DNA from: Granulicella sp. L46 | Lineage (GTDB): Bacteria > Acidobacteriota > Terriglobia > Terriglobales > Acidobacteriaceae | Assembly: GCF_009765785.1 (NCBI RefSeq) | Contig: NZ_LMUT01000025.1 | Coordinates: 613,254-677,253, forward strand | Direction: 5' to 3' | DNA length: 64,000 bases | Part shown: positions 1-64,000 of the stretch, one piece after another | Layout: each line of letters starts with the position of its first letter | Numbering within the stretch: the first letter of the stretch is position 1 | Notes under the pieces: model-generated | What the model was told of the DNA's origin: nothing | Databases searched by the model: none | What the model saw: the letters and a program-made list of their open reading frames with translations, nothing else | Position numbers and translations under genes: made by a program

Positions 1-2
1 GA

Positions 3-548
3 GCAACTCGCCAGGGTTCGAACGCTTATGGAAACTGGGGGAGTTCTGTCGCAATACGCGGAGACCAGTGGGCGCAGACAGCGCACAGGACCAACTCCAA
101 CGGAACCGCAGCAGGCTTTCGCACCTCTGAGGGAGCCCGGGGTGTCGGTTATAACGGCGCCAATGGAAATAGCGGGTTCGTCGCGCAGGGTAAGGACGAT
201 AACGTCTACGCGGGCAGAAATGGCGATGTCTACCGCAAGGACTCAAGCGGAGATTGGCAAAAATATGAGAATGGTGGCTGGGCAGACACGGGGCCAAAGC
301 CGACTCCTCACGCCACGAATGGGACCTCAACGCGAGGTACGGGGCCTTCCCAGCAACCCGCCCGGGACGCGGCCAACCGGCCCGGCGCAGCACAACTGCC
401 TGCAACCTCTTCAGGTACGATTCAGCAGCTCGATCGAGACGCGCAAGCTCGCCAACGAGGAACCCAGCGTACCCAACAGTTCGAGCGGCATGAAGGCGGT
501 CGTTTTTCCCGAGGCTCGGGAGGAACGCCGCGCCGTCGGAATCAGTAA
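3..548 (+). CDS. C-terminal part of a repetitive secreted protein (5' end outside window)
   Basis: The open frame runs in from the left edge (codons begin at base 3) and stops at TAA 546-548, leaving about 181 residues. The first 90 residues are rich in Gly, Asn, Ser, Tyr and Trp, with repeat-like segments such as AYGNWGSS, GANGNSGF, VYAGRNGDVYRK and WQKYENGGW. The tail is Pro/Thr/Gln/Arg-rich and very basic, ending GGTPRRRNQ. This pattern is known to me from acidobacterial secreted or surface proteins of unknown role, whose tail carries Gly/Asn repeats. A different overlapping frame (28-585) is open too, but its product lacks any repeat logic and I treat it as a shadow. Function unknown. Confidence 0.6.
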   Translation, partial: ATRQGSNAYGNWGSSVAIRGDQWAQTAHRTNSNGTAAGFRTSEGARGVGYNGANGNSGFVAQGKDDNVYAGRNGDVYRKDSSGDWQKYENGGWADTGPKPTPHATNGTSTRGTGPSQQPARDAANRPGAAQLPATSSGTIQQLDRDAQARQRGTQRTQQFERHEGGRFSRGSGGTPRRRNQ

Positions 549-605
549 GCGGGCCACTCGGCAGTTCAACGTCATTCAACTCTGAACGTTCAAACGGAGG
601 AAACA

Positions 606-1193
606 GTGAAAATGATATCCAGGCAATTGAAGTTGAAAATTATCGTTGCAGGGCTTTTGGCTGCATCAGCGGTCGCAGGATTTGCCCAGAAGTATGAAAC
701 GATTGATGCCCAAGCCTATGGGACGAGCACCCAGATGGGAAAGACCGCCAGGATCAGTCTTATCATCTACCAGTATTCCACTCCCGATGATCAGAAGATT
801 CTGATCGAGTCCTTCAAGAAAGGCCAGAATGACGGCTTGGCCAATGCACTGGAAAAGATGAAAGCGGTCGGTCGCATCTCAATCACAGGTACGTTGGGCT
901 TCGATGTTTCCTACATCCACGAAACCAAGACCCCAACTGGCCGTTCCATCCGCTTCGTCACGAACCGCAGGATTGCTTTCGGCGAATCTTACTGGAACAC
1001 CCAATCGCAGTCCTTCAATCTGACGGCAGGCGAAATCAGGATCAACGACCAGGACAAAAATAAGAGCGACGGCGTTCTCTATCCAGCCAGCCAGCTCACG
1101 ATCAACAAAGACGGCGAGCCACAGTGGGACCTCAGAATCAATCCTTGGAGGCTTAACAACGTCATCGTCTGGCCGACGGGAGAACCGAAGTAG
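606..1193 (+). CDS. Secreted hypothetical protein, 195 aa
   Basis: GTG start at 606, five bases after a GGAGG at about 596-600. An in-frame ATG at 612 is an alternative. The N-terminus is a clear Sec signal peptide (basic KLK, hydrophobic IIVAGLLAASAVAG, cleavage near FAQ). The mature part of about 165 residues is polar with alternating beta-like segments and no cysteines. I recognise no domain. It sits between two other exported proteins on the same strand with short gaps (57 bases to the next likely start), so the three could be co-transcribed. Periplasmic or outer-membrane-associated location is inferred from the signal peptide only. Confidence 0.6.
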   Translation: MKMISRQLKLKIIVAGLLAASAVAGFAQKYETIDAQAYGTSTQMGKTARISLIIYQYSTPDDQKILIESFKKGQNDGLANALEKMKAVGRISITGTLGFDVSYIHETKTPTGRSIRFVTNRRIAFGESYWNTQSQSFNLTAGEIRINDQDKNKSDGVLYPASQLTINKDGEPQWDLRINPWRLNNVIVWPTGEPK

Positions 1194-1250
1194 TCCGCCA
1201 TCGTGGATTTATTTGAAGATACGCGTCAACGTTCTATTGAGGGAGTGAAG

Positions 1251-1733
1251 ATGAGAAAACAACTGCATTCTTACAGCGTAATAATCGCAACGGCCACCCT
1301 TCTGCTAGGTGGCGTCGTCGCCCATGCGGCAAGCAAGTACGTCTGCGACGAGCCAAAACCTGAAACCATGTGCACCGCGGCCAATACGTGCGGATCAGCA
1401 TCCGCTGTGTGCACTGTTAATGTGACACGGTCCGGCTATGGCGCAAACGTGAAGCCAGGGTTTCCGAAGGCGAAAAACAATCAGTTTTTCTGCATCAAAG
1501 CAGGCACGAAGGTAGTCTGGATGTCCTCGAGCAAGAACACCGGGTTCTCGATTTCGTTCGGAACAGATTCGCCCTTTGACTCTGATAATGCCATCCTCGG
1601 CGGCGGAGCAAAGCCGATAACTGTGACGGCCCAAACCCCGGGTTGCTACAAGTACGACGCTGGAGCATTCACGTCCGGGAGCGTCTACGGCATGGCTGGC
1701 GGCAGCAAGCCCGAGTTGGTCATTCTGCCGTAA
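1251..1733 (+). CDS. Secreted cysteine-containing small protein, cupredoxin-like outline
   Basis: An in-frame GTG exists at 1203, but ATG 1251 follows GGGAG closely and starts directly at a signal peptide (MRKQLHSY, then a hydrophobic stretch to AHAA), giving 160 residues. The mature protein holds six to seven cysteines near the N-terminus and core (YVCDEPK, ETMCTAANTC, AVCTVNV, FFCIKAG, PGCYKYD), which could form disulfides in the periplasm. The segment order, a beta strand with KAGTKVVWMSSS and a late TPGCYKYD, recalls a cupredoxin-type sandwich, but the usual His/Cys/Met copper ligands are not evident, so copper binding is not claimed. Function unknown. Confidence 0.6.
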   Translation: MRKQLHSYSVIIATATLLLGGVVAHAASKYVCDEPKPETMCTAANTCGSASAVCTVNVTRSGYGANVKPGFPKAKNNQFFCIKAGTKVVWMSSSKNTGFSISFGTDSPFDSDNAILGGGAKPITVTAQTPGCYKYDAGAFTSGSVYGMAGGSKPELVILP

Positions 1734-1907
1734 CGAATAGAGTGAGCTCCCGGTTATTGAGGGTTGGCATTGTGCAGTAGCGAACTCGGCGAAGAGACTC
1801 AATCGAACTCGAAGCACTAGATCTATTCACTTTTTCTGACGGGTTCCGTTTAGCCACGAGAACTTAAGGCAAGTACGCGCTCGATAACGGTTCCTAAGGA
1901 GAAGACT

Positions 1908-3608
1908 GTGACGAAGCTTGGACGGCTATTTGAAGTACCTCTCGAACAGGTATCACTTCTGGCAGCCAAATGTACAAAGACAGCTGTCGTCACAGGCCGA
2001 TTGACGTTGATTTCGACATTGATCGTCTGTTCGAGCGCCGTCGCGCAGAATGATCATGGAGCGAAGTACGTTCGCGACTCGCACCCCCCGTTTCTGAGCT
2101 ACCAGGAGCTGGTGACTCTCAACGAGCAGGAAACGGTCAATCCTGCGCTGTCCGAAAAACTCAACACGTTGTTGACGACACCATTTGTAAATAATGAAGC
2201 ATACTTCGCCGGAACAAGACCTCTTCGTCCTGCCCTCAATGGTGTGGGTCCTTCCTTACGGCTGGTCCAGTGGAATATCGAGAGGGGCATGGAACTCGAC
2301 GATATTAAGCTATTGTTGACGGACAAAAAGGGTTTCCTTGCCAAGATGCATTCCGAGGTTGCGAGTGGCGAGGACACAAAAAAACCAACGGACGAAGAAA
2401 TCAGTGCACAGATCGACTTGCTTCAATCGGCAGACGTGATCGAACTGAACGAGCTCGACTGGGGAATGAAGAGAACCGACTATCAGGCGGTGGTAAAAGA
2501 GCTTGCCAATGCGCTCAAGATGAATTGGGCTTATGGAGTCGAGTTTATAGAGGTTGATCCAAAAGTCCTCGGTCTGCAATCCTTCGCCAATGTGAAAAAT
2601 GAGACGGAACGCAAGGAATTGGAGACGCTATTTAGCGTCGATAAAGACCGCGTTCTTGGAATGCACGGAACAGCCATCCTATCTCGCTATCCTCTCCGAG
2701 ACGTAAAGCTTGTGCCGTTCAAGTATCAGGCCTACGACTGGTATAACGCCGAGAAGAAGTACGGAGCTCTCGAAGCTGGTAAGCGTAAGAGTGCGAGCTT
2801 GATCTTCGGAGAGGCGATTGTGCGCGAGGTTCGTCGCGGAGGTCGTACCAACCTCATTGCAACCATCGATGTTCCAGAACTTCCCGAGCAGAAGGTCACG
2901 ATCATCGCAACCCATCTAGAGAATCGCACGACACCAAAAGGCCGGGTTCAACAGGCAGATGAACTTCTGGATATGATTCGGCCGATCCGTAACCCGCTGA
3001 TTGTTGCCGGTGATATGAACACGACCGGAAGGGACGGTACGGTGCTCAGCATAAAATCGGCGGTGCTTAAAAAACTGAATAGCCCAACATTTTGGGCTAC
3101 GCAGGGAATAAAGTATGCCACTGGGGTTGGGGCGGTCATGGATCTTGTCAGCTTTACATTTAAGTCCGCCAAATTTCAGAGCGACCCAACAGCTTCAGGA
3201 GTTCCTTTATTGGCGCCCAATCCCGAAGAGAATTTCTTTGACCAGCTGGAGAAGTACCGCTTTGACGATGGTACGCGACTCGATTTCAGAGGCGACGAAG
3301 AGCTCTCTGTGAATCACCGTGACGGAACGTTGGGCAATTCGAACGAGCGCGCCAGCAAAGGATTCGTCACGACGTTCTCGTTGCCGCGGACACTCGGAGC
3401 CAAAGGAAAATTCAAGCTTGATTGGGTGTTTGTGAAGGCCTACCTAAAAGACGACTCTAAAGCAGCTGATGCCTACCGCTTCGCACCCAGCTTTGCACGC
3501 ACGCTGGATGATGCGAACGAAGCCCTTGCCCAACCTCTATCCGACCATGCTGCGATTACTGTAGATCTGCCACTCGTGCAACCAGCCTTAGCAGGCCCAA
3601 AGAAATGA
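1908..3608 (+). CDS. Endonuclease/exonuclease/phosphatase-family protein, exported
   Basis: 566 residues from GTG 1908, preceded by AAGGAG. The hallmarks of the DNase I-like EEP fold are present in order: QWNIERG near residue 121, a metal-binding Glu region in IELNELDWG near 177, IATHLENR, GDMNTTGRDG, and a terminal SDHAAI. Members hydrolyse phosphodiester or phosphomonoester bonds in nucleic acids, lipids or inositol phosphates with Mg2+. The substrate cannot be told from sequence. A hydrophobic segment around residues 31-47 ending VAQ suggests export although the N-terminal extension before it is long. The lone position between hypothetical secreted genes gives no pathway. Confidence 0.8.
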   Translation: MTKLGRLFEVPLEQVSLLAAKCTKTAVVTGRLTLISTLIVCSSAVAQNDHGAKYVRDSHPPFLSYQELVTLNEQETVNPALSEKLNTLLTTPFVNNEAYFAGTRPLRPALNGVGPSLRLVQWNIERGMELDDIKLLLTDKKGFLAKMHSEVASGEDTKKPTDEEISAQIDLLQSADVIELNELDWGMKRTDYQAVVKELANALKMNWAYGVEFIEVDPKVLGLQSFANVKNETERKELETLFSVDKDRVLGMHGTAILSRYPLRDVKLVPFKYQAYDWYNAEKKYGALEAGKRKSASLIFGEAIVREVRRGGRTNLIATIDVPELPEQKVTIIATHLENRTTPKGRVQQADELLDMIRPIRNPLIVAGDMNTTGRDGTVLSIKSAVLKKLNSPTFWATQGIKYATGVGAVMDLVSFTFKSAKFQSDPTASGVPLLAPNPEENFFDQLEKYRFDDGTRLDFRGDEELSVNHRDGTLGNSNERASKGFVTTFSLPRTLGAKGKFKLDWVFVKAYLKDDSKAADAYRFAPSFARTLDDANEALAQPLSDHAAITVDLPLVQPALAGPKK

Positions 3609-3789
3609 CGATCAGCTGTTTGCTTTCACCTCGAAGAGGCACGTCCGGCATGTCGAATGGCTTCTTGCGGGTGTCTTGTCGAGTCGGTGGCCAGATGTGC
3701 AACTACTGTTCAGCCTTTAGCGCCGACAGGGCTTGAAAAGAAATTTCATTTGGCTATGAATTCGCACAAAGCAATATAAGGAGCGGACT

Positions 3790-4707
3790 ATGAAGAGAAA
3801 TTCCCTAGCAGTTACTTTAGCAGCACCCCTGCTCACGATGATGTTGTGTTCGCATGTGTTATCCGCTCAGGCCACCAAATTGAGCGGACTCATAACCGGA
3901 CGAAACGGGGCCAGCATGACAGTGCAGACCTCAAGCGACCCGAAGGTGGTGGTGTTGCTGTCGGAGACCACACAGGTCGGGCAAATTCAAGGGGTGTTCA
4001 AAGCGCGACGCAAACAAATGTCAATCACCGCGCTGATCCCAGGTCTCCAGGTGCAAATCGAGGGTGCCTATAACGCTCAAAACGAATTTGTAGCGAATTC
4101 GGTCAAGTTTAAGGGCAATGATTTGGAGGACGCCCAGACTATACAAGCCGGCTTACAACCAGCGAAGGAGCAAATCCAACAGAGCCAAGCTGAATTGGAG
4201 CAGCAGCAAGCAGCACTTGAGCGGCAGCAAAAAGAGATGCAGGAACAACAACAGCAGCTCTCCGCCGCACAGGCGAAGATCGATGCCAACATGGCGGCCA
4301 TTGAGGCGGCAAACAAGCGCTTCGGACAGCTGGATGATTACAACATCATGGACGAGGTGACGGTTTACTTCGCCAACGGGAAAGTTACCATTGATCCGAA
4401 ATACAAACCGCAGCTTATGCAACTTGCGGAAAAAGCTAAAACGATCACGGCGTTTACGATTCAGGTAAAAGGCTACGCCTCATCGGTGGGCAGCGTATCG
4501 CTGAACCAGAAACTCAGCGAAGACCGGGCTAATAGCGTCACACAGTTCCTTCAGCAGCAGGGTCACATCCCTCTAACCAACATGCTTGCCCCGGGGGCTA
4601 TGGGGGAAAGTCGGCAAGTGGGCAATGACAAAACGGCGGAGAGCCAGCAACAAAATCGGCGAGTCGTCGTTAGAGTGCTTCAGAACAAAGGGATCGCTGG
4701 CAATTAG
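3790..4707 (+). CDS. OmpA-domain protein with coiled-coil linker
   Basis: 305 residues. A signal peptide (MKRNSLAVTL to LSAQ) is followed by a beta-rich N-terminal part of about 90 residues (KLSGLITGRNG, MTVQTSS) resembling DUF5666-type small beta barrels. Residues about 125-180 are a Gln/Glu/Ala-rich helix (runs of QQQ) expected to form a coiled coil. The C-terminus from about 185 is an OmpA/MotB-type peptidoglycan-binding domain: VTVYFANGKVTID, then VKGYASSVGS, LSEDRANSV and NRRVVVRV. It probably anchors the outer membrane or a periplasmic assembly to peptidoglycan. SD AAGGAG is just upstream. No operon partner is apparent. Confidence 0.85.
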   Translation: MKRNSLAVTLAAPLLTMMLCSHVLSAQATKLSGLITGRNGASMTVQTSSDPKVVVLLSETTQVGQIQGVFKARRKQMSITALIPGLQVQIEGAYNAQNEFVANSVKFKGNDLEDAQTIQAGLQPAKEQIQQSQAELEQQQAALERQQKEMQEQQQQLSAAQAKIDANMAAIEAANKRFGQLDDYNIMDEVTVYFANGKVTIDPKYKPQLMQLAEKAKTITAFTIQVKGYASSVGSVSLNQKLSEDRANSVTQFLQQQGHIPLTNMLAPGAMGESRQVGNDKTAESQQQNRRVVVRVLQNKGIAGN

Positions 4708-5165
4708 CAACAATTCAGGCTTTCTGCAGGCGACTTGGAGGTGAGACGAGAAGGCCTGTCAGGTCTAGCTTCCATCTTGAAGGCGCCTTATGGGAATTGT
4801 ATTGAGCTGGATCGCGAATCCGTCATTCGTAAGAAGCGCTCCCTGCCAGTCACAGAAGTTGATCCGTGGGAATAGACACAGATTATGAGGCTGTTGGATC
4901 CGTTACCATTGCGCGCCTTGATGGGAGAACGAAGGGAGCACCGTGATCTTCCGGTTTGAATCGAATATCAGGGGCCAGAACGCGGTTTGGAATCATCGAA
5001 AGGAATCCAATGCGTTGGGTGATGCTTCAAGGCAGTGGCCCTCTCGATTGCCTGGTCTTTGTTTCCTCGCGCTGTTCTTTTTGTGTGTCTGCGAATCGCG
5101 GAGTCTTTACGCACAAGTTCATGATGACCCAGTCGCTAGACTTCACGGGCTTCTCGCCGCCCTTG

Positions 5166-5200
5166 AAATTGCGAACTTGTAATCGAAAGTTGCCCCCAGA
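5166..5200. repeat. Short dispersed element, copy 1
   Basis: AAATTGCGAA at 5166-5175 followed 12 bases later by AGTTGCCCCCAGA at 5188-5200. The same two blocks, in the same order and orientation, occur at 52641-52732. Similarity extends a few bases left (CCGCC.TT.) and right of the first block (TGTA). Both copies are intergenic. Nature unknown. Confidence 0.5.
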
Positions 5201-5463
5201 TATAAAGAGATGCAAGCTCCACCGAATCTTGTCGCCCGTTCGCCAAGACATCAGGTACAAGCATTCTTGCATGTCCGATGGTGGCGATAGGCCCAAAGGT
5301 GTTAGCAAGCACTCAACAGTCACCGGAGAGACGGGAATGACACCACAGGCGACCGCCCAGTTATGGTTTCCGCACGTGCCAATGTCTAGGCCTTTTTGGT
5401 AGGCGCAATTCTTATCCCGATAAGAATCGCCAAAATATTGGGAAACTATCGTTTTGGGGGCCT

Positions 5464-5492
5464 GCGACAAAACCCTACCGAAACGGTATAAT
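5464..5492 (+). promoter_or_regulatory. Putative sigma-70 promoter for the gene at 5519
   Basis: TATAAT at 5487-5492 is preceded, with a 17-base spacer, by GCGACA at 5464-5469 (four of six matches to TTGACA). The start codon is only 26 bases downstream of the -10 box, so the leader would be short. Confidence 0.45.
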
Positions 5493-5518
5493 CCGCCACT
5501 GGCGAGATATCGAGATAT

Positions 5519-6793
5519 ATGGCGGACTACGAGGGCGCTTCGGCGACCGTGTATGGCGAGCATCAGAAAGTTGACATCCTGCGTCAATTGGATCGTCTTC
5601 TCGATAATCCGTACTTCTCCCACAGTAAGCGCTTTCCCAGCTTTCTCCGTTTCATCGTCCAGGAGGAACTCGAAGGTCGCGGCGACCAACTCAAGGAGCG
5701 CACCTTAGGCATCGAAGTCTTTGGCCGCCACTCCGGCTACGACACCACTTCCGACCCCATCGTCCGGGTCACTGCTGCCGAGATCCGCAAGCGCATCGCT
5801 CAGTATTACCAGAACACCGAGAGCCCCGATGAGCTCCGTATCTCCCTTCTGCCCGGCTCCTACATCCCCCACTTCGAGTGGCCATGCGCTGACTCGATCG
5901 CGCCGGCCGCTCCATCCACCGAATTGCCGTTCGCCCCTCCCCTGAACGGATCCCCCCACGCTCCATCCGGGCAAGAGGCCATCGCCGGAGACCTGCCACT
6001 GTATACGGCCCACTGGCGATTTCATGCCTGGTGGCTGGTTCTCGTCGGCGTCCTGCTATGCGCATCGCTGGTCGGCAGTTGGCTCTGGGTAGACTCGCGT
6101 CCAACCACCCTGGATCAGTTCTGGGCACCCGTCTTCGGTTCAACCGACCCCATCTCTCTCTGCTTTCCACAGAGCCCCTTCAGCGGGCAAACCCTGCTCG
6201 ACGCCTCCGCGCCCAACCAGCAGCAGCACCTCGACGAGCAAATGCGCGGTGTGGTCCTTGACGATCTCCAGCCCTTGATGAGCCTCTCCGGTCTTCTCGA
6301 GATGCGCCGCCGCCACTACACCCTGCTGGGTGAAGATACGGCCACGCTGAGCGATCTGCGCAATGGCCCAACAATATTCCTCGGTGCCTTTGACAACACC
6401 TGGACGCTACGCATGACCCGCGATCTTCGCTATCGTTTCGGAAACGATCCCGGCATGACCCATTTCTGGATCGAGGATACGCAGTCACACGAGCAACTCC
6501 GCTGGAGCGTGGACCGCCAGGTTCAGCAGACCACGCACAGCTATCGCGACTACGCGATCGTAGCCCGCTTCCGCGACGCCAACACCGGCAAGCTCGCCGT
6601 CGTGGCCGCCGGCATCGCTCGCGGCGGAACCGTCGCCGCCGGCGAATTTCTCACCCAGCCCGGCGAGATGGACGCCATCAAGGCCCATGCCCCAAAGGGC
6701 TGGAACGGCAAAAACATGGAGTTCGTCCTCAGCACCGAAATCATCGACGGTAGCTCCTCCCCGCCCAAGATTGTCGCAATGTACTTCTGGTAG
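5519..6793 (+). CDS. Membrane protein with N-terminal cyclase-associated winged-helix-like domain
   Basis: 424 residues. Residues about 20-110 match a domain I know from the N-termini of many adenylate-cyclase-like and TPR-containing regulators: ILRQLDRLLDNPYFS, FLRFIVQEELEGRGDQLKE, TLGIEVFGR, DPIVRVTAAEIRKRI. It is helical, basic and probably DNA-binding or signalling. One membrane segment lies near 168-190 (WWLVLVGVLLCASLVGSWLW), followed by an extracytoplasmic part of about 230 residues with no domain I recognise. The topology (cytoplasmic regulator-like head, one helix, external tail) is that of a one-component membrane sensor. It lies at the edge of the receptor/CRTAC1 cluster, so it may regulate that cluster, which is an inference. 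Confidence 0.65.
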   Translation: MADYEGASATVYGEHQKVDILRQLDRLLDNPYFSHSKRFPSFLRFIVQEELEGRGDQLKERTLGIEVFGRHSGYDTTSDPIVRVTAAEIRKRIAQYYQNTESPDELRISLLPGSYIPHFEWPCADSIAPAAPSTELPFAPPLNGSPHAPSGQEAIAGDLPLYTAHWRFHAWWLVLVGVLLCASLVGSWLWVDSRPTTLDQFWAPVFGSTDPISLCFPQSPFSGQTLLDASAPNQQQHLDEQMRGVVLDDLQPLMSLSGLLEMRRRHYTLLGEDTATLSDLRNGPTIFLGAFDNTWTLRMTRDLRYRFGNDPGMTHFWIEDTQSHEQLRWSVDRQVQQTTHSYRDYAIVARFRDANTGKLAVVAAGIARGGTVAAGEFLTQPGEMDAIKAHAPKGWNGKNMEFVLSTEIIDGSSSPPKIVAMYFW

Positions 6794-6889
6794 AAATCGA
6801 CAGAGAATCTACTGATCCTGTTTCAGAACCCACAATTTAAGTGGCTGGGAATTTCTACGCCGCGGTTCGAACGGTCCACGAAACGCCCA

Positions 6890-8746
6890 CTAAAACTTTG
6901 TGCCGGAGCCCTCTGCCAAGGTGACGACGCGGTCAATCTGGGAAACGGAAAATCGTTCCTTCGCTCCACTCGGCCAATGCACCTCGACGTCGCCGATGAC
7001 AGTAGCGTCGCCGAGCCCGAAGTGCAGTCGCGGATCATTGGTGGAAGCATAGCTGCCTCCCGAGATCACGTCGCCCCGCTGGCGCATGTGGTTGGCCGTG
7101 AGGTACACCGTCGCGCCAATCGCGTCCCGCGGACTCTTCGGTCCGCCCACCAGCTTGATGTCGATCCAGTTGTGCTTGTCTGGGGACACGTCCAGCAGCA
7201 GCGCGGGCGGTCCATCCATCACATTGATGACCGCGTCCATCTTGCCGTCGTTGAATAAGTCTCCGATCGCCATGCCGCGACCCACATAGGTGGTTGCCAG
7301 CGCGGTGCCTTCCACCGCCGGAACCAGCTCGATTTTTTTGCCCCCGTTGTTATGGAACAGCAGCGGCCGCTGCGCCCACGAGGTCCCCCATGCACGGTGG
7401 TCGACTGACGGGTAGACGTGCCCATTGGTTACCAGCAAGTCCTTCCATCCGTCGTTGTCGTAATCGACAAAGGCCGTGCCCCAGCCAAGGAACGGAATGG
7501 TCGGTTCGGCGATCCCCATCTCGTAGCTCACGTCGGTAAAGTTGGCGTCTCCATTGTTGCGGTAGAGCGGGTAGTAGTCGTCCGAGAAGGTCGTGTTATA
7601 CACGTCGAGCAGCCCGTTGTTCTCATAGTCTCCGATGGCAATGCCCATTGAAGCCGTCTCGCGCCCGTCCCCGTTCAGCGCATACCCCGAGACGTAACTG
7701 ACGTCGTCAAACGTCCCATTGCCCTTATTGATGTAGAGATAGTTCGGGGTCGAATCGTCAGCCACCAGCAGATCGAGCTTTCCGTCGTTGTTCACATCGA
7801 CAAAGGCCGACGACAGCCCATAGTAGTCGTTCTTGTCCGCAACCCCGGCCTTCTCGCTCACATCGGTAAAGGTTCCATCCCCGTTGTTGTGGAAGAGATG
7901 GTCGGACTCGCCTTTCAGCCCTAGCGGGCCGCACATTACGTTCATCCCGCGAAACTGGCATCCGGCCATCGTCTTGCCGACCGAAGCAGGAAGATCAGCC
8001 ATGTCGTAATGGACATAACCGGGCACGAAGAGGTCCAGCTTTCCATCGCCATCGTAATCTCCCCATGTCGCACCGGTAGACCAGTTTCCCAGGGTAACTC
8101 CGGCCTTCTCCGCCACATCGGTGAAGGTCCCATTGTGGTTATTGTGATACAGCCTGTTCTTCCCGAAGTTCGTCACATAGATATCCGGCCAGCCGTCGTT
8201 GTCATAATCACCGATGGCCACGCCAAACCCCCACCGGTCGTTCGTCACTCCGGCCTGTTCCGCCACATTGGTAAACGTTCCGTCATGATTGTTATGGAAG
8301 AGCGCTGCATGGGGCGGGATCGTCTTGCCGGTCATGGCGTCATAGGTTGAGCCGTTGACCATATAGATATCCATCCAGCCGTCGTTGTCATAGTCCACGA
8401 GGCCAACTCCGGATCCGATCGTGTCGATAATAAAGCGCTTGTCCGGCGTACCCATCTCATGGTGCCAGCTCGTTAGGCCTGCCTGCTTGGCGATGTCCTT
8501 GAAGAGCACCGGGCCGCTCTTCACAAAGCCTCCTGCGGTAATTGGGCGGAGTTGCTGGTCGTATATGGCCGCGTGGGCACCTCCGGTTTTCATCCCCGTG
8601 GTCGCCCCCTGCGCGCCTTCATCGGGCGTGTTCGATTGCGAATCTGCGGGTGGCTTGCCCGATGTCGTGGACTGAGCGCTTCCCCCGCACGGAGCCAGCA
8701 TCCCCCAGACAAGCAGCGTCACCGCTGCCGACAGGCTAGGTCGCAT
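6890..8746 (-). CDS. CRTAC1-type FG-GAP repeat protein with UnbV/ASPIC domain, secreted
   Basis: Start taken at ATG 8746, which has GGGAGG four bases upstream and leads straight into a signal peptide (MRPSLSAAVTLLVWGML). The frame is open upstream to 8836. The mature protein has about seven calcium-binding FG-GAP/VCBS motifs of the form DYDNDGWxDIY, DYDGDGKLDLF and DVNNDGKLDLL, expected to form a beta-propeller. The C-terminus is an ASPIC/UnbV domain (IGATVYL, GGSYASTNDPRLHFGLG, VEVHWPSG). Such proteins are extracellular or surface-bound and in acidobacteria and Bacteroidetes often lie beside TonB receptors. Here it is divergent from one. A role in glycan or ligand binding is plausible but unproven. 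Confidence 0.88.
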   Translation of the reverse strand: MRPSLSAAVTLLVWGMLAPCGGSAQSTTSGKPPADSQSNTPDEGAQGATTGMKTGGAHAAIYDQQLRPITAGGFVKSGPVLFKDIAKQAGLTSWHHEMGTPDKRFIIDTIGSGVGLVDYDNDGWMDIYMVNGSTYDAMTGKTIPPHAALFHNNHDGTFTNVAEQAGVTNDRWGFGVAIGDYDNDGWPDIYVTNFGKNRLYHNNHNGTFTDVAEKAGVTLGNWSTGATWGDYDGDGKLDLFVPGYVHYDMADLPASVGKTMAGCQFRGMNVMCGPLGLKGESDHLFHNNGDGTFTDVSEKAGVADKNDYYGLSSAFVDVNNDGKLDLLVADDSTPNYLYINKGNGTFDDVSYVSGYALNGDGRETASMGIAIGDYENNGLLDVYNTTFSDDYYPLYRNNGDANFTDVSYEMGIAEPTIPFLGWGTAFVDYDNDGWKDLLVTNGHVYPSVDHRAWGTSWAQRPLLFHNNGGKKIELVPAVEGTALATTYVGRGMAIGDLFNDGKMDAVINVMDGPPALLLDVSPDKHNWIDIKLVGGPKSPRDAIGATVYLTANHMRQRGDVISGGSYASTNDPRLHFGLGDATVIGDVEVHWPSGAKERFSVSQIDRVVTLAEGSGTKF

Positions 8747-9272
8747 GAACCTCCCAAGGCCGTCCATTGCCGCCCGCACCCGCGCACAGCTCGCGTACAC
8801 AGGACGGGAAGGATACCGGTTATGCCACCAACTCATCAGAAGACTCCAAAAAGGTTCCCCCCATCACAACACTCCGCAGATGGGTTCGCAACTACAGGCA
8901 GTGTGCGAGAGGGATCAAACATCGATCATGCGAGGGCCACCGCGCGTCCCTCATCCTGTGGAGATCGTCCTCCACCGGCGGATGGAGGCTTCAACCAACC
9001 GGAATATTGCCTTCGTCGTGGTGACAAAACGATAAGACCTCGACTGACTTCCGTTAGTTGGCTTCCGCGAAATTTCTGATAACAAGAGACTTGCAATGAA
9101 CTTTACCTGATAGGAACCTGACGCAATGCCGTAAAGGCCTTGTCATGCCGTAATTTCCCCATCTACAAGGGGTGAGCTCTGGAGACATATGTTCTTTCGG
9201 TTTGAACGGGATGCCGTAAGGCCAGGGCGAGCTGCAAGTCCATTTCGATGTCACCTATTTGGAGGCACCACT
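8747..9272. other. Divergent intergenic region, 526 bases
   Basis: Lies between the minus-strand CRTAC1 gene and the plus-strand TonB receptor, so it should carry both promoters. I saw no coding sequence, no strong -35/-10 pair and no clear palindrome. The receptor's Shine-Dalgarno GGAGG is at 9261-9265. Confidence 0.4.
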
Positions 9273-12200
9273 TTGAAAGCAAAGATACTCACATGCGTCA
9301 CTCGAGCCGCCGTCCTGTTTGCATTTCTAATGTGCTGCTCCATCGGGTTGCAGGCCCAGTTGGCGGTAACCACGGCAACGCTCAGCGGCTCTGTCACCGA
9401 CCCGTCGGGTGCGGTCGTGCCGCAGGCGGTGGTAAAACTTACCAGTACGCTGAACGGCGTCAACCGGACCTATACTACCGACGCGATCGGACGGTTTACC
9501 TTCCCCCAACTTGCGCCTTCGACCTACACCCTATCGATTGCGGCCAAGGGCTTCGAGACCTATCAGCAGACAGGAATCTCACTCGACCCTGGCCAGTCAG
9601 CCACGCAGAACGTTGCCCTGGTGATTGGGTCAATGAGCCAGGAGATACGCGTCAACGCTGAGGCCTCTCAGCTCAACACCGATAACGCTAATGTCTCGGC
9701 GGACCTTGACGCCAAGCAGATCGTAGAACTCCCCCTGAACACACGCAATGTCTACGGCCTTACCACACTTAATTCTTCGGTGAACAATACCTCGGAAGGT
9801 CAAATGCTGCTCGGCGGCGGCAGCAACAGCACGGACAACGCCGATCAGGACATTTCGTTCCTCAACTTCGGCGGCGGCTTTTTTGGCACCTCGGCCTTTA
9901 TGCTCGATGGCTCCTGGGATACCGATCCGGAATGGGGCGCGGTCATCTATGTGCCCTCGGTTGATGCCGTTCAGGAATTCAAAATCCAGAGCAACTCCTT
10001 CACCGCTCAATATGGATGGAGTACCGGCAATGTGGTCAACGTCGTCACCAAGTCTGGAACCAATTCCTTCCACGGCGACGCCTACGAGTTCTACCGCAAC
10101 CAGGCTCTCGACGCCAACCTCTGGTTTGCCGATCATGACGATACGCCGATTGCCAAGCTCAGCCGTAATCAGTTCGGCCTGTCCGCCGGTGGTCCGCTCT
10201 ACATCCCCAAGATCTATAAGCAGCGCGAGAAGACATTCATCTTCGGGCTTTACGAGCACTACCAGGTAACCACTCCAAGCATCGCCACATATACGGTCCC
10301 CGATTCCAACTTTCTCAACGGCAACTTCTCCGAGCTTCTAGGCTCGCAACCGACAGGCCACGATGATCTAGGCCGTCCGATTTATCCCGGACAGATCTAC
10401 GATCCCCGCAGCGCGCACCAGATCACGGTCGGCGTTACGCCCGGCGCAGTAAACAATGACGGACAATGCAATCCATCCTGCTACATCCGCGATCCCATTC
10501 CAGGCAACATCCTCAGCAACCTTGTCAATTACACCCCTGATCCCGTGGGTTCCAAGCTGTTGAGCTATTACCCCAAAGCGACTCTTTCCGGATTGGCCAA
10601 CAACCTGGTTGTATCGGGAGCCGCGCCTGCCGTCTCCAACGAATACCTGATCCGTGTGGATCACAACATCTCCAACACGGCCCGGGCGTACTTCCGCTAC
10701 TCTTACAAGCAAGAAACCAAGACAGGATCGGCAGAGAACTGGGGCAGTGATCCCGCAGGTCCCGGCAACCAGCGCCCCAACAACCGGTGGGGTATGTGGG
10801 CAGGGCTATCGAAAGTATTCAGCCCCACCTTCACCATGAACATTACCGCGGGCGTCCAGCTCTGGCATGAAACTTCGGATAACCAGTCGTTCGGATTCGA
10901 TCCGTCTGGAGAACTCGGACTTCCGCCGTATGTCTCGGAGACCTACCCCCTGTTCCCGATTGTTGACGTTGGTAGCCAGTCCCCGCTTGGTCCGGGCAGC
11001 AACAATCAACAGGCGGTCACCAACCACGGCCCCATCGGCTCGGTGGCGGTGGACTTCGTCAAAATATTTGGGAAACACACGCTCAACTTCGGAATCATGG
11101 GAGTGGAGCAGGTGGATAGTCAGCACAACTACTTCCAGGACACGCTGCAGTTCAACGGAGGCTTCACTGCAGGACCGAATCCTTCCTTTGGATCAGGCGT
11201 TGCCAGCGGTAATGGCGTAGCGGAGGCGCTGCTCGGCACACTGGACTCGGCAAGCGCTGGAACGGCCTACAACCCGCTGGTCTCAAACCACCTCATCGGC
11301 GAGTATGTGCAGGACGACTGGAGACCGACCCCCAAGCTTACGCTCAACCTTGGGATTCGGTATGAGATTCAGACCCCCGTCACCTATCGGGGCAATGAAG
11401 CCTCCATCTTCAACCCCGAAGTTCTAAACCCCATCAGCTACGCGGTCAACACGCCGCACCTCGGCGCGCTCCAGTTTCTCGGACCCGGAAACCGCTATGC
11501 CTACAACCCCAACTATGACAACTGGGCGCCGCGCCTCGGCTTGTCCTATCAGGTGGTGCCCAAGCTCGTCATCCATGGCGGCTATGGCATCTTCTATCCG
11601 CAAGCCGTTACCTGCTGCTTTCCTGGCGATCCGGATGGCTTCTCAGCAACCACGTTTGCTAACACCAGCCTAAACGGCGGAATCAATCCCAATCCGAACA
11701 TCAGCACCAGCGACCCCTGGGATAACACCTACAACCAGATCACTGGCAACTCCCAGGGCGAATACCAACAAGTCGGCAACGGGTTAGGCAGCGTCTGGAG
11801 AAGCCGCCGGTCTCCCTATGTTCAGCAGTGGGTATTCGGCTTGCAGTTCGCCATCACGCCGAATGATTCGGTCGACATCAACTATCTTGGAAACCGTGGT
11901 ACGCGCATGATTACGGGCGGTTATGATCACGACCAGTTGAACCCGCAGTACCTGTCGATGGGTACAGCAGCTCTCCAGGCACAAGTCCCCAATCCGTTCT
12001 ACGGCTCCATTACGTCGAGCAGTTGCAATCTGAACGGTCCGACCGTACAGGAAGCGCAAGTCCTCTCACCTTACCCGCAATACTGCCTGGCCAGCGTAAG
12101 TGAAACCGACGCCCCTGTCGGCTTCTCCGATTACAACGCCCTGCAGATTACATATAATCACCGCATCACCCACGGGCTGACCGCGATGATCTCCTACACC

Positions 12201-12896
12201 TACTCCAAGTTCCTCGATAACGTCGAAGGCAACCAGAGCTGGTCGTACAACGGAAACAGCGGCCCGGCCAACAACTACAACTTGGCTGCTGAAAAGAGCG
12301 TCGACGGCTCTGACATTCCTCATAGCCTCGTCGCAAGTTACATCTATCAATTGCCGGTTGGCCATGGCAGAGCTTACGGTTCGGGCATGAGTCGCACTGC
12401 CGACGCGATACTCGGCGGCTGGGAGATTTCCGGAATCGCGACCTTCAAGACGGGCATCCCGATCAGCATTTCCGGCAATGACATCAACACCTTCGGCGGC
12501 AACCCACGGCCTGACTACACAGGAAGCCTGCATGTCCCCCACCCCACTATTAAAGAGTGGTTCAATACCGCGGCCTTCAGTTTCGCCAAGTTGGCTATCG
12601 ACGGTGGTGACACCTGGGGCAATGTTCCGCGCTTCTTCTCAGACCTGCGCGGACCGCACTACCAGAACTGGGATACCGCGATCTACAAAAACTGGTACCT
12701 CCCCCACACGATGAGAATCCAGTTCCGTTTCGAAACCTTTAATACCTTCAACCATCCGAACTTCTACTCGCCATCGGGTACGGGTTACAGTGGTTGCGAT
12801 CCCAATGCGACCTCGTCCTGCGCGAGTAACTTCGGGCAGATCACAAACACGTTCCCCTCTAGAAATATTCAGCTTGCGGGGAAATTTTATTGGTAA
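9273..12896 (+). CDS. TonB-dependent receptor, Oar-like with carboxypeptidase-regulatory N-domain
   Basis: Start chosen at TTG 9273: GGAGG sits 7 bases upstream and the product then begins with a signal peptide (LKAKILTC to GLQAQ). An in-frame ATG at 9189 has no such support. About 1207 residues. After the signal, residues about 35-115 form a CarboxypepD_reg-like Ig fold (LSGSVTDPSGAVVPQA, GRFTFPQLAPSTY). Then come the plug (VELPLNTRNVYGL, GTNSFHGDAYEFYRN) and a long barrel with acidobacterial receptor motifs (YVQDDWRPTPKLTLNLGIR, LGLSYQ). It ends in an aromatic residue (GKFYW) as outer-membrane barrels do. Predicted active import of a large substrate. Neighbouring GH31 suggests a glucan-like glycan. 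First gene of a tight four-gene unit. Confidence 0.9.
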   Translation: MKAKILTCVTRAAVLFAFLMCCSIGLQAQLAVTTATLSGSVTDPSGAVVPQAVVKLTSTLNGVNRTYTTDAIGRFTFPQLAPSTYTLSIAAKGFETYQQTGISLDPGQSATQNVALVIGSMSQEIRVNAEASQLNTDNANVSADLDAKQIVELPLNTRNVYGLTTLNSSVNNTSEGQMLLGGGSNSTDNADQDISFLNFGGGFFGTSAFMLDGSWDTDPEWGAVIYVPSVDAVQEFKIQSNSFTAQYGWSTGNVVNVVTKSGTNSFHGDAYEFYRNQALDANLWFADHDDTPIAKLSRNQFGLSAGGPLYIPKIYKQREKTFIFGLYEHYQVTTPSIATYTVPDSNFLNGNFSELLGSQPTGHDDLGRPIYPGQIYDPRSAHQITVGVTPGAVNNDGQCNPSCYIRDPIPGNILSNLVNYTPDPVGSKLLSYYPKATLSGLANNLVVSGAAPAVSNEYLIRVDHNISNTARAYFRYSYKQETKTGSAENWGSDPAGPGNQRPNNRWGMWAGLSKVFSPTFTMNITAGVQLWHETSDNQSFGFDPSGELGLPPYVSETYPLFPIVDVGSQSPLGPGSNNQQAVTNHGPIGSVAVDFVKIFGKHTLNFGIMGVEQVDSQHNYFQDTLQFNGGFTAGPNPSFGSGVASGNGVAEALLGTLDSASAGTAYNPLVSNHLIGEYVQDDWRPTPKLTLNLGIRYEIQTPVTYRGNEASIFNPEVLNPISYAVNTPHLGALQFLGPGNRYAYNPNYDNWAPRLGLSYQVVPKLVIHGGYGIFYPQAVTCCFPGDPDGFSATTFANTSLNGGINPNPNISTSDPWDNTYNQITGNSQGEYQQVGNGLGSVWRSRRSPYVQQWVFGLQFAITPNDSVDINYLGNRGTRMITGGYDHDQLNPQYLSMGTAALQAQVPNPFYGSITSSSCNLNGPTVQEAQVLSPYPQYCLASVSETDAPVGFSDYNALQITYNHRITHGLTAMISYTYSKFLDNVEGNQSWSYNGNSGPANNYNLAAEKSVDGSDIPHSLVASYIYQLPVGHGRAYGSGMSRTADAILGGWEISGIATFKTGIPISISGNDINTFGGNPRPDYTGSLHVPHPTIKEWFNTAAFSFAKLAIDGGDTWGNVPRFFSDLRGPHYQNWDTAIYKNWYLPHTMRIQFRFETFNTFNHPNFYSPSGTGYSGCDPNATSSCASNFGQITNTFPSRNIQLAGKFYW

Positions 12897-12903
12897 ATCC
12901 GCA

Positions 12904-14835
12904 TTGAAACGATGGTTCACATTCTTAATCTTTCTCCTGCTGGCCGGACGCTCATTCGGCCAGCAGGACCAACCCTCCAGTCTTGAGTCTCTGCTGGCGG
13001 CAGCGCAGCAAGCGCAAGCTGCGAACAACTATGCCGCTGCGGCGGAATATTTCAAACAGGCAGTCAAACTTCGCCCCAATACCCCGGAGCTGCGCGCCAA
13101 TCTCGGGCTCATGCAACACGAATCCGGGCAGTATTCCGAAGCAATCCGGAGCTTTCAGGAAACCCTCCGGCAGAAGCCATCGCTCTATGTTCCAAATCTT
13201 TTTCTTGGCATCGATTATGTGCGAGCGGGAAACGCGAAAGAAGCCCTTCCATTGCTCCTAAAGGCGGAAAAGATGAACGCAGCCGATCCTCTTCCACCTC
13301 TGACGCTTGGTCGTGCTTATTCTTCGCTGGGCGAATACCCCCAGGCCATCCGAGAGCTGCGCCGCGCAACCCACCTCGATCCACAAAAGGGTTCAGCGTG
13401 GTTCGATCTCGGAATCGCCCAGCTCGATCTGGTGGAAGAGGATGCGCGCGCCATGACCGGCAAATACGCCGACACCTCGTACGCCAAAGCCCTCTATGCC
13501 GAATCGCTGGTGAAGCAGGCTCGCTATAAGGAAGCCGCAGATCTCTACAAAAGCATTCTCGCAGCAGCCGATCAGCCTCCCTGTATGGGATCGGAGGCAA
13601 GCTTTTTGTCCCTCAAGCGAGGAGATGCGCAAAATGCAGCGCTGCAATTCACGGCCGAGCGCAGCCGGCATCCTGAATGTTCCCTCGCCATTCTAGGAGA
13701 AGCGCGTCTGCGCATCGATGCGGGAGACAATCAAGCTGCACTTTCACTACTCCAGGAACTCTGGAACAGGGATCACAGATTTTTCGCTTTCAGCGCTCCG
13801 CTGCTCTTCGATGGCATCGCCCCCGATCATGCTCAGAGCTTTCTGAATGAGCTTGCACAGCAGCAATCCACCGGTAAAGTCGATCATCAAATTTACGCTG
13901 CAATCATTCAATCAATGCAGGCGCCTTCGGATGCAGCGCAAGAGTCAGCCACCGCTCAGAATACAGCGCCATCCCGGATTGCCGCGCACGATCAAGGCCG
14001 CCAGGCGTATCAGTCGGGACAATACGCCCGCTGCGCCGGCCTTCTAAATGATTCGTTGAACAGCGGCAACGCCGCCACCCTCGAGACGCTGGCTGCTTGT
14101 TCGTTTTTCACTGGCGACTACACGCTGACCTCCGACGCCGGAAGCGCGCTTCAATCACTGCCCTCACATCCACAAGCGCAGGCGCTCTACTGGTCCATCA
14201 AGGCGAATGAAAAGCTGGCATTTGAATCGCTCACACGCTTCCAGCAGCTCGAACCCGACTCCGCGCGCAGCCACATCCTGCTCGGCGACATCTACCGCCA
14301 GCGCGAACGCTACGACGATGCGCAGAAAGAATACTCAAAGGCTCTCGACCTTTCTCCCAACGATGCTGCCGCCCTGCTCGGCCTGGCAACTGCATACTTC
14401 GACGACGCGAACACCGCCAGGACCATTGAAATTGCGCGTAAGGCTCTCGCCCAGAGTCCAGACGATCCAGAGATCAATCTCCTGATGGGAGAAGCATTAA
14501 TCTCTCAGCACAATTTCTCTGACTCGGAGCCATATCTACTCAAGGCCCTCAATGCCAAGCCGCAGATGCTGCCACATGTTCACGCTATGTTGGGTGAAGC
14601 CTACGCGGCCGACGGAAAAATGCAAGACGCGCTACGCGAGCTGAAGCTGGGAGTGGATAGCGATCAGGACGGCAGCATTCATTACCAGCTCGCACGCCTG
14701 TACGGTAAGCTCGGCGACACTGCCGACGCGGCCGTCGCCATCCAGCAAATGAAAGTCCTCCAGCAGAAGCGGCGCGAAAGCGCGGTGATCGCGGTGCAGG
14801 ATTCGCACCCCGCCAGCACCGATGACGTGCCGTAA
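12904..14835 (+). CDS. Secreted tetratricopeptide repeat protein, receptor partner
   Basis: The frame is open from 12790 inside the receptor gene, but TTG 12904, 8 bases after the receptor stop, starts a clean signal peptide (LKRWFTFLIFLLLAGRSFGQ). About 643 residues. Most of the mature protein is TPR units: AAAAEYFKQAVKLRPNTPELRANLG, AIRSFQETLRQKP, AIRELRRATHLDPQ, and a C-terminal set including YDDAQKEYSKALDLSPND. It should be a periplasmic helical solenoid binding another protein. The immediate coupling to the receptor, and the same arrangement at 41.7-46.7 kb, indicate a receptor accessory role. That role is an inference. Confidence 0.82.
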   Translation: MKRWFTFLIFLLLAGRSFGQQDQPSSLESLLAAAQQAQAANNYAAAAEYFKQAVKLRPNTPELRANLGLMQHESGQYSEAIRSFQETLRQKPSLYVPNLFLGIDYVRAGNAKEALPLLLKAEKMNAADPLPPLTLGRAYSSLGEYPQAIRELRRATHLDPQKGSAWFDLGIAQLDLVEEDARAMTGKYADTSYAKALYAESLVKQARYKEAADLYKSILAAADQPPCMGSEASFLSLKRGDAQNAALQFTAERSRHPECSLAILGEARLRIDAGDNQAALSLLQELWNRDHRFFAFSAPLLFDGIAPDHAQSFLNELAQQQSTGKVDHQIYAAIIQSMQAPSDAAQESATAQNTAPSRIAAHDQGRQAYQSGQYARCAGLLNDSLNSGNAATLETLAACSFFTGDYTLTSDAGSALQSLPSHPQAQALYWSIKANEKLAFESLTRFQQLEPDSARSHILLGDIYRQRERYDDAQKEYSKALDLSPNDAAALLGLATAYFDDANTARTIEIARKALAQSPDDPEINLLMGEALISQHNFSDSEPYLLKALNAKPQMLPHVHAMLGEAYAADGKMQDALRELKLGVDSDQDGSIHYQLARLYGKLGDTADAAVAIQQMKVLQQKRRESAVIAVQDSHPASTDDVP

Positions 14836-14927
14836 CTGCTCCGATCCGCGCGAATTTCCAAGCCCCCAAAATGACTGCCCAAACCAAATGGGTTTCACCT
14901 CCCAAATGATTTTATTCGAGGATACGA

Positions 14928-17465
14928 ATGCGAAAGTTTTGCTCTTTAAGCGCGACTCTCTCGTTATGTCTCGCGCCTTCGGCCCTCGTTCTCCATGCCC
15001 AGCAGACTCCTGGAAGGCAAGATTTGGTTGTCCTCGACCGCGCCACCGGTTTCACCGCGCTGGCTAACGGAGTCGCCATCGCAGACGGCTCCGCGAGCGA
15101 AGAGATTATTGCGCTGCGCGACAACGTCATCCGAGTTCGCATCGTGCCCAATGGCACCCTGCCGGAAAATGCGTCGTGGGCTGTTCTGCCGGATGCTCTC
15201 CGCAGCCACGTCAATGTGAAGCCCGAATCCTCCACAACGTCGTTCGGCTTCCGCACCGCCGCGCTCGATATTGAGATCGACAAAAGCACGCTGCAACTTA
15301 CGGTGCGCGATCTCTCCGGAAAAATCGTGCAACAGGACGCGCTGCCCGCCCGCTTTGAAGGAACCAGCTTCCGCGTCTTCAAATCGATGCCGCTCGACGA
15401 GCACTACTTCGGCCTCGGCGACAAAACCGGTCCGCTCGACCGGCGCGAAGAAGCCTTCTCGCTCTGGAACACCGACGCATACCGTTTTGAGGAATCGACC
15501 GACCCCATCTACAAAAGCATTCCCTTCTTTATGATCTATCAAGCCGGTATCGCATCCGGCATCTTCCTCGACAACACCTGGCGCACGAGCTTCGATTTTG
15601 GCAAAGAGATCCCCGGGATCTACTCCTTCGGCGCCGTAAACGGCCCGCTGAATTACTACATCCTCTATGGGCCGTCTCCAAAGCAAGTGGTTGAGACGTA
15701 TGCGTGGCTCACAGGAAGGCCGCCCCTGCCGCCCATGTGGTCGTTCGGCTACCAGCAATCGCGTTATACCTACACTCCGCAGGCGCGGGTGCTTGAGGTG
15801 GCACAGCGCCTCCGCGACGATCACATCCCCGCCGACGCCATCTATCTCGACATCGGATTTCAGGAAAAGAATCGTCCTTTCACGGTGGACACAAAAGCCT
15901 TTCCCGATTTTTCCGGCATGATCGCGAAGCTGAAGGCACAGAACTTCCACGTGGTCGCCATTACCGACCTTCACATTGCAAAGCTTTCCGACCAGAACTA
16001 TTTCCCATATGACAGCGGGATGGCCGGCGATCATTTTGTGAAGAACCCCGATGGCTCCGTCTACACCGGAGTCGTCTGGCCTGGCCCCAGCGTCTTTCCC
16101 GACTTCACGCAGCAGCAGACGCGCGCCTGGTGGGGCACGCTCTACGGGAACTTTCACAAGCTCGGCATCGAAGGTTTCTGGAACGACATGAATGAGCCTT
16201 CCATCTTCAAGACGCCCACGCACACCATGCCCCTCGATGTTGTCCATCGCATCGACGAGTCGGGATTCACCCAGCGAACCGCAACGCACGCTGAAATTCA
16301 CAACGTATACGGCATGGAAAATTCACGCGCCACCTTCGAGGGGCTGAGAACGCTCGATCCCAATCTGCGCCCCTTTGTGCTCACTCGCGCAACCTACCCA
16401 GGTGGCCAGCGCTATGCCGCTACATGGACCGGAGACAACAGCAGCAGTTGGAACCATCTCCGCATGACAACCTTCATGCTCAAAAATCTCGGCCTCAGCG
16501 GGTTCGCCTTCAGCGGGGCGGATGTAGGCGGATTCGCCGGAACGCCATCCGCCGATCTGCTAACCAAGTGGCTTGAAATCGCTGCCTTCCAGCCCATCGA
16601 CCGCGATCATACCGAGGCCGGAACCGGCGATCAGGAGCCATGGGTCGGCGGCCCCGCGCAGGAAGCTATCCGCCGCCGCTTTATCGAAGAACGCTACCGC
16701 CTCATGCCCTTCCTCTACACCCTCGCGGAAGAAGCTTCACGCACTGGCCTTCCCATGATTCGCCCACTGTTCTTCGAATATCCCAACGCCGCTCCCGACC
16801 GTCATCCAATCGACATCGACAATCCAGCCTCCGGCGAATTTCTGCTAGGACACGATCTGTTGATTGCCCCGTCGCCCTACCCCGACCAAACCGACAGCTA
16901 TACCATCGAGTTTCCTTCGGCTGATTGGTACGACTACTGGACCGGAGAGAAAGTCAGAAATCCGGGCCCGCCCGATCCCGGCCCCAGCCCGGCGTTGCCC
17001 GCATCCGCTCAGGTTCAACTTTCCATCCCGGTCGTACCGACTCTCGCAAACCTTCCCGTCTTCGTTCGCGCAGGCTCTATCCTCCCCATCGCGCCACTGG
17101 TTGAAAGCACGAATCAAATCCCACAAGGCCCGTTGTCACTTCGCGTTTACGCTGGAGACGACTGCAACGGTAGCGTCTATCAGGACGATGGACGCACCTA
17201 CGCTTATAAAGATGGCGCTTACCTGCGCATAAACTTCACCTGTCAAATCGCATCGGACGGCTTTCACCTGCGCGCAGGCCCACAGGAAGGAACGTATCCA
17301 CCCTGGTGGAAAGAAATTCGCATCGAAATCTATGGATGGACGCCCTCCGCGAACACGGCATCGCTCAATGGCAAACCTATTCAATCAACCGCTTCGCCGA
17401 TTGACCACGGATTTGCCATTACCATCCCCGCACGTTCAGAGAGCTTTGACTTGCAACTCAGGTAA
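14928..17465 (+). CDS. GH31 family alpha-glycosidase, exported
   Basis: 845 residues from ATG 14928 (SD GAGGA at 14918-14922). Signal peptide to LHAQ. It has an N-terminal galactose-mutarotase-like beta domain (about 30-220), then the (beta/alpha)8 barrel with the GH31 signatures: PPMWSFGYQQSRY, the nucleophile Asp in GFWNDMNEPS at about 420, and the acid/base Asp in TWTGDNSSSW at about 503, then SGADVGGF. A C-terminal beta domain carries DLLIAPSPYP and DDGRTYAYKDG. The family hydrolyses terminal alpha-glucosides or alpha-xylosides, with retaining mechanism. Alpha-glucosidase is most likely but xylosidase is not excluded. It lies 92 bases after the TPR gene in the same unit, so it probably trims oligosaccharides in the periplasm. 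Confidence 0.9.
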   Translation: MRKFCSLSATLSLCLAPSALVLHAQQTPGRQDLVVLDRATGFTALANGVAIADGSASEEIIALRDNVIRVRIVPNGTLPENASWAVLPDALRSHVNVKPESSTTSFGFRTAALDIEIDKSTLQLTVRDLSGKIVQQDALPARFEGTSFRVFKSMPLDEHYFGLGDKTGPLDRREEAFSLWNTDAYRFEESTDPIYKSIPFFMIYQAGIASGIFLDNTWRTSFDFGKEIPGIYSFGAVNGPLNYYILYGPSPKQVVETYAWLTGRPPLPPMWSFGYQQSRYTYTPQARVLEVAQRLRDDHIPADAIYLDIGFQEKNRPFTVDTKAFPDFSGMIAKLKAQNFHVVAITDLHIAKLSDQNYFPYDSGMAGDHFVKNPDGSVYTGVVWPGPSVFPDFTQQQTRAWWGTLYGNFHKLGIEGFWNDMNEPSIFKTPTHTMPLDVVHRIDESGFTQRTATHAEIHNVYGMENSRATFEGLRTLDPNLRPFVLTRATYPGGQRYAATWTGDNSSSWNHLRMTTFMLKNLGLSGFAFSGADVGGFAGTPSADLLTKWLEIAAFQPIDRDHTEAGTGDQEPWVGGPAQEAIRRRFIEERYRLMPFLYTLAEEASRTGLPMIRPLFFEYPNAAPDRHPIDIDNPASGEFLLGHDLLIAPSPYPDQTDSYTIEFPSADWYDYWTGEKVRNPGPPDPGPSPALPASAQVQLSIPVVPTLANLPVFVRAGSILPIAPLVESTNQIPQGPLSLRVYAGDDCNGSVYQDDGRTYAYKDGAYLRINFTCQIASDGFHLRAGPQEGTYPPWWKEIRIEIYGWTPSANTASLNGKPIQSTASPIDHGFAITIPARSESFDLQLR

Positions 17466-17514
17466 AGCGTTCTGCCGAAGCCGTGCCAATCCTCACGTAC
17501 CTCAAGGGCGAGAC

Positions 17515-18735
17515 ATGAGGCAACCCGAATTTCGTAGCCAGCAAGATGAAACTCTTCGCATGCGGCGCACCCTCAAAGCTCGAGTCCCTCTCTTCACGCT
17601 AGCCCTCGCCGCCTCAGCTCTATGCATCGCCCAGACAGCCGCTCCCATCCCTGGACTCAGCCTCACCACGCTCGACCGCATGCAGGGTCCCGGCTGGTGG
17701 CCCACCAAAGGCATCTCTCCCGCAAATGCCTACGTCGGAGAAGCCGCTTGCGCCAAGTGCCACATCAACATTGTCGCCACGCAACATAGCACGCCCATGT
17801 ACCACGCCGCAGCGCGCGCCGAGAACACTCCGCTCCTCGCGGAACACCCCGACATGACCTTCCACGAGGGCCCCTACACCTATGCCATCCGCCACAACAA
17901 CTCCTCCGTCAGCAACGGAGTCGCAACCGCCGCACAACCCATCGCATGGGCTTTCGGCAACGGAGAATACGGCCAGACCTACATCCTCGAATCCAGCGGC
18001 CAGTACACCGAGTCGCGTCTCAGTTACTACGCCTCGCTTCACGCGCTCGATATCACCACCGGGCACTCCACCGAACTCCCCAGCACACTCGAAAAAGCCT
18101 TAGGTGATCCCCTCAAGCCTGACACCGCCCAGCATTGCTTTAGTTGTCACACAACCGAAGCCGTCGTCTCCGATAGCTTCCAGCCAGAAAAAGCTATTCC
18201 CGGAGTTACCTGCGAAGCCTGCCACGGTCCCGGCGCAAAACATGTCGCCACCATGACCGCCGGCCAAGACGACATGTCCGCCGCGACCATCACCAATCCC
18301 GCATCCATGTCGCCTACCGACTCTGTCGACTTCTGCGGAGCCTGCCACCGCACCTGGTCCGACGTCACAATGCTCATGCCCGCGAACATCGGAATCGTTG
18401 TCGTCCGCTTCCAACCGTATCGCCTAGAAATGAGCCGCTGCTGGGGCACCGCCGGAGACCCGCGCATCACCTGCATCGCCTGTCACAACCCGCACCAGCC
18501 GCTCGTTCAATCAACAGCCGCCTACGACATAAAGTGCCTGGCCTGCCATCGCGCCCTCAATGGCCGACGCGCGAACGAGCCAACCCAGCCCCACGTCACT
18601 GCACCGGCCTGCAAAGTCGGCGCGCACGATTGCGCTTCCTGCCACATGCCGCGCTATGAAATCCCCCAGACCCACGCCTCTTTCACCGACCACGACATCC
18701 GCATCGTCCGCGCCCGCGACACCTTACCGCAGTAG
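17515..18735 (+). CDS. Seven-heme cytochrome c, periplasmic
   Basis: Start at ATG 17515 (406 residues). ATG 17560 would put the signal peptide (LKARVPLFTLALAASALCIAQ) at the very N-terminus and is also possible. Seven CXXCH heme-attachment motifs are visible, at about residues 79 (CAKCH), 208 (CFSCH), 233 (CEACH), 274 (CGACH), 320 (CIACH), 341 (CLACH) and 373 (CASCH). Spacing resembles cytochrome c554/NrfA-like multiheme proteins. No catalytic motif was recognised, so it is probably an electron carrier. It follows the GH31 gene by 49 bases on the same strand, an unexpected partner for glycan uptake. Confidence 0.85.
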   Translation: MRQPEFRSQQDETLRMRRTLKARVPLFTLALAASALCIAQTAAPIPGLSLTTLDRMQGPGWWPTKGISPANAYVGEAACAKCHINIVATQHSTPMYHAAARAENTPLLAEHPDMTFHEGPYTYAIRHNNSSVSNGVATAAQPIAWAFGNGEYGQTYILESSGQYTESRLSYYASLHALDITTGHSTELPSTLEKALGDPLKPDTAQHCFSCHTTEAVVSDSFQPEKAIPGVTCEACHGPGAKHVATMTAGQDDMSAATITNPASMSPTDSVDFCGACHRTWSDVTMLMPANIGIVVVRFQPYRLEMSRCWGTAGDPRITCIACHNPHQPLVQSTAAYDIKCLACHRALNGRRANEPTQPHVTAPACKVGAHDCASCHMPRYEIPQTHASFTDHDIRIVRARDTLPQ

Positions 18736-19222
18736 GAAAGATGACCTCATCTAGAAGAGATCTAAGAGTCGGATATCAGGTGTCCTGAACTGCGGCATTT
18801 AGGGTGTATCCGCAATATCGGATCGATTCTTTCCGATCATCGGTATGGGAATGCTGCGGACTTGGCAAAAGAAATCGCCGAATGGAATTTACCCGATAGT
18901 TTGTAGGGCTGATAACTGCAAGTCGGCAATGCTCAGTGATCCGCCCAGGCTCGATTGGAATCGATGTTAGCTGTGGCCCGCGGGGCAATGCACTCATCGA
19001 GGAACCAGATTCGTGCTTCGGGTGGCCGGCCTCTCTGGGCATATTGCGCTTCGCATCGAAGAATCCGTTGAAGTGAGGGAGCCTTTCCGAAAATCGGTAG
19101 GATTGAGCCCCTATCTTGCGCAAATGAGCGTTTCCGGAACTCTTTGGGATGAGTCTGGGGAACGAGCAGTCTTTGCTGAATGGCTAACTTTAGCCTTAAG
19201 CATCAACCCTTGCCGTGGAGGT
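18736..19222. other. 487-base intergenic region
   Basis: Lies between two convergent genes. Open frames on both strands are short of any recognisable motif. I saw neither a terminator with a T tract nor an RNA gene. Confidence 0.4.
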
Positions 19223-20221
19223 TTACGGCGCAGGTTGGTTTCGCAGTCGCCGATGCCACTTGTAGGCCGCAATGGAGTTCTTCCAGAAAAACTTCTCGCA
19301 GACGCTACGGCCTTTGGGCGCAACATAACCGCGTACGATCGTGAGCGTCTCGTCATAGGTCGCCAGGTGATCGCTATTTGGCCAATCGCTCCCATACAAA
19401 ATGTGGTCTTCTCCAAAGACATCCCATATACCATCGAGCCTCGCCTTATAAAAAGCTTGACCATCCGGCACAATCCCATCGACGCGAACCGGAATTTCTG
19501 ACAGCTTGATGAACACGCGAGGATTTTCGCTCAGGTGGCGCAACACCGACCAATACTCCTTCCGGTCGGGCGCTGCTGTCGGTATTGGCGACGACGGCAG
19601 ATGATCAATCACTATGGTTAAATCTGGAATTCGCTCCGCTACATCGGCGAGCGCGCGGATCAACTCCGCATTTGGGTTGGCACTATCGAATTCGAGGCCA
19701 AATTCGGCAAGTCTCTTGAGGCCAGCGATGAATCCTGGCTTCTTCATATCTGATCCCAAATTTCGATTCCAAAGATTTCCATACCGAATCCCTAAAAACA
19801 GAGGATTGGCACGCAGTCGCTCCAGCTCACGCAGGTAAGAAGGCGAGCCCGGAACAAGGTCGCCGACCATCCCCACGATCATCGGATTCGTTTCCGCGAC
19901 TTCAAGCACCCAGTCGTTATCGCTGGGTAACGGGCTGGCTTCAATGGCGATGGCGCCAACAACGCCGAGAGGCTTCGCCACCGCGGCATAGCGCTCTGGC
20001 AACGCTGGCTTATAAAGGATGGGATCGCTCGTTTCCGGCCAGGGAACTCCACCCGGGCGGCGTGTATCGAACAAATGAATATGAGCATCGAGGATCGGGA
20101 TCGATGCAGGAAGGATCGATGCAACAGGACGTGACGCCCAGGCGAATGCTGTCGATGCTGCAAGTCTCAGGACTTCCCGCCGCTCCACGAAGCCTCCAAT
20201 GCCTTGGAAATCGATCTGCAC
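19223..20221 (-). CDS. Amidohydrolase (lactonase-like, COG3618 type) with Tat-like signal
   Basis: 332 residues. The N-terminus has VERREVLRLAASTAFAWA, which fits a twin-arginine export signal (RR then hydrophobic). The mature part starts ILDAHIHLF, the HxH metal motif of TIM-barrel amidohydrolases, and continues with GAIAIEAS, GIRYGNLW, TIVIDHLP, PRVFIKLSE and HILYGSDWPNSD. This is the subfamily of L-fuconolactonase, L-rhamnonolactonase and 4-sulfomuconolactonase. Given the rhamnose genes downstream, hydrolysis of an aldonolactone of a 6-deoxy sugar is a reasonable guess, but no dehydrogenase partner for an oxidative route is seen nearby. It is divergent from the rhamnosidase gene at 20592. 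Confidence 0.75.
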   Translation of the reverse strand: MQIDFQGIGGFVERREVLRLAASTAFAWASRPVASILPASIPILDAHIHLFDTRRPGGVPWPETSDPILYKPALPERYAAVAKPLGVVGAIAIEASPLPSDNDWVLEVAETNPMIVGMVGDLVPGSPSYLRELERLRANPLFLGIRYGNLWNRNLGSDMKKPGFIAGLKRLAEFGLEFDSANPNAELIRALADVAERIPDLTIVIDHLPSSPIPTAAPDRKEYWSVLRHLSENPRVFIKLSEIPVRVDGIVPDGQAFYKARLDGIWDVFGEDHILYGSDWPNSDHLATYDETLTIVRGYVAPKGRSVCEKFFWKNSIAAYKWHRRLRNQPAP

Positions 20222-20591
20222 GATGCTGGATTGAGGCCCGGATCCGAAACACTCCGAGGCATTTGGGTTGTCTCTACATCGCTCTCATGAAATGGTGGCG
20301 ATGAACGCCCAGCAAGCTTGTATTCCAAAAGAAAAACAATTTCCATCCAACGCAAAAGCATACTGACGGTCTAAATCTGTTGTCAAGCTATGCAGTCGGG
20401 CGGATGGACCACCGCGCGTGCGTCTCCTGCTGGGTGTGCGTATTGGATGAATGTGTCTCTAATGACATATTTGCTCTATTGGTTCTCAGTGTGATATCAG
20501 AGTGTGTGTTTCTGGAGCCGAAAATTGCGCTGCCTGGTTGCTGGCCGCGTTCTGATCGAAGCCGCGACAGATAGTTTGAAGGGGATCTCCC
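20222..20591. other. Divergent intergenic region, 370 bases
   Basis: Separates the minus-strand amidohydrolase from the plus-strand rhamnosidase, so should hold both promoters. An ATATTT..CTCTATTGG stretch near 20467-20482 weakly resembles the candidate operator at 31684 and 34638, but with a two-base length difference, and I do not call it. Confidence 0.3.
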
Positions 20592-23500
20592 ATGACGAAA
20601 CGCTATACGACCGCAGTCCTGACTATCTCGCTTCTCTGCGGAGGCAGGGGCATCGGAGCGCAAGTACAAACCAAGCCGGACCCGTTGCTGCAAGGCTTTG
20701 AGAATCCGCCGAGCACCGCAAGGCCGAGAGTTTGGTGGCATTGGATGAATGGCAATATCTCCGAGCCCGGAATCAAATTGGATCTGGAGTGGATGCATCG
20801 GGAAGGACTAGCCGGCTTCCAGACGTTCGATGCCGCCTTGGCAACGCCCCAGGTGGTCCCGCATCGCCTCGTATACATGACGCCGGAGTGGAAGGACGCT
20901 TTCCGCTATGCGACAACTATCGCCGACCAACTCGGAATGGAGGAGGCCATCGCCGGTTCCCCGGGATGGAGCGAAACCGGCGGCCCCTGGGTTCCTGCCT
21001 CGCAGGGAATGAAAAAATATGTATGGAGTGAGACGGACGTGGAGGACGGCCAGACCTCCAGCATTGTGTTGCCACATCCCCCCGCCAACACGGGCGCCTT
21101 TCAAAACCTGCCTATCCATGATGAATTGGAGGCTCCGGACGGCACTAAGCCAATTCCGCAGTTCTATGCCGACTCCATCGTGATTGCCTATCGTAGGCCA
21201 GCCATCGACGCGCCGTTCGAATCCCTCCATCCAACGGTAACCTCAAGTGGAGGCGCACTCGATATCGCGATCCTGACCGATGGCGATCTGCTCAAGACAA
21301 CTGATCTCGCCATCCCCGCCGCCGGCGCAGACGCCTGGATTCAGTATGAATTTCCGCAGCCCAAGACCATGCGAGCCATCACCATCGTTACCAAAGACGT
21401 GCGCGGGTTCACCGCCGCGTTAGCCGGTTTGTCGAACCCAAAGAAGACGCTCCAGGCTAGTGACGATGGCCAGACCTTCCGCACCGTGAAAGAGCTTCCG
21501 AATGGCGGAGCGCCCGAGCAGACCGTCTCATTTCCTGCTGTCACCGCAAAGTATTTCCGCGTCGTCTTCACGAAGACGCCTCCCCCGCCGCTCCCTGCCT
21601 GGGCGAAGAACATGGACCCCAAGACCCTCGGCATTAAGATGAGTCCGCCTCCTACGGCCTACAAAATCGCCGAACTGGAACTGCATCCCGGTCCAAGGGT
21701 GGACAGGTTTGAAGAGAAAGCAGCATTCGTCCCTGTCCCGGATCTGTATGAATTTGCAACTCCCCCGGTTGACCCGAAAGCCGTAATCCAGAAAGGTGAC
21801 GTCGTCGATTTGACGAGCAAGATGCGTCCCGACGGTACGCTGGACTGGACCCCTCCTCCCGGGAAGTGGGTCATCCTTCGCTTTGGCTATTCGCTGCTTG
21901 GAATCACCAACCACCCCGCAACCGCGGAGGCTACCGGGCTGGAAGTCGATAAGCTCAACCGCGCCTACGTGAAGAGCTATATGAGCCAATACCTCGATAG
22001 TTATAAAGATACGGTCGGTGCGGACAACATGGGCAAGCGAGGCATCAAGTATGTGATCACCGATAGCTGGGAAGCTGGCTCGCAAAACTGGACCGACGAC
22101 ATGATCGCCGAGTTCAAGACGCGTCGCGGCTATGATCCAACCCCTTGGATGCCGGTTCTCACCGGTCACATCGTGGAAAGTTCTGAGGCGAGTGACGCCT
22201 TCCTCTGGGATTTTCGTAAAACCATCGCAGATCTCACCGCGGACGAGCATTATGGCCAGGTTCAGGCCTCTTTGAAAGAACGCGGCATGGGTCACTATGG
22301 CGAGTCCCACGAGTCCGGCCGAGCCTTCATCGCGGACGGTATGGAAGTCAAAAAGCTCGACGACATCCCCATGGGAGCAATGTGGACACAAGTCCCGGGA
22401 GTCAATGAGATTCAATATAACTACAACGCCGACGATCGCGAATCTGCATCCGTCGCGCACATTTACGGTCAGAACATCGCCGCGGCCGAGTCCATGACAG
22501 CGGCTGCCGCACCCTGGGGCTGGTCGCCCGCAACCCTCAAGCCCACAGCCGATCAGGAGTTGCTCAACGGCATCAACCGCTTCGTCATTCATGAGTCCGC
22601 ACATCAGCCGCTCGTCGGCAAAGGTACCAAGCCAGGTCTTACCCTCGGACCCTTCGGCCAGTGGTTCAATCGCAATGAAACCTGGGCCGAAGATGCAAGT
22701 TCCTGGGTAAGCTATCTCGCGCGTAGCAGCTATATGTTGCAGCAGGGACGATTTGATGCCGACTTGATTTATTTCTATGGTGAAGATTCAAACCTCACCG
22801 CCATCTTCAATACCAAGGCTCCCAACGTACCGGCGGGATATGGCTTCGACTACATCAACGCCGATGGATTGATCCACGAATTGAGCGTCAGTAATGGTCG
22901 AATCACAACTAGAAGCGGTATGAGCTATCGCGTACTCGGACTCGATCCCTACAGCAAACATATGTCTCTGCCGGTACTCCGCGCGATTCACCAGCTCGTG
23001 GAAGCCGGTGCTGTTGTGGCTGGCCCGCAACCCATTGACGATCCAAGTATCGCCGATGATCACGTCGAGTTTAAAAAACTAAACGCAGAACTATTTGGAG
23101 ACGGGACGGGAGTTCATCATGTCGGCAAAGGCACGGTGTATGCCGGTCAAGACCTGGCGGACGTTTTCCAGACTCTAGCTGTTGCTCCGGATTTCGATTA
23201 CACCAAGCCGGAGAAAGATACGCGGATCCTATTCGCCCATCGCAAGCTGCCGGATGGCGACATCTACTTCGTCGACAATCGTAGCGATCATGATCAAGCA
23301 GTAGACGCAAGCTTCCGCGTGACTGGCAAGATCCCGATGCTGTGGTATGCCGAAACCGGTACGACGCAGCCTGTTTCCTACAAAATCGCGGATGGCCGCA
23401 CAACACTGCCTCTGCAGATGGAACCGTGGGGAACCGTATTCGTCGTCTTCCGTAAGCCGACAACCCAGCCGGCGCGGACGATACCGGCCCCGGTCTCAGC

Positions 23501-23996
23501 AGGAGTCGTCACCGTAAACGGCCCCTGGACCGTCAGCTTCACGCCTGATCTTGGCGCGCCCCCATCCATCACGCTGCCCAATCTGATCTCATGGAGCGAC
23601 AGCACCAACGCTGGCGTGAAATATTTCTCCGGCAGCGGAACCTACACCAAGACAGTTCACGTCCCCGAAAGCCTGTTCAAGAAGAATGCTCAACTCTGGA
23701 TTGATCTTGGCTCGGTGAAGAATCTTGCCGATGTTACGGTAAACGGCAAGAATCTCGGCACCGTTTGGCATGCCCCCTACCGCGTCGATGCAACCGGTGC
23801 ACTGAAGCCCGGAGACAACGAGGTCACGATCAAAGTAACTAACGCTTGGGTGAACCGGTTGATCGGCGACCAACAACCGGACGCCACCACAAAATATACG
23901 TCGACCGATGTCAAACCCTACAGTGCGGATTCTCCCTTGCTGCCATCGGGTTTGCTCGGGCCTGTCCAGATCTCATCTATAACAGCGCAGCCATAG
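20592..23996 (+). CDS. GH106-type alpha-L-rhamnosidase, exported
   Basis: 1134 residues, ATG with AGGGGA upstream, signal peptide to GIGAQ. The N-terminal segment ARPRVWWHWMNGNISEPGI and the WMHREGLAGFQTFDA block are typical of GH106 rhamnosidases, which cleave terminal alpha-L-rhamnose from plant and bacterial polysaccharides with inversion. A large catalytic barrel continues through ITDSWEAGSQNWTDDM, GRAFIADGMEVKKL and SAHQPLVGKG. The C-terminus is a jelly-roll carbohydrate-binding-like domain (WIDLGSVKNLADVTVNGK, GTVWHAPYRVD). Exact substrate (rhamnogalacturonan or other rhamnoside) cannot be told. It heads the plus-strand rhamnose block, 226 bases before the GH39-like gene. Confidence 0.85.
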   Translation: MTKRYTTAVLTISLLCGGRGIGAQVQTKPDPLLQGFENPPSTARPRVWWHWMNGNISEPGIKLDLEWMHREGLAGFQTFDAALATPQVVPHRLVYMTPEWKDAFRYATTIADQLGMEEAIAGSPGWSETGGPWVPASQGMKKYVWSETDVEDGQTSSIVLPHPPANTGAFQNLPIHDELEAPDGTKPIPQFYADSIVIAYRRPAIDAPFESLHPTVTSSGGALDIAILTDGDLLKTTDLAIPAAGADAWIQYEFPQPKTMRAITIVTKDVRGFTAALAGLSNPKKTLQASDDGQTFRTVKELPNGGAPEQTVSFPAVTAKYFRVVFTKTPPPPLPAWAKNMDPKTLGIKMSPPPTAYKIAELELHPGPRVDRFEEKAAFVPVPDLYEFATPPVDPKAVIQKGDVVDLTSKMRPDGTLDWTPPPGKWVILRFGYSLLGITNHPATAEATGLEVDKLNRAYVKSYMSQYLDSYKDTVGADNMGKRGIKYVITDSWEAGSQNWTDDMIAEFKTRRGYDPTPWMPVLTGHIVESSEASDAFLWDFRKTIADLTADEHYGQVQASLKERGMGHYGESHESGRAFIADGMEVKKLDDIPMGAMWTQVPGVNEIQYNYNADDRESASVAHIYGQNIAAAESMTAAAAPWGWSPATLKPTADQELLNGINRFVIHESAHQPLVGKGTKPGLTLGPFGQWFNRNETWAEDASSWVSYLARSSYMLQQGRFDADLIYFYGEDSNLTAIFNTKAPNVPAGYGFDYINADGLIHELSVSNGRITTRSGMSYRVLGLDPYSKHMSLPVLRAIHQLVEAGAVVAGPQPIDDPSIADDHVEFKKLNAELFGDGTGVHHVGKGTVYAGQDLADVFQTLAVAPDFDYTKPEKDTRILFAHRKLPDGDIYFVDNRSDHDQAVDASFRVTGKIPMLWYAETGTTQPVSYKIADGRTTLPLQMEPWGTVFVVFRKPTTQPARTIPAPVSAGVVTVNGPWTVSFTPDLGAPPSITLPNLISWSDSTNAGVKYFSGSGTYTKTVHVPESLFKKNAQLWIDLGSVKNLADVTVNGKNLGTVWHAPYRVDATGALKPGDNEVTIKVTNAWVNRLIGDQQPDATTKYTSTDVKPYSADSPLLPSGLLGPVQISSITAQP

Positions 23997-24222
23997 CGTG
24001 CCGGAGGTAGAAAGTTCGCTCGAGCGTGCGACCGCACGCATACTCCGGAGGTTGGCCTGGACGTGAACCGTGTTTGGATGCATCACCGAAGGTCTCAGCG
24101 TCTGCGCCTTCGCGACGTTGCCCAAAGCTCCGAGATTGAAGATTGGCAGTTAGAGATGTCACGCAACCGACGCTCGATTCTGGTTCCATCCCTAAGCGTC
24201 GAAACACTTTGAAAGGACGACC

Positions 24223-25737
24223 ATGAAAAGTTCCACGACCTGCATCTTCGTTGCGACCGTCACCGGGCTGCTCTGCGGCCCCATCCTTCAGGCGCAGCAG
24301 GCCCCAGACCCCAACGAAATCAAGATTGACTGGACCCAGACCGTGACCGTCTCAAAGTCCACGCCAACACTTCAGGTCGTAGTCAATCCCCAGCTCTTGC
24401 GCGGGGCCAAATTACACGATTCGTCCTTCGCTGCGCTGCATGCCCTCGGTGCAGACTACGTGCGCTATGTTCCCTGGTTGCCCTATCCCCGCCAGGCGGT
24501 TGCCGAACTCGCTCCACCGGCCAACGGCAACACTTCCTGGGATTTCTCCCACATCGATCCAACCCTCGACGACTTTATGAAGGCCACCGAAGGCCACTCC
24601 GTCATTCTCAACTTCAGCACCCTACCTGCCTGGATGTTCAAGACCGACAAACCGGTCATCTATCCCGACGACCCAAATCAAGTCTTCTGGAACTACACGC
24701 AGGGAACTGAGCTGCGTGATCCTTCCATGAAGGAAGCAGCCGACTACCTCGCGCGCCTGCTCTCCTGGTACACCAAGGGAGGATTCACCGACGAAAATGG
24801 TAAGCGTTGGAACTCCGGGCATCACTATAAAATTCCCTACTGGGAGGTGCTCAATGAAATTGAATTCGAGCATAAATGGACTCCAGAGCAATACACGAAG
24901 TTCTACGATGCCGTCACGGTTGCCATGCGCAAAGTAGATCCCCAGATTAAGTTCATCGGACTCGCGCTCGCACAGCCCAGTCAGCATCCTGAAATGTTCG
25001 AGTACTTCCTCAACCCGGCTAACCACCAGCCTGGTATCCCGCTTGACTTCATCTCCTATCACTTCTACGCTCATCCGACCCCTGACCAAACAATCGACAG
25101 CTGGCAATACACCTTCTTTGATCAGGCCGACGGATTTCTCAACACCGTTCGCTATGTCGAGCAAATTCGCAACAAATATTCACCCTCCACCAAAACCGAC
25201 CTCGATGAATTAGGTGTAATTCTTCCCGAAGACGAAAAGGAAATTCGGAACCCCGGCTATGTTGCCAAGCCTCCACCCGCGGCCTACTGGAACCTTGCTG
25301 GGGCGTTGTACGCTTATCTCTATGCTGAGGCGGCGAAGCAGGGCATCGACGTCCTTGGTGAGTCTCAACTCGTCGGGTATCCCTCTCAGTTTCCCAGCGT
25401 CACCATGATGGACTATGACACCGCTCAACCCAATGCCCGCTTCTGGACCCTCGATTTACTTAAGCGCAGCTTCAGCCCTGGAGATCAGTTGTTGCAGACG
25501 ACGGTTGAAAACCCCAGACTCTACGCCCAGGCGTTCCGCACCAAACGCGGGAAGGTATTGCTCATCATCAATAAGCGCAACGTCGCGCAGCATGTCACGC
25601 TGCCAGCGGATGCTGACGGCGCCTTACTATCCTATGTCGCTCCGTCAACGGACAATCATGCTGCTGCAACCAGCACTTTGACTGGGCGAACTCTCTTGCT
25701 CGAACCCTTCGAAGTAGCAGTCGTGCAATTGAAATAA
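24223..25737 (+). CDS. GH39-like glycoside hydrolase, exported
   Basis: 504 residues, SD AAGGA. Signal peptide to ILQAQQ. The body is a clan GH-A-like TIM barrel: GADYVRYVPWLPYP, HIDPTLDDFM, and the acid/base pair Asn-Glu in YWEVLNEIE (Glu about 212), followed by FISYHFYAHP and a later Glu in DLDELGV that could be the nucleophile. A beta domain closes the protein (LLQTTVENPRLYAQAF). The best family guess is GH39 (beta-xylosidase, alpha-L-iduronidase and related). Position between rhamnosidase and rhaM, 24 bases before rhaM, suggests a linkage neighbouring rhamnose in the same polysaccharide. Specificity unknown. Confidence 0.7.
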   Translation: MKSSTTCIFVATVTGLLCGPILQAQQAPDPNEIKIDWTQTVTVSKSTPTLQVVVNPQLLRGAKLHDSSFAALHALGADYVRYVPWLPYPRQAVAELAPPANGNTSWDFSHIDPTLDDFMKATEGHSVILNFSTLPAWMFKTDKPVIYPDDPNQVFWNYTQGTELRDPSMKEAADYLARLLSWYTKGGFTDENGKRWNSGHHYKIPYWEVLNEIEFEHKWTPEQYTKFYDAVTVAMRKVDPQIKFIGLALAQPSQHPEMFEYFLNPANHQPGIPLDFISYHFYAHPTPDQTIDSWQYTFFDQADGFLNTVRYVEQIRNKYSPSTKTDLDELGVILPEDEKEIRNPGYVAKPPPAAYWNLAGALYAYLYAEAAKQGIDVLGESQLVGYPSQFPSVTMMDYDTAQPNARFWTLDLLKRSFSPGDQLLQTTVENPRLYAQAFRTKRGKVLLIINKRNVAQHVTLPADADGALLSYVAPSTDNHAAATSTLTGRTLLLEPFEVAVVQLK

Positions 25738-25761
25738 ACTTTCTATCCTAGGGGATTCACC

Positions 25762-26130
25762 TTGCAGAGAGTTGCCTTTCAGCTTCGAATTAGACCGGGT
25801 AAAGAGGAAGAGTATGAAGAAGCCCATCGACACGTGTGGCCTGAGCTCTTGCAGGAACTGGAGCGCTTTGAGGTCAGCGACTACTCCATCTTTCGCCGTG
25901 GACAACAACTCTTTCTCTATCTGCACGTACCAGACTTCGATCAACTTCTTAAACATCTCGCGGCCAGTGATGTAAACGAACGATGGCAGCGTGAGATGGC
26001 TCCGCTCTTTGAACCCGTGCCGGATCTCGCTGCGAATGAGCCCGTCGCCAGGATGCAGGAAGTCTTCTTTATGCCCGGCAACCGTTCTCCAAGCAGCTCA
26101 AGCCCATCTGATAAAGGCATACTCGAGTGA
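25762..26130 (+). CDS. rhaM: L-rhamnose mutarotase
   Basis: 122 residues from TTG 25762 with AGGGG seven bases upstream. It shows the RhaM pattern: RVAFQLRIRPGKEEEYEEAHRHVWPEL, SDYSIFRRG, LFLYLHV, and a terminal MQEVFFM. RhaM interconverts alpha- and beta-anomers of L-rhamnose in the cytoplasm so that the isomerase gets its preferred anomer. The usual length is about 104, and the tail here is slightly longer with a Ser-rich end. The last bases overlap the start of the next gene (GTGA), indicating translational coupling. Confidence 0.9.
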   Translation: MQRVAFQLRIRPGKEEEYEEAHRHVWPELLQELERFEVSDYSIFRRGQQLFLYLHVPDFDQLLKHLAASDVNERWQREMAPLFEPVPDLAANEPVARMQEVFFMPGNRSPSSSSPSDKGILE

Positions 26131-27563
26131 ATTCCAACTACAAACATCTCCGCGTTGGCCTTGCCGGAGTAGGCCTTGATACCTATTGGACCCAGTTCGA
26201 GGGACTGCAAGAACGGCTGCTCGGCTATCTTTCCGAAGTCGAGCGAAAGATTGAGTCTCCAGAACGCATTATCTGCAATGTTGGGCTCGTCGATACACCC
26301 CGGAAAGCCATCGACGCCGCACACTTCTTTCGTCGCAATGATATCGACATCCTCATCGTCTACGTCACCACCTACGCTCTCTCGTCCACTGTCCTCCCTT
26401 TGGCCTCGCGTGCAGGTGTGCCCGTCCTTCTTCTAAATCTCCAGCCCGCTGCTGCCATTGATTACGAAAGCTTCAACCGATTAGGTAGTAGCACGGAGAT
26501 GACCGGCGAGTGGCTCGCTTATTGCAGTGCATGCCCCATTCCCGAAATCGCCAATGTCTTTCATCGTTTGGATATTCCCTTCCACCAGGTAACTGGAATC
26601 CTTCACGAGGACCCCGTCTGTTGGAACGACATTGAAGAGTGGCTTCGTGCGGCTGCGGTCGCGCATGATCTGGCTCATGCTCGCCTCGGTCTCATGGGCC
26701 ACTACTACAGCGGGATGCTGGACGTTGCGACGGATCTCACTCAGGTGAGCGGTCGCTTTGGCCTTCACATCGAGATCATCGAAGTGGACGAACTCAGCAG
26801 CTTGCGTCGCGAGGTCACAGGCGATTCCGCCAGGGAAAAGTTGAGAGAGTTCACCGACTTCTTTGACCTCGGCGGCGAATGTTCCGAAGCAGAGTTGAAT
26901 CGCGCCGCTGTTACGGCCGCCGCACTCGATCAGTGTGTTTCCGTCAACGATCTCGATTTGCTCGCCTACTACTACAAAGGAACGGGGATTCCCGAAAACG
27001 AATCGACCATGAGTTCCATGATTCTCGGCGCTTCGATGCTGACGGGGCGGGGAATTCCGGTAGCCGGCGAATATGAGATCAAGAACGTCATCGCCATGAA
27101 GATCCTCGATCTACTCGGCGTCGGTGGTTCCTTTACCGAGTACTACGCCATGGATTACTCCGCCGATTGTGTTCTCATGGGCCACGACGGCCCCTGTCAT
27201 ATAGGAATCGCGCAGGACAAAATCAAGGTGAGGCCGATGAAGGTCTATCACGGCAAGGTCGGCAAGGGGCTCTCCGTCGAGATGTCCGTGAAGCAAGGCC
27301 CTGTCACGTTACTCTCGGTCGTCGAAGACAAGCGGCACGGCTTTATGTTGTTGGTCGCCGAAGGAAAAAGCGTCCCTGGAGCGATTCTCGAGATCGGCAA
27401 CACCAACAGTCGGTATCAATTTGCACTCGGCGCGCGCGGCTTCATTGAGCAATGGAACTCCCATGGCCCGGCCCATCATTGCGCCATCGGCACCGGCCAC
27501 GTCGCCAGCCAGATCGACAAGTTGGCACGCCTGCTTCGGCTCAACTGCATTCGTGTCTGTTGA
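26127..27563 (+). CDS. L-arabinose/L-fucose isomerase-like protein
   Basis: 478 residues. GTG start at 26127 overlaps the TGA of rhaM by four bases. The N-terminal half has alternating alpha/beta segments of the sugar isomerase fold (VGLAGVGLDTYW, DIDILIVYVTTYALSS, VPVLLLNLQP). The second half carries SVNDLDLLAYYYKG, GIPVAGEYEIKN, LMGHDGPCHIG and SHGPAHHCAIGTGH, whose Glu and His residues resemble the Mn2+ site of AraA/FucI relatives. Since a separate canonical rhamnose isomerase exists at 34.7 kb, this one may act on another deoxy- or pentose sugar released from the same glycan, or be a non-isomerase homologue. Function inferred only. Confidence 0.65.
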   Translation: MNSNYKHLRVGLAGVGLDTYWTQFEGLQERLLGYLSEVERKIESPERIICNVGLVDTPRKAIDAAHFFRRNDIDILIVYVTTYALSSTVLPLASRAGVPVLLLNLQPAAAIDYESFNRLGSSTEMTGEWLAYCSACPIPEIANVFHRLDIPFHQVTGILHEDPVCWNDIEEWLRAAAVAHDLAHARLGLMGHYYSGMLDVATDLTQVSGRFGLHIEIIEVDELSSLRREVTGDSAREKLREFTDFFDLGGECSEAELNRAAVTAAALDQCVSVNDLDLLAYYYKGTGIPENESTMSSMILGASMLTGRGIPVAGEYEIKNVIAMKILDLLGVGGSFTEYYAMDYSADCVLMGHDGPCHIGIAQDKIKVRPMKVYHGKVGKGLSVEMSVKQGPVTLLSVVEDKRHGFMLLVAEGKSVPGAILEIGNTNSRYQFALGARGFIEQWNSHGPAHHCAIGTGHVASQIDKLARLLRLNCIRVC

Positions 27564-27628
27564 AAGAGTCAAGTCGCCGAGCGTGCCAGGCGCGGCTACC
27601 GTGACGGGATACCTGGAGGATAATCTGC

Positions 27629-30385
27629 TTGAACAGAATCTCTATCTCCGCTCTATGGCTAGCCGCGGTGTTCAGTTGTGCCGCCTCTGTGCAAGCGCAG
27701 ACGGAGGTTCAGCGTCTGGAAAAGACCTTCGCGCTCCCTCCTGACGATGCGCGAGTCATGATGCGCTGGTGGTGGTTCGGTCCGGCGGTCACCAAGCCAG
27801 AACTCGGTCGCGAGATAGAGCAGATGAAAGACGGCGGTTTTGGTGGCTTTGAAATTCAGCCGGTCTATGCGCTCGCTCTCGATGATCCGAAGAGCGGCTT
27901 TCGCAACCTTCCCTATCTCTCCGATGAGTTCCTCGATAACGTGCGCTATGCCAACCACGTCGCGCACCGGCTCGGAATGCGAGCCAGCCTTACCCTATCC
28001 AGTGGTTGGCCCTACGGCGGTCCCCACACGCCAATTACGGACGCGGCCACGAAGCTTCAGATGACCCAGACGCCAGTCGCCAAAGGCATCCGCTCCCTTC
28101 CCGTACCGCCCATCGGCAATGGTGAATCGCTCATCGCAGTCTTCCTTGCCGACGCAGGCTGGACTTCCGGCCATGCAACCCAGGCTCCCGTCATGCTGCC
28201 GCTTCCCGCCAACGGCCAGTTGCGTTTGTCCATCCCTCCTGACGCTGCTAGCGGTGAGCAGACCTTGCTGTGGTTTATCTCCACCCGGACAGGTCAGCAG
28301 GTAAAACGGGCGGCGGTTGATGCCGATGGTTTCGTGTTGGACCACTTCTCGCGCGAGGCAGTCGATCATCACCTTAACAACGTCGCGGACAAGTTGATTG
28401 CGGCTTTCGGGGACCAGCCGCCATATTCCGTCTTCAGTGATTCACTGGAGGTCTATGGCGCGGATTGGACGGCCGGTTTGTTAGGGCAATTTAGGCAGCG
28501 TCGCGGATATGATCTGCTCCCCCACCTACCCGAATTGTTTTCCGACAACCCAACCGAAGAGGCCCTGGCCGTACGCCATGATTGGGGCCAGACTCTAACC
28601 GAGTTGGTTGACGAAAATTATCTCAAGCCAATCAACGCCTGGGCCGCGGCGCATCACACGCTCTTCCGCTCGCAGAGCTACGGTGAGCCGGCAGTCTCGC
28701 TCTCAAGCAACGCGCTGGTGGATCTTCCGGAGGGCGAGGGCCCAAATTGGCGACAGTTCTCCTACACCCGCTGGGCGACGTCGGCCAGCCACGTGTACGG
28801 GCGTCCCATCACCTCAGCGGAGACCTGGACGTGGCTTCATTCACCAGCCTTCCGCGCTACGCCCCTTGATATGAAAGCCGAGGCCGACCGCTTCTTTCTC
28901 CAGGGAGTGAATCAGTTGGTGGGGCATGGCTGGCCCTACTCGCCGCCGTCCGTCGCCGAACCAGGCTGGCGTTTCTACGCGGCTGCCGTCTTCAACGCCC
29001 ACAATCCCTGGTGGCTGGTCATGCCGGATATCGCCAGCTATCTCCAGCGTGTCAGCTGGATACTGCGCCAGGGCGATCCGGCCAATGACATTGCCATTTA
29101 TCTTCCGGAAGAGGATGCGTACGCGGCCTTCACGCCCGGTAAAGTTTCGCTGTCTGACCTGATGCCCCGGTGGATCACGCCCGCGCTCACACAGGCTATT
29201 GAAGATGGCGGCTATAACTTTGACTACATCGATAGTGCGGCAATCGCTGCTCGTGGCATTCACTACCCTTTGCTGATCCTGCCTGACGTAGACCGCCTCT
29301 CTCCCTCGACCCTCCTACAGATTCAGAAGTACGTGCAGCTTGGCGGCAAGGTCATCGCCCTTGGACGTCTTCCTTCACATATCCCCGGACTACAGCTCGA
29401 TGCGCAGGCCTCGAGCCGTCTCGCATCAAATGTACAAACTTTCTTCGGCTCCGCTGGCTCAAACGCCAATCTGCGTAGCATCAAAGATGCATCCCAGCTT
29501 CAGCAGGCACTCGGAGCCATGCTTCCAGAGGATATGCATCTGGCTACGCCCGCACCCGAGGTAGGCTTCATCCATCGCAGGCTCTCCGCGAGCGACATTT
29601 ACTTTATTGCGAATACCGGCAATCAACCCATCGACACCCGCGTCCGCTTCCACAGCGCCCACCTTGCGGGTGAATGGCTCGACGCGGACACAGGAGAAGT
29701 CCAAGCAGCACGCATGGATGGGCCCGAGATTCAATTGAAGCTTGCTCCATACGAATCGCGCATCCTCCTACTCCATGACGGCCCGACCTTCGGCCGCACG
29801 AATGATTCTGCAAGTGAACTCCACACCACCAGCCACGTAGCCGAACTCACCGGCGCGTGGTTGATACACTTCGACGGCAACATTCCAGATCAGAACATGT
29901 CTTCACTGGTCTCTTGGACCGATGCACCGAACACCCTCTACTACTCGGGTATCGCGACGTACCGCAAGACATTTAATCTCACTATCGATGAATTTCATGA
30001 CACCCGCGTAGTGCTGAACTTCGGAATCGGTAAGCCACTTCCCGAGCTGCCAGAAAGTCACGATCACCCCGGCATGCAGGCACGTTTCGATCCCCCCATC
30101 CGCGAGGCGGCTGTGATTTACGTCAACGGCAAACGCGCAGGATCACTCTGGCATCCGCCCTATGAATTGGATATAACGTCACTCGTCAAACCCGGCAACA
30201 ACGATCTCGAGGTGCGGGTGGCCAATACGGCGATCAATCTCCTTGCAGGCCAATCCATGCCCGACTACCGACTTCTCTGGGAACGTTATGGGCCTCGCTT
30301 CACGCCGCAGGATATGGATAATCTGCTGCCCCTCCCCTCCGGCCTATTGGGCAAGGTAGAACTCATCACCAGCAACGCGCAGTGA
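27629..30385 (+). CDS. Second GH106-like alpha-L-rhamnosidase, exported
   Basis: 918 residues from TTG 27629 with GGAGG nine bases upstream, signal peptide to VQAQ. Begins with VMMRWWWFGPAVTKPELG and EQMKDGGFGGFEIQP, the GH106-type start. Later blocks include SVFSDSLEVYGADWT, LFRSQSYGEPAV and ITSAETWTW. The C-terminal jelly roll (TYRKTFNLTIDEF, VIYVNGKRAGSLWHPPYELD) matches that of the protein at 20592, but overall the two differ strongly, so they are distant paralogues with probably different linkage preference. It ends 29 bases before the convergent rhaT. Part of the rhaM-isomerase operon by spacing (65 bases). Confidence 0.8.
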   Translation: MNRISISALWLAAVFSCAASVQAQTEVQRLEKTFALPPDDARVMMRWWWFGPAVTKPELGREIEQMKDGGFGGFEIQPVYALALDDPKSGFRNLPYLSDEFLDNVRYANHVAHRLGMRASLTLSSGWPYGGPHTPITDAATKLQMTQTPVAKGIRSLPVPPIGNGESLIAVFLADAGWTSGHATQAPVMLPLPANGQLRLSIPPDAASGEQTLLWFISTRTGQQVKRAAVDADGFVLDHFSREAVDHHLNNVADKLIAAFGDQPPYSVFSDSLEVYGADWTAGLLGQFRQRRGYDLLPHLPELFSDNPTEEALAVRHDWGQTLTELVDENYLKPINAWAAAHHTLFRSQSYGEPAVSLSSNALVDLPEGEGPNWRQFSYTRWATSASHVYGRPITSAETWTWLHSPAFRATPLDMKAEADRFFLQGVNQLVGHGWPYSPPSVAEPGWRFYAAAVFNAHNPWWLVMPDIASYLQRVSWILRQGDPANDIAIYLPEEDAYAAFTPGKVSLSDLMPRWITPALTQAIEDGGYNFDYIDSAAIAARGIHYPLLILPDVDRLSPSTLLQIQKYVQLGGKVIALGRLPSHIPGLQLDAQASSRLASNVQTFFGSAGSNANLRSIKDASQLQQALGAMLPEDMHLATPAPEVGFIHRRLSASDIYFIANTGNQPIDTRVRFHSAHLAGEWLDADTGEVQAARMDGPEIQLKLAPYESRILLLHDGPTFGRTNDSASELHTTSHVAELTGAWLIHFDGNIPDQNMSSLVSWTDAPNTLYYSGIATYRKTFNLTIDEFHDTRVVLNFGIGKPLPELPESHDHPGMQARFDPPIREAAVIYVNGKRAGSLWHPPYELDITSLVKPGNNDLEVRVANTAINLLAGQSMPDYRLLWERYGPRFTPQDMDNLLPLPSGLLGKVELITSNAQ

Positions 30386-30414
30386 CCGGGAAGCTTCAGC
30401 ACGAGCAGCCAGGC

Positions 30415-31608
30415 TCACCCAGCTTTGTAGCTCGCGCTTTGCGCTGGCACGGGCTGCGTGGCTTTTAGATAATTTCCATACCCCACCACCACCGTGGAGC
30501 CGACCAGCAGAAACAACCCGAGGGCTACGAGTGTCTTTGTCCGCCGGCTCGTCCCTCTCCACTCCTTCAGCGCCAGGCCCCAAAGCGTCGCGAAGATGAT
30601 GATGCTCGCCATGTGCAGCGTCCAGCTCGAGAAGTCATACTTGCCCATCTTCGTCTGACCCATCGAGTAAAAGAAGAACTGAAAATACCAGATCACGCCA
30701 GCCATCGCAGCGAACAGATAGTTGGCGACGAGCGCTCTCGGTGCAATGTGCCCCTTCGTCGAAGCATCGCGTGGGTCGAAATCCACAAGCGTGTCTCCCG
30801 ATCCGTGGCCAGCGCGCATCGGGTTATGCCCAGCCTCTCCAACGAACTGCCGAATCGATTGGTTCTTCACAATCAGAATCACCGACCAGATAAAATTCGT
30901 CGCGAACCCTCCCCACAACACGACGATCAGGATCGGCAGATTCTGCCACAGGTCGAGGCGATGACTCGCAATCAGCTGAGCTTTGGCAATCTTGCCGATC
31001 GGAGCTCCCGCAGTAAGCCCGAATGCAAAAAAGCTGCTCATAATGCCGGCAAAGATTGCGACCGCAATCCCTTTGCTGAATGAGAAGTCTGACTCCCCCG
31101 CCTCGATCTTCTCTTCCGGCGTAATCTCTCGTTCCTTCGAGAGGCCCGCTGCCCCATTGACCGCCACCGCCACCAAACACAATGCCACGCCCGCAAGAAT
31201 AATCTGACCCGAAGTCTCATGCAGGATCGTATGGATCGATCCGTCGTAAATCGGAGGGATCAGCGTCCCAAACGCCGTGCAAAGTCCCAGCGCAATCGCA
31301 TACCCCAGCGCGATGCCCAGGTACCGAATCGCCAGCCCGAAGGTCAGGCCTCCGATACCCCAAAGCGCACCCCACAGCAGCGCATAGTAAATGCTCGAAG
31401 AAGGCGCAGCGCGCAGGATGCCTGCTACGTTGGGCACGAAGATGGTCGCCAGTACCACCGGCGCGACTATCCACGCAGCGAATCCCTGGATCAGCCAGTA
31501 AATTTCCCACGACCAGCGTTTGATACCGCGAAAGGGTATGAAATTCGTGGCGGAGGCGAAACCACCGATCCAGTGATAAATCACGCCGACAAACGGATTA
31601 GGTCCCAC
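30415..31608 (-). CDS. rhaT: L-rhamnose/proton symporter
   Basis: 397 residues from GTG 31608 (SD GAGG just upstream). About ten membrane segments, including YALLWGALWGIGGLTFGLAI and LGIALGYAIALGLCTAFGTL, which are typical of RhaT. The family imports L-rhamnose across the inner membrane with H+. The protein is longer than the roughly 345 residues of the enterobacterial enzyme, mainly through a hydrophilic insert (TLVDFDPRDASTKG) in a loop and a C-terminal extension. Divergent from lutA, with a 125-base promoter region that contains the candidate shared operator. The rhamnose function is well supported by the neighbours. Confidence 0.9.
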   Translation of the reverse strand: MGPNPFVGVIYHWIGGFASATNFIPFRGIKRWSWEIYWLIQGFAAWIVAPVVLATIFVPNVAGILRAAPSSSIYYALLWGALWGIGGLTFGLAIRYLGIALGYAIALGLCTAFGTLIPPIYDGSIHTILHETSGQIILAGVALCLVAVAVNGAAGLSKEREITPEEKIEAGESDFSFSKGIAVAIFAGIMSSFFAFGLTAGAPIGKIAKAQLIASHRLDLWQNLPILIVVLWGGFATNFIWSVILIVKNQSIRQFVGEAGHNPMRAGHGSGDTLVDFDPRDASTKGHIAPRALVANYLFAAMAGVIWYFQFFFYSMGQTKMGKYDFSSWTLHMASIIIFATLWGLALKEWRGTSRRTKTLVALGLFLLVGSTVVVGYGNYLKATQPVPAQSASYKAG

Positions 31609-31683
31609 TCTTGCCTCATGATGGTTGCAGGATAAATTCTTGGCGTACGATGAAGGACAACTCGGAATTGCGTAGGGAAAATA

Positions 31684-31695
31684 TACTCTCTATTG
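31684..31695. promoter_or_regulatory. Candidate operator in the rhaT/lutA divergent promoter region
   Basis: TACTCTCTATTG, which also occurs exactly (reverse orientation) at 34638-34649 in the rhaI promoter. It lies 38 bases before the lutA start and 76 bases from the rhaT start. Flanks are AT-rich in both places. Confidence 0.5.
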
Positions 31696-31733
31696 AATTA
31701 TCCTGTCGAACGATCCATACTGCGGAGGCCGTG

Positions 31734-32474
31734 ATGCGAGTTTCGTTGTTCATCACCTGTTACAACGACACTCTATTTCCTTCCACAGGGAAATCCGTGG
31801 TTCGCGTTCTCGAGCGACTCGGTCATACCGTGGATTTTCCTCGCGGCCAAACCTGTTGCGGGCAAATGCATTGGAATACCGGCTATCAGGCTGAAGCTCT
31901 GCCTTTACTCCAGCGCTTCGTCGACCAGTTCAGAGCAGCCGAGGTCGTCGTCATTCCCTCATCTTCCTGCGTGGCCATGATGCGTGATCACTATCCGAAG
32001 ATGGCTGCAGAGATTGATGATGTACGGCTCACCGCGGACGTCGCAGCCCTTCTGCCCAAAGTGTTTGAATTCTCCGAATTCTTGACCAAGCGCCTCGGCC
32101 TCGAGGACGTCGGTGCGTACTACCCTCATCGCGTCACCTACCACGCCAGCTGTCATGGGCTCCGAAGTCTGTCTCTCGGCGACGGCCCGCTTCGTCTCTT
32201 GAAGGCCGTCCGCGGAATTGACTTGGTTGCACTCGACCGCGTCGAGCAGTGCTGTGGCTTCGGAGGAACCTTCGCCGTCAAGAATGCCGCAGTTTCCAGT
32301 GCCATGCTGGAAGAGAAGATCTCCGCCGTACTCGATACCGGGGCTGACGCCTGCACAGCGTGTGACAACAGCTGTCTCATGCATATTCAGGGAGCGCTCC
32401 ACCGCCAGCACACCGGCGTAAGAACTCTGCACCTGGCCGACATTCTCGCTGGGGAAGAAGAGGTGCAAGCGTGA
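31734..32474 (+). CDS. lutA: L-lactate oxidation complex, Fe-S protein LutA
   Basis: The frame is open from 31611, but ATG 31734 has GCGGAGG upstream and starts at the usual family N-terminus MRVSLFITCYND, giving 246 residues. Cys-rich CCG motifs are present: QTCCGQMHW and EQCCGFGGTF, plus CTACDNSCLMH, as in LutA/GlpC/HdrB-like subunits that bind cubane or non-cubane clusters. LutABC oxidises L-lactate to pyruvate. Here L-lactate would come from lactaldehyde produced by RhaEW. It is first of three overlapping genes, so clearly an operon. Confidence 0.9.
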   Translation: MRVSLFITCYNDTLFPSTGKSVVRVLERLGHTVDFPRGQTCCGQMHWNTGYQAEALPLLQRFVDQFRAAEVVVIPSSSCVAMMRDHYPKMAAEIDDVRLTADVAALLPKVFEFSEFLTKRLGLEDVGAYYPHRVTYHASCHGLRSLSLGDGPLRLLKAVRGIDLVALDRVEQCCGFGGTFAVKNAAVSSAMLEEKISAVLDTGADACTACDNSCLMHIQGALHRQHTGVRTLHLADILAGEEEVQA

Positions 32475-33928
32475 GCGCAGGTCCGCTCGATCCGAAGACC
32501 GCCCCTGCTTTTCCCATGGCCGCGAAAGCCGCGATGGGAGACTCGCAGTTACGCAGCAACGTGCGTCATGCGACCGATGTCATTCAGGCCAAGCGTGCTC
32601 GCGTCGTAGACGAGATGCCGGACTGGCAGGCCTTGCGCGAGGCCGGTAAACAGATTCGCGAACACACCATGCGGCATCTCGACTTCTATCTCGAACAGTT
32701 CGAGGCGAACTGCACACGAGCCGGTGGCGTGGTGCACTGGGCCCGTGACGCTGCCGAGGCTCGCCGCATCGTTGTCAGCCTGGTGAAGGCGAGCGGCTCG
32801 GATGAGGTCATCAAGATCAAGTCGATGACCACTGAAGAAATTCAGTTGAATGCAGCCCTCGAGGCAGCAGGGATTCAGCCCTATGAAACGGATCTCGCCG
32901 AGTTGATCATTCAGCTCGGCCAGGATCAGCCCTCGCATATTGTGGTTCCGGCGCTACATAAAAATCGTCAGCAGATTCGCGAGATCTTCCAGCGGACCAT
33001 GCATCTCCCCAACCTGGGCGACCAGCCCCAGGACCTCGCGGATGCAGCGCGCCTGTTCTTGCGCGAAAAGTTTCTCCGCGTCAAAACGGGAGTAAGTGGA
33101 GCGAATTTCCTCATCGCCGAGACTGGGGGTGTCTGCGTCGTCGAGAGCGAGGGCAACGGCCGCATGTGCCTCACCCTCCCCGAAACTCTCATCACCATCG
33201 CTGGCATCGATAAGGTGCTTCCGCGCTATCAGGATCTTGAAGTCACGCTGCAGCTTCTGCCGCGCTCCGCTACCGGAGAGCGAATGAATCCCTACAATTC
33301 CATCTGGACCGGAGTGGATCCCGCCGATGGCCCGCGGGTATTCCACATCGTGCTCATGGACAACGCTCGAACAGAAATTCTGGCCGACGAAGAGGCCCGC
33401 CAGACCCTGAACTGCATTCGCTGCGGAGCCTGCCAGAATGCCTGCCCGGTCTATCGCCAGACCGGGGGCCACGCCTACGGCTCGGTCTATGCGGGTCCTA
33501 TCGGAGCCATCCTCACGCCGCAATTACAGGAGATGCATCACGCCCAATCCTTGCCCTACGCCTCTTCGCTCTGCGGAGCCTGTTATGAAGTCTGCCCGGT
33601 AAAGATCAATATTCCAGAGGTTCTCATCCATCTGCGCAACAAGGTCGTGTTGCAGAACACCTCTGGCATCGCGGGCCTGTTTGACGTCGAGGCTGCGGCA
33701 ATGAAAGCCATGGCCGCGATCTTCCGCAGCGAACGCCGTTTCAGAGCGGCACAGCGTCTCGGTCGCATCGCCGAAACTCCCCTCGTGCGCAAAGATGAAC
33801 ATGGCCTCGGATGGATAAGCTGGCTACCAGGGATGCTCGGCGGCTGGTCGCAGACCCGCGACCTCCGGGAGATGCCCAAAGAGACGTTTCGCGATTGGTG
33901 GGAGAAGAGGAGCGGTCATGACAACTGA
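32471..33928 (+). CDS. lutB: L-lactate oxidation complex, Fe-S protein LutB
   Basis: 485 residues. GTG 32471 overlaps the lutA stop by four bases. The N-terminal part is a LUD domain (VIKIKSMTTEEIQLNAALEAAG, FLIAETGGVCVVESEGNGR). The C-terminal part has two 4Fe-4S ferredoxin motifs, CIRCGACQNACPVY and CGACYEVCPVKINIP, followed by a helical tail with WLPGMLGGWS. Length and order match LutB/YkgF. It carries electrons from lactate to an acceptor in the cytoplasm, together with LutA and LutC. It overlaps lutC by 11 bases. Confidence 0.93.
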   Translation: MSAGPLDPKTAPAFPMAAKAAMGDSQLRSNVRHATDVIQAKRARVVDEMPDWQALREAGKQIREHTMRHLDFYLEQFEANCTRAGGVVHWARDAAEARRIVVSLVKASGSDEVIKIKSMTTEEIQLNAALEAAGIQPYETDLAELIIQLGQDQPSHIVVPALHKNRQQIREIFQRTMHLPNLGDQPQDLADAARLFLREKFLRVKTGVSGANFLIAETGGVCVVESEGNGRMCLTLPETLITIAGIDKVLPRYQDLEVTLQLLPRSATGERMNPYNSIWTGVDPADGPRVFHIVLMDNARTEILADEEARQTLNCIRCGACQNACPVYRQTGGHAYGSVYAGPIGAILTPQLQEMHHAQSLPYASSLCGACYEVCPVKINIPEVLIHLRNKVVLQNTSGIAGLFDVEAAAMKAMAAIFRSERRFRAAQRLGRIAETPLVRKDEHGLGWISWLPGMLGGWSQTRDLREMPKETFRDWWEKRSGHDN

Positions 33929-34577
33929 CAAGCCCCTATCCGCAAGAGATCAAATCTTGCATCGAATTCGCGTGGCCAACGGAGGAACATCGAACGCCGC
34001 GACCGCACAGAGCGGATGGTCTTCCTTGGCTCGAGGCTATAAGCGCAGCGCTACCCAAACGCGCCAGGGCGTCCTCATCCTACTCGAAGATCGCCTGCGG
34101 GATTACGACGCGCACGTCATTCGCTCGACCCCCGCCGACGTCCGCCGTTGTGTAGCCGAGACGCTCGCTGCGCGTGGTAAGCACAGGCTCGTCATGCCGG
34201 CTGGATTTCCCGCAGCGTGGCTTCCTCCCAGCCTTACTTTCGTTATGGACGAGTGCATGACGCCCGCCGAACTGGATCAAGTTGACGGCGTGATCACAGG
34301 TTCCACAGTTGCCATCGCTGAGACCGGAACCGTCGTACTCCAGAATGTTCTCGGGCAGGGAAGACGGGCGGCAACTTTGGTCCCTGATTATCACCTCTGT
34401 CTCGTCAGCGCGTACGACGTCGTCGAGACAGTGCCTGAGGCGATAGCCAGAATCCAGGCAACCGCAACCTTGTCCACGACCTTCGTCTCCGGGCCCTCGG
34501 CTACAGCAGATATTGAAATGACCCGCATCAAAGGTGTTCACGGCCCGCGCTTCCTGGATGTCATTCTCATTGTGTGA
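33918..34577 (+). CDS. lutC: L-lactate oxidation complex protein LutC
   Basis: 219 residues, overlapping lutB by 11 bases. LUD-domain (formerly DUF162) signatures are present: DGVITGSTVAIAETGTVVLQ, TLVPDYHLCLV and a terminal FVSGPSATADIEMTRIKGVHGP, which is diagnostic for LutC/YkgG. The third subunit of the lactate oxidase complex, with no cofactor motif of its own visible. The gene is followed by 117 bases carrying the rhaI promoter. The lut operon thus sits between the rhaT and rhaI genes. Confidence 0.93.
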   Translation: MTTDKPLSARDQILHRIRVANGGTSNAATAQSGWSSLARGYKRSATQTRQGVLILLEDRLRDYDAHVIRSTPADVRRCVAETLAARGKHRLVMPAGFPAAWLPPSLTFVMDECMTPAELDQVDGVITGSTVAIAETGTVVLQNVLGQGRRAATLVPDYHLCLVSAYDVVETVPEAIARIQATATLSTTFVSGPSATADIEMTRIKGVHGPRFLDVILIV

Positions 34578-34634
34578 CATTGCAAACAAATGCCCCTATA
34601 TTGACTCCCAAAAATGCGTGATTTTTTGTCGCTA

Positions 34635-34663
34635 TTCCAATAGAGAGTAAATATCTATATAGT
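34635..34663 (+). promoter_or_regulatory. Putative rhaI promoter with overlapping candidate operator
   Basis: TTCCAA (34635-34640) and TATAGT (34658-34663) with a 17-base spacer give a weak-35/fair-10 pair. CAATAGAGAGTA at 34638-34649, the reverse complement of the sequence at 31684, lies inside the spacer and would be positioned to block polymerase. The distance to the start at 34695 is 31 bases. Confidence 0.5.
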
Positions 34664-34694
34664 AAAAACCTTAGTTGCTATGAGGACTCTATCG

Positions 34695-35888
34695 ATGTCT
34701 GCAAATATGGTGCGCGATGCGGAACGGGTGTGGACAGCTCTGGATGGTTTTCAGATTGAGGTTCCTTCGTGGGGTTTTGCAAATACTGGAACGCGGTTTG
34801 GGAAGTTTTTGCAGAGTGGCGCAGCGACCACCATCGACGAGAAGTTCGCGGATGCCGCCCAGGTGAACGCCCTGACCGGCGCCAGCCCAACCGTAGCGCT
34901 TCACGTTCTGTGGGATCTTCCCAAAGGGGTAGCGGACGTTCCGGCCGTCCAGGCATTGGAGAAGAAGTTTGGTGTGAAGTCGGGTTCTATCAATCCAAAT
35001 CTGTTTCAGGATGCGGAATATAAGTATGGCTCGATTGCGAATCCCAATCCGGAGATTCGCGCGATCGCACTGGACCATTTGCTCGACTCCGTAGAAATTG
35101 GAAAGCAGCTGGGCTCGAAGGATGTTTCACTCTGGATTGCGGACGGATCGAACTATCCAGGTACCCAAAGCATTCGCAACCGGATTGGCTGGATGGAAGA
35201 GGTGCTCGGCGCAACCCATGCCGCCCTCGCTCCCGACCAGCGCATGCTGGTGGAGTACAAACCCTTCGAGCCTGCTTTTTACCACACCGACATAGCTGAC
35301 TGGGGAATGGCCCTCGAGCTCTCTCGTCATGCCGGCCCCAAGGCCAAGGTGCTGGTGGATACCGGGCATCACTACCAAGGCACCAACATCGAGCAGATTG
35401 TTGCCTGGCTGCTTCATCTCGGAGCTCTCGGCGGCTTCCACTTCAACGACCGAAAATACGCGGATGACGATCTCACCCTGGGCTCGATCGATCCCTATCA
35501 GGTCTTCCGCATCTTCCACGAAATCCTCAGCGCAGGAAAAGACGAGCAGGCAGGAATTGCCTTCATGATCGACCAGAGCCACAACCTCAAAGGCAAAGTC
35601 GAGGCGATGATTCAGTCGGTCGTCACTGCGCAGGAATTGTATGCGAAGGCCGCGCTGGTCGATCGCGTAACGCTCGCAGAGCTACAGCAGCAATGCCGTC
35701 TGGTCGAAGCGGAGGAGTGTTTCCGCAGTGCGTTCTGGCAGGACGTCCGTCCCATCGTGAGGGATTGGCGCGAGGCGAGAGGTCTGCCCGCAGACCCGTT
35801 GAAAGCTCTGGCCGAAAGCGGATATGTGCAGCGGATCTCCGAAGAGCGTGGCAGCAAGAACGCCCGCAGTGTTTCCAGCTACGCCTGA
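34695..35888 (+). CDS. rhaI: L-rhamnose isomerase, RhaI type
   Basis: ATG 34695 (397 residues) has GAGGA eight bases upstream. ATG 34680 has none. It converts L-rhamnose to L-rhamnulose in the cytoplasm. Recognised from QIEVPSWGFANTGTRFG, LVEYKPFEPAFYHTD, KVLVDTGHHYQG and GGFHFNDRKYADDDL, which hold the Glu, Asp and His residues of the Mn2+ site of RhaI-type isomerases (Pseudomonas stutzeri type rather than E. coli RhaA). The length is close to the family's. It follows the lut operon and precedes the regulator gene, and its promoter carries the shared 12-base sequence. Confidence 0.9.
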   Translation: MSANMVRDAERVWTALDGFQIEVPSWGFANTGTRFGKFLQSGAATTIDEKFADAAQVNALTGASPTVALHVLWDLPKGVADVPAVQALEKKFGVKSGSINPNLFQDAEYKYGSIANPNPEIRAIALDHLLDSVEIGKQLGSKDVSLWIADGSNYPGTQSIRNRIGWMEEVLGATHAALAPDQRMLVEYKPFEPAFYHTDIADWGMALELSRHAGPKAKVLVDTGHHYQGTNIEQIVAWLLHLGALGGFHFNDRKYADDDLTLGSIDPYQVFRIFHEILSAGKDEQAGIAFMIDQSHNLKGKVEAMIQSVVTAQELYAKAALVDRVTLAELQQQCRLVEAEECFRSAFWQDVRPIVRDWREARGLPADPLKALAESGYVQRISEERGSKNARSVSSYA

Positions 35889-36034
35889 CGCGTTCGGAGC
35901 AGGACCCCTCACCTCCGCGAGAAAACTATGCTCTAACTGAATGGAAACTCGCCAGCCTCGCCATTCCATTAAGGAAACACAGCTTCTTTATAGGATAATG
36001 GGATCGTTGAGTGCCTGTTCCTCCGCGGGAGACT

Positions 36035-37123
36035 ATGCCAGTACGCAAAACATCGAAGCGTCTCTACCTGATTCCTGTGCTGTCCAAGGCACTCGATATC
36101 CTCGAGCTTTTGCAAACCGAGAACCAACCGATGACGCTTGAAGCAATCCATCGGACGACTCGGATCTCCAAGACAACGGTCTATCGAGTGCTGAAGACCT
36201 TTGTGCACCGAGGCTATCTCTCACAATCCTCGGATGGAACGTATCGCCAGGTAACCCGAACCAAAAAAATGCGCTTCGGCTTTGCCGGCCAAAGTGCGGA
36301 CATGCCCTTCTCCAACGAGGTTACCGAGAGCCTCAAGGACGCGGCCCTCTCGGTCGGTGTCGATCTCCTCGTCCTCGACAACAAATACGATGCAGCGACA
36401 GCTCTCCAGAACGCTGAGGAGCTCGTTCGCAGCAAGGTAGACGTAATCATCGAATTTCAGGTGGACGAGCATATAGCTCCCATGATCGCGGACAAGATTG
36501 CAGGAGCCAACATCCCGCTCATCGCCGTCGACATTCCACATCCGCATGCCACGTACTTCGGGGTGGATAACTACCGCGTAGGAGTCGAGGCCGGCGAGAC
36601 CCTTGCCGCGTACGCAACGCAAAATTGGGGCGGCAAGGTCGATTGGGTGCTTGGGCTGGATCTACAGGAGGCCGGACAACTTGTGCAAAGCAGAATCACC
36701 GGCGCCTTCGCTGGCATCCGCAGCGGCATTCCCGATCTGCCCGTCGAGTCTTTTGTCCGCATGGACGGTCGAGGAATGCGCGATCGCAGTAAGAAGCTGA
36801 TCTCGGATTTCCTCATCCGCCACGCAAAGGACAAGCACATCCTCATCGCCACGGCTACGGATTCCAGCGCCCTCGGCGCGGTCGATGCCGTCAATGAATT
36901 GAAGCGTGCCAGACATGTCGCGATCGTCGGCCAGGACTGCATCGCTGAAGCCATTGAGGAGATGCGCAAGCCTCGATCGTCGCTCATTGCCTCCGTTTCT
37001 CACGAGACCAGTTCTTACGGTCCGAGCCTGATTCATCTCGGGCTGCTCCTGTTGCGGGGACAAACCGTGCCACCCTACAACTATGTGGAACATAAGCTGG
37101 TTACGCGCGAATCACTCCAATAG
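36035..37123 (+). CDS. Transcriptional regulator: IclR-type HTH fused to sugar-binding PBP domain
   Basis: Start at ATG 36035 (GGGAG upstream), 362 residues. GTG 36011 is an alternative. Residues about 11-66 are an IclR-type winged helix: LSKALDILELLQTENQPMTL, then TTRISKTTVYRVLKTFVHRGYL and SSDGTYR. From about 75 to the end is a periplasmic-binding-protein type domain (AALSVGVDLLVLDN, QNAEELVRSKVDVIIEFQ, ADKIAGANIPLIAVDIP, GTDxS-like ATATDSSALGAV, VAIVGQD) as found in LacI repressors and sugar ABC binding proteins. LacI proteins normally carry a lambda-type HTH, so the pairing here is unusual. Likely ligand: a rhamnose pathway sugar. Likely targets: the sites at 31684 and 34638. Both are inferences. 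Confidence 0.8.
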   Translation: MPVRKTSKRLYLIPVLSKALDILELLQTENQPMTLEAIHRTTRISKTTVYRVLKTFVHRGYLSQSSDGTYRQVTRTKKMRFGFAGQSADMPFSNEVTESLKDAALSVGVDLLVLDNKYDAATALQNAEELVRSKVDVIIEFQVDEHIAPMIADKIAGANIPLIAVDIPHPHATYFGVDNYRVGVEAGETLAAYATQNWGGKVDWVLGLDLQEAGQLVQSRITGAFAGIRSGIPDLPVESFVRMDGRGMRDRSKKLISDFLIRHAKDKHILIATATDSSALGAVDAVNELKRARHVAIVGQDCIAEAIEEMRKPRSSLIASVSHETSSYGPSLIHLGLLLLRGQTVPPYNYVEHKLVTRESLQ

Positions 37124-37385
37124 TAAGCATCGAGAACTGCATAGCGCATTCGCCAGGCAACAACCGCACCCCGGACATCGGCGCTCCCTGGCGTCGGCAC
37201 TTCCCCGCGACGCGACCTTCCCATCGCTCGTCGCCACCGGAGTGAAGTTATCCCTGCGCCAAAGTACGATTCAGTGACAGGCAAGCGCGGCTCCGGAAGT
37301 AGTCGTTTTCTCATTCGAAATAATTGCTGTATTGGTGAACATTGTGGAATGATAGGAGCGCGCACGGAGATAGGACGGGTTACGT

Positions 37386-39593
37386 ATGGCTACAAAGAGC
37401 GGTTTGCACTTTCTTGAGGATCGTTGGGACGAGGCGGTTGCCGCGAAGTTGGACGGCCCCGAATTGCTACGCTATCGTTCAAACCTCCTGGGCTCCGACC
37501 TCCGCATTACAAACTTCGGTGGTGGCAATACCAGCTCAAAGCTTGAGCAGATCGATCCCCTCGACGGCAGGAGCAAGCAGGTTCTTTGGGTCAAGGGAAG
37601 CGGCGGCGACCTTGGCAGCATCAAGCGCTCAGGCTTCGCGACGCTCTATATGGAAAAGCTCCTCGCGCTCGAGCAGGCCTATCGCGGCGTCGATCTTGAA
37701 GACGAAATGGTGGACATGTATCCGCTATGCACCTTCGGACACAACCCCGTCGCCGCCTCCATCGACACCCCACTCCACGGCTTCCTTCCGTTCCCGCACG
37801 TAGACCATCTGCATCCCGACTGGGGCATCGCTCTCGCAGCCTCCGCCAACGGAAAAATCAAAATGGAGCAGTTCAATCAGGAATTTGGCCACCATCTCGC
37901 GTGGCTCCCCTGGCAGCGCCCCGGGTTCGAACTCGGCATGATGTTGAAGAAAATCGTCGCGGACACCCCCGGCTGCGACGGAGTCGTCCTCGGCGGACAC
38001 GGCCTCTTCACTTGGGGAGACACTCAGCGCCAAAGCTACCTCAACACCATCACGATCATCGATCAGCTTGGGCAGTTCATCGAGCGCCACGGCTCTGCCC
38101 CGGCCCACAAACACTTTGGTGGAGGCGTTGTTGAGAGTCGCCCCGATCGTGAAGCGATTGCGTTGTCGATCATGCCCTTTCTGCGCGGAGTCGTCTCTCG
38201 AAAGCAGCGCTGGATTGGAAGCTTTTCAGACCTCCCACAGGTCCTCCAGTTCGTAAACTCTGCGCAGGCCGAGAAGCTTGCGCACCTCGGCACCAGCTGC
38301 CCCGACCACTTCATCCGCACCAAGATTCGGCCCATGTTTATCAAGTGGAATCCATCCGCAGACCCCGCTCAACTAAAGGAGTTGATCGCGACCGCGATCG
38401 AAACTTACCGTGCCGAATATGCCGACTACTACAAAAAACATGCACTCAAGGATTCGCCCGCACTGCGCGATGCCAGCCCGACCGTAGTCCTCGTCCCCGG
38501 CATCGGCATGTTCAGCTTCGGCAAAAATAAAACCGAGTCACGCGTCACCGGAGAGTTCTACACCAACGCCATCGGCGTGATGCAGGGCGCAGGTGCTCTC
38601 GGTGCAAACGAAGTATGCAATGAAATTCCGCAGGCTGGTCCAGCCGCGTCCTCTGACCAGTTCACAATGTATTCGAACTACGTCGCGCTGCCCCCGAGCG
38701 AAGCTTTCCGCATCGAGTACTGGAAGCTCGAAGAGGCCAAGATCCGGCGCCAGCCTCCAGAAAAAGAGCTCAGCCGCAGAGTCGCTTTGATCGTCGGAGG
38801 AGGCAGCGGCATCGGTCGCGAGGTCGTCCTCCTTGCCGCCGAACGAGGCGCCCACGTCGTCGTTGCAGACCGCGACGTAAAGGGTGCCGAGGCCGTTGCC
38901 AACGAGGCAGCCGCCCTTTACGGCAAAGAGTCCGTCACCTGGACCAGCATCGACATCCGCGATCGCACAGCCATCAAGTCGGCCCTCGATGCCACCATCC
39001 GCCAGTTTGGCGGCGTTGACATCCTGATCAATACGGCCGCGCTCTTTCCCTCCTCGCCCGACGGAATCATAAGCGACGCGCAGTGGGCTCTCACCCTCGA
39101 AGTCAACGTTACCGCCAACTACCTGCTCACCGACGAGACCGCAAAAATCTTTGCCGAGCAGGGAATCGACGCCAGCGTCGTCCTCACCAGCTCCGCAAAC
39201 GCCGTCGTCTCCAAGCGCGGCAGCGAAGCCTACGACGTCAGCAAAGCGGCCCTCAGCCACCTCGTCCGCGAGCTAGCCGTTGGCCTCTCGCCCAGGGTCC
39301 GCGTCAACGGCATCTCGCCCGCCACCGTTGTCAAAGGCTCAACGATGTTTCCCCGCGATCGCGTCATCGCCTCGCTGAAAAAATACAACCTCCCCTTCGA
39401 CGAAAACGCCACCGACGACGGTCTCCGCAATGAGCTCGCGCAGTTCTACGCGACGCGAACATTAACTCATCAGCCCATCGATCCCAAAGATTGTGCGCAA
39501 GCCATTCTCTTTCTCGCCGGCCCGCTCGCGCGTTGCACCACAGGCCACCTCATTCCAGTCGACGGCGGCTTGACCGAGGCCTATCTGCGATGA
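37386..39593 (+). CDS. rhaEW: Bifunctional rhamnulose-1-phosphate aldolase/lactaldehyde dehydrogenase
   Basis: 735 residues. Residues 1 to about 430 are a class II aldolase domain (LRITNFGGGNTSSK, LWVKGSGGDLG, TPLHGFLPFPHVDH, DGVVLGGHGLF), where His residues bind the zinc. Residues about 455-735 are a short-chain dehydrogenase: ALIVGGGSGIGRE (nucleotide-binding Gly motif) and YDVSKAALSHL (catalytic Tyr and Lys). The aldolase gives DHAP and L-lactaldehyde, and the SDR oxidises lactaldehyde to L-lactate with NAD+. The gene symbol follows the RhaEW naming of this fusion. It overlaps rhaB by four bases. The upstream gap of 262 bases presumably holds its promoter. Confidence 0.9.
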   Translation: MATKSGLHFLEDRWDEAVAAKLDGPELLRYRSNLLGSDLRITNFGGGNTSSKLEQIDPLDGRSKQVLWVKGSGGDLGSIKRSGFATLYMEKLLALEQAYRGVDLEDEMVDMYPLCTFGHNPVAASIDTPLHGFLPFPHVDHLHPDWGIALAASANGKIKMEQFNQEFGHHLAWLPWQRPGFELGMMLKKIVADTPGCDGVVLGGHGLFTWGDTQRQSYLNTITIIDQLGQFIERHGSAPAHKHFGGGVVESRPDREAIALSIMPFLRGVVSRKQRWIGSFSDLPQVLQFVNSAQAEKLAHLGTSCPDHFIRTKIRPMFIKWNPSADPAQLKELIATAIETYRAEYADYYKKHALKDSPALRDASPTVVLVPGIGMFSFGKNKTESRVTGEFYTNAIGVMQGAGALGANEVCNEIPQAGPAASSDQFTMYSNYVALPPSEAFRIEYWKLEEAKIRRQPPEKELSRRVALIVGGGSGIGREVVLLAAERGAHVVVADRDVKGAEAVANEAAALYGKESVTWTSIDIRDRTAIKSALDATIRQFGGVDILINTAALFPSSPDGIISDAQWALTLEVNVTANYLLTDETAKIFAEQGIDASVVLTSSANAVVSKRGSEAYDVSKAALSHLVRELAVGLSPRVRVNGISPATVVKGSTMFPRDRVIASLKKYNLPFDENATDDGLRNELAQFYATRTLTHQPIDPKDCAQAILFLAGPLARCTTGHLIPVDGGLTEAYLR

Positions 39594-41068
39594 GCGAACC
39601 TCCCCGGATCCCATTGCCTTCGCACGACAAGCGAGCGTCGATTGCCGTGGACCTGGGCGCAGAGAGTTGTCGCGTCTCATTGCTTCGCTGGCTCGGTGGC
39701 CAGCCTGCCATCACGTTGGTCCATCGATTTGCGAATGCCCCCCGCGAGATCGACGGTGCCTTGCGCTGGGATCTCGCGATGATCGAGGCGGGGCTCGATG
39801 AAGGCCTTCGGAAGTGCGCCGCCATCGCCACCGAAGGGGTCCGATCGATCGCTGTCGATGGATGGGCCGTGGACTATGTTCGCGTCGATCCCAACAATCA
39901 TCCCCTCGCCGACCCCATCTGCTACCGCGACGAACGCACCATCCGCTCCAAGCAAGCCCTGCACCAGAAGATCAGCCCCTCAAAACTCCGCGAGTTGACC
40001 GGCATTCAGGTGTTACGTATCAACACGCTCTACCAGCTCTATGCCGACGTCTTATCCGGGCTTCCCGACACCCCCTGGCTCAATCTCCCCGAATACATCC
40101 TCTCGCGTTGGGGAGCCGCCCCTGTCGCCGAATACACCAACGCCACCCACACCCACCTCATCGATCTCGTAACGCGCCAATGGTCCGAGGAGATCTTTCA
40201 GTCCGCCCACTTGAACGTCGCGTCTGCTCCCAATCTCGTTCCTCCCGGTACGCAAATCGGCAAACTCCGCGGCCCCCTCGCCGAACTCCCAGCTTTCCGC
40301 AACACGCTGCTCATCGCCCCCGCCTGCCACGACACCGCATCCGCAATCGCAGGCATTCCAGCGTCGGGCGACGATTGGGCGTACATCAGTTCGGGCACGT
40401 GGTCGCTTGTCGGAACCTTGCTCGATCAGCCACAAAATGGAGTCGAAGCTGCAGCCGAGAACTTCACAAATCTCGGGGCTGTCGGAGGCCAGATCTGCTT
40501 TCACAAGAACGTGAACGGCATGTGGCTACTCCGGCAGTGCATGGACGCGTGGGCATCGATAGGCCACGCCTGGACGATCCCCGACCTCGTTGCCGCGGCA
40601 GAAAAAATCCCTTCACCGCGAGATCTTCTCGATGTCGACGATCCCGATCTTCTACTGGCCGGAAACATGCCGCAACGCATCAACGCGCAGCGAGTGCGCC
40701 AAGGCCTTACTGCTTTGGACGACAGCCCCGAAAACGCTCCCGTCTTTGCGAGTCTGATCTTTCACAGTCTCGCAGCGCAATACGCAAAGGTCCTCGATCG
40801 CGTCGCGCTGCACAGCGGCAAAAGGCTGAAGCGTCTCTTCGTAGTTGGTGGCGCAAGCAAGAACGACTTTCTCAATCGTCTTACCCAGGAAGCTACAGGC
40901 CTCGAACTCCATCGCGGATCACCCGAGAGCTCGACCATAGGAAACTTCGCCGTCCAGTTGGCCGCCTTAGAGTCTGCAGGGAACAGAGTTACCGGCCCGT
41001 CTGCAAAAGACATATCGCACTGGTCCAGCCTGTTTGTCGCTGCGCTCACGCAACGTTCCATTCCCTAA
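39590..41068 (+). CDS. rhaB: L-rhamnulokinase
   Basis: 492 residues from ATG 39590, which overlaps the rhaEW stop (ATGA). The frame is open upstream but the ATGA start gives the family N-terminus with SIAVDLGAESCRVSLL, the FGGY kinase phosphate-binding loop. Further signatures are GWAVDYVRVD, ACHDTASAIAGIP, SGTWSLVGTLL and a late FVVGGASKNDFLNRLTQEATG for ATP binding. It phosphorylates L-rhamnulose to rhamnulose-1-phosphate in the cytoplasm, the substrate for the aldolase encoded just before it. Translational coupling with rhaEW follows from the overlap. Confidence 0.93.
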   Translation: MSEPPRIPLPSHDKRASIAVDLGAESCRVSLLRWLGGQPAITLVHRFANAPREIDGALRWDLAMIEAGLDEGLRKCAAIATEGVRSIAVDGWAVDYVRVDPNNHPLADPICYRDERTIRSKQALHQKISPSKLRELTGIQVLRINTLYQLYADVLSGLPDTPWLNLPEYILSRWGAAPVAEYTNATHTHLIDLVTRQWSEEIFQSAHLNVASAPNLVPPGTQIGKLRGPLAELPAFRNTLLIAPACHDTASAIAGIPASGDDWAYISSGTWSLVGTLLDQPQNGVEAAAENFTNLGAVGGQICFHKNVNGMWLLRQCMDAWASIGHAWTIPDLVAAAEKIPSPRDLLDVDDPDLLLAGNMPQRINAQRVRQGLTALDDSPENAPVFASLIFHSLAAQYAKVLDRVALHSGKRLKRLFVVGGASKNDFLNRLTQEATGLELHRGSPESSTIGNFAVQLAALESAGNRVTGPSAKDISHWSSLFVAALTQRSIP

Positions 41069-41761
41069 CCGACCCTTGACCTAAATCCCGTCCGACACGC
41101 CGCGCATTAATTATTTACTTTTCACTACCCGCATCCAGCTCTGGCGCGCTCGCCGGGTCCTGCACCGATGCCCCGGGAATTCCCGCCGCGGTACTCCAGG
41201 GGTGCCACTAAAGTCGCGCTTCCGGGAACCTGCTGGATCCTGCCCTTGGGCCGATGGCCAAGTCTTGTTATCAGACTTGGGTTCTTCAGCGCGAAACGCT
41301 CATGCAGAGAATGACCCCGCCGATTGGACTCGTGGAAGTCGATGTTTCATGAGCGCGGAGGTCGAAGCTGCTCGCACCGTGATAGCGAAGATTGCGCCAG
41401 GAATAGGGTTCTTGCCGAACGCGAGGAGGCCGCGCAGAAACAATTTCTGGCCGCTGAGGATCATCCACTCGACACCCCGGGCCAAGTAACGGAATAGATT
41501 GCGCTTAGTTGCATCGGGAGTGAATAAGGTGCCTCCTCCGAAGTTACTTGACAATCGTCAGATTCGAGGTATAGGTTTTCCCCTGTCTTCAAAGCAGAAC
41601 AAGTTTTTCCCTTGAAACTAAGGATTTCAAAAGGACCTCAACACAACACTGGCAGAAGGCGCTCGAACGCCGGCGGTGCCCAACTGAACCATGATCCAGA
41701 AGTTCGGAATCACGGTCGTTGAAGGAAGTTGTAATTGCAGCACGACATTACTGGAGGCAAT
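41069..41761. other. 693-base region between rhaB and the second receptor
   Basis: No recognisable gene. Frames on both strands (for example minus 41300-41554 and plus 41202-41489) look like noise or fully decayed coding sequence. The right half holds the promoter at 41549-41576. Confidence 0.4.
41549..41576 (+). promoter_or_regulatory. Sigma-70-like promoter upstream of the second receptor
   Basis: TTGACA at 41549-41554 and TATAGG at 41571-41576 with a 16-base spacer. This is about 185 bases before the receptor start, so the mRNA leader would be long. Confidence 0.55.
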
Positions 41762-44700
41762 ATGGTGAGAAGTTTGAGGCTGCAATTGATGTTGGTCTTT
41801 CTGCTGACAGTCCCTCAATTGGTTTGGGCGCAGGCAGGAACGACCGGTACGATCCTCGGAAGGGTCAGCGACAGCACAGGAGCCATCATTCCTGGAGCAC
41901 CAGTTGAGGTGACCAACCTTGCTACAGGCGTCACCATCAAGGTGACCACCAGCGGAACGGGCGATTACACTGCGTCCAACCTGACGCCCGGAAGCTATCA
42001 GGTATCCGTCCAGACGAAGGGGTTTTCTAAGACCGTCGTGAGCGGCATTACACTCGTCGTTGCACAGGAAGAACGAATCGACTTCCAGCTAAAGCTCGGA
42101 GCCGCGAGTGAAACAGTTCAGGTAAGCGCCAGTGCTGTTGCATTGGATACCGATTCGTCCGCAGTCTCCCAAATTGTCACGCAGCGGCAGATCTCCCAGC
42201 TTCCACTCAATGGCCGAAATTTCACCGACCTTCTCTTCATTGGCGCGGGTGCCGTCCAGACGGTCGGCGAACAAGGCCAGATGCGGCAAAATGAAGCCAA
42301 CGCTATCAGCATCAATGGTGCGCGGCCGGAATCCAACAACTACACTCTGGACGGCCTGACCAATACCGATACTGCTCTCAATACCCCCGCTGTGATCCTC
42401 TCGCAGGATGCCATCCAAGAGTTCAAGGTGCAGAGTGCGACCTATTCTGCGCAATACGGCTTCAGCGCCAACCAGGTAAACATCATCAGTAAGAGCGGAA
42501 CCAATCAGCTCCACGGGTCCATCTTCGAGTTCGTCCGTAACAATGCTTTTGACGCGATACCACACCAGACCATCACCAATAACAGCACTGAAAATCCGGA
42601 GTTGCGGCAAAATCAGTTCGGATTTGTCTTGAGCGGTCCCGTCGTGATTCCCAAGCTCTACGACGGAAGAAATCGGACTTTCTGGTTGGCCAACTACGAA
42701 GGCTGGAGGATTATTCAAGGCGGACACCTATCGGGCTATGCCCCGACGACGGCCGAACTGGGCGGCGATTTTTCGGCCGAAACTGCCACGCTTCCCGCCT
42801 ACGGAACATCAGCCTGCACAACACAATTGCTTGCCGGCAACAACTGCTTGCCCATTGATCCGCTCACCGGTCTGCCATTTCCCGGCAACATGATTCCCAG
42901 CGATCGATTTTCCAGGTTGGCGAATGTGACCTCCAAAACGCTGTCCACCGGCACGACCGATCCAAATGGAACGGGCCCGTACAACTGGTTTGCTACCGCA
43001 AATGCCAGCACCGTGACCGATCAGCAAACCTACCGCGGTGATCAGGACTTCAAGCGTTTCGGACAGATCTTCTTTCGGTACACCAAGGCAGATTACGACA
43101 ATCAAAATTACGCCACCGACTCACTCAACCTGAATGCCGGTGCAAATATTTTCACCGAGAATTCGACCAGTTGGACGGGCGGCTACACACTCGCACTTCC
43201 AAAAGGATTTATCAATGACTTCCGCTTCGGCAAACTCGAGGCTATTTCTATCCAGGGAGATAGCGCCGCCAGCCAAGCGGATATCACCGCCCTCGGCTTG
43301 ACGGGAGTCTTTACAAACCTGCCCTCATACGCCGCCGGATACCCGAATCTCACGTTTGGCTCAACCAGCTATATTAACGGCGGCAGTCCCGGCAATAACC
43401 CGACCACCAGCGACATTCCCGTATGGGAGTTCGCAGACTCGGTGTCGAAGCAGCATGGCGCTCACGCCTTCAGCTTCGGCGTGGACTACCGCTCCTGGGT
43501 GCAAAAGCGCAATCTCGCCACGAACTTCTTAGGCTCATACACCTATACCAGCAATCTCGTTACCCTTAACGGAACAGGCGGCACCAATGGCTGTCCCGTC
43601 GGAAATGTGACCTGTGGAACGGGCAACTTCTACGCGGATTACCTGCTCGGTTACTACAACGGCGCCGCAACCTTTCAGCCAGGTCCGTTCTCCGCAACCG
43701 GCGCAGCGCCCGGGCACTTGAATCAATATGTCTTCAAATATTTCGCTCCCTATTTCGAGGATGACTGGAAGGTAACTGCCAAACTCACCCTGAATCTGGG
43801 CCTTCGTTGGGACTTCCGTAGCATCCCTTATGCGAATGACCAGGCAGCCCCGAATGTCGGCAGCAACCAACTCTTCTGGCTTGATCCTCAAAATGTCAAA
43901 GGAGGACTTTGCTTTGCGGACCCGGAATTGTTGACTGACGGCATCGCTCCCGCAGGGAACGACTTCTACCGCTACTGCGGCAAGACACCCAGGGCGGCAT
44001 CGAAGCTCCCATTTGCTCCACGCTTTGGCTTCGCCTACAGCATCGACCCAAAGACGGTCGTGCGTGGGGGCTACGGTATCTTCTTCGACTCGTCTGAGAC
44101 TCGCGAGATGGACAACTCCGGCGATCAATATCCATTCCTCATTCGCACAAGCCTCACTTCTTACGCAGACAATCCGCTGAAATCGACCAACCAGCTGTTT
44201 ACCCCGCTGACCGCCGTCGCACCGGTGTCGGCCGCGGCAAATGGTAGCGCATTCACGGCGGTCATCCTTTCTGAATATCCGCAGAACCCTTATATGCAGC
44301 AGTGGACCCTTTCGGTTCAGCGCCAACTTGCCAGGAACACCACACTGGAGATCAATTACATCGGCAATAAAGGAACGCACTTGCTCGAACGATTCAACGT
44401 TGACCAGCCGGGCGCGCTGCCTTCCCAGGATGTATTACCTTGCAATGCCAATCCCGCCGATACAACTCATGATTGCCCTTACACGATGCGTCTCCCGTTG
44501 CCGAACTTCACCAGCAGCAATGGATTTCTCGATAGCAAATGGATCGGTTACTCCAACTACAACTCAGGCAACGTAAAACTCGAACATCGGTCCGAGGACG
44601 GCGTCGCACTGCTCGTCTATACCTGGGCGAAAAGTATGGATAGTAAATCTGCCGCTGCCGGCATCGGAGCCACCAACAGCTTTGCGGGTCCCATGGATTC

Positions 44701-45319
44701 AGCGAATCCACACCTCGACTACGCCCGGTCTGACTTCAACGTTGGCCAGCGTTTCGTCGCCAGCTATGCTTACCGTCTACCGTTCGGTCGCGGCAAGAAG
44801 TTTGGTGGAAACGTGAATCGTGCCACAGACGCCGCGATCGGCGGATGGGAGCTTACCGGTATTGGCACCTTTCAACAAGGCTTCCCCTTCTCGGTTCTTG
44901 CTACCGATCTGTATGGCCTCTTAGGCGCTCCTAACCAGCGTGCCAACGTCGATGGCAACCCTAAGGCTGGATTCCACAAGAGCACCGCGGAATGGTTCAA
45001 TACCTCGGTCTTCTCGCAACCCCTTGCAGGCACCTTCGGTAATAGCGGACGCAATATTTTGGATGAGCCCGGCATCAGTAACTGGGATATGGGCTTAGTG
45101 AAATACTTCAGCCTCACCTCGCGCATCAAGTTGCAGCTGCGGGTGGAAACCTTCAACACCTTCAACCACACCCAATGGGGAGTCGATCCGACCACCCAAG
45201 GCAGCAGTGGGCCGGGTACAACTGCCGAAGTCACCAACGTCAATGCCGGCAACTTTGGGCACCTGACAACGGCTCGACCACCACGCGTCATACAATTCGG
45301 CGGCAAGATAACCTTCTGA
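41762..45319 (+). CDS. TonB-dependent receptor, Oar-like with carboxypeptidase-regulatory N-domain
   Basis: ATG 41762 has GGAGG four bases upstream (41753-41757) and gives a signal peptide (MVRSLRLQLMLVFLLTVPQLVWAQ). About 1185 residues. The order is: Ig-like CarboxypepD_reg domain (TILGRVSDSTGAIIPGA, DYTASNLTPGSY), plug (QLPLNGRNFTDLL, ISINGARPESNNYTLDGLTN), then a barrel (FEDDWKVTAKLTLNLGLRWD), ending aromatic (GGKITF). It is only distantly similar to the receptor at 9273 outside family motifs, so the two probably import different ligands. The TPR gene follows in the same direction after a hairpin. With the rhamnose block directly upstream, import of rhamnose-containing oligomers is the simplest guess. 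Confidence 0.9.
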   Translation: MVRSLRLQLMLVFLLTVPQLVWAQAGTTGTILGRVSDSTGAIIPGAPVEVTNLATGVTIKVTTSGTGDYTASNLTPGSYQVSVQTKGFSKTVVSGITLVVAQEERIDFQLKLGAASETVQVSASAVALDTDSSAVSQIVTQRQISQLPLNGRNFTDLLFIGAGAVQTVGEQGQMRQNEANAISINGARPESNNYTLDGLTNTDTALNTPAVILSQDAIQEFKVQSATYSAQYGFSANQVNIISKSGTNQLHGSIFEFVRNNAFDAIPHQTITNNSTENPELRQNQFGFVLSGPVVIPKLYDGRNRTFWLANYEGWRIIQGGHLSGYAPTTAELGGDFSAETATLPAYGTSACTTQLLAGNNCLPIDPLTGLPFPGNMIPSDRFSRLANVTSKTLSTGTTDPNGTGPYNWFATANASTVTDQQTYRGDQDFKRFGQIFFRYTKADYDNQNYATDSLNLNAGANIFTENSTSWTGGYTLALPKGFINDFRFGKLEAISIQGDSAASQADITALGLTGVFTNLPSYAAGYPNLTFGSTSYINGGSPGNNPTTSDIPVWEFADSVSKQHGAHAFSFGVDYRSWVQKRNLATNFLGSYTYTSNLVTLNGTGGTNGCPVGNVTCGTGNFYADYLLGYYNGAATFQPGPFSATGAAPGHLNQYVFKYFAPYFEDDWKVTAKLTLNLGLRWDFRSIPYANDQAAPNVGSNQLFWLDPQNVKGGLCFADPELLTDGIAPAGNDFYRYCGKTPRAASKLPFAPRFGFAYSIDPKTVVRGGYGIFFDSSETREMDNSGDQYPFLIRTSLTSYADNPLKSTNQLFTPLTAVAPVSAAANGSAFTAVILSEYPQNPYMQQWTLSVQRQLARNTTLEINYIGNKGTHLLERFNVDQPGALPSQDVLPCNANPADTTHDCPYTMRLPLPNFTSSNGFLDSKWIGYSNYNSGNVKLEHRSEDGVALLVYTWAKSMDSKSAAAGIGATNSFAGPMDSANPHLDYARSDFNVGQRFVASYAYRLPFGRGKKFGGNVNRATDAAIGGWELTGIGTFQQGFPFSVLATDLYGLLGAPNQRANVDGNPKAGFHKSTAEWFNTSVFSQPLAGTFGNSGRNILDEPGISNWDMGLVKYFSLTSRIKLQLRVETFNTFNHTQWGVDPTTQGSSGPGTTAEVTNVNAGNFGHLTTARPPRVIQFGGKITF

Positions 45320-45352
45320 CGCCCTTTCGCAAAATGTTCAATCCGCTCAAGC

Positions 45353-45383
45353 CCAGGTGCCGTAGTCTGACTACGGCGCCTGG
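45353..45383 (+). repeat. Intercistronic hairpin between receptor and TPR gene
   Basis: Perfect 13-bp stem (one G-T pair) CCAGGTGCCGTAG / CTACGGCGCCTGG with a five-base loop. No T tract follows, so an intrinsic terminator is unlikely. Attenuation or mRNA 3' stabilisation of the receptor message is possible. Confidence 0.6.
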
Positions 45384-45482
45384 AGCAGTTCTCGAAGCAC
45401 CCGCAGATTTATAGAAAAACCCGCTCCAGCGAGGCCAACCGTTGCGGAAGTGATCCCGAGAGATTAACAGGATGGGCCCGCC

Positions 45483-46691
45483 TTGCAAAGCAAATGGCTA
45501 CGTAGAATTTTCTTTCTCATACTGGTGGGCGCTGGCGGTCAACATATCGCGGCCGCACAGGGCGCGGACTTCGAGCGTCTTTACAACGCCGGCCAGGCTG
45601 CAATGGCAGCAGGCCAGTATCAGGACGCACTAACTGACTTCAAGCAACTGCTGGCCATCGACCCCGGCGTTGCCGAAGTACATGCCACGCTCGGAGTTCT
45701 CTACTACAAGTCCGGAGACTTCGGTCGCGCGATCGAAGAGATACATGCCGCTCGCAAGCTAAAGCCGGGCCTGCCTGGATTGGACACCTTATTAGCTTTG
45801 TCGCTCGCTGAAAGCGGCCGGTACAAAGAGTCACTTCCAGGATTAGAAAAAGCGTTTCATGCGTCGCCTGATCCGGCCCTCAAGCGCCAGGCAGGCTTGG
45901 AACTCGCTCACGTGTATGCAACGTTGGGGATGGATCGGAAAGCAGTCGAGACGGCTCTCGAAATGCGCGATTTGTACAAAAACGATCCCGAGGTTCTCTA
46001 CAACGTAGGCAAGATCCTCGGAAACTCCGCCTATCTGACCATGCAGGATCTCTTCCACGGTGCACGAGATTCCTTGTGGGCTGAGCTCGCAAGAGCCGAA
46101 GCGTATGAGAGCCAAGGCCAAGTCCCCGATGCAATTCAGGCTTACGCGAATGTTCTTGCACTGGATCCTCATCATCCGAATATCCATTACCGTATGGGTC
46201 GCACGTACCTCTCTCATTGGAAAATGGTTCATGAGGAGAGCGACTTCAAGAGTGCAGAAACAGAATTCTCCAAGGAGCTCGAAGTCGACCCCGGCAACGC
46301 TAACGCCGCCTATGAACTTGCCGATCTGCGTCGCACTGAGGGCGATTTAGCGGCAGCACAACAGCTCTATGAATCGGCAGTCGAATATTATCCAAACTTC
46401 GAAGAGGCTGAAGTCGGACTGGGCAGGGTATTGCTGCAGGCGAATAAGCCTGCACTCGCTCTTCCTCACCTGCAGCGGGCAACTGTCCTGCGTCCGGACG
46501 ATGAAGTGGCATGGTTCAAGCTGGCGCAAGCCCAGCGAATGCTCGGTGACAAGCAAGCGCAGTTGCTGTCCCTCGCCAAGTTCAAAGTACTGCATGCAAA
46601 GACCAGTGCAGCCCTGAACACCGCCCTTACCCCACAAGGCACAGACTCGGTTACTCCACAGCAGCTGAATGTAGAAGATCAAAAGCAATGA
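45483..46691 (+). CDS. Secreted tetratricopeptide repeat protein, second receptor partner
   Basis: 402 residues from TTG 45483, signal peptide (LQSKWLRRIFFLILVGAGGQHIAAAQ). TPR units are clear: GQYQDALTDFKQLLAIDPGVAEVHATLG, IEEIHAARKLKPG, ALDPHHPNIHYRMGRTYL, EFSKELEVDPGNANAAYELA, YPNFEEAEVGLGRVL, ATVLRPDDEVAWFKLA. Predicted periplasmic solenoid. Same order and signal type as the TPR gene at 12904, which also follows a receptor. The shared arrangement suggests a standard accessory protein for these receptors, though the binding partner is unknown. The last quarter is Ala/Gln-rich and poorly structured. Confidence 0.82.
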   Translation: MQSKWLRRIFFLILVGAGGQHIAAAQGADFERLYNAGQAAMAAGQYQDALTDFKQLLAIDPGVAEVHATLGVLYYKSGDFGRAIEEIHAARKLKPGLPGLDTLLALSLAESGRYKESLPGLEKAFHASPDPALKRQAGLELAHVYATLGMDRKAVETALEMRDLYKNDPEVLYNVGKILGNSAYLTMQDLFHGARDSLWAELARAEAYESQGQVPDAIQAYANVLALDPHHPNIHYRMGRTYLSHWKMVHEESDFKSAETEFSKELEVDPGNANAAYELADLRRTEGDLAAAQQLYESAVEYYPNFEEAEVGLGRVLLQANKPALALPHLQRATVLRPDDEVAWFKLAQAQRMLGDKQAQLLSLAKFKVLHAKTSAALNTALTPQGTDSVTPQQLNVEDQKQ

Positions 46692-47264
46692 GTGACCCAA
46701 GTAGGAAGAGTTTCATCTGAGGCTGAAACCTCGCCACTACGAGGAGCACACATCGGCTTTTCTCAACGATGAAGTTGAGCAATATTGTGATTCCGCGGTG
46801 GCAGGAGGTCAGCACTACTGCGAGACCGTCGCCAGTCAGGATCCAAGAGTCTATATCAGACTTCCAAAGTCCTTGGGTGGTCTTCGTGAAGCTCACGGTG
46901 CAGTTCATCGACCTTTGCCGTTGCACTCTCAAGGGCCTTTGTTCCGGCAGGCGTCATCTTATACACGCGCCGTTTACGCCCTCGGACGATGTCAAACCCT
47001 GGCTACAACAAGAGCCTGGTAATGGCGCACTCAATCGCCAAAGGAAACCTCTTCTGAACGAAATATCTGTAAACCGCGATGCGGATCGGGTCGCCAGGTC
47101 CCGCCAGGGAGCCTCTCTTGCGATTGCACGACTTCTGGATTGAGCGGGTCCTTCGCTTTGTTGTTAGGTTCGAAGGTGGCCTGATCATGATGACGATTTG
47201 TTCATCTGGTGCGATGTGCGTTATGGACGCCTGCCCAATGCAGTCAATGGCTTATGCTCTTTTC
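46692..47264. other. 573-base intergenic region with a gene fossil
   Basis: No intact gene. On the minus strand a PadR-like C-terminal fragment is recognisable (separate entry). The stretch 47079-47264 is in frame with the response regulator but looks like non-coding sequence read through. Confidence 0.4.
46856..47002 (-). pseudogene. C-terminal fragment of a PadR-like regulator
   Basis: Translating the minus strand gives about 48 codons: PGFDIVRGRKRRVYKMTPAG, then TKALESATAKVDELHRELHED, then a stop at 46856. The RGRKRRVYKMTPAGxKALE pattern is the wing and start of the C-terminal helix of PadR-family repressors. A TAG stop lies directly upstream (47003-47005), and the further upstream codons (to 47188) do not look like the recognition helix, so the gene is broken. 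It is antisense to the gap between the TPR gene and the two-component system. Confidence 0.5.
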
Positions 47265-47942
47265 ATGCGGTTGTTGTTGGTGGAAGATGAACTCGAGATT
47301 CAAGACTTTCTGAAGACGTCGCTTGCCGATGAAGGGTATGAGGTGGATGTTGCGGGAGACGGAGGGACAGCGGAGAAGTTTGCGTCTGCCAAGGTCTATG
47401 ACGCGCTCATTGTTGACCTCGGGCTGCCGGACCAGGATGGCATCGACTTGATTCTGCGACTGCGGCGGCAAGGCGTGAGCAGCCCGGTGATGATCCTGTC
47501 GGCGCGACGGTCTGTGGACGATCGCGTGGCGGGGCTGGAGCAGGGTGGCGACGATTACCTAACGAAGCCATTTGCTTTAGCAGAGTTGCTGGCGCGGATG
47601 CGCAATCTGCTGAAGCGAAACGCAGCCACGAGCTCGAGTCCAATGACGCTGCACGTGGCTGACCTGGAGCTGGACCTACTGCGACGCAGAGCCTCGCGCG
47701 GCGGAGAGCTATTGAATCTTAGCCCTCAGGAGTTTGTGTTGCTGGAATATCTTTGCCGGCATGCTGGGCGCGTGGTGACGCGATCGATGCTGCTGGCTGA
47801 AGTATGGGGCATGCGGATTCAGCCGGACACAAACGTGGTGGACGTGCATATCTACCGGCTTCGCGGTAAGGTCGATGTGGAGGGACGGGAGCCGCTCATC
47901 AAGACGCTGCGAGGTGTCGGGTATGTCCTCAAAGATCGATAA
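47265..47942 (+). CDS. OmpR/PhoB-family response regulator
   Basis: Start taken at ATG 47265, which gives the standard N-terminus MRLLLVEDELEIQDF (225 residues). The frame is open upstream to 47079 without similarity. Receiver domain: acidic pair E9/D10-type region, phosphoacceptor Asp about 51 in LIVDLGLPDQDG, Thr/Ser region MILSARRS, Lys in YLTKPF. C-terminal winged helix: LELDLLRRRASRGGELLNLS, SPQEFVLLEYLCRHAG, NVVDVHIYRLRGKVD, LIKTLRGVGYVL. It binds DNA after phosphorylation by the kinase encoded next, whose gene overlaps by 20 bases. Target genes unknown. Leucine codons here favour CTG, unlike the CTC-rich neighbours. Confidence 0.92.
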   Translation: MRLLLVEDELEIQDFLKTSLADEGYEVDVAGDGGTAEKFASAKVYDALIVDLGLPDQDGIDLILRLRRQGVSSPVMILSARRSVDDRVAGLEQGGDDYLTKPFALAELLARMRNLLKRNAATSSSPMTLHVADLELDLLRRRASRGGELLNLSPQEFVLLEYLCRHAGRVVTRSMLLAEVWGMRIQPDTNVVDVHIYRLRGKVDVEGREPLIKTLRGVGYVLKDR

Positions 47943-49395
47943 CAAACGGCTTCACAGCGCGGCCTGGCGGATCTCGCTGTGGGCGACGCTGGCGTTTGCG
48001 TTTGGGACCTTGCTCGTGTTCGTGGGACTGCACCAGTTTGTCGCGAATGACATTCAGCGGCGCAGCGATGCATGGCTATCGGGCGAGGTCGGGACGCTGG
48101 GCGATGTGGCCGAGCGCACCCCGAAGGATCGTTTGTACCACCGAGTCGTTGGCGAGGTGGCGGAGCTGGCGAGTCGAGAGGTTCCGAACCGATCGCGGAA
48201 TCAAGGCAAGGAAAATGACTCGGTCTTCTTTCTGCAGGCGGATCCGACGGGGCCGCCAAAATTGTGGGTAGGTGCGGGTGACGGCGAGGCGAACCTCGCG
48301 GCCATTCGGGCTCAGAAGGTAGTGCCTGATGTCCCCTTTCATTTGAACGTGAAGGGCTTTCCGAAACCGTTTCGGGTGGTTGCATCGCCGATCAACGATG
48401 GAAGTTTCATCTACCTGGGCCTGTCTGAGCGCGACGAGTTGCGTGTGCTGCGTAATCTTCGAATACGTTTCCTGTGGCTTGGCCTGCTGATCGTTCTGTT
48501 TGGATTTGGGATCGTGTTCTACACAACACGGCGCATGTTGGGTCACGTTCGAGAGATCACAGAGGCGGCATCTAGAATCGGCGAGTCCGATCTAAGCCGG
48601 CGCGTTCCCACTACCGGGCAAAACGACGAGATTGGACAACTGTCCCGTACGCTGAATCGTATGCTTGACCGGATTGAGAGCTCGGTGCATCAGCTGCACA
48701 CCATAACCGATTCGCTTGCGCATGACCTGAGAAGCCCCCTGACCGCGATACGCGGGAAGCTGGAGATGTCGCTCTCTGAGGCCGGCGCAGACCCCGAGGC
48801 GGAACCGATGATCGTGTCTGCCATTGAGGAATTGGATCGGCTGACTGAGTTCTTGAACACCTCGTTGGACGTTGCCGAGGCCAGGGCGGATGCTCTTCGC
48901 TTGACGCGCACAGAGATCGATCTGGATGAGGTGATGCGCGTGATGATGGATCTGTACGAACCCTGCATGTCTGAGCACGGACTGCGAATGCAGTTGCGCA
49001 GCGGCGGCGCCGTCAAGGTGTTTGCGGACGCGGCGTTGGTACACCGTGCGGTCGCCAACCTGCTCGACAACGAGCTCAAGCATCTGCCAGCCTCCTGCAC
49101 AGTGACGATCGGCCTGCAGGCGGAGAACGAGGCAGCGGTAGTCACTCTGGAGGATGATGGGCCGGGTTTCGCCGCAGAGGTACAAGATGCCATGTTTCAG
49201 CAGCGTGTGAAGGGACGAAACTCCAGCGGACATGGGCTCGGTCTGGCGTTCGTGGAAGCGGTGGCGCGAGCGCATGGAGGAACAGTGATGGCTTCGAACC
49301 GAGCCGAAGGCGGCGCGCGGCTGGTGATTACCCTGCCGTGCGTGCAGGAGTCGCAGGAGCGGTCCGGACAGTCGGTTGCCGCGGAAATTGGATGA
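47923..49395 (+). CDS. HAMP-domain sensor histidine kinase
   Basis: 490 residues from ATG 47923, overlapping the regulator gene by 20 bases. First membrane helix at about 12-38 (WRISLWATLAFAFGTLLVFVGL), a periplasmic sensor of about 125 residues without cysteines, second helix near 175-200 (FLWLGLLIVLFGFGIVFYTT), then HAMP (MLGHVREITEAASRIGESDL). HisKA: DSLAHDLRSPLTAIRGKLE with His about 267. HATPase: LLDNELKHLP (N box), EDDGPGFAAEV (G1), GHGLGLAFVEAVARAHGG (G2). It autophosphorylates on His and passes phosphate to the partner regulator. The signal is unknown. Confidence 0.92.
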   Translation: MSSKIDNKRLHSAAWRISLWATLAFAFGTLLVFVGLHQFVANDIQRRSDAWLSGEVGTLGDVAERTPKDRLYHRVVGEVAELASREVPNRSRNQGKENDSVFFLQADPTGPPKLWVGAGDGEANLAAIRAQKVVPDVPFHLNVKGFPKPFRVVASPINDGSFIYLGLSERDELRVLRNLRIRFLWLGLLIVLFGFGIVFYTTRRMLGHVREITEAASRIGESDLSRRVPTTGQNDEIGQLSRTLNRMLDRIESSVHQLHTITDSLAHDLRSPLTAIRGKLEMSLSEAGADPEAEPMIVSAIEELDRLTEFLNTSLDVAEARADALRLTRTEIDLDEVMRVMMDLYEPCMSEHGLRMQLRSGGAVKVFADAALVHRAVANLLDNELKHLPASCTVTIGLQAENEAAVVTLEDDGPGFAAEVQDAMFQQRVKGRNSSGHGLGLAFVEAVARAHGGTVMASNRAEGGARLVITLPCVQESQERSGQSVAAEIG

Positions 49396-49760
49396 TGCAG
49401 CGTGTTCGGGCTGGCCAATAAGTGAAGGCGCGGATCTTCGCTGAGTTGCGCGGGTCCGGCCAGGGTTGCCACACGGACAAAAGCGCTTCGAAGCCATCCA
49501 TGAACGAATCGTCATTCCATCATTCGTCTGTGAGTGCTATCTAGTTAATAGATATCTCGTCTTAAAGAGTGGAAGTTGTGTCGAGACAAGCCGCCTGTCC
49601 TCAAGTAGCCGATGGTCTCGGGATCGCGTAGCCTCTTGACCTTCGAGTACATCACTCAACATTCGATCGCGCAGGCGGTGATGCTTGTGTTGGAGCCAAT
49701 AATGCAGCAGGCGCGAACGGCGCAACGTGGGTGTGCGACTAACAGCGTTCGAGGAGAATG
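49396..49760. other. 365-base intergenic region
   Basis: Nothing recognisable on either strand. It ends with the Shine-Dalgarno GAGGAG (49751-49756) of the next gene. Confidence 0.4.
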
Positions 49761-50396
49761 ATGGCAACTTCCACTCTGCCAGCGCCTAGTCCCGCCAATT
49801 CCAGATTCAAGACGATTCTCTGGGTTTCGCTTGGTCTCACGACGCTCTTTGTCTTCATCACTTCGGAGGTCCTCCTTGTCACCGACTACCCGATGTACCA
49901 TGCCTATCGCCTCCAGGTTATCGCTGACCGCGGACTGCTCGTCCCGCATACCCTCTGCGGGACCTTTGCTCTGTTGGCCGGTCCGCTACAATTCTCGTCG
50001 CGTTTTCGGCAGCGCCACCTGAAGCTTCATCGCATCCTGGGCCGCATGTACTTCCTCTCAGTCATACTTGGCGCGTTTACGGGAATCGCTCTTGCCGCCG
50101 GGCGCCCCGGCCTGCCAGGGACCGCCATGCAAGGGACCGCCTGGATCATCTGCACTACCGCAGCCGTGATCGCCGCACGTAACCGCCAGATCGCCGTACA
50201 TCGACAGTGGATGGCGCGTTCCTATGCGGTCACGTTTACCTTCGTCTCCAGTCGTGTACTCAATCTTGTGCCAGCCTACTGGAGCCATCTTGGCGATGTC
50301 CTGTCAGCGGTCGGGGTCATCGCCTTCACGCTAGTTTCCATTCTTCTCGTCGACCTCGGCCTCAACTGGCACGAGCTAACGACGCGCCGCACCTGA
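49761..50396 (+). CDS. DUF2306-family membrane protein
   Basis: 211 residues from ATG 49761, which has GAGGAG four bases upstream. ATG 49758 is too close to it. About six membrane segments (TILWVSLGLTTLFVFIT, LCGTFALLAGPLQF, YFLSVILGAFTGIALAAG, TAWIICTTAAVIAA and two more near the C-terminus). Conserved His/Arg-containing motifs of the family are visible: PHTLCGTFALLAGPLQF, HLKLHRILGRMYF and AVHRQWMARSYA. The pattern of His residues within helices suggests a cytochrome b-like or heme-linked membrane protein, but the function of DUF2306 is not established. It stands alone. Confidence 0.8.
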   Translation: MATSTLPAPSPANSRFKTILWVSLGLTTLFVFITSEVLLVTDYPMYHAYRLQVIADRGLLVPHTLCGTFALLAGPLQFSSRFRQRHLKLHRILGRMYFLSVILGAFTGIALAAGRPGLPGTAMQGTAWIICTTAAVIAARNRQIAVHRQWMARSYAVTFTFVSSRVLNLVPAYWSHLGDVLSAVGVIAFTLVSILLVDLGLNWHELTTRRT

Positions 50397-50659
50397 CAAT
50401 CCCACCCAACTCAGGATGGATGCGAAATACCCTCGCTGTGACAGCCTGTCCTGCCACATGAAACGGCTCGTCACCGTTGCGCGAGATCAGTAGCCGAATC
50501 AATCGCCCGCCGCCGACTGGCACCAGCTCTTTCTGATCTCAAGATGACGTTTCGTACAGAATGACCCTCAAACCATTTCCTTGCACGTCTATCAGGTTAG
50601 AAAGCAGCAGACCCTCTCGCTAGCAATAGCTTGAGCATCCCAAGAACAGGAGTAACGCA

Positions 50660-51790
50660 TTGCACGACGAAGTCCTTATCCTAGGTGGTGGAGTGGCGGG
50701 TTGTGCCGCTTCAATCGCGCTCGCTCGAAAGGGACGAAGCGTCACACTGATTGAACGCGAGCCCACGCCGCGCCACAAGGTCTGCGGAGAGTTTCTAAGT
50801 GGTGAAGCTCTTGAGGACCTGCATGCGCTGGGTATCGACGTGGCATCGCTTGGGGCTGTGCCCATAAATTACGTTCGACTCGCCGCGTCGAGACGAGCCG
50901 CAGAGGCTCCGCTACCTTTTCCCGCAGCCTCCCTCACGCGCAAGGCGCTCGATGCAGCGCTCATCGCTGCTGCCATCTCCGCGGGAGTCCGCGTGGAGCG
51001 TGGTCGCAGTGTGCAGTCACTCAATCGCGCCGCCGGTAACGTTTGGCGGGCTACGCTCGACGACGGTACTACCTACGAAGCTCCGACCGCCTTCCTCGCC
51101 ACGGGCAAGCACGATCTCCGCGGCCACGGTCGCCCAAAAGACCCTCACCAGTGGGTCGGCTTCAAGATGTATTACCGGCTCTCTGCCGCCCAGACAGCTG
51201 CCCTCGCGGACGCCTCCGAGTTGACACTCTATGCCGGAGGCTACGGCGGTATCCAGCCGGTGGAGGACGGCGTTACGAATTTCTGCTGTGTGGTGCAGCG
51301 AAAATATTTTGCACGTGCGGGTCTTCGCTGGGACGCTCTTCTTGCAAAGATGCAGCAGGACTGTCCCCACCTCGCGATGCGCCTGGACGGTGCGGAGCCG
51401 CTGCTCGACAAACCGATCACCATTACTCACATCCCATACGGGTACCTCCGCCGCGCAACCGAGGATGGTCTTTACTGCATCGGCGATCAGGCAGCCGTGA
51501 TCCCGTCATTCACCGGCGATGGAATATCCATAGCCCTGCATACCGCACATCACGCGGCAACTGCGTACCTTGCCTCGGAGCCGGCGCCCGTCTTCCAACC
51601 AAAGCTGCGCTCCGCCATGCTTCCCCAGATGCGTCTTGCCGAGCTCGCCGCCGATGGCTTGAATAACGCACTCGCTCGCGCCGTACTGCCGTTCTGCCTT
51701 AGAATTTGGCCCGGTGCGATGCGCGTGACCGCCAGGATGACGCGTGTCACCCAGCCAGCCACTATTGCTCCACAGGCGTTCGCAAACTGA
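50660..51790 (+). CDS. FAD-dependent oxidoreductase, geranylgeranyl-reductase/FixC-like
   Basis: 376 residues from TTG 50660 (AGGAG upstream). The N-terminal Rossmann motif LILGGGVAGCAASIALARKG and the Glu of TLIERE bind FAD. HKVCGEFLSGEALEDL is typical of the geranylgeranyl reductase and halogenase-like FAD family. YCIGDQAAVIPSFTGDGISIAL is the second FAD motif. Members reduce isoprenoid double bonds or hydroxylate aromatics. In other genomes close relatives accompany type III polyketide synthases, but none is seen here. The next gene, 51 bases on, is a YceI protein, and that family binds polyisoprenoids, so a link to isoprenoid chemistry is possible but unproven. Confidence 0.75.
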   Translation: MHDEVLILGGGVAGCAASIALARKGRSVTLIEREPTPRHKVCGEFLSGEALEDLHALGIDVASLGAVPINYVRLAASRRAAEAPLPFPAASLTRKALDAALIAAAISAGVRVERGRSVQSLNRAAGNVWRATLDDGTTYEAPTAFLATGKHDLRGHGRPKDPHQWVGFKMYYRLSAAQTAALADASELTLYAGGYGGIQPVEDGVTNFCCVVQRKYFARAGLRWDALLAKMQQDCPHLAMRLDGAEPLLDKPITITHIPYGYLRRATEDGLYCIGDQAAVIPSFTGDGISIALHTAHHAATAYLASEPAPVFQPKLRSAMLPQMRLAELAADGLNNALARAVLPFCLRIWPGAMRVTARMTRVTQPATIAPQAFAN

Positions 51791-51841
51791 ATGAGTCGCG
51801 CTTGTGGCAACGCTTCCGGTCGAAATCCTAAAGGGAACTCC

Positions 51842-52405
51842 ATGAAATCCTTCGTAGTTCTCGCCCTCGCTGTCGTCCTCGCTCCGGTCGCGCTCGCACA
51901 ACACCAGACCTTTGTCGTCAGCCCCGATGCGAGCGAGGTTAAGATGAAACTGAATACGACCCACGAGGTTGTGAACGGCGTCTTCCATGTGCAGTCCGGA
52001 TCAATCGGTTTTGACCGAAACGGTGCTCATATCTCTGGAATCATCATCGTCGCAGCGGGCAGCGGCAAGACAGGAAACGACAGCCGCGACAAAAAAATGA
52101 ACAAAGACATTCTCAAGACGGACCAGTTAGCTACTGTCTCTTTCGCCCCCAAAGCGTACACTGGACCGCTTGTCGCGTCGGGTGACTCGACCATCCAGGT
52201 CAGTGGAGTGTTCACTTTGCTTGGAACTCCACATGACCTAACGATTCCACTGGAGATCCACATGGAAGGAACGAAGGCCACGGCGAAGGCGCACTTCGTC
52301 ATTCCGTATGTGCAATGGGGTCTCAAGAACCCGAGCTTCCTGATCTGGAAGGCTGAGAACGACGTGACGATTGATCTAAATCTCGTCGGCCAGATTTCCA
52401 ATTAG
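51842..52405 (+). CDS. YceI-family periplasmic protein
   Basis: The frame is open from 51791, but ATG 51842 has AAGGGAA upstream and starts at the signal peptide MKSFVVLALAVVLAPVALAQ, giving 187 residues. YceI domain signatures: VSPDASEVKMKLNTTHEVVNG, GIIIVAAGSGKTGNDSRDKKM, VSFAPKAY, VSGVFTLLGTPHDLTIPLEI. The fold is a lipocalin-like barrel that binds long polyisoprenoid or amphiphilic ligands. The second half, FVIPYVQWGLKNPS, fits the YceI consensus. It follows the FAD oxidoreductase by 51 bases and may be in the same transcript. Confidence 0.88.
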   Translation: MKSFVVLALAVVLAPVALAQHQTFVVSPDASEVKMKLNTTHEVVNGVFHVQSGSIGFDRNGAHISGIIIVAAGSGKTGNDSRDKKMNKDILKTDQLATVSFAPKAYTGPLVASGDSTIQVSGVFTLLGTPHDLTIPLEIHMEGTKATAKAHFVIPYVQWGLKNPSFLIWKAENDVTIDLNLVGQISN

Positions 52406-52784
52406 CAACTGCTCGTTTCGGGCCGCCGCAAGGGCATTTCGACAACTCGAGCATAGTATCGAGATGTCCGACAGCGATGTTGGCAGAAACTGCTATCGCT
52501 TCGCCGCGAGACGCCAGGCGACTTCTATGAAGACAAACTGCTCTCCCCGTGCCGCTACGGCGTGAAGGGACAATGTCCCGGAAACGGGGGCGCTCTCAGC
52601 GGGTCGACGCAACAATGGCATGGACTTTTGCCCGCCGTTCAAATTGCGAATCTGTACGTCAGTCAAGGGCATTTGGGGGCAACTCTTTCTGGGCCTGGGG
52701 CAACGTTTTCGGAATGGCGAGTTGCCCCCAGACTGCCTGCGCTGTCAAGGAACACGGCGGGACGCGCTGAGATACCTAACGCCG
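52406..52784. other. 379-base intergenic region
   Basis: No credible gene. It contains the second copy of the dispersed element and a 12-bp inverted repeat (separate entry). Confidence 0.4.
52641..52732. repeat. Dispersed element, copy 2, with inverted repeat
   Basis: AAATTGCGAA at 52641-52650 and AGTTGCCCCCAGA at 52720-52732 match copy 1 at 5166-5200. Here they are 69 bases apart instead of 12. The insert holds TGGGGGCAACTC (52674-52685), which is exactly complementary to GAGTTGCCCCCA (52719-52730), and a third GGGGCAAC at 52697-52704. An RNA or DNA hairpin can form. Role unknown. Confidence 0.5.
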
Positions 52785-52809
52785 AAAAATAAGGAGTTAT
52801 GCTCCTTAT
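52785..52809 (-). terminator. Rho-independent terminator of the tRNA-Phe gene
   Basis: On the minus strand ATAAGGAG, five-base loop, CTCCTTAT, then five T. Eight paired bases. It lies 31 bases past the tRNA 3' end. Confidence 0.8.
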
Positions 52810-52840
52810 AAGACTTGCTGGGATGTCCTGGAATGAGTGG

Positions 52841-52915
52841 TGGTGGCCAGAGACGGGATCGAACCGCCGACGCCGGCCTTTTCAGGGCCGCGCTCTACCA
52901 CTGAGCTATCTGGCC
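52841..52915 (-). tRNA. tRNA-Phe (anticodon GAA)
   Basis: The reverse strand reads GGCCAGA (acceptor), D-arm GCTC/GAGC, anticodon stem CGGCC/GGCCG with loop CTGAAAA (GAA in the middle), TTCGATC in the T arm, TCTGGCC and an encoded A-CCA end. The cloverleaf is complete (75 bases). It is followed by an intrinsic terminator. Confidence 0.93.
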
Positions 52916-53165
52916 TTGGCATGCTTTTGCGCGAACGCAACCCTCAGGCAGCCAAGATCGCCCGCCGGGCTCGTGCGTCTCAACTTCGCCTGCCTGTCAG
53001 GAGGGAATTACGGCTTCATCGGTCGATGGCGCCTTCGAGAACGTCGACCCACAGTATAGCAATCCCTCTGCCCAAGCTCCAAACTCATGCTCCAAACTCC
53101 TTCGCCCCGAACCCCACCCCTGCGGTATCCTTGGACAATTCAAAGCACTCGAAAGGCACGGGAAT

Positions 53166-54737
53166 ATGGTCCGCGCTCGTATCGCTTTCACCCTCGCCCT
53201 CACCGCGCTGGCCTGTACCTCCGTTGCCCAAAATAAATCCGCCGCCAACGCCGCCGCCTCCGGCGAAGCCCGCGCCACCCGCGCCCTCAATGCTGCCAAA
53301 ACCCTTGGCCCCGGCGAGCTCTACGCCTTCCTCAAACCCTTCCCCAAGGGCGCCGACCTCCACATGCATCTCTCCGGCGCCGTCTACGCCGAAACCTTCC
53401 TCGCCGAGGCCGTCAAGGAAAACCTCTGCGTCGACCCCGACGCCCTCAAGCTCGCCCCGCCCCCCTGCACGAAACCTCTCCTCCCCGCCTCCGACACCCT
53501 CACCAACCAGCCCCTCTACGACAAGCTCATCGACGCCTTCTCCATGCGCAGCTACGTCCCGTCCAGCGGCTGGAGTGGCCACGATCAGTTCTTCTCCACC
53601 TTCTCTCGCTGGGACGCGCTCAAAAAAGCCGCCGTCGCCGAATGGCTCGACGAAGTAGCCACCCGCGCCGCCGCACAGAACGAGCAGTACCTCGAAATCA
53701 TGCAGACCCCTACGTTCGCTCACGCCAGGGGACTCTCCAACCAACTCGGCTGGCCACCCGACGCAACCTCCAGCATCACCGCCGACCAACTCGCTGCCCT
53801 CCGCGACGAACTCTTCGCCGGCGGCCTCCGCGATGAAGTCGCGGCCGACGTAAAAGAGCTCGCCGACGCGAAAGCAGCGCGCAGTGTCATCGAGCATTGC
53901 GACTCTCCCGACCACGAGTCCGCCGCCTGCGGCATCACCATCCACTTCCTCTACCAGATCCTCCGCGGCTTCCCACCCCAACAAGTCTTCGCCCAAACCC
54001 TCCTCGGCTTCGAAGTCGCTTCCACGAACCCTGACGTCGTCGGCATCAATTTCGTCATGCCCGAAGACGGCCGCATCTCCATGCAGGACTATCACCTCCA
54101 GATGCAGATGCTCGACTACCTCCACAGCATCTACCCCACCGTCCGCATCTCGCTCCACGCCGGCGAGCTCGCCCCCGGTCTCGTCCCCTTCGAAGGCCTC
54201 AGCTTCCACATCCGAGAAGCCATCGATCTCGGCCACGCCCAGCGCATTGGCCACGGCGTCGACGTCCTCTACGAAGATCATCCCGACGCCCTCCTCAAAC
54301 AGATGGCCGACCAGCACATCATGGTCGAGATCAACCTCACCTCCAACGCCGGGATCCTCGGCATCGAAAAGAAAGCCCATCCCCTCGCCGCCTACATGTC
54401 CGCGCACGTCCCCTGGGCGCTCTCCACCGACGACGAAGGTGTCTCCCGCATCGACCTCACCCACGAGTACGCCCGCGGCGTCGAGGAACAGAACCTCACC
54501 TACCTCGACCTCAAGCGCTCCGCCCGCACCTCCCTCGAACACGCGTTCCTGCAGGGAGAAAGCCTCTACTCCTCGCCCGACGACTTCGCCCACCGCAACC
54601 CCGCCTGCGCCGCCCCCATTACCCCCACCGCCGAGCTCACCCCCGCCTGCAAAGCCTTCCTCATCGCCAACGAGAAAGCCGCCGCCCAGTACGAACTTGA
54701 AGCCCGCTTCGCCGCCTTCGAAGCCTCCATCCCCTAA
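53166..54737 (+). CDS. Secreted adenosine deaminase-family protein
   Basis: 523 residues from ATG 53166, signal peptide to SVAQ. Metal-dependent deaminase motifs: DLHMHLSGA (His 66 and 68 of the Zn site), ISLHAGEL (His and catalytic Glu), RIGHGVDVL and STDDEGVSR (Asp). About 170 residues between the first and second motifs, longer than cytosolic adenosine deaminase, resembles extracellular ADGF/CECR1-like enzymes. It would deaminate adenosine or a related purine nucleoside outside the cytoplasm. The third codon position is almost always C, which makes long but meaningless open frames on both strands here (for example 53085-54593 minus). Confidence 0.82.
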   Translation: MVRARIAFTLALTALACTSVAQNKSAANAAASGEARATRALNAAKTLGPGELYAFLKPFPKGADLHMHLSGAVYAETFLAEAVKENLCVDPDALKLAPPPCTKPLLPASDTLTNQPLYDKLIDAFSMRSYVPSSGWSGHDQFFSTFSRWDALKKAAVAEWLDEVATRAAAQNEQYLEIMQTPTFAHARGLSNQLGWPPDATSSITADQLAALRDELFAGGLRDEVAADVKELADAKAARSVIEHCDSPDHESAACGITIHFLYQILRGFPPQQVFAQTLLGFEVASTNPDVVGINFVMPEDGRISMQDYHLQMQMLDYLHSIYPTVRISLHAGELAPGLVPFEGLSFHIREAIDLGHAQRIGHGVDVLYEDHPDALLKQMADQHIMVEINLTSNAGILGIEKKAHPLAAYMSAHVPWALSTDDEGVSRIDLTHEYARGVEEQNLTYLDLKRSARTSLEHAFLQGESLYSSPDDFAHRNPACAAPITPTAELTPACKAFLIANEKAAAQYELEARFAAFEASIP

Positions 54738-54819
54738 GATCTTCTTCCATCCCTGCCCGACCCCAGCCCATACGCTAGACTGAATCTCGCAGCATCAACA
54801 CAGCAGGAAGGGAAGCCCG

Positions 54820-55110
54820 ATGAAACGTGTTCTCTCGGTAGTGTTTCAATTCATCCTCTACCTTGTCGTCTTCGGCATTGGCTCGCTGCTCCCCGGCGCG
54901 AACGTCCTCCCCACCTGGAGCATCTCCACCGGCCCCGGCCGCCTCTTCGTCTACGACGGCCTGCTTCTCATGCTCCTGATCTATGTCGTGATCCTACTCA
55001 TCGCCGCCGCCCGCAAGCGGATCAACATCACCTTCCCGAACGCGACCATTGCCCTGGTCCTCGCCCTGATCATCGGCCTGCTCATGAAGTTCGGCTTCAA
55101 GAGCGTCTAG
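54820..55110 (+). CDS. Small inner membrane protein, 96 aa
   Basis: ATG 54820 preceded by AGGAAGGGAAG. Three hydrophobic segments (VFQFILYLVVFGIGSLL, LLLMLLIYVVILLIAAA and ATIALVLALIIGLLMKFG). Basic residues RKR between helices two and three suggest a cytoplasmic loop. No named family was recognised. The codon pattern agrees with neighbours, so it is probably real. It is monocistronic, with 276 bases of non-coding DNA before the next gene. Confidence 0.65.
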   Translation: MKRVLSVVFQFILYLVVFGIGSLLPGANVLPTWSISTGPGRLFVYDGLLLMLLIYVVILLIAAARKRINITFPNATIALVLALIIGLLMKFGFKSV

Positions 55111-55386
55111 ATCCTCCACTTCGACGGGTCGTTGATGAACGTTCGCTCATATTTGAGCAGACCAAAGTTTGCTCCAGTACCGCAGAGTACCGTGCCAAAA
55201 TCGGTTCATTTCCCACTTTCCCTATTTGAACCTTGGTAAACTACAGCGGCAGGAAATTCTGTCGGCAAGCTGAATGCGATCCGAAAGACTGATCGGACAG
55301 CGCATTTTGTCGATGAATTTCCTGTTTGCTGTATTTGTACCGTCTCGGCCAGAAGGTCGGGCCCGGAAGAGGATCCTCCCTAGATC

Positions 55387-57192
55387 ATGAGCCCAGCTCC
55401 CACCAATCGCTCCCAATCCCAGCAAACCCAGCCTTCGCCAGCATCCTTCGACATCACCGCGCGCAAGATCGCGTACTTCTCCATGGAAATCGCCCTCGCC
55501 AAAGCCCTGCCCACCTACTCGGGCGGCCTCGGCATGCTGGCCGGCGACACCCTCCGTTCTGCCGCCGACACCGGCGTCCCTCTTGTCGCCATCTCGCTCG
55601 TGCACCGCCGCGGCTACTTCGAGCAGCACCTCGACTCCCACGGTCAGCAGACCGAGAGTGACGTAGTCTGGTCTCCCGAAACGACCCTCCCCTCGGCCAA
55701 CCAGACCATCACCATCACCCTGCAAAATCGCGAGATCACCCTCCGCGCCTGGCGCTTCGACGTCATCGGCCACACAGGCCACATCATCCCCGTCTTCCTG
55801 CTCGACGCCGACGTCGAAGGCAACGACCCCTGGGACCGCCGCCTCACCGACCACCTCTACGGCGGCGACACCTACTATCGTCTCTGTCAGGAAGCCATCC
55901 TCGGCCTCGGCGGCATCCATCTCCTGCACGCACTCGGCATGCAGCCCGAAGTCTGTCACATGAACGAGGGCCACGCCGCCCTTCTTTCCATCGCCCTTCT
56001 CGAATCCCGCGTCGCTCCCTCCCCCCTCAGCACCGCCACCGACGCCGACGCCGAAGCCGTCAAGCAGCAGTGCATCTTCACCACCCACACTCCCGTCCCC
56101 GCAGGCCACGACAAATTCGGCCTCGACCAGATGCGCCAGATCCTCGGCGCCGACCGCTCCTCCACCATCGAGCGCTTTGGTGCCCTGCACAACGACCTGC
56201 TCAACATGACCTACCTCGCCCTGCGCTTCTCGCGCTACGTCAACGGCGTCGCCATGCTGCACGGCAAGGTCTCACAGCAGATGTTCCCCGAATACACCGT
56301 CCACTCCATCACCAACGGCGTCCACGCGGCCACTTGGCTCTCGCAGCCCTTCCAAAAGCTGCTCGACAAGGAAGTCCCCGAGTGGCGTCACGATAACCAG
56401 TACTTCAAATCGGTCTACGGCATCGAGCCCGAAGCCATCGAAGCCACCCACTTACCCAGCAAGCTGCGCCTGTTCCAAACGGTCAAGCAACGCACCGGCC
56501 TCGACCTCGACCCGCACGTCCTCACCCTCGGCTTCGCCCGCCGCGTCGCCACCTACAAGCGCGCCAGCCTCATCCTCCACTCGCCCGAGCGCCTCATCGA
56601 GATCGCCAACCGCATCGGCGGCCTCCAGATCCTCATGGCCGGTAAGGCTCATCCTGCCGACAACGCCGGCAAGGGCCTCATCCGCGACATCTTCACCACC
56701 GCAGCCAAGCTCGAGTCCAGCAAGCTCCGCATCCTCTACCTCGAAAACTACGATTGGGATCTAGGCGAGCAGCTCACCAACGGTGTCGACGTCTGGCTGA
56801 ACACGCCGCTTCGCCCCTACGAAGCCTCCGGCACCAGCGGCATGAAGGCCGCGCTCAACGGCGTTCCCAGCCTCAGCGTGCTCGACGGCTGGTGGGTTGA
56901 GGGCTGCGCCGAAAACATCACCGGCTGGGCCATCGAGAACTCCGAAGACGAGGCCGTCGAAGCCGAGCGCGTCTATCACAAGCTCGAGTACTCGGTCGCT
57001 CCAGCCTTCGCCGACAAGGCGCAATGGGCCCGCATTCGCCGCCATTGCATCGCCATCAACGGAACCTTCTTCAACACCCACCGTATGCTCGGCCAGTATG
57101 TCTCCAACGCGTACTACCCACCCTCAGCCTCCATCGCGGCCTCCAACCAGGTTGTCGTCGACGACGAAGCGCACGTGTCCGTGCTCGTATAA
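55387..57192 (+). CDS. glgP: Alpha-glucan (glycogen/maltodextrin) phosphorylase, short form
   Basis: 601 residues. It begins directly with [40 protein letters not shown]. Later blocks are [54 protein letters not shown] and [14 protein letters not shown], whose Lys (about 487) would hold pyridoxal phosphate. It cleaves alpha-1,4 glucans with phosphate to glucose-1-phosphate. Compared with the roughly 700-850-residue alpha-glucan family phosphorylases it lacks the N-terminal DUF3417-type domain, a variant seen in several phyla. Start uncertain by a few residues. The pentapeptide gene follows by 25 bases. Confidence 0.88.
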
Positions 57193-57217
57193 AATCTCCT
57201 TCATCGGAGAGCTTGCG

Positions 57218-57526
57218 ATGAAACTGAACGAAGTAGCCGAGGCGCTGGAGGTGACCCGATCCAATCTCTCAGGCTCATCCTTTAATGACGTCAACTTGTC
57301 CAACACACGATTCGAGAACGTGAACCTCTCCGGTTGCATCCTCGAGGACATGAACCTGTCCGGCGTGCGTATCTCGAATGCCTCTCTAAAGGAACTCTGC
57401 ATCACAGACGTCGCGCTCGCCGGCATGACCATCAACGGCATTCTCGTCACTGATCTGCTGGCCTCGTATGAAGCGATGCAAGTCCTGGCCAACCGCACCG
57501 TCACCACTGTTGAGGACGTCAATTAA
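57218..57526 (+). CDS. Pentapeptide-repeat protein, 102 aa
   Basis: The frame is open from 56897 inside the phosphorylase gene, but ATG 57218 starts the sensible product (MKLNEVAEALEVTRSNLSGS). Residues 15-75 hold about ten pentapeptides of the A(N/D)Lxx type: NLSGSSFNDVNLSNTRFE, NVNLSGCILEDMNLSGVRIS, NASLKEL. This should fold as a short right-handed quadrilateral beta-helix. Function of such small members is generally unknown. Its TAA shares one base with the bcp ATG (TAATG), so translation is coupled. Confidence 0.7.
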   Translation: MKLNEVAEALEVTRSNLSGSSFNDVNLSNTRFENVNLSGCILEDMNLSGVRISNASLKELCITDVALAGMTINGILVTDLLASYEAMQVLANRTVTTVEDVN

Positions 57527-57981
57527 TGCAAGCCGGCGACATAGTAGAAAACTTCACCCTCCCCGATCAGGACAACAACCCCGTCAGCCTCTCTGACTTC
57601 GCCGGCAAGCCCGTGGTCCTCTTCTTCTACCCCAAGGCCGACACCCCCGGCTGCACCATCGAAGCCTGCGGCTTCCGCGACCACTTCAAGAAACTCCAGA
57701 AAGCAGGAGTCGTCGTCCTCGGCATCTCCCGCGACACCGTCAAAGCCCAGAAGAAGTTCGCCGAAAAATACGACCTCCCGTACCCCCTCCTGGCCGACGC
57801 CGACCAAACCATCTGCAATCGCTTCGGCGTCATCAAGCCCAAGACCATGTACGGCAAACTCGTCTCCGGCATCGAGCGCACCACCTACGTCATCGGCCCC
57901 GACCAGCGCCTCATCCACGAGTTCAACAAGGTCAAGCCCGAAGGCCACGCCGAAGAAGTCCTCGCTCTCCTAAAGAAGTAA
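57526..57981 (+). CDS. bcp: Thiol peroxidase Bcp (peroxiredoxin)
   Basis: 151 residues; ATG 57526 overlaps the previous stop by one base. Thioredoxin fold with peroxidatic Cys43 in KADTPGCTIEACGFRD and possible resolving Cys48, the typical Bcp spacing of five. LGISRDTVKAQKKFAEKYDLPYPLL and ERTTYVIGP complete the family pattern. It reduces hydroperoxides with electrons from thioredoxin in the cytoplasm. Length and motifs are canonical. The following polysaccharide deacetylase starts two bases after its stop. Confidence 0.93.
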   Translation: MQAGDIVENFTLPDQDNNPVSLSDFAGKPVVLFFYPKADTPGCTIEACGFRDHFKKLQKAGVVVLGISRDTVKAQKKFAEKYDLPYPLLADADQTICNRFGVIKPKTMYGKLVSGIERTTYVIGPDQRLIHEFNKVKPEGHAEEVLALLKK

Positions 57982-57983
57982 GC

Positions 57984-58724
57984 ATGGCTACCTCGCTAAG
58001 CCCGCTTCACGCGACGCTCGCCGCCACTGCCGCCATAGCCGTCACCGCAGGTCTCACCCTCACCTACGCCGCCCTCAGCCCCGGCTCCCAACTCTTCGGC
58101 CACACCATCATCGCCGGCACCGACCCCAACGAAGTAGCTCTCACCTACGACGACGGCCCCAACGACATCGCCACCGACGCCCTCCTCGATCTCCTCGCCC
58201 GCCACAACGCCCGAGCGACCTTCTTCATGATCGGCCGCTTCGTCCGCCAGCGTCCCGAAATCGTTCGCCGCGTCCACGCCGCCGGCCACCTCATAGGCAA
58301 CCACACCGACACGCACCCCTGGCTCAGCTTCCTTCCCACCCGCGCCATCCGCGAAGAGCTCCGCGCCTGCAACCAGGCCCTCGAAGACACGATCGGCGCC
58401 CCCATCCACCATCTCCGCCCGCCCCACGGAGCCCGCCGCCCCGCCGTCTTCCGCGCGGCCGAAGAGCTAGGCCTCAAGATCGTCCAGTGGAACGCCATGG
58501 GCTACGACTGGCAGCCCATCCCCGCCAACCGCATCGTCACCAACGTAACCCGCGGCATCGATCGTGCCCGTACCCGCCACACAGGCGCCAACATCCTTCT
58601 CCACGACGGCCACCAGCAGGGAATCGGCACCGACCGCTCCGCCACCGTCCAGGCCACCGCAACTCTCCTGGACCGTTTCGCGCACGAAGGCACGCACACC
58701 GTAACAGTCGATACCTGGGCCTAA
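57984..58724 (+). CDS. Polysaccharide deacetylase (NodB-like), membrane-anchored or secreted
   Basis: 246 residues, start two bases after bcp. N-terminal hydrophobic segment at 8-33. NodB motifs: VALTYDDGPN at 51-60 (catalytic Asp and metal Asp), HTDTHPW at 107-113 (two metal His), RPPHGARRP (motif 3), and a later LLHDGHQQ (motif 5 His). It removes N-acetyl or O-acetyl groups from cell-wall or extracellular polysaccharides with a metal ion. Likely acts in the periplasm. Ends just before a tRNA on the other strand. Confidence 0.88.
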   Translation: MATSLSPLHATLAATAAIAVTAGLTLTYAALSPGSQLFGHTIIAGTDPNEVALTYDDGPNDIATDALLDLLARHNARATFFMIGRFVRQRPEIVRRVHAAGHLIGNHTDTHPWLSFLPTRAIREELRACNQALEDTIGAPIHHLRPPHGARRPAVFRAAEELGLKIVQWNAMGYDWQPIPANRIVTNVTRGIDRARTRHTGANILLHDGHQQGIGTDRSATVQATATLLDRFAHEGTHTVTVDTWA

Positions 58725-58745
58725 CCTAATTTGTCGAAGAGAAGA

Positions 58746-58822
58746 TGGTGCGCCCGAGAAGATTCGAACTTCTGACCTACAGCTTCGGAGGCTGCCGCTC
58801 TATCCAGCTGAGCTACGGGCGC
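58746..58822 (-). tRNA. tRNA-Arg (anticodon CCG)
   Basis: The reverse strand reads GCGCCCG (acceptor), D-arm GCTC/GAGC, anticodon arm GCAGC-CTCCGAA-GCTGT giving anticodon CCG, T arm GTTCGAATC, CGGGCGC and A-CCA. Cloverleaf complete, 77 bases. No T-tract hairpin was seen just after the 3' end. Confidence 0.92.
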
Positions 58823-59401
58823 ACAATTACATCACGACTCGACCCTATTCAATGTCCCTGCAATCCCACACTCGCCAAATCGGCGCTAATTCTGCTGAGA
58901 TTGCGGTCCACCAAGCGGGAGACACACATGGGTCAAGCATACCAGAGTGAATCAATCAGGATTGTCCCCAGACCGCGCGGAGATGCCCTCTGCGAATCGC
59001 GCTACCGCTCGCCTCAAGCCAACGGGCCACAGGCGAAAACGCGCGCTCTCGATAACATTCACTGAACGGCGGGCGCACACGCATCGCGCTTTCAAAATCC
59101 AATCTCACGCAGAAGTTCCTTTCCACTTATCTGCAAAAACCTGCGCTTTCTCCGCCAGACCAAAACTAAGCCTTTCAGAATCAATAGATAGATTGGCCAA
59201 TGAATTGCACCCTAGGGATGCCCTACGGGAGAAAGCATTTCCCGACCCTAGTGTTTTTTCCCTGCGTCTCTCTCGAGAACGCCTGATGTAACTGCAGCAA
59301 TCCTCCTTGGTCAAGGTACGTGGATCTCTCATTCGCGCCTGGACGTTTTAGGACCCCGCCTATTCGAGCGATCCTCCCGATTCTTACTGGAGGTAGTTGT
59401 C
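58823..59401. other. 579-base intergenic region with a hairpin
   Basis: No recognisable gene. A stem-loop followed by six T lies at 59212-59259. It precedes the PEP-CTERM gene on the same strand. Otherwise nothing seen. Confidence 0.4.
59212..59259 (+). terminator. Possible stem-loop with T tract in the PEP-CTERM gene leader
   Basis: Outer stem CTAGGG (59212-59217) / CCCTAG (59246-59251) and inner stem CGGGA (59226-59230) / TCCCG (59240-59244), then TTTTTT at 59254-59259. The outer and inner stems are separated by an asymmetric internal loop. No gene ends just upstream, so it may be a leader attenuator or a terminator of unseen RNA. Confidence 0.35.
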
Positions 59402-60208
59402 ATGCACATCGCTTCAACTCGCAGAAATTCTTTTCGTCTTATAGCTGCTCTTGCCATTCTTGGCTTGGGATACTCGGGCATCGCGCTCGCAGATCCCATT
59501 CCCAGTGGCTGGACCTGCAGTGGCTCCTGTGGCTCCCTTGGTGCCAACGGCGTCGTGTCTCTCTCACCCACCGGCAACAGTTCATACGAGTACGTCACCA
59601 CCAACGGCTCCAGCGCAACCGCTCCTCTTCCTACGGGAGCTCTTGGGGACGAGACCAATGGCTCAACCCTCGCCACGCCCCTCTTCGCGGCGACGGCGGG
59701 AACGCCCCTCAACTTCTACTTCAACTTCGTCACCTCCGACGGAGCCGGCTTTGCCGACTACGCCTGGGCGGAGCTCTTCAACTCGTCGAATGATCCAGTC
59801 GCGCTGCTCTTCACAGCACGTACGGAACCTTCCGGAAGCATCGTCCCTGGAACCGGATTGCCTGCCCCCACGGCCACCCTGGATCCCTCCTCCGTACCCA
59901 TCATCCCGGGAGGCCCCGCCTGGGATCCTCTGGGTAGCTATTCCGGCCAGTGTTACGCGGCAGGATGCGGCTATACGGGCTGGATCAACTCTGACTACAC
60001 GATCGCCGCCGCCGGCAATTACTACCTCGAAGTAGGTGTCACGAACTGGACCGATGAAGCGTTCGATACCGGACTTGCGGTCGATGGAGTGACGGTTGGC
60101 GGCGTACCCATTGGTCCGTCTCCGACGCCGGAACCCTCCACGTTCGTGCTTCTGGGCTCTGCTCTCCTGAGCGGCGCAGCAGCGATCAAGCGGAGAATGG
60201 CCGCCTAA
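59402..60208 (+). CDS. PEP-CTERM exosortase-target protein
   Basis: 268 residues. A signal peptide (RRNSFRLIAALAILGLGYSG) is followed by a beta-rich domain with choice-of-anchor-like blocks (PSGWTCSGSCGSLGANGVVS, FNFVTSDGAGFADYAWAEL, VGVTNWTDEAFDTGLAVDGV). The C-terminus is a textbook PEP-CTERM signal: PEPST, hydrophobic FVLLGSALLSGAAA, then IKRRMAA. Such proteins are processed by exosortase and usually end up in exopolysaccharide or at the surface. No exosortase gene lies in this window. Two Cys pairs near the N-terminus may form disulfides. Confidence 0.88.
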   Translation: MHIASTRRNSFRLIAALAILGLGYSGIALADPIPSGWTCSGSCGSLGANGVVSLSPTGNSSYEYVTTNGSSATAPLPTGALGDETNGSTLATPLFAATAGTPLNFYFNFVTSDGAGFADYAWAELFNSSNDPVALLFTARTEPSGSIVPGTGLPAPTATLDPSSVPIIPGGPAWDPLGSYSGQCYAAGCGYTGWINSDYTIAAAGNYYLEVGVTNWTDEAFDTGLAVDGVTVGGVPIGPSPTPEPSTFVLLGSALLSGAAAIKRRMAA

Positions 60209-60304
60209 CGCGAATGAAGACCATGACCGCATCGCGAGTGGGGCCTCGGCTCCACTCGCTTCGGTCGCACCTACGCCCAGGAAGATTCGAAGTTGAACTC
60301 CACC

Positions 60305-60733
60305 TCAGCCACCGGGCTGTTTGTTCTCGCGTATAAAACTCTCCGGCGTGCCATCCCCTGGATTCACGAAGACAATGTCCTTCGGATCGCGCCGTGGTGT
60401 GTCGATCGCCAGAAAGACCACCGGCCCCTCCAATATCTCCGGCAGCGCGTGCACCGTGCGCCGTTTGAAAACCAGCAAGTCTCCCGCCGCAAACTCCCCC
60501 TTGTTCGCGGCGTCTTCCATCCAGAACGTGCCTCTTCCCGAAAGCACATATAGATGCTCGTCGCTACCCACGTGATAGTGCGGCGGCGTCTCCCGATAGA
60601 CGCGGAACACCCGCACACTCGCCTCCGCCTCATCGATTAAATACTTGTCCAGCAGCAGCGTCTCTGCAGTATCTGGAAACATCGCCGCAATCTCGTTCAA
60701 CTTGAAATGATGAAAGTGCTTGGCTTCAGCCAT
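60305..60733 (-). CDS. Cupin-fold protein
   Basis: 142 residues. Single cupin barrel: PPHYHVGSDEHLYVLSGRG (metal His pair and Glu/His of motif 1), then DLLVFKRRTVHALPE (motif 2 with His). The rest (FHHFKLNEIAAM and FLAIDTPRRDPKDIVFV) matches small sugar- or amine-metabolism-type cupins of unknown substrate. Divergent from the second cupin gene, which is exported. The pair share no obvious operon. Substrate unknown. Confidence 0.8.
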   Translation of the reverse strand: MAEAKHFHHFKLNEIAAMFPDTAETLLLDKYLIDEAEASVRVFRVYRETPPHYHVGSDEHLYVLSGRGTFWMEDAANKGEFAAGDLLVFKRRTVHALPEILEGPVVFLAIDTPRRDPKDIVFVNPGDGTPESFIRENKQPGG

Positions 60734-60944
60734 AGATCTCCGATCTCCCGATGCAGCTCCGCAGCCTCACACCGGCAAACAATATTTAAGATGTCTGAGC
60801 CCGAATTAAGCATCAGTGAGCTGCGATCCGCACCCACGATTCTGCCACCGCGCCCGCCCCGCAAGCATCCAAACCCTAATCGTATCGAGCTCCTCATCGG
60901 AGCTCGCCTCCTACTGCCCCACCACCCAAACGGAGATTCCCCGA

Positions 60945-61406
60945 ATGACCTTCAAACTCGGCAGCGCAACCATCACTTTCCTTCTGGCCGCCACATCCTT
61001 CACGCCGCTCCTCGCTCAAAACGCACCGCTCAAAGTTCAGGCAGGACAGCGCGAAGTCCTTCTACAGACCGACAAATCGTGGAACGGCAAGCCATACAAG
61101 CACTACCCCACCGGACAGGTGCAGCTCACCACACTCAAAGTCACTCTCGCGCCGCACACCGCTCTCCCCTGGCACACCCACCCCTTCCCCAACGTCGTCT
61201 ATGTCCTCTCCGGCACCCTTACCCTGCACGACAAGGCAAGTGGCAAGACGCTCGTCGTTCACCAAGGCGAAGCCGTCGGCGAGTCAGTCGACGATGTCCA
61301 TCGCGGCGAGGCCGGCGACCAACCCGCCGTGCTCATCATCACCTACGCCGGAGTCCCCAACGTTCCCACCTCCATCCCCGCCAAAGGCGAGAAGGCCGAG
61401 TACTAA
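60945..61406 (+). CDS. Secreted cupin-domain protein
   Basis: The frame is open from 60816, but ATG 60945 has CGGAG upstream and starts the signal peptide MTFKLGSATITFLLAATSFTPLLAQ, giving 153 residues. Cupin motif 1 is LPWHTHPFPNVVYVLSGTLTL, and motif 2 is GEAVGESVDDVHRGEAG. The His pair and Glu/His fit a metal-binding cupin in the periplasm. It shows no similarity beyond fold to the minus-strand cupin next door. The DUF2911 gene follows after 63 bases and may share a transcript. Confidence 0.82.
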   Translation: MTFKLGSATITFLLAATSFTPLLAQNAPLKVQAGQREVLLQTDKSWNGKPYKHYPTGQVQLTTLKVTLAPHTALPWHTHPFPNVVYVLSGTLTLHDKASGKTLVVHQGEAVGESVDDVHRGEAGDQPAVLIITYAGVPNVPTSIPAKGEKAEY

Positions 61407-61469
61407 ATCCACGTCGGCAACGCGCGCACCAGTGTCCCTAATCAACATCCCCGGAGTACCATAGCACCC

Positions 61470-62066
61470 ATGAAGAATCCTTCTCGCTGTACCCCGCTCC
61501 TCCTCACCCTCGCCTTCGCCGCAACCCTCAGCGCCGCCCTCCCCGCCTCCGCCCAAATGTCCAACATGGACATGCCCGCCAAGCAGTCGGACGCTTCCGC
61601 CAAGCCCCTCGCCAGCCCCGCCGCCCAGACCGATGTCACCCTCGGCGACACCACCATCACCATCAACTACAACTCGCCCGCCATGCGCGGCCGCGTCATC
61701 ATGGGTGGCCTCGTGCCTTACGGCCAGCCTTGGCGCACCGGAGCCAATCCCGCCACCAGCTTCGTCACCACCGGCAATCTGAAGATCGGTTCTCTCAGCG
61801 TTCCCGCCGGCAAGTACACCCTCTTCACGCTGCCCGGCGCTCCCGGAACACCTTGGAAGCTCATCATCAGCAAGAAGACCGGCGAGTGGGGCATCCCCTA
61901 TCCAGAAGGTGAAGACCTCGGCCGCACCGAGATGCACCTTGCCAAGCTCCCCGCGCCCCAGGAGTCCATGACCATCACCTTTGAGCACACGGAGAAGCGC
62001 TCCACCTATCTCCACGTCAAATGGGAGACCACGGACGTGTCCGTAAAGATCGAAACCGAAAAGTAA
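61470..62066 (+). CDS. DUF2911-family secreted protein
   Basis: 198 residues. Signal peptide to LPASAQ, a short Met/Ser-rich linker (MSNMDMPAKQSDASAKPLAS), then the DUF2911 domain: VTLGDTTITINYNSPAMRGR, YGQPWRTGANPATSFVTTGN, LSVPAGKYTLFTLPG, WKLIISKKTGEWG, and STYLHVKWETTDV. DUF2911 proteins are periplasmic beta-sandwich proteins of unknown function common in Bacteroidetes and acidobacteria. Convergent with the short gene at 62158. Confidence 0.88.
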   Translation: MKNPSRCTPLLLTLAFAATLSAALPASAQMSNMDMPAKQSDASAKPLASPAAQTDVTLGDTTITINYNSPAMRGRVIMGGLVPYGQPWRTGANPATSFVTTGNLKIGSLSVPAGKYTLFTLPGAPGTPWKLIISKKTGEWGIPYPEGEDLGRTEMHLAKLPAPQESMTITFEHTEKRSTYLHVKWETTDVSVKIETEK

Positions 62067-62157
62067 TCAGCCTCCGCTCTTCATCCTCTTGATCAACCCA
62101 CGCTGGGTGTACCTGTAGCTAAGCCATTTCGCGAAGCCATGGGTACATCCCTCTCTG

Positions 62158-62511
62158 CTATCGCTCTGAGCCGGACCTACCGAGCAAATCTCTCGCCGTC
62201 CGCGCAGGACCCTCGTCGTTGAGCTTATCCAGCGCCGAAGCCACCAGCTCCTTCGCCCCGCCAATCCCCGCCAGCACCGCCTGCAGATCCATCTTCGGCA
62301 GCGCAGGATTTCGCTCGCTCCGGCAGTACACCCCATGCTGCCCCACCAGGATCATCGCGTCCGTCAGCACATCGAGCGCAACCGCCAGCCGCCCCCGGGC
62401 CTCACCCCGCATAAACTCCTCGCGCTCCAACTCCTCGCCCCGCGCATAGAAAACATCCCCATGCCGATAGAACGGCGAACCTTTCCCCGCGCCTCCACTC
62501 TCATCCGCCAC
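62158..62511 (-). CDS. Hypothetical protein coupled to gcvPB, 117 aa
   Basis: GTG 62511-62509 overlaps the gcvPB stop codon (TAGTG), a coupling arrangement that argues for a real gene. Product features: GSPFYRHGDVFYARGEELER, a helical EFMRGEARGRLAVALDVLTD, QHGVYCRSERNPALPK, AVLAGIGGAKELVASALDKL, a basic end. The frame upstream (to 62571) is the overlap within gcvPB. Not recognised as a known family. The protein is acidic/basic mixed, alpha-helical, apparently cytoplasmic. It may be an accessory to glycine cleavage or simply a co-transcribed gene. Confidence 0.6.
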   Translation of the reverse strand: MADESGGAGKGSPFYRHGDVFYARGEELEREEFMRGEARGRLAVALDVLTDAMILVGQHGVYCRSERNPALPKMDLQAVLAGIGGAKELVASALDKLNDEGPARTARDLLGRSGSER

Positions 62512-64000
62512 TACCACTCCTTCGCCGCCGAGTCCGGCGTCAGCGGTGTCGAAGCCACCGGCCCCTTCCAACGCAGCACCGGCTTCCTCGCCGCCGTCGT
62601 CTCATCCAGCCGCTGAATCCGCGTAGTATGCGGAGCCGTCTGCACCAGCTCAGGATTCTCCTCAGCCTCGCGCGCAATCTGCTTCAGCGCATCCACCAGC
62701 AAATCCAACTCCTCGCGACTCTCACTCTCCGTCGGCTCAATCATCATCGCGCCCGCAACCACCAGCGGAAAGCTAACGGTATACGCATGGAAGCCATAAT
62801 CGATCAGCCGCTTGCCCATGTCGCCCGTCTTCACGCCATTCTTCGCCTGCAGCTTATCGCTGAACACCACCTCATGCAGCGACGGCGATTTATACGGCAG
62901 CTCAAACGTCCCATCCAGCTTCGCCCGAAGATAGTTCGCATTCAACACCGCATCCTCAGTCGTCTGCCGCAGACCATCCGGCCCATTCGCCAGGATGTAC
63001 GCCAGCGCGCGAATGAACATCCCGAAATTTCCGTACCACGCACGAACACGCCCAACACTCTGCGGCCGGTTATACTCCAACCCCAGCGATCCATCCGCGT
63101 TGGTCTTCACCACCGGCGTCGGCAAGAACGGCTCAAGAATCTTCTTGCAAGCCACTGGCCCCGACCCCGGACCACCGCCACCATGCGGCGTAGAAAACGT
63201 CTTGTGCAGATTCAGGTGCATCACGTCCACGCCGAAATCGCCCGGCCGCGTCTTCCCGCACAGCGCATTCATATTCGCGCCATCCATGTAAAGCAGCGCG
63301 CCTTTCGCATGCAGGATGTCCGCAATCTTGTGAATGTCCTTCTCAAACACACCGATGGTCGAAGGATTGGTCAGCATGAGTGCGGCAACATCTTCATCCA
63401 CCATCCGCTCAAGCTCATCCAGATCCACCATCCCCAAAGCATTCGACTTCAGGTTCGCAACTTGATATCCGCAGATCGCAGCCGTCGCCGGATTCGTCCC
63501 ATGCGCCGAGTCCGGAATGATGATCTTCTTCCGCGCATTCCCCTTGGCCTCGTGATACGCCCGCACCATCAGGATCCCCGTAAACTCTCCCTGAGCTCCC
63601 GCCGCCGGCTGCAGCGTAATCGTATCCATGCCCGTAATCTCGATCAGGCACTCACTCAGCAGCTTCATAATCCCCAACGCGCCCTGACTCAACGACTCCG
63701 GCTGATAAGGATGCGCCTCGGCCAACCCCTCAATCCGCGCAACGGTTTCATTGATCCGCGGGTTGTACTTCATCGTGCAAGACCCCAGCGGATACATCCC
63801 CAAATCAATCGCATAGTTCCAGGTCGAAAGCCGCGTGAAGTGCCGAATGATCTCAATCTCACTAAGCTCCGGCATCACGCCCAAATCATCGGTACGCACC
63901 GAATCGCCCAGCAGGGAAGCAGCATCCACCGCCGGCACATCCAACTGCGCCAGCCGATACCCCTTCTTCCCAGCCGAAGACTTCTCAAAAATCAAATCCT
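62511..64000 (-). CDS. gcvPB: Glycine dehydrogenase (decarboxylating) subunit 2, 5' end at or beyond window edge
   Basis: At least 494 residues. The frame is still open at 64000, and a TTG at 63995 is the first possible start, so a few N-terminal residues are probably missing. Recognised by GMYPLGSCTMKYNPRINETVA, LQPAAGAQGEFTGILMVRAYHE, DSAHGTNPATAAICGY, and HLNLHKTFSTPHGGGGPG with the PLP-binding Lys (about 265 of the visible part). With subunit 1 it forms the P-protein of the glycine cleavage system, releasing CO2 from glycine in the cytoplasm. Subunit 1 and gcvTH would be expected to the right of the window. Confidence 0.93.
   Translation of the reverse strand, partial: DLIFEKSSAGKKGYRLAQLDVPAVDAASLLGDSVRTDDLGVMPELSEIEIIRHFTRLSTWNYAIDLGMYPLGSCTMKYNPRINETVARIEGLAEAHPYQPESLSQGALGIMKLLSECLIEITGMDTITLQPAAGAQGEFTGILMVRAYHEAKGNARKKIIIPDSAHGTNPATAAICGYQVANLKSNALGMVDLDELERMVDEDVAALMLTNPSTIGVFEKDIHKIADILHAKGALLYMDGANMNALCGKTRPGDFGVDVMHLNLHKTFSTPHGGGGPGSGPVACKKILEPFLPTPVVKTNADGSLGLEYNRPQSVGRVRAWYGNFGMFIRALAYILANGPDGLRQTTEDAVLNANYLRAKLDGTFELPYKSPSLHEVVFSDKLQAKNGVKTGDMGKRLIDYGFHAYTVSFPLVVAGAMMIEPTESESREELDLLVDALKQIAREAEENPELVQTAPHTTRIQRLDETTAARKPVLRWKGPVASTPLTPDSAAKEW

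Follow-up and report, generated by a model that had tools for sequence, protein, structure and literature searches.

Genes of the window

In the window, the whole 64,000-nucleotide stretch of Granulicella sp. L46 DNA that was analysed, a gene for an Oar-type TonB-dependent receptor is followed in two places, each time on the same strand, by a gene for a Sec-exported TPR protein, which confirms the recurring layout reported in the initial annotation. Receptor 1 (9273..12896, +; the reading frame opens at 9189) and receptor 2 (41735..45319, +; possible ATG start at 41762) match the barrel family PF25183 with Pfam E-values of 4e-190 and 2e-195 for the two proteins, and the N-terminal domain formerly described as Ig-like corresponds in both to PF13620 (CarboxypepD_reg). 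Judged from the predicted PF13620 extension and PF25183 barrel, both are receptors of the Oar subclass. For the plug domain PF07715, receptor 2 scored 23.1 bits against a cut-off of 23.9 and no match was reported for receptor 1. TPR protein 1 (643 aa; 12904..14835, +) and TPR protein 2 (402 aa; 45483..46691, +) are multi-TPR proteins according to Pfam with a Sec-like signal lacking the lipobox cysteine, and the TTG starts claimed for them were found at 45483 and, as a possible start, at 12904. The latter is located 7 bases past the stop of receptor 1 at 12896. The start of TPR 2 is located 163 bases past the stop of receptor 2, and the gap contains a strong hairpin (45351..45386, +; fold z of -3.7 for 45320-45482), the core of which (45359-45377) occurs a single time within the window.

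The surroundings of pair 1 comprise a membrane protein without Pfam match, possibly a regulator (5519..6793, +), and, divergent from receptor 1, an FG-GAP repeat protein with an ASPIC_UnbV domain (Pfam) and a Sec-like signal (6890..8836, -), a gene that the initial annotation had passed over. Downstream of the pair follow a GH31 glycosidase with a Sec-like signal (14928..17465, +; Pfam) and a multihaem cytochrome-like protein (17332..18735, +; Pfam), a homologue of which is located upstream of receptor 1 in two other genomes (G060/G099).

The genes further downstream code for an exported GH106 alpha-L-rhamnosidase (20592..23996, +; Pfam E=0, Sec-like signal), a GH39-like exported protein (24223..25737, +) and a sugar-isomerase-like protein (26127..27563, +), the last two with homologues at the loci L086, L089 and L092, and for a second exported GH106-like protein (27629..30385, +). 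They are followed by a RhaT-like L-rhamnose transporter on the opposite strand (30415..31608, -), a Lut-type operon of three genes (CCG, LUD + Fe-S, LUD; 31611..34577, +), an L-rhamnose isomerase (34680..35888, +; 501 bits for TIGR02635, slightly below the cut-off of 531), a regulator combining an IclR-HTH with a periplasmic-binding-protein fold (36011..37123, +; homologues with 35-36% identity in L087, L089 and L090), a rhamnulose-1-phosphate aldolase/dehydrogenase (37386..39593, +; NF006189, 986 bits) and an FGGY sugar kinase (39491..41068, +), whose reading frame opens within the upstream gene and whose true start is probably later.

Inheritance and frequency of the receptor-TPR arrangement

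Both pairs had been described as flanking the rhamnose block. This holds for pair 2, which belongs to the block. Pair 1 goes with the GH31 gene: in genome G033 the two pairs are located on different large contigs, and a GH31 homologue with 71% identity lies there downstream of receptor 1 and TPR 1 (L214). Pair 1 is not part of the rhamnose block and is a separate GH31 locus.

Pair 2 appears to be inherited as a unit. Orthologues of receptor 2 were found in 7 of 121 genomes of the class with the TPR gene at most one gene away in all seven, and TPR-2 orthologues (42-50% identity) are present in nine of the 121, including all seven with receptor 2 (Fisher p 6e-10, kinship ignored). On a FastTree phylogeny, receptor 2 belongs to a clade of nine receptors with a support of 100, and in each of the nine the TPR gene is adjacent or one gene off. 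From these sequence comparisons pair 2, which occurs in three families of the class, is an orthologous unit. Two of the 11 loci with TPR-2 orthologues (L092, L094) show no receptor of this clade, both on contigs of less than 6 kb. A GH106 homologue is in view at five of the eight non-own loci of the clade and even sits between the receptor and TPR genes in L088 and L090, which supports a link of the predicted unit to rhamnoside degradation.

The partnership is looser in pair 1. Among eight scorable orthologues of receptor 1, five have the TPR gene directly downstream (two of these from near-identical genomes) and three lack it; the latter comprise a locus with GH31 downstream (L246), one with a weakly GH31-like gene downstream (L243) and one with neither GH31 nor TPR gene (L255). 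In six relatives with 34-37% identity, the gene directly downstream is never a TPR gene. The position of receptor 1 next to the pair-2 clade is weakly supported (86, long branch). Homologues of the membrane protein encoded at 5519-6793 are found directly beside receptor-1 orthologues in L241, L242 and L246. It consists of an N-terminal domain of about 90 aa, one hydrophobic stretch around residue 172 and a C-terminal part of about 230 aa. The N-terminal domain, which judged by eye may resemble a winged helix and whose model (pLDDT 50) is too poor to use, has eight copies in the own genome, six of them beside receptors as judged by coordinates. Based on this neighbourhood the family possibly regulates receptors and offers a handle on how such receptors might be controlled.

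To estimate how common the arrangement is, receptor genes were surveyed more broadly. The own genome has 57 Oar-type receptor genes (our count after merging split rows), and at least five of them have a TPR gene directly downstream versus 0.43 expected, with receptors in the fetched loci checked on DNA and the remaining ones judged against TPR_19 matches, 150 of 272 candidates being scored. In seven other genomes, three of them from the window's own family, a TPR gene is directly downstream of 6/64 receptors compared with 4/425 other genes (p 6e-4), and on either side of 7/64. This sample comprises 60 regions, about every second of the best ~120 matches listed, with two overlapping rows swapped for neighbours; as the matches were sorted by score, strong receptors are over-represented. 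Of 14 genomes searched, 11 had matches, and the regions came from seven (17 from G083, 14 from G060, 13 from G128, 6 from G005, 5 from G018, 4 from G127 and 1 from G143). The TPR sample consisted of 20 regions out of 36 non-own matches, best first. As all three profiles (TPR, ASPIC, receptor) derive from hits in the own genome, divergent TPR genes are missed; the adjacency counts, for which ORFs below 150 aa were ignored, are lower bounds.

Receptor-TPR adjacency is ten-fold above background and at the same time a minority arrangement found in about one in ten receptors. The association is real and conserved, as seen from this enrichment and from the spread of pair 2. Rarity across the phylum, which the initial annotation had named as speaking against its reading, applies to receptors at large (6 of 64 in the seven genomes), but not to the lineage of pair 2. 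On the adjacency counts, the TPR protein was also rejected as a universal receptor partner. On the receptor tree, which gave several long-branch warnings, TPR-linked receptors are clustered: among the 83 receptors (8 of them linked) whose selection did not depend on TPR, five changes are needed versus 7.7 +/- 0.5, and none of 300 shuffles was as low; for the whole tree, which includes loci chosen for TPR, the numbers are 11 versus 19.3 +/- 1.3. No clade was found that unites all TPR-linked receptors, which fall into several lineages.

Possible role of the TPR protein

The model of TPR 2 (pLDDT 81.5) consists of helical hairpins throughout and has no extra subdomain. Going by this prediction, the protein resembles a simple TPR superhelix and seems to leave no space for the loop-rich ligand subdomain of SusD. 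A fold search returned generic helical-repeat chains and no SusD chain among the matches listed; AlgK and PilF/PilW were among the VIA-align matches, and the NCBIfam scores remained far below the cut-offs for PilW (61 versus 154) and BamD (41 versus 81). Slam proteins combine N-terminal TPRs and a C-terminal barrel in one protein. Identity with Slam was rejected, since TPR_Slam is but one among numerous TPR families matched, none of the matches is to a barrel family and TPR 2 is modelled as a helical protein. A scan of genome contigs with TPR 2 yielded one uninformative cyanobacterial locus. Conservation, measured over 11 TPR-2 orthologues, is concentrated in the inner helices, with E65, E110, E170, Y173, W199, E209, S210, R240 and Y277 invariant. 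Conservation at the concave positions 2, 5, 9, 12 and 13 exceeds that at the remaining non-consensus positions (0.97 versus 1.43 bits; p 1e-4), but in these 11 sequences it is not significantly higher than at other helix-A positions (p 0.23), and the groove signal is therefore an inner-helix signal at best. Sec-like signals in all of them suggest that the GH106, GH31 and TPR proteins probably share the periplasm. The signal calls for the TPR and ASPIC proteins are pattern-based and not from SignalP.

We tentatively propose, with a probability of roughly 0.4, that both pairs serve carbohydrate-utilisation loci as their uptake end in the outer membrane, each composed of an Oar-type receptor and a soluble periplasmic TPR scaffold. 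Receptor 2 would bring a rhamnoside and receptor 1 a GH31 substrate into the periplasm. The concave groove of the TPR protein may bind a segment of a partner, which could be the periplasmic N-terminal region of the receptor, an enzyme or the FG-GAP/ASPIC_UnbV propeller, and the scaffold would thereby hold an exported glycosidase where the receptor opens into the periplasm. The TPR protein would be an accessory of some receptors and not an obligatory lid like SusD. This scaffold is supported by the gene order, the co-inheritance of pair 2, the GH106 link, the Sec-like signals without lipobox and the inner-helix conservation; it is weakened by the absence of the TPR gene in part of the pair-1 lineage, by the ~90% of receptors that are unpartnered and by ASPIC-TPR pairs without receptor.

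The latter pairs are the basis of the strongest alternative, which builds on the link between TPR and ASPIC_UnbV/FG-GAP proteins and on Oar-type secretion instead of import. In the own genome a TPR gene lies within two genes of 11 of the 14 ASPIC_UnbV/FG-GAP genes, and in a phylum sample of 40 regions, hand-picked down the matches listed and including eight from G142, ASPIC-TPR adjacency amounts to 17/54 versus 28/281 (p 1e-4). L053 holds a TPR-ASPIC pair without receptor nearby, and in L045 and L046 the receptor is further off; the order receptor-TPR-ASPIC occurs in L040 and receptor-TPR-FG-GAP in the near-identical loci L219/L220. An ASPIC gene nearby is weakly clustered on the receptor tree (18 changes versus 21.4 +/- 1.2; 8 of 300 shuffles as low). 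Moreover, Oar of Myxococcus xanthus, which has the same PF13620 extension, is required for secretion of PopC (PMC6434023). Against secretion, GH106 outnumbers ASPIC at the non-own loci of the pair-2 clade, where L089 is the only one of the eight in which the TPR gene adjoins an ASPIC gene, and import fits this better; none of the 64 sampled receptors from the seven genomes directly touches an ASPIC gene, and the ASPIC proteins have Sec-like or Tat-like signals by pattern, their exit from the periplasm being putative. Secretion is a rather improbable alternative. Slightly less probable still is a SusD-independent uptake complex of Acidobacteriota in which the TPR protein would dock either a glycosidase or an FG-GAP/ASPIC_UnbV propeller, with cargo moving in or out at the receptor's inner mouth and some receptors possibly under the control of a dedicated family of single-pass membrane regulators for which Pfam has no model.

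Common TPR genes could also simply travel with degradation genes as operon neighbours, with another periplasmic job and without direct interaction. The absence of the TPR gene in part of the pair-1 lineage and the many TPR genes near ASPIC genes instead of receptors are in line with this, but pair 2 co-occurs and stays close over three families and the overall enrichment is ten-fold, which makes mere neighbourhood unlikely. TtpC is a TPR-containing protein. As it is an extra protein of the TonB2 and TonB3 systems of Vibrio (PMC6957404) and a periplasmic location is likely here, the TPR protein might link the receptor to TonB/ExbBD; however, a component of energy coupling should accompany more receptors than the tenth or so seen here, and we regard such an adaptor as quite improbable.

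SusD/RagB proteins have a surface lipoprotein signal and are the regular partner of each receptor of their class. The initial annotation had found no SusD homologue and suggested that the TPR proteins fill its role. The absence is borne out: SusD_RagB (PF07980), the sole SusD family searched genome-wide, is found in 0/21 genomes (the own one and 20 of genus and order), a control search of 14 genomes matched it in Bacteroides only, and no SusD family is among the Pfam matches of TPR 1 or TPR 2 (for TPR 2 up to E 0.01). The SusD post could accordingly be vacant, SusD itself has four TPRs supporting its loop-rich ligand subdomain (PMC2954216), and the inner helices of TPR 2 show conserved aromatic and polar residues. 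Nevertheless, a glycan-binding lid or surface partner is very improbable, as by pattern both TPR proteins of the window, and 20 of 21 of those directly linked to a receptor, lack a lipobox; a SusD profile match and, in the model of TPR 2, an extra subdomain are missing; a TPR gene directly downstream is absent from roughly 90% of the receptors; and no SusD was detected with the carbohydrate TonB receptors of Xanthomonas in the part of PMC1790865 covered here. Surface glycan binding was rejected on the pattern-based signals and the predicted fold, and since most receptors have no adjacent TPR gene, the protein is no general substitute for SusD.

Comparison with known systems

Soils are rich in Acidobacteriota, some of which have dozens of Oar-type receptors per genome, and no explanation of plant-glycan uptake without SusD in this phylum was found in the literature searched. 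By term search, PMC7074687 and PMC5900883 mention neither TPR nor tetratricopeptide, and the latter neither SusD nor TonB. A conserved receptor-TPR-rhamnosidase unit offers a concrete candidate system for studying such uptake, and the TPR-ASPIC_UnbV link gives genomic context to a domain scarcely mentioned in the literature searched.

The closest known counterpart is found in Xanthomonas and Caulobacter, whose CUT loci (carbohydrate utilisation containing TBDR) comprise a TonB-dependent receptor, glycosidases, an inner-membrane sugar transporter and a regulator without SusD (PMC1790865). Receptor 2 and the rhamnose block, with GH106, RhaT and the IclR/PBP-type regulator, fit this layout. In contrast to CUT loci, the receptor here is Oar-type (PF25183 and PF13620) and in the pair-2 lineage it is regularly accompanied by a TPR gene; no TPR partner is mentioned in the covered part of PMC1790865. 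The SusC/SusD loci of Bacteroidota have in common with the pairs a receptor gene followed by one for an exported, TPR-containing helical protein and glycosidases nearby, but here the SusD profile match, the lipobox and, in the model, the loop-rich subdomain are missing and a minority of receptors is partnered. Oar of M. xanthus shares the PF13620 N-terminal extension and, unlike what we propose here, is required for protease export (PMC6434023, in the main text of which TPR or tetratricopeptide has 0 occurrences). Finally, AlgK, PilF/PilW, BamD and the N-domain of Slam share the TPR superhelix; TPR 2 differs from these periplasmic or outer-membrane factors in having neither barrel nor lipobox.

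Receptor-TPR pairs and their frequency

In the window (C19:613254-677253 of the 5.48-Mb genome) two Oar-type TonB-dependent receptors with a PF25183 barrel and a PF13620 extension are encoded at 9273-12896 (receptor 1) and 41735-45319 (receptor 2), and each precedes a same-strand gene for a TPR protein with a Sec-like signal without lipobox; the layout of an Oar-like receptor and an exported TPR protein is that described in the initial annotation. TPR 1 (12904-14835) starts 7 bases and TPR 2 (45483-46691) 163 bases past its receptor, and in one single comparison both proteins share 27% identity over 303 aligned columns (E 1e-12). Upstream of pair 1 are a divergent gene for an FG-GAP repeat protein with ASPIC_UnbV domain (6890-8836, ASPIC gene) and a gene for a single-pass membrane protein (5519-6793), and an exported GH31 gene is located downstream. 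The rhamnose block encodes two GH106 proteins, RhaT, rhamnose isomerase, an FGGY kinase, rhamnulose-1-phosphate aldolase/dehydrogenase, the Lut operon and a regulator; Sec-like signals are also present on GH106 and GH31. The gap between receptor 2 and TPR 2 contains a strong hairpin (45351-45386, fold z -3.7), which might give the two genes unequal expression.

The 68 PF25183 rows of the genome correspond to 57 receptor genes, after merging ten split rows and dropping one 47-aa fragment, and by our tally there are 36 TPR genes. A TPR gene is located directly downstream of five receptors (both window pairs, L040, L042 and L043), compared with 0.43 expected (Poisson p 9e-5), and directly upstream of one (L041). 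In 60 regions picked around receptors in seven other genomes, a same-strand TPR gene directly follows 6 of 64 receptors (L125, L127, L137, L145, L149, L156), compared with 4 among the 425 other genes (Fisher test, p 6e-4); on either side and any strand the counts are 7/64 and 14/425 (p 0.012). The adjacency which the initial annotation proposed to count is therefore enriched and the arrangement is real, yet it is limited to about a tenth of receptors. Independent of this, receptor genes split into two frames were observed in several genomes (L043:4613-8455, L091:5348-8670, L085:9871-13460), among them one receptor of our own genome (C5:331485, with one in-frame stop); they are due to pseudogenisation or assembly error.

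Conservation of the two pairs

Pair 2 has been conserved as a unit. Of 121 genomes of the class, 7 including our own encode orthologues of receptor 2 (51-56% identity, E at most 1e-200), at eight loci with two of them in G091, and nine genomes covering all seven encode TPR-2 orthologues (42-50% identity). In G053, one of the two additional genomes, the receptor gene is broken into two frames (L091), and another TPR copy (L094) is located on a 5.8-kb contig beside a fragmentary receptor with 28% identity; in the other, G068, the 5.6-kb contig (L092) has no receptor in view. In a FastTree phylogeny of 121 receptors, receptor 2 belongs to a clade of nine (support 100), and in all nine the TPR gene is adjacent or one gene off, the intervening gene being GH106 (L088, L090) or FAD/lactone-oxidase-like (L089). 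A GH106 homologue is visible in five of the eight non-own clade loci (L085, L086, L088, L089, L090), regulator homologues in L087, L089 and L090, and isomerase-like and GH39-like homologues in L086 and L089 as well as in L092 outside the clade. None of these four is in view at L091 and L093.

Pair 1 is separate from pair 2 and looser. Outside our genome there are nine receptor-1 orthologues at at least 43% identity, one of which (L247) is cut by a contig end, and TPR 1 is directly downstream in five of the eight scorable loci (L241, L242, L244, L245, L248), L244 and L245 being from near-identical genomes. It is missing at L243, L246 and L255, and here the receptor is directly followed by GH31 in L246 and by a weakly GH31-like gene in L243. 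TPR 1 is directly downstream in none of six receptor-1 relatives at 34-37% identity, and in L253, which is one of the six, an ASPIC gene takes that position. The receptor-TPR-GH31 order also occurs in genome G033 (L214, GH31 71% identical), where the two pairs lie on different contigs and pair 2 is separated by over 650 kb from both ends of its contig; their closeness in the window is therefore no conserved unit. Of the two pairs noted to flank the rhamnose block, only pair 2, which closes it, belongs to the block.

ASPIC genes and a receptor-linked membrane protein

A TPR gene is located at most two genes away from 11 of the 14 ASPIC_UnbV genes in the genome. Shortly upstream of two others (L052) is a 1414-aa ORF matching TPR and ASPIC profiles, which is outside the TPR label used for our counts, and one (L049) has no TPR gene within two genes. 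In 40 regions chosen for ASPIC in other genomes, 17/54 ASPIC genes touch a TPR gene versus 28/281 other genes (p 1e-4), and 5/54 versus 7/281 touch a receptor (p 0.03). As none of the 64 receptors in the receptor sample touches an ASPIC gene, though seven have one within three genes, the ASPIC link goes mainly via the TPR gene. At 20 loci chosen for relatives of TPR 2, a receptor is within three genes of 24/32 and an ASPIC gene of 15/32 TPR genes, and in its own genome TPR 2 is most closely related to TPR proteins linked to a receptor or an ASPIC gene (L040, L041, L045 and TPR 1). In both our genome and the phylum sample, the ASPIC_UnbV/FG-GAP-TPR association is strong with or without a receptor (e.g., L040, L041, L042, L043, L045, L053). 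Some TPR-linked ASPIC_UnbV proteins carry a Tat-like RRxFL signal followed by a QGMASRGV-type motif (L096:9868, L099:5009, L100:6909, L102:8091, slightly different in L089 and L103), and a loose Tat pattern is matched by 13 of 86 ASPIC proteins.

The N-terminal domain of the 5519-6793 membrane protein has eight copies in the genome (window 5519-6793, C8:50630, C19:96211, C5:1169986, C5:1391782, C2:460477, C5:1021054, C19:214348), of which six directly adjoin a PF25183 receptor by coordinates (binomial p 5e-9). A DNA check of three of these six revealed a directly divergent orientation for L012 and L038 and a divergent one with 1.1 kb between for L018. At the window copy the ASPIC gene lies between membrane protein and receptor 1, and at C19:214348 the domain is N-terminal in a TPR protein of 692 aa (L051:7699-9777) with no receptor adjoining. 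In the receptor sample, 5/64 receptors touch this family versus 6/447 other genes (p 0.007). The family had no Pfam match and phmmer against the PDB gave no useful match for the domain, which, judged by eye, possibly resembles OmpR/ToxR winged helices. We consider this single-pass family a candidate receptor-dedicated regulator.

A possible role for the TPR protein

In the mapped loci, 21 TPR proteins are encoded directly after a receptor, and no lipobox follows the signal in 20 of them; the 492-aa protein of L090 has a possible one. The TPR 2 model, built from a two-sequence alignment (pLDDT 81.5, pTM 0.60), consists of helical hairpins between residue 24 and about residue 382; its nearest chains are superhelices, e.g., the OGT TPR domain (Z 24.7, rmsd 10.8, 330 aligned), and AlgK and PilF/PilW rank lower. 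Eleven TPR-2 orthologues share 58 invariant positions. With the concave positions and consensus numbering of the TPR literature, the concave positions (0.97 bits) are similar to the structural consensus (0.93 bits) and the remaining positions are less conserved (1.43), and conservation of concave versus other helix-A positions in these orthologues was not significantly higher (p 0.23).

We favour the reading that the TPR protein is a periplasmic scaffold under the receptor, which would hold an exported glycosidase, or an FG-GAP/ASPIC protein, at the entry site. The analysis establishes its location by signal, the co-inheritance and the gene order, and we infer binding and hand-over. The strongest competing reading is a role as chaperone or in export, which is in line with the precedent of Oar and PopC (PMC6434023) and with the existence of TPR-ASPIC pairs without a receptor. 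A role of the TPR protein in place of SusD, as raised by the initial annotation, is unlikely. Pairing of receptor and TPR protein in acidobacteria did not appear in the titles and abstract starts searched, and may have been described elsewhere. ASPIC/UnbV and TonB receptor paralogues of Solibacter are tabulated in PMC3174227.
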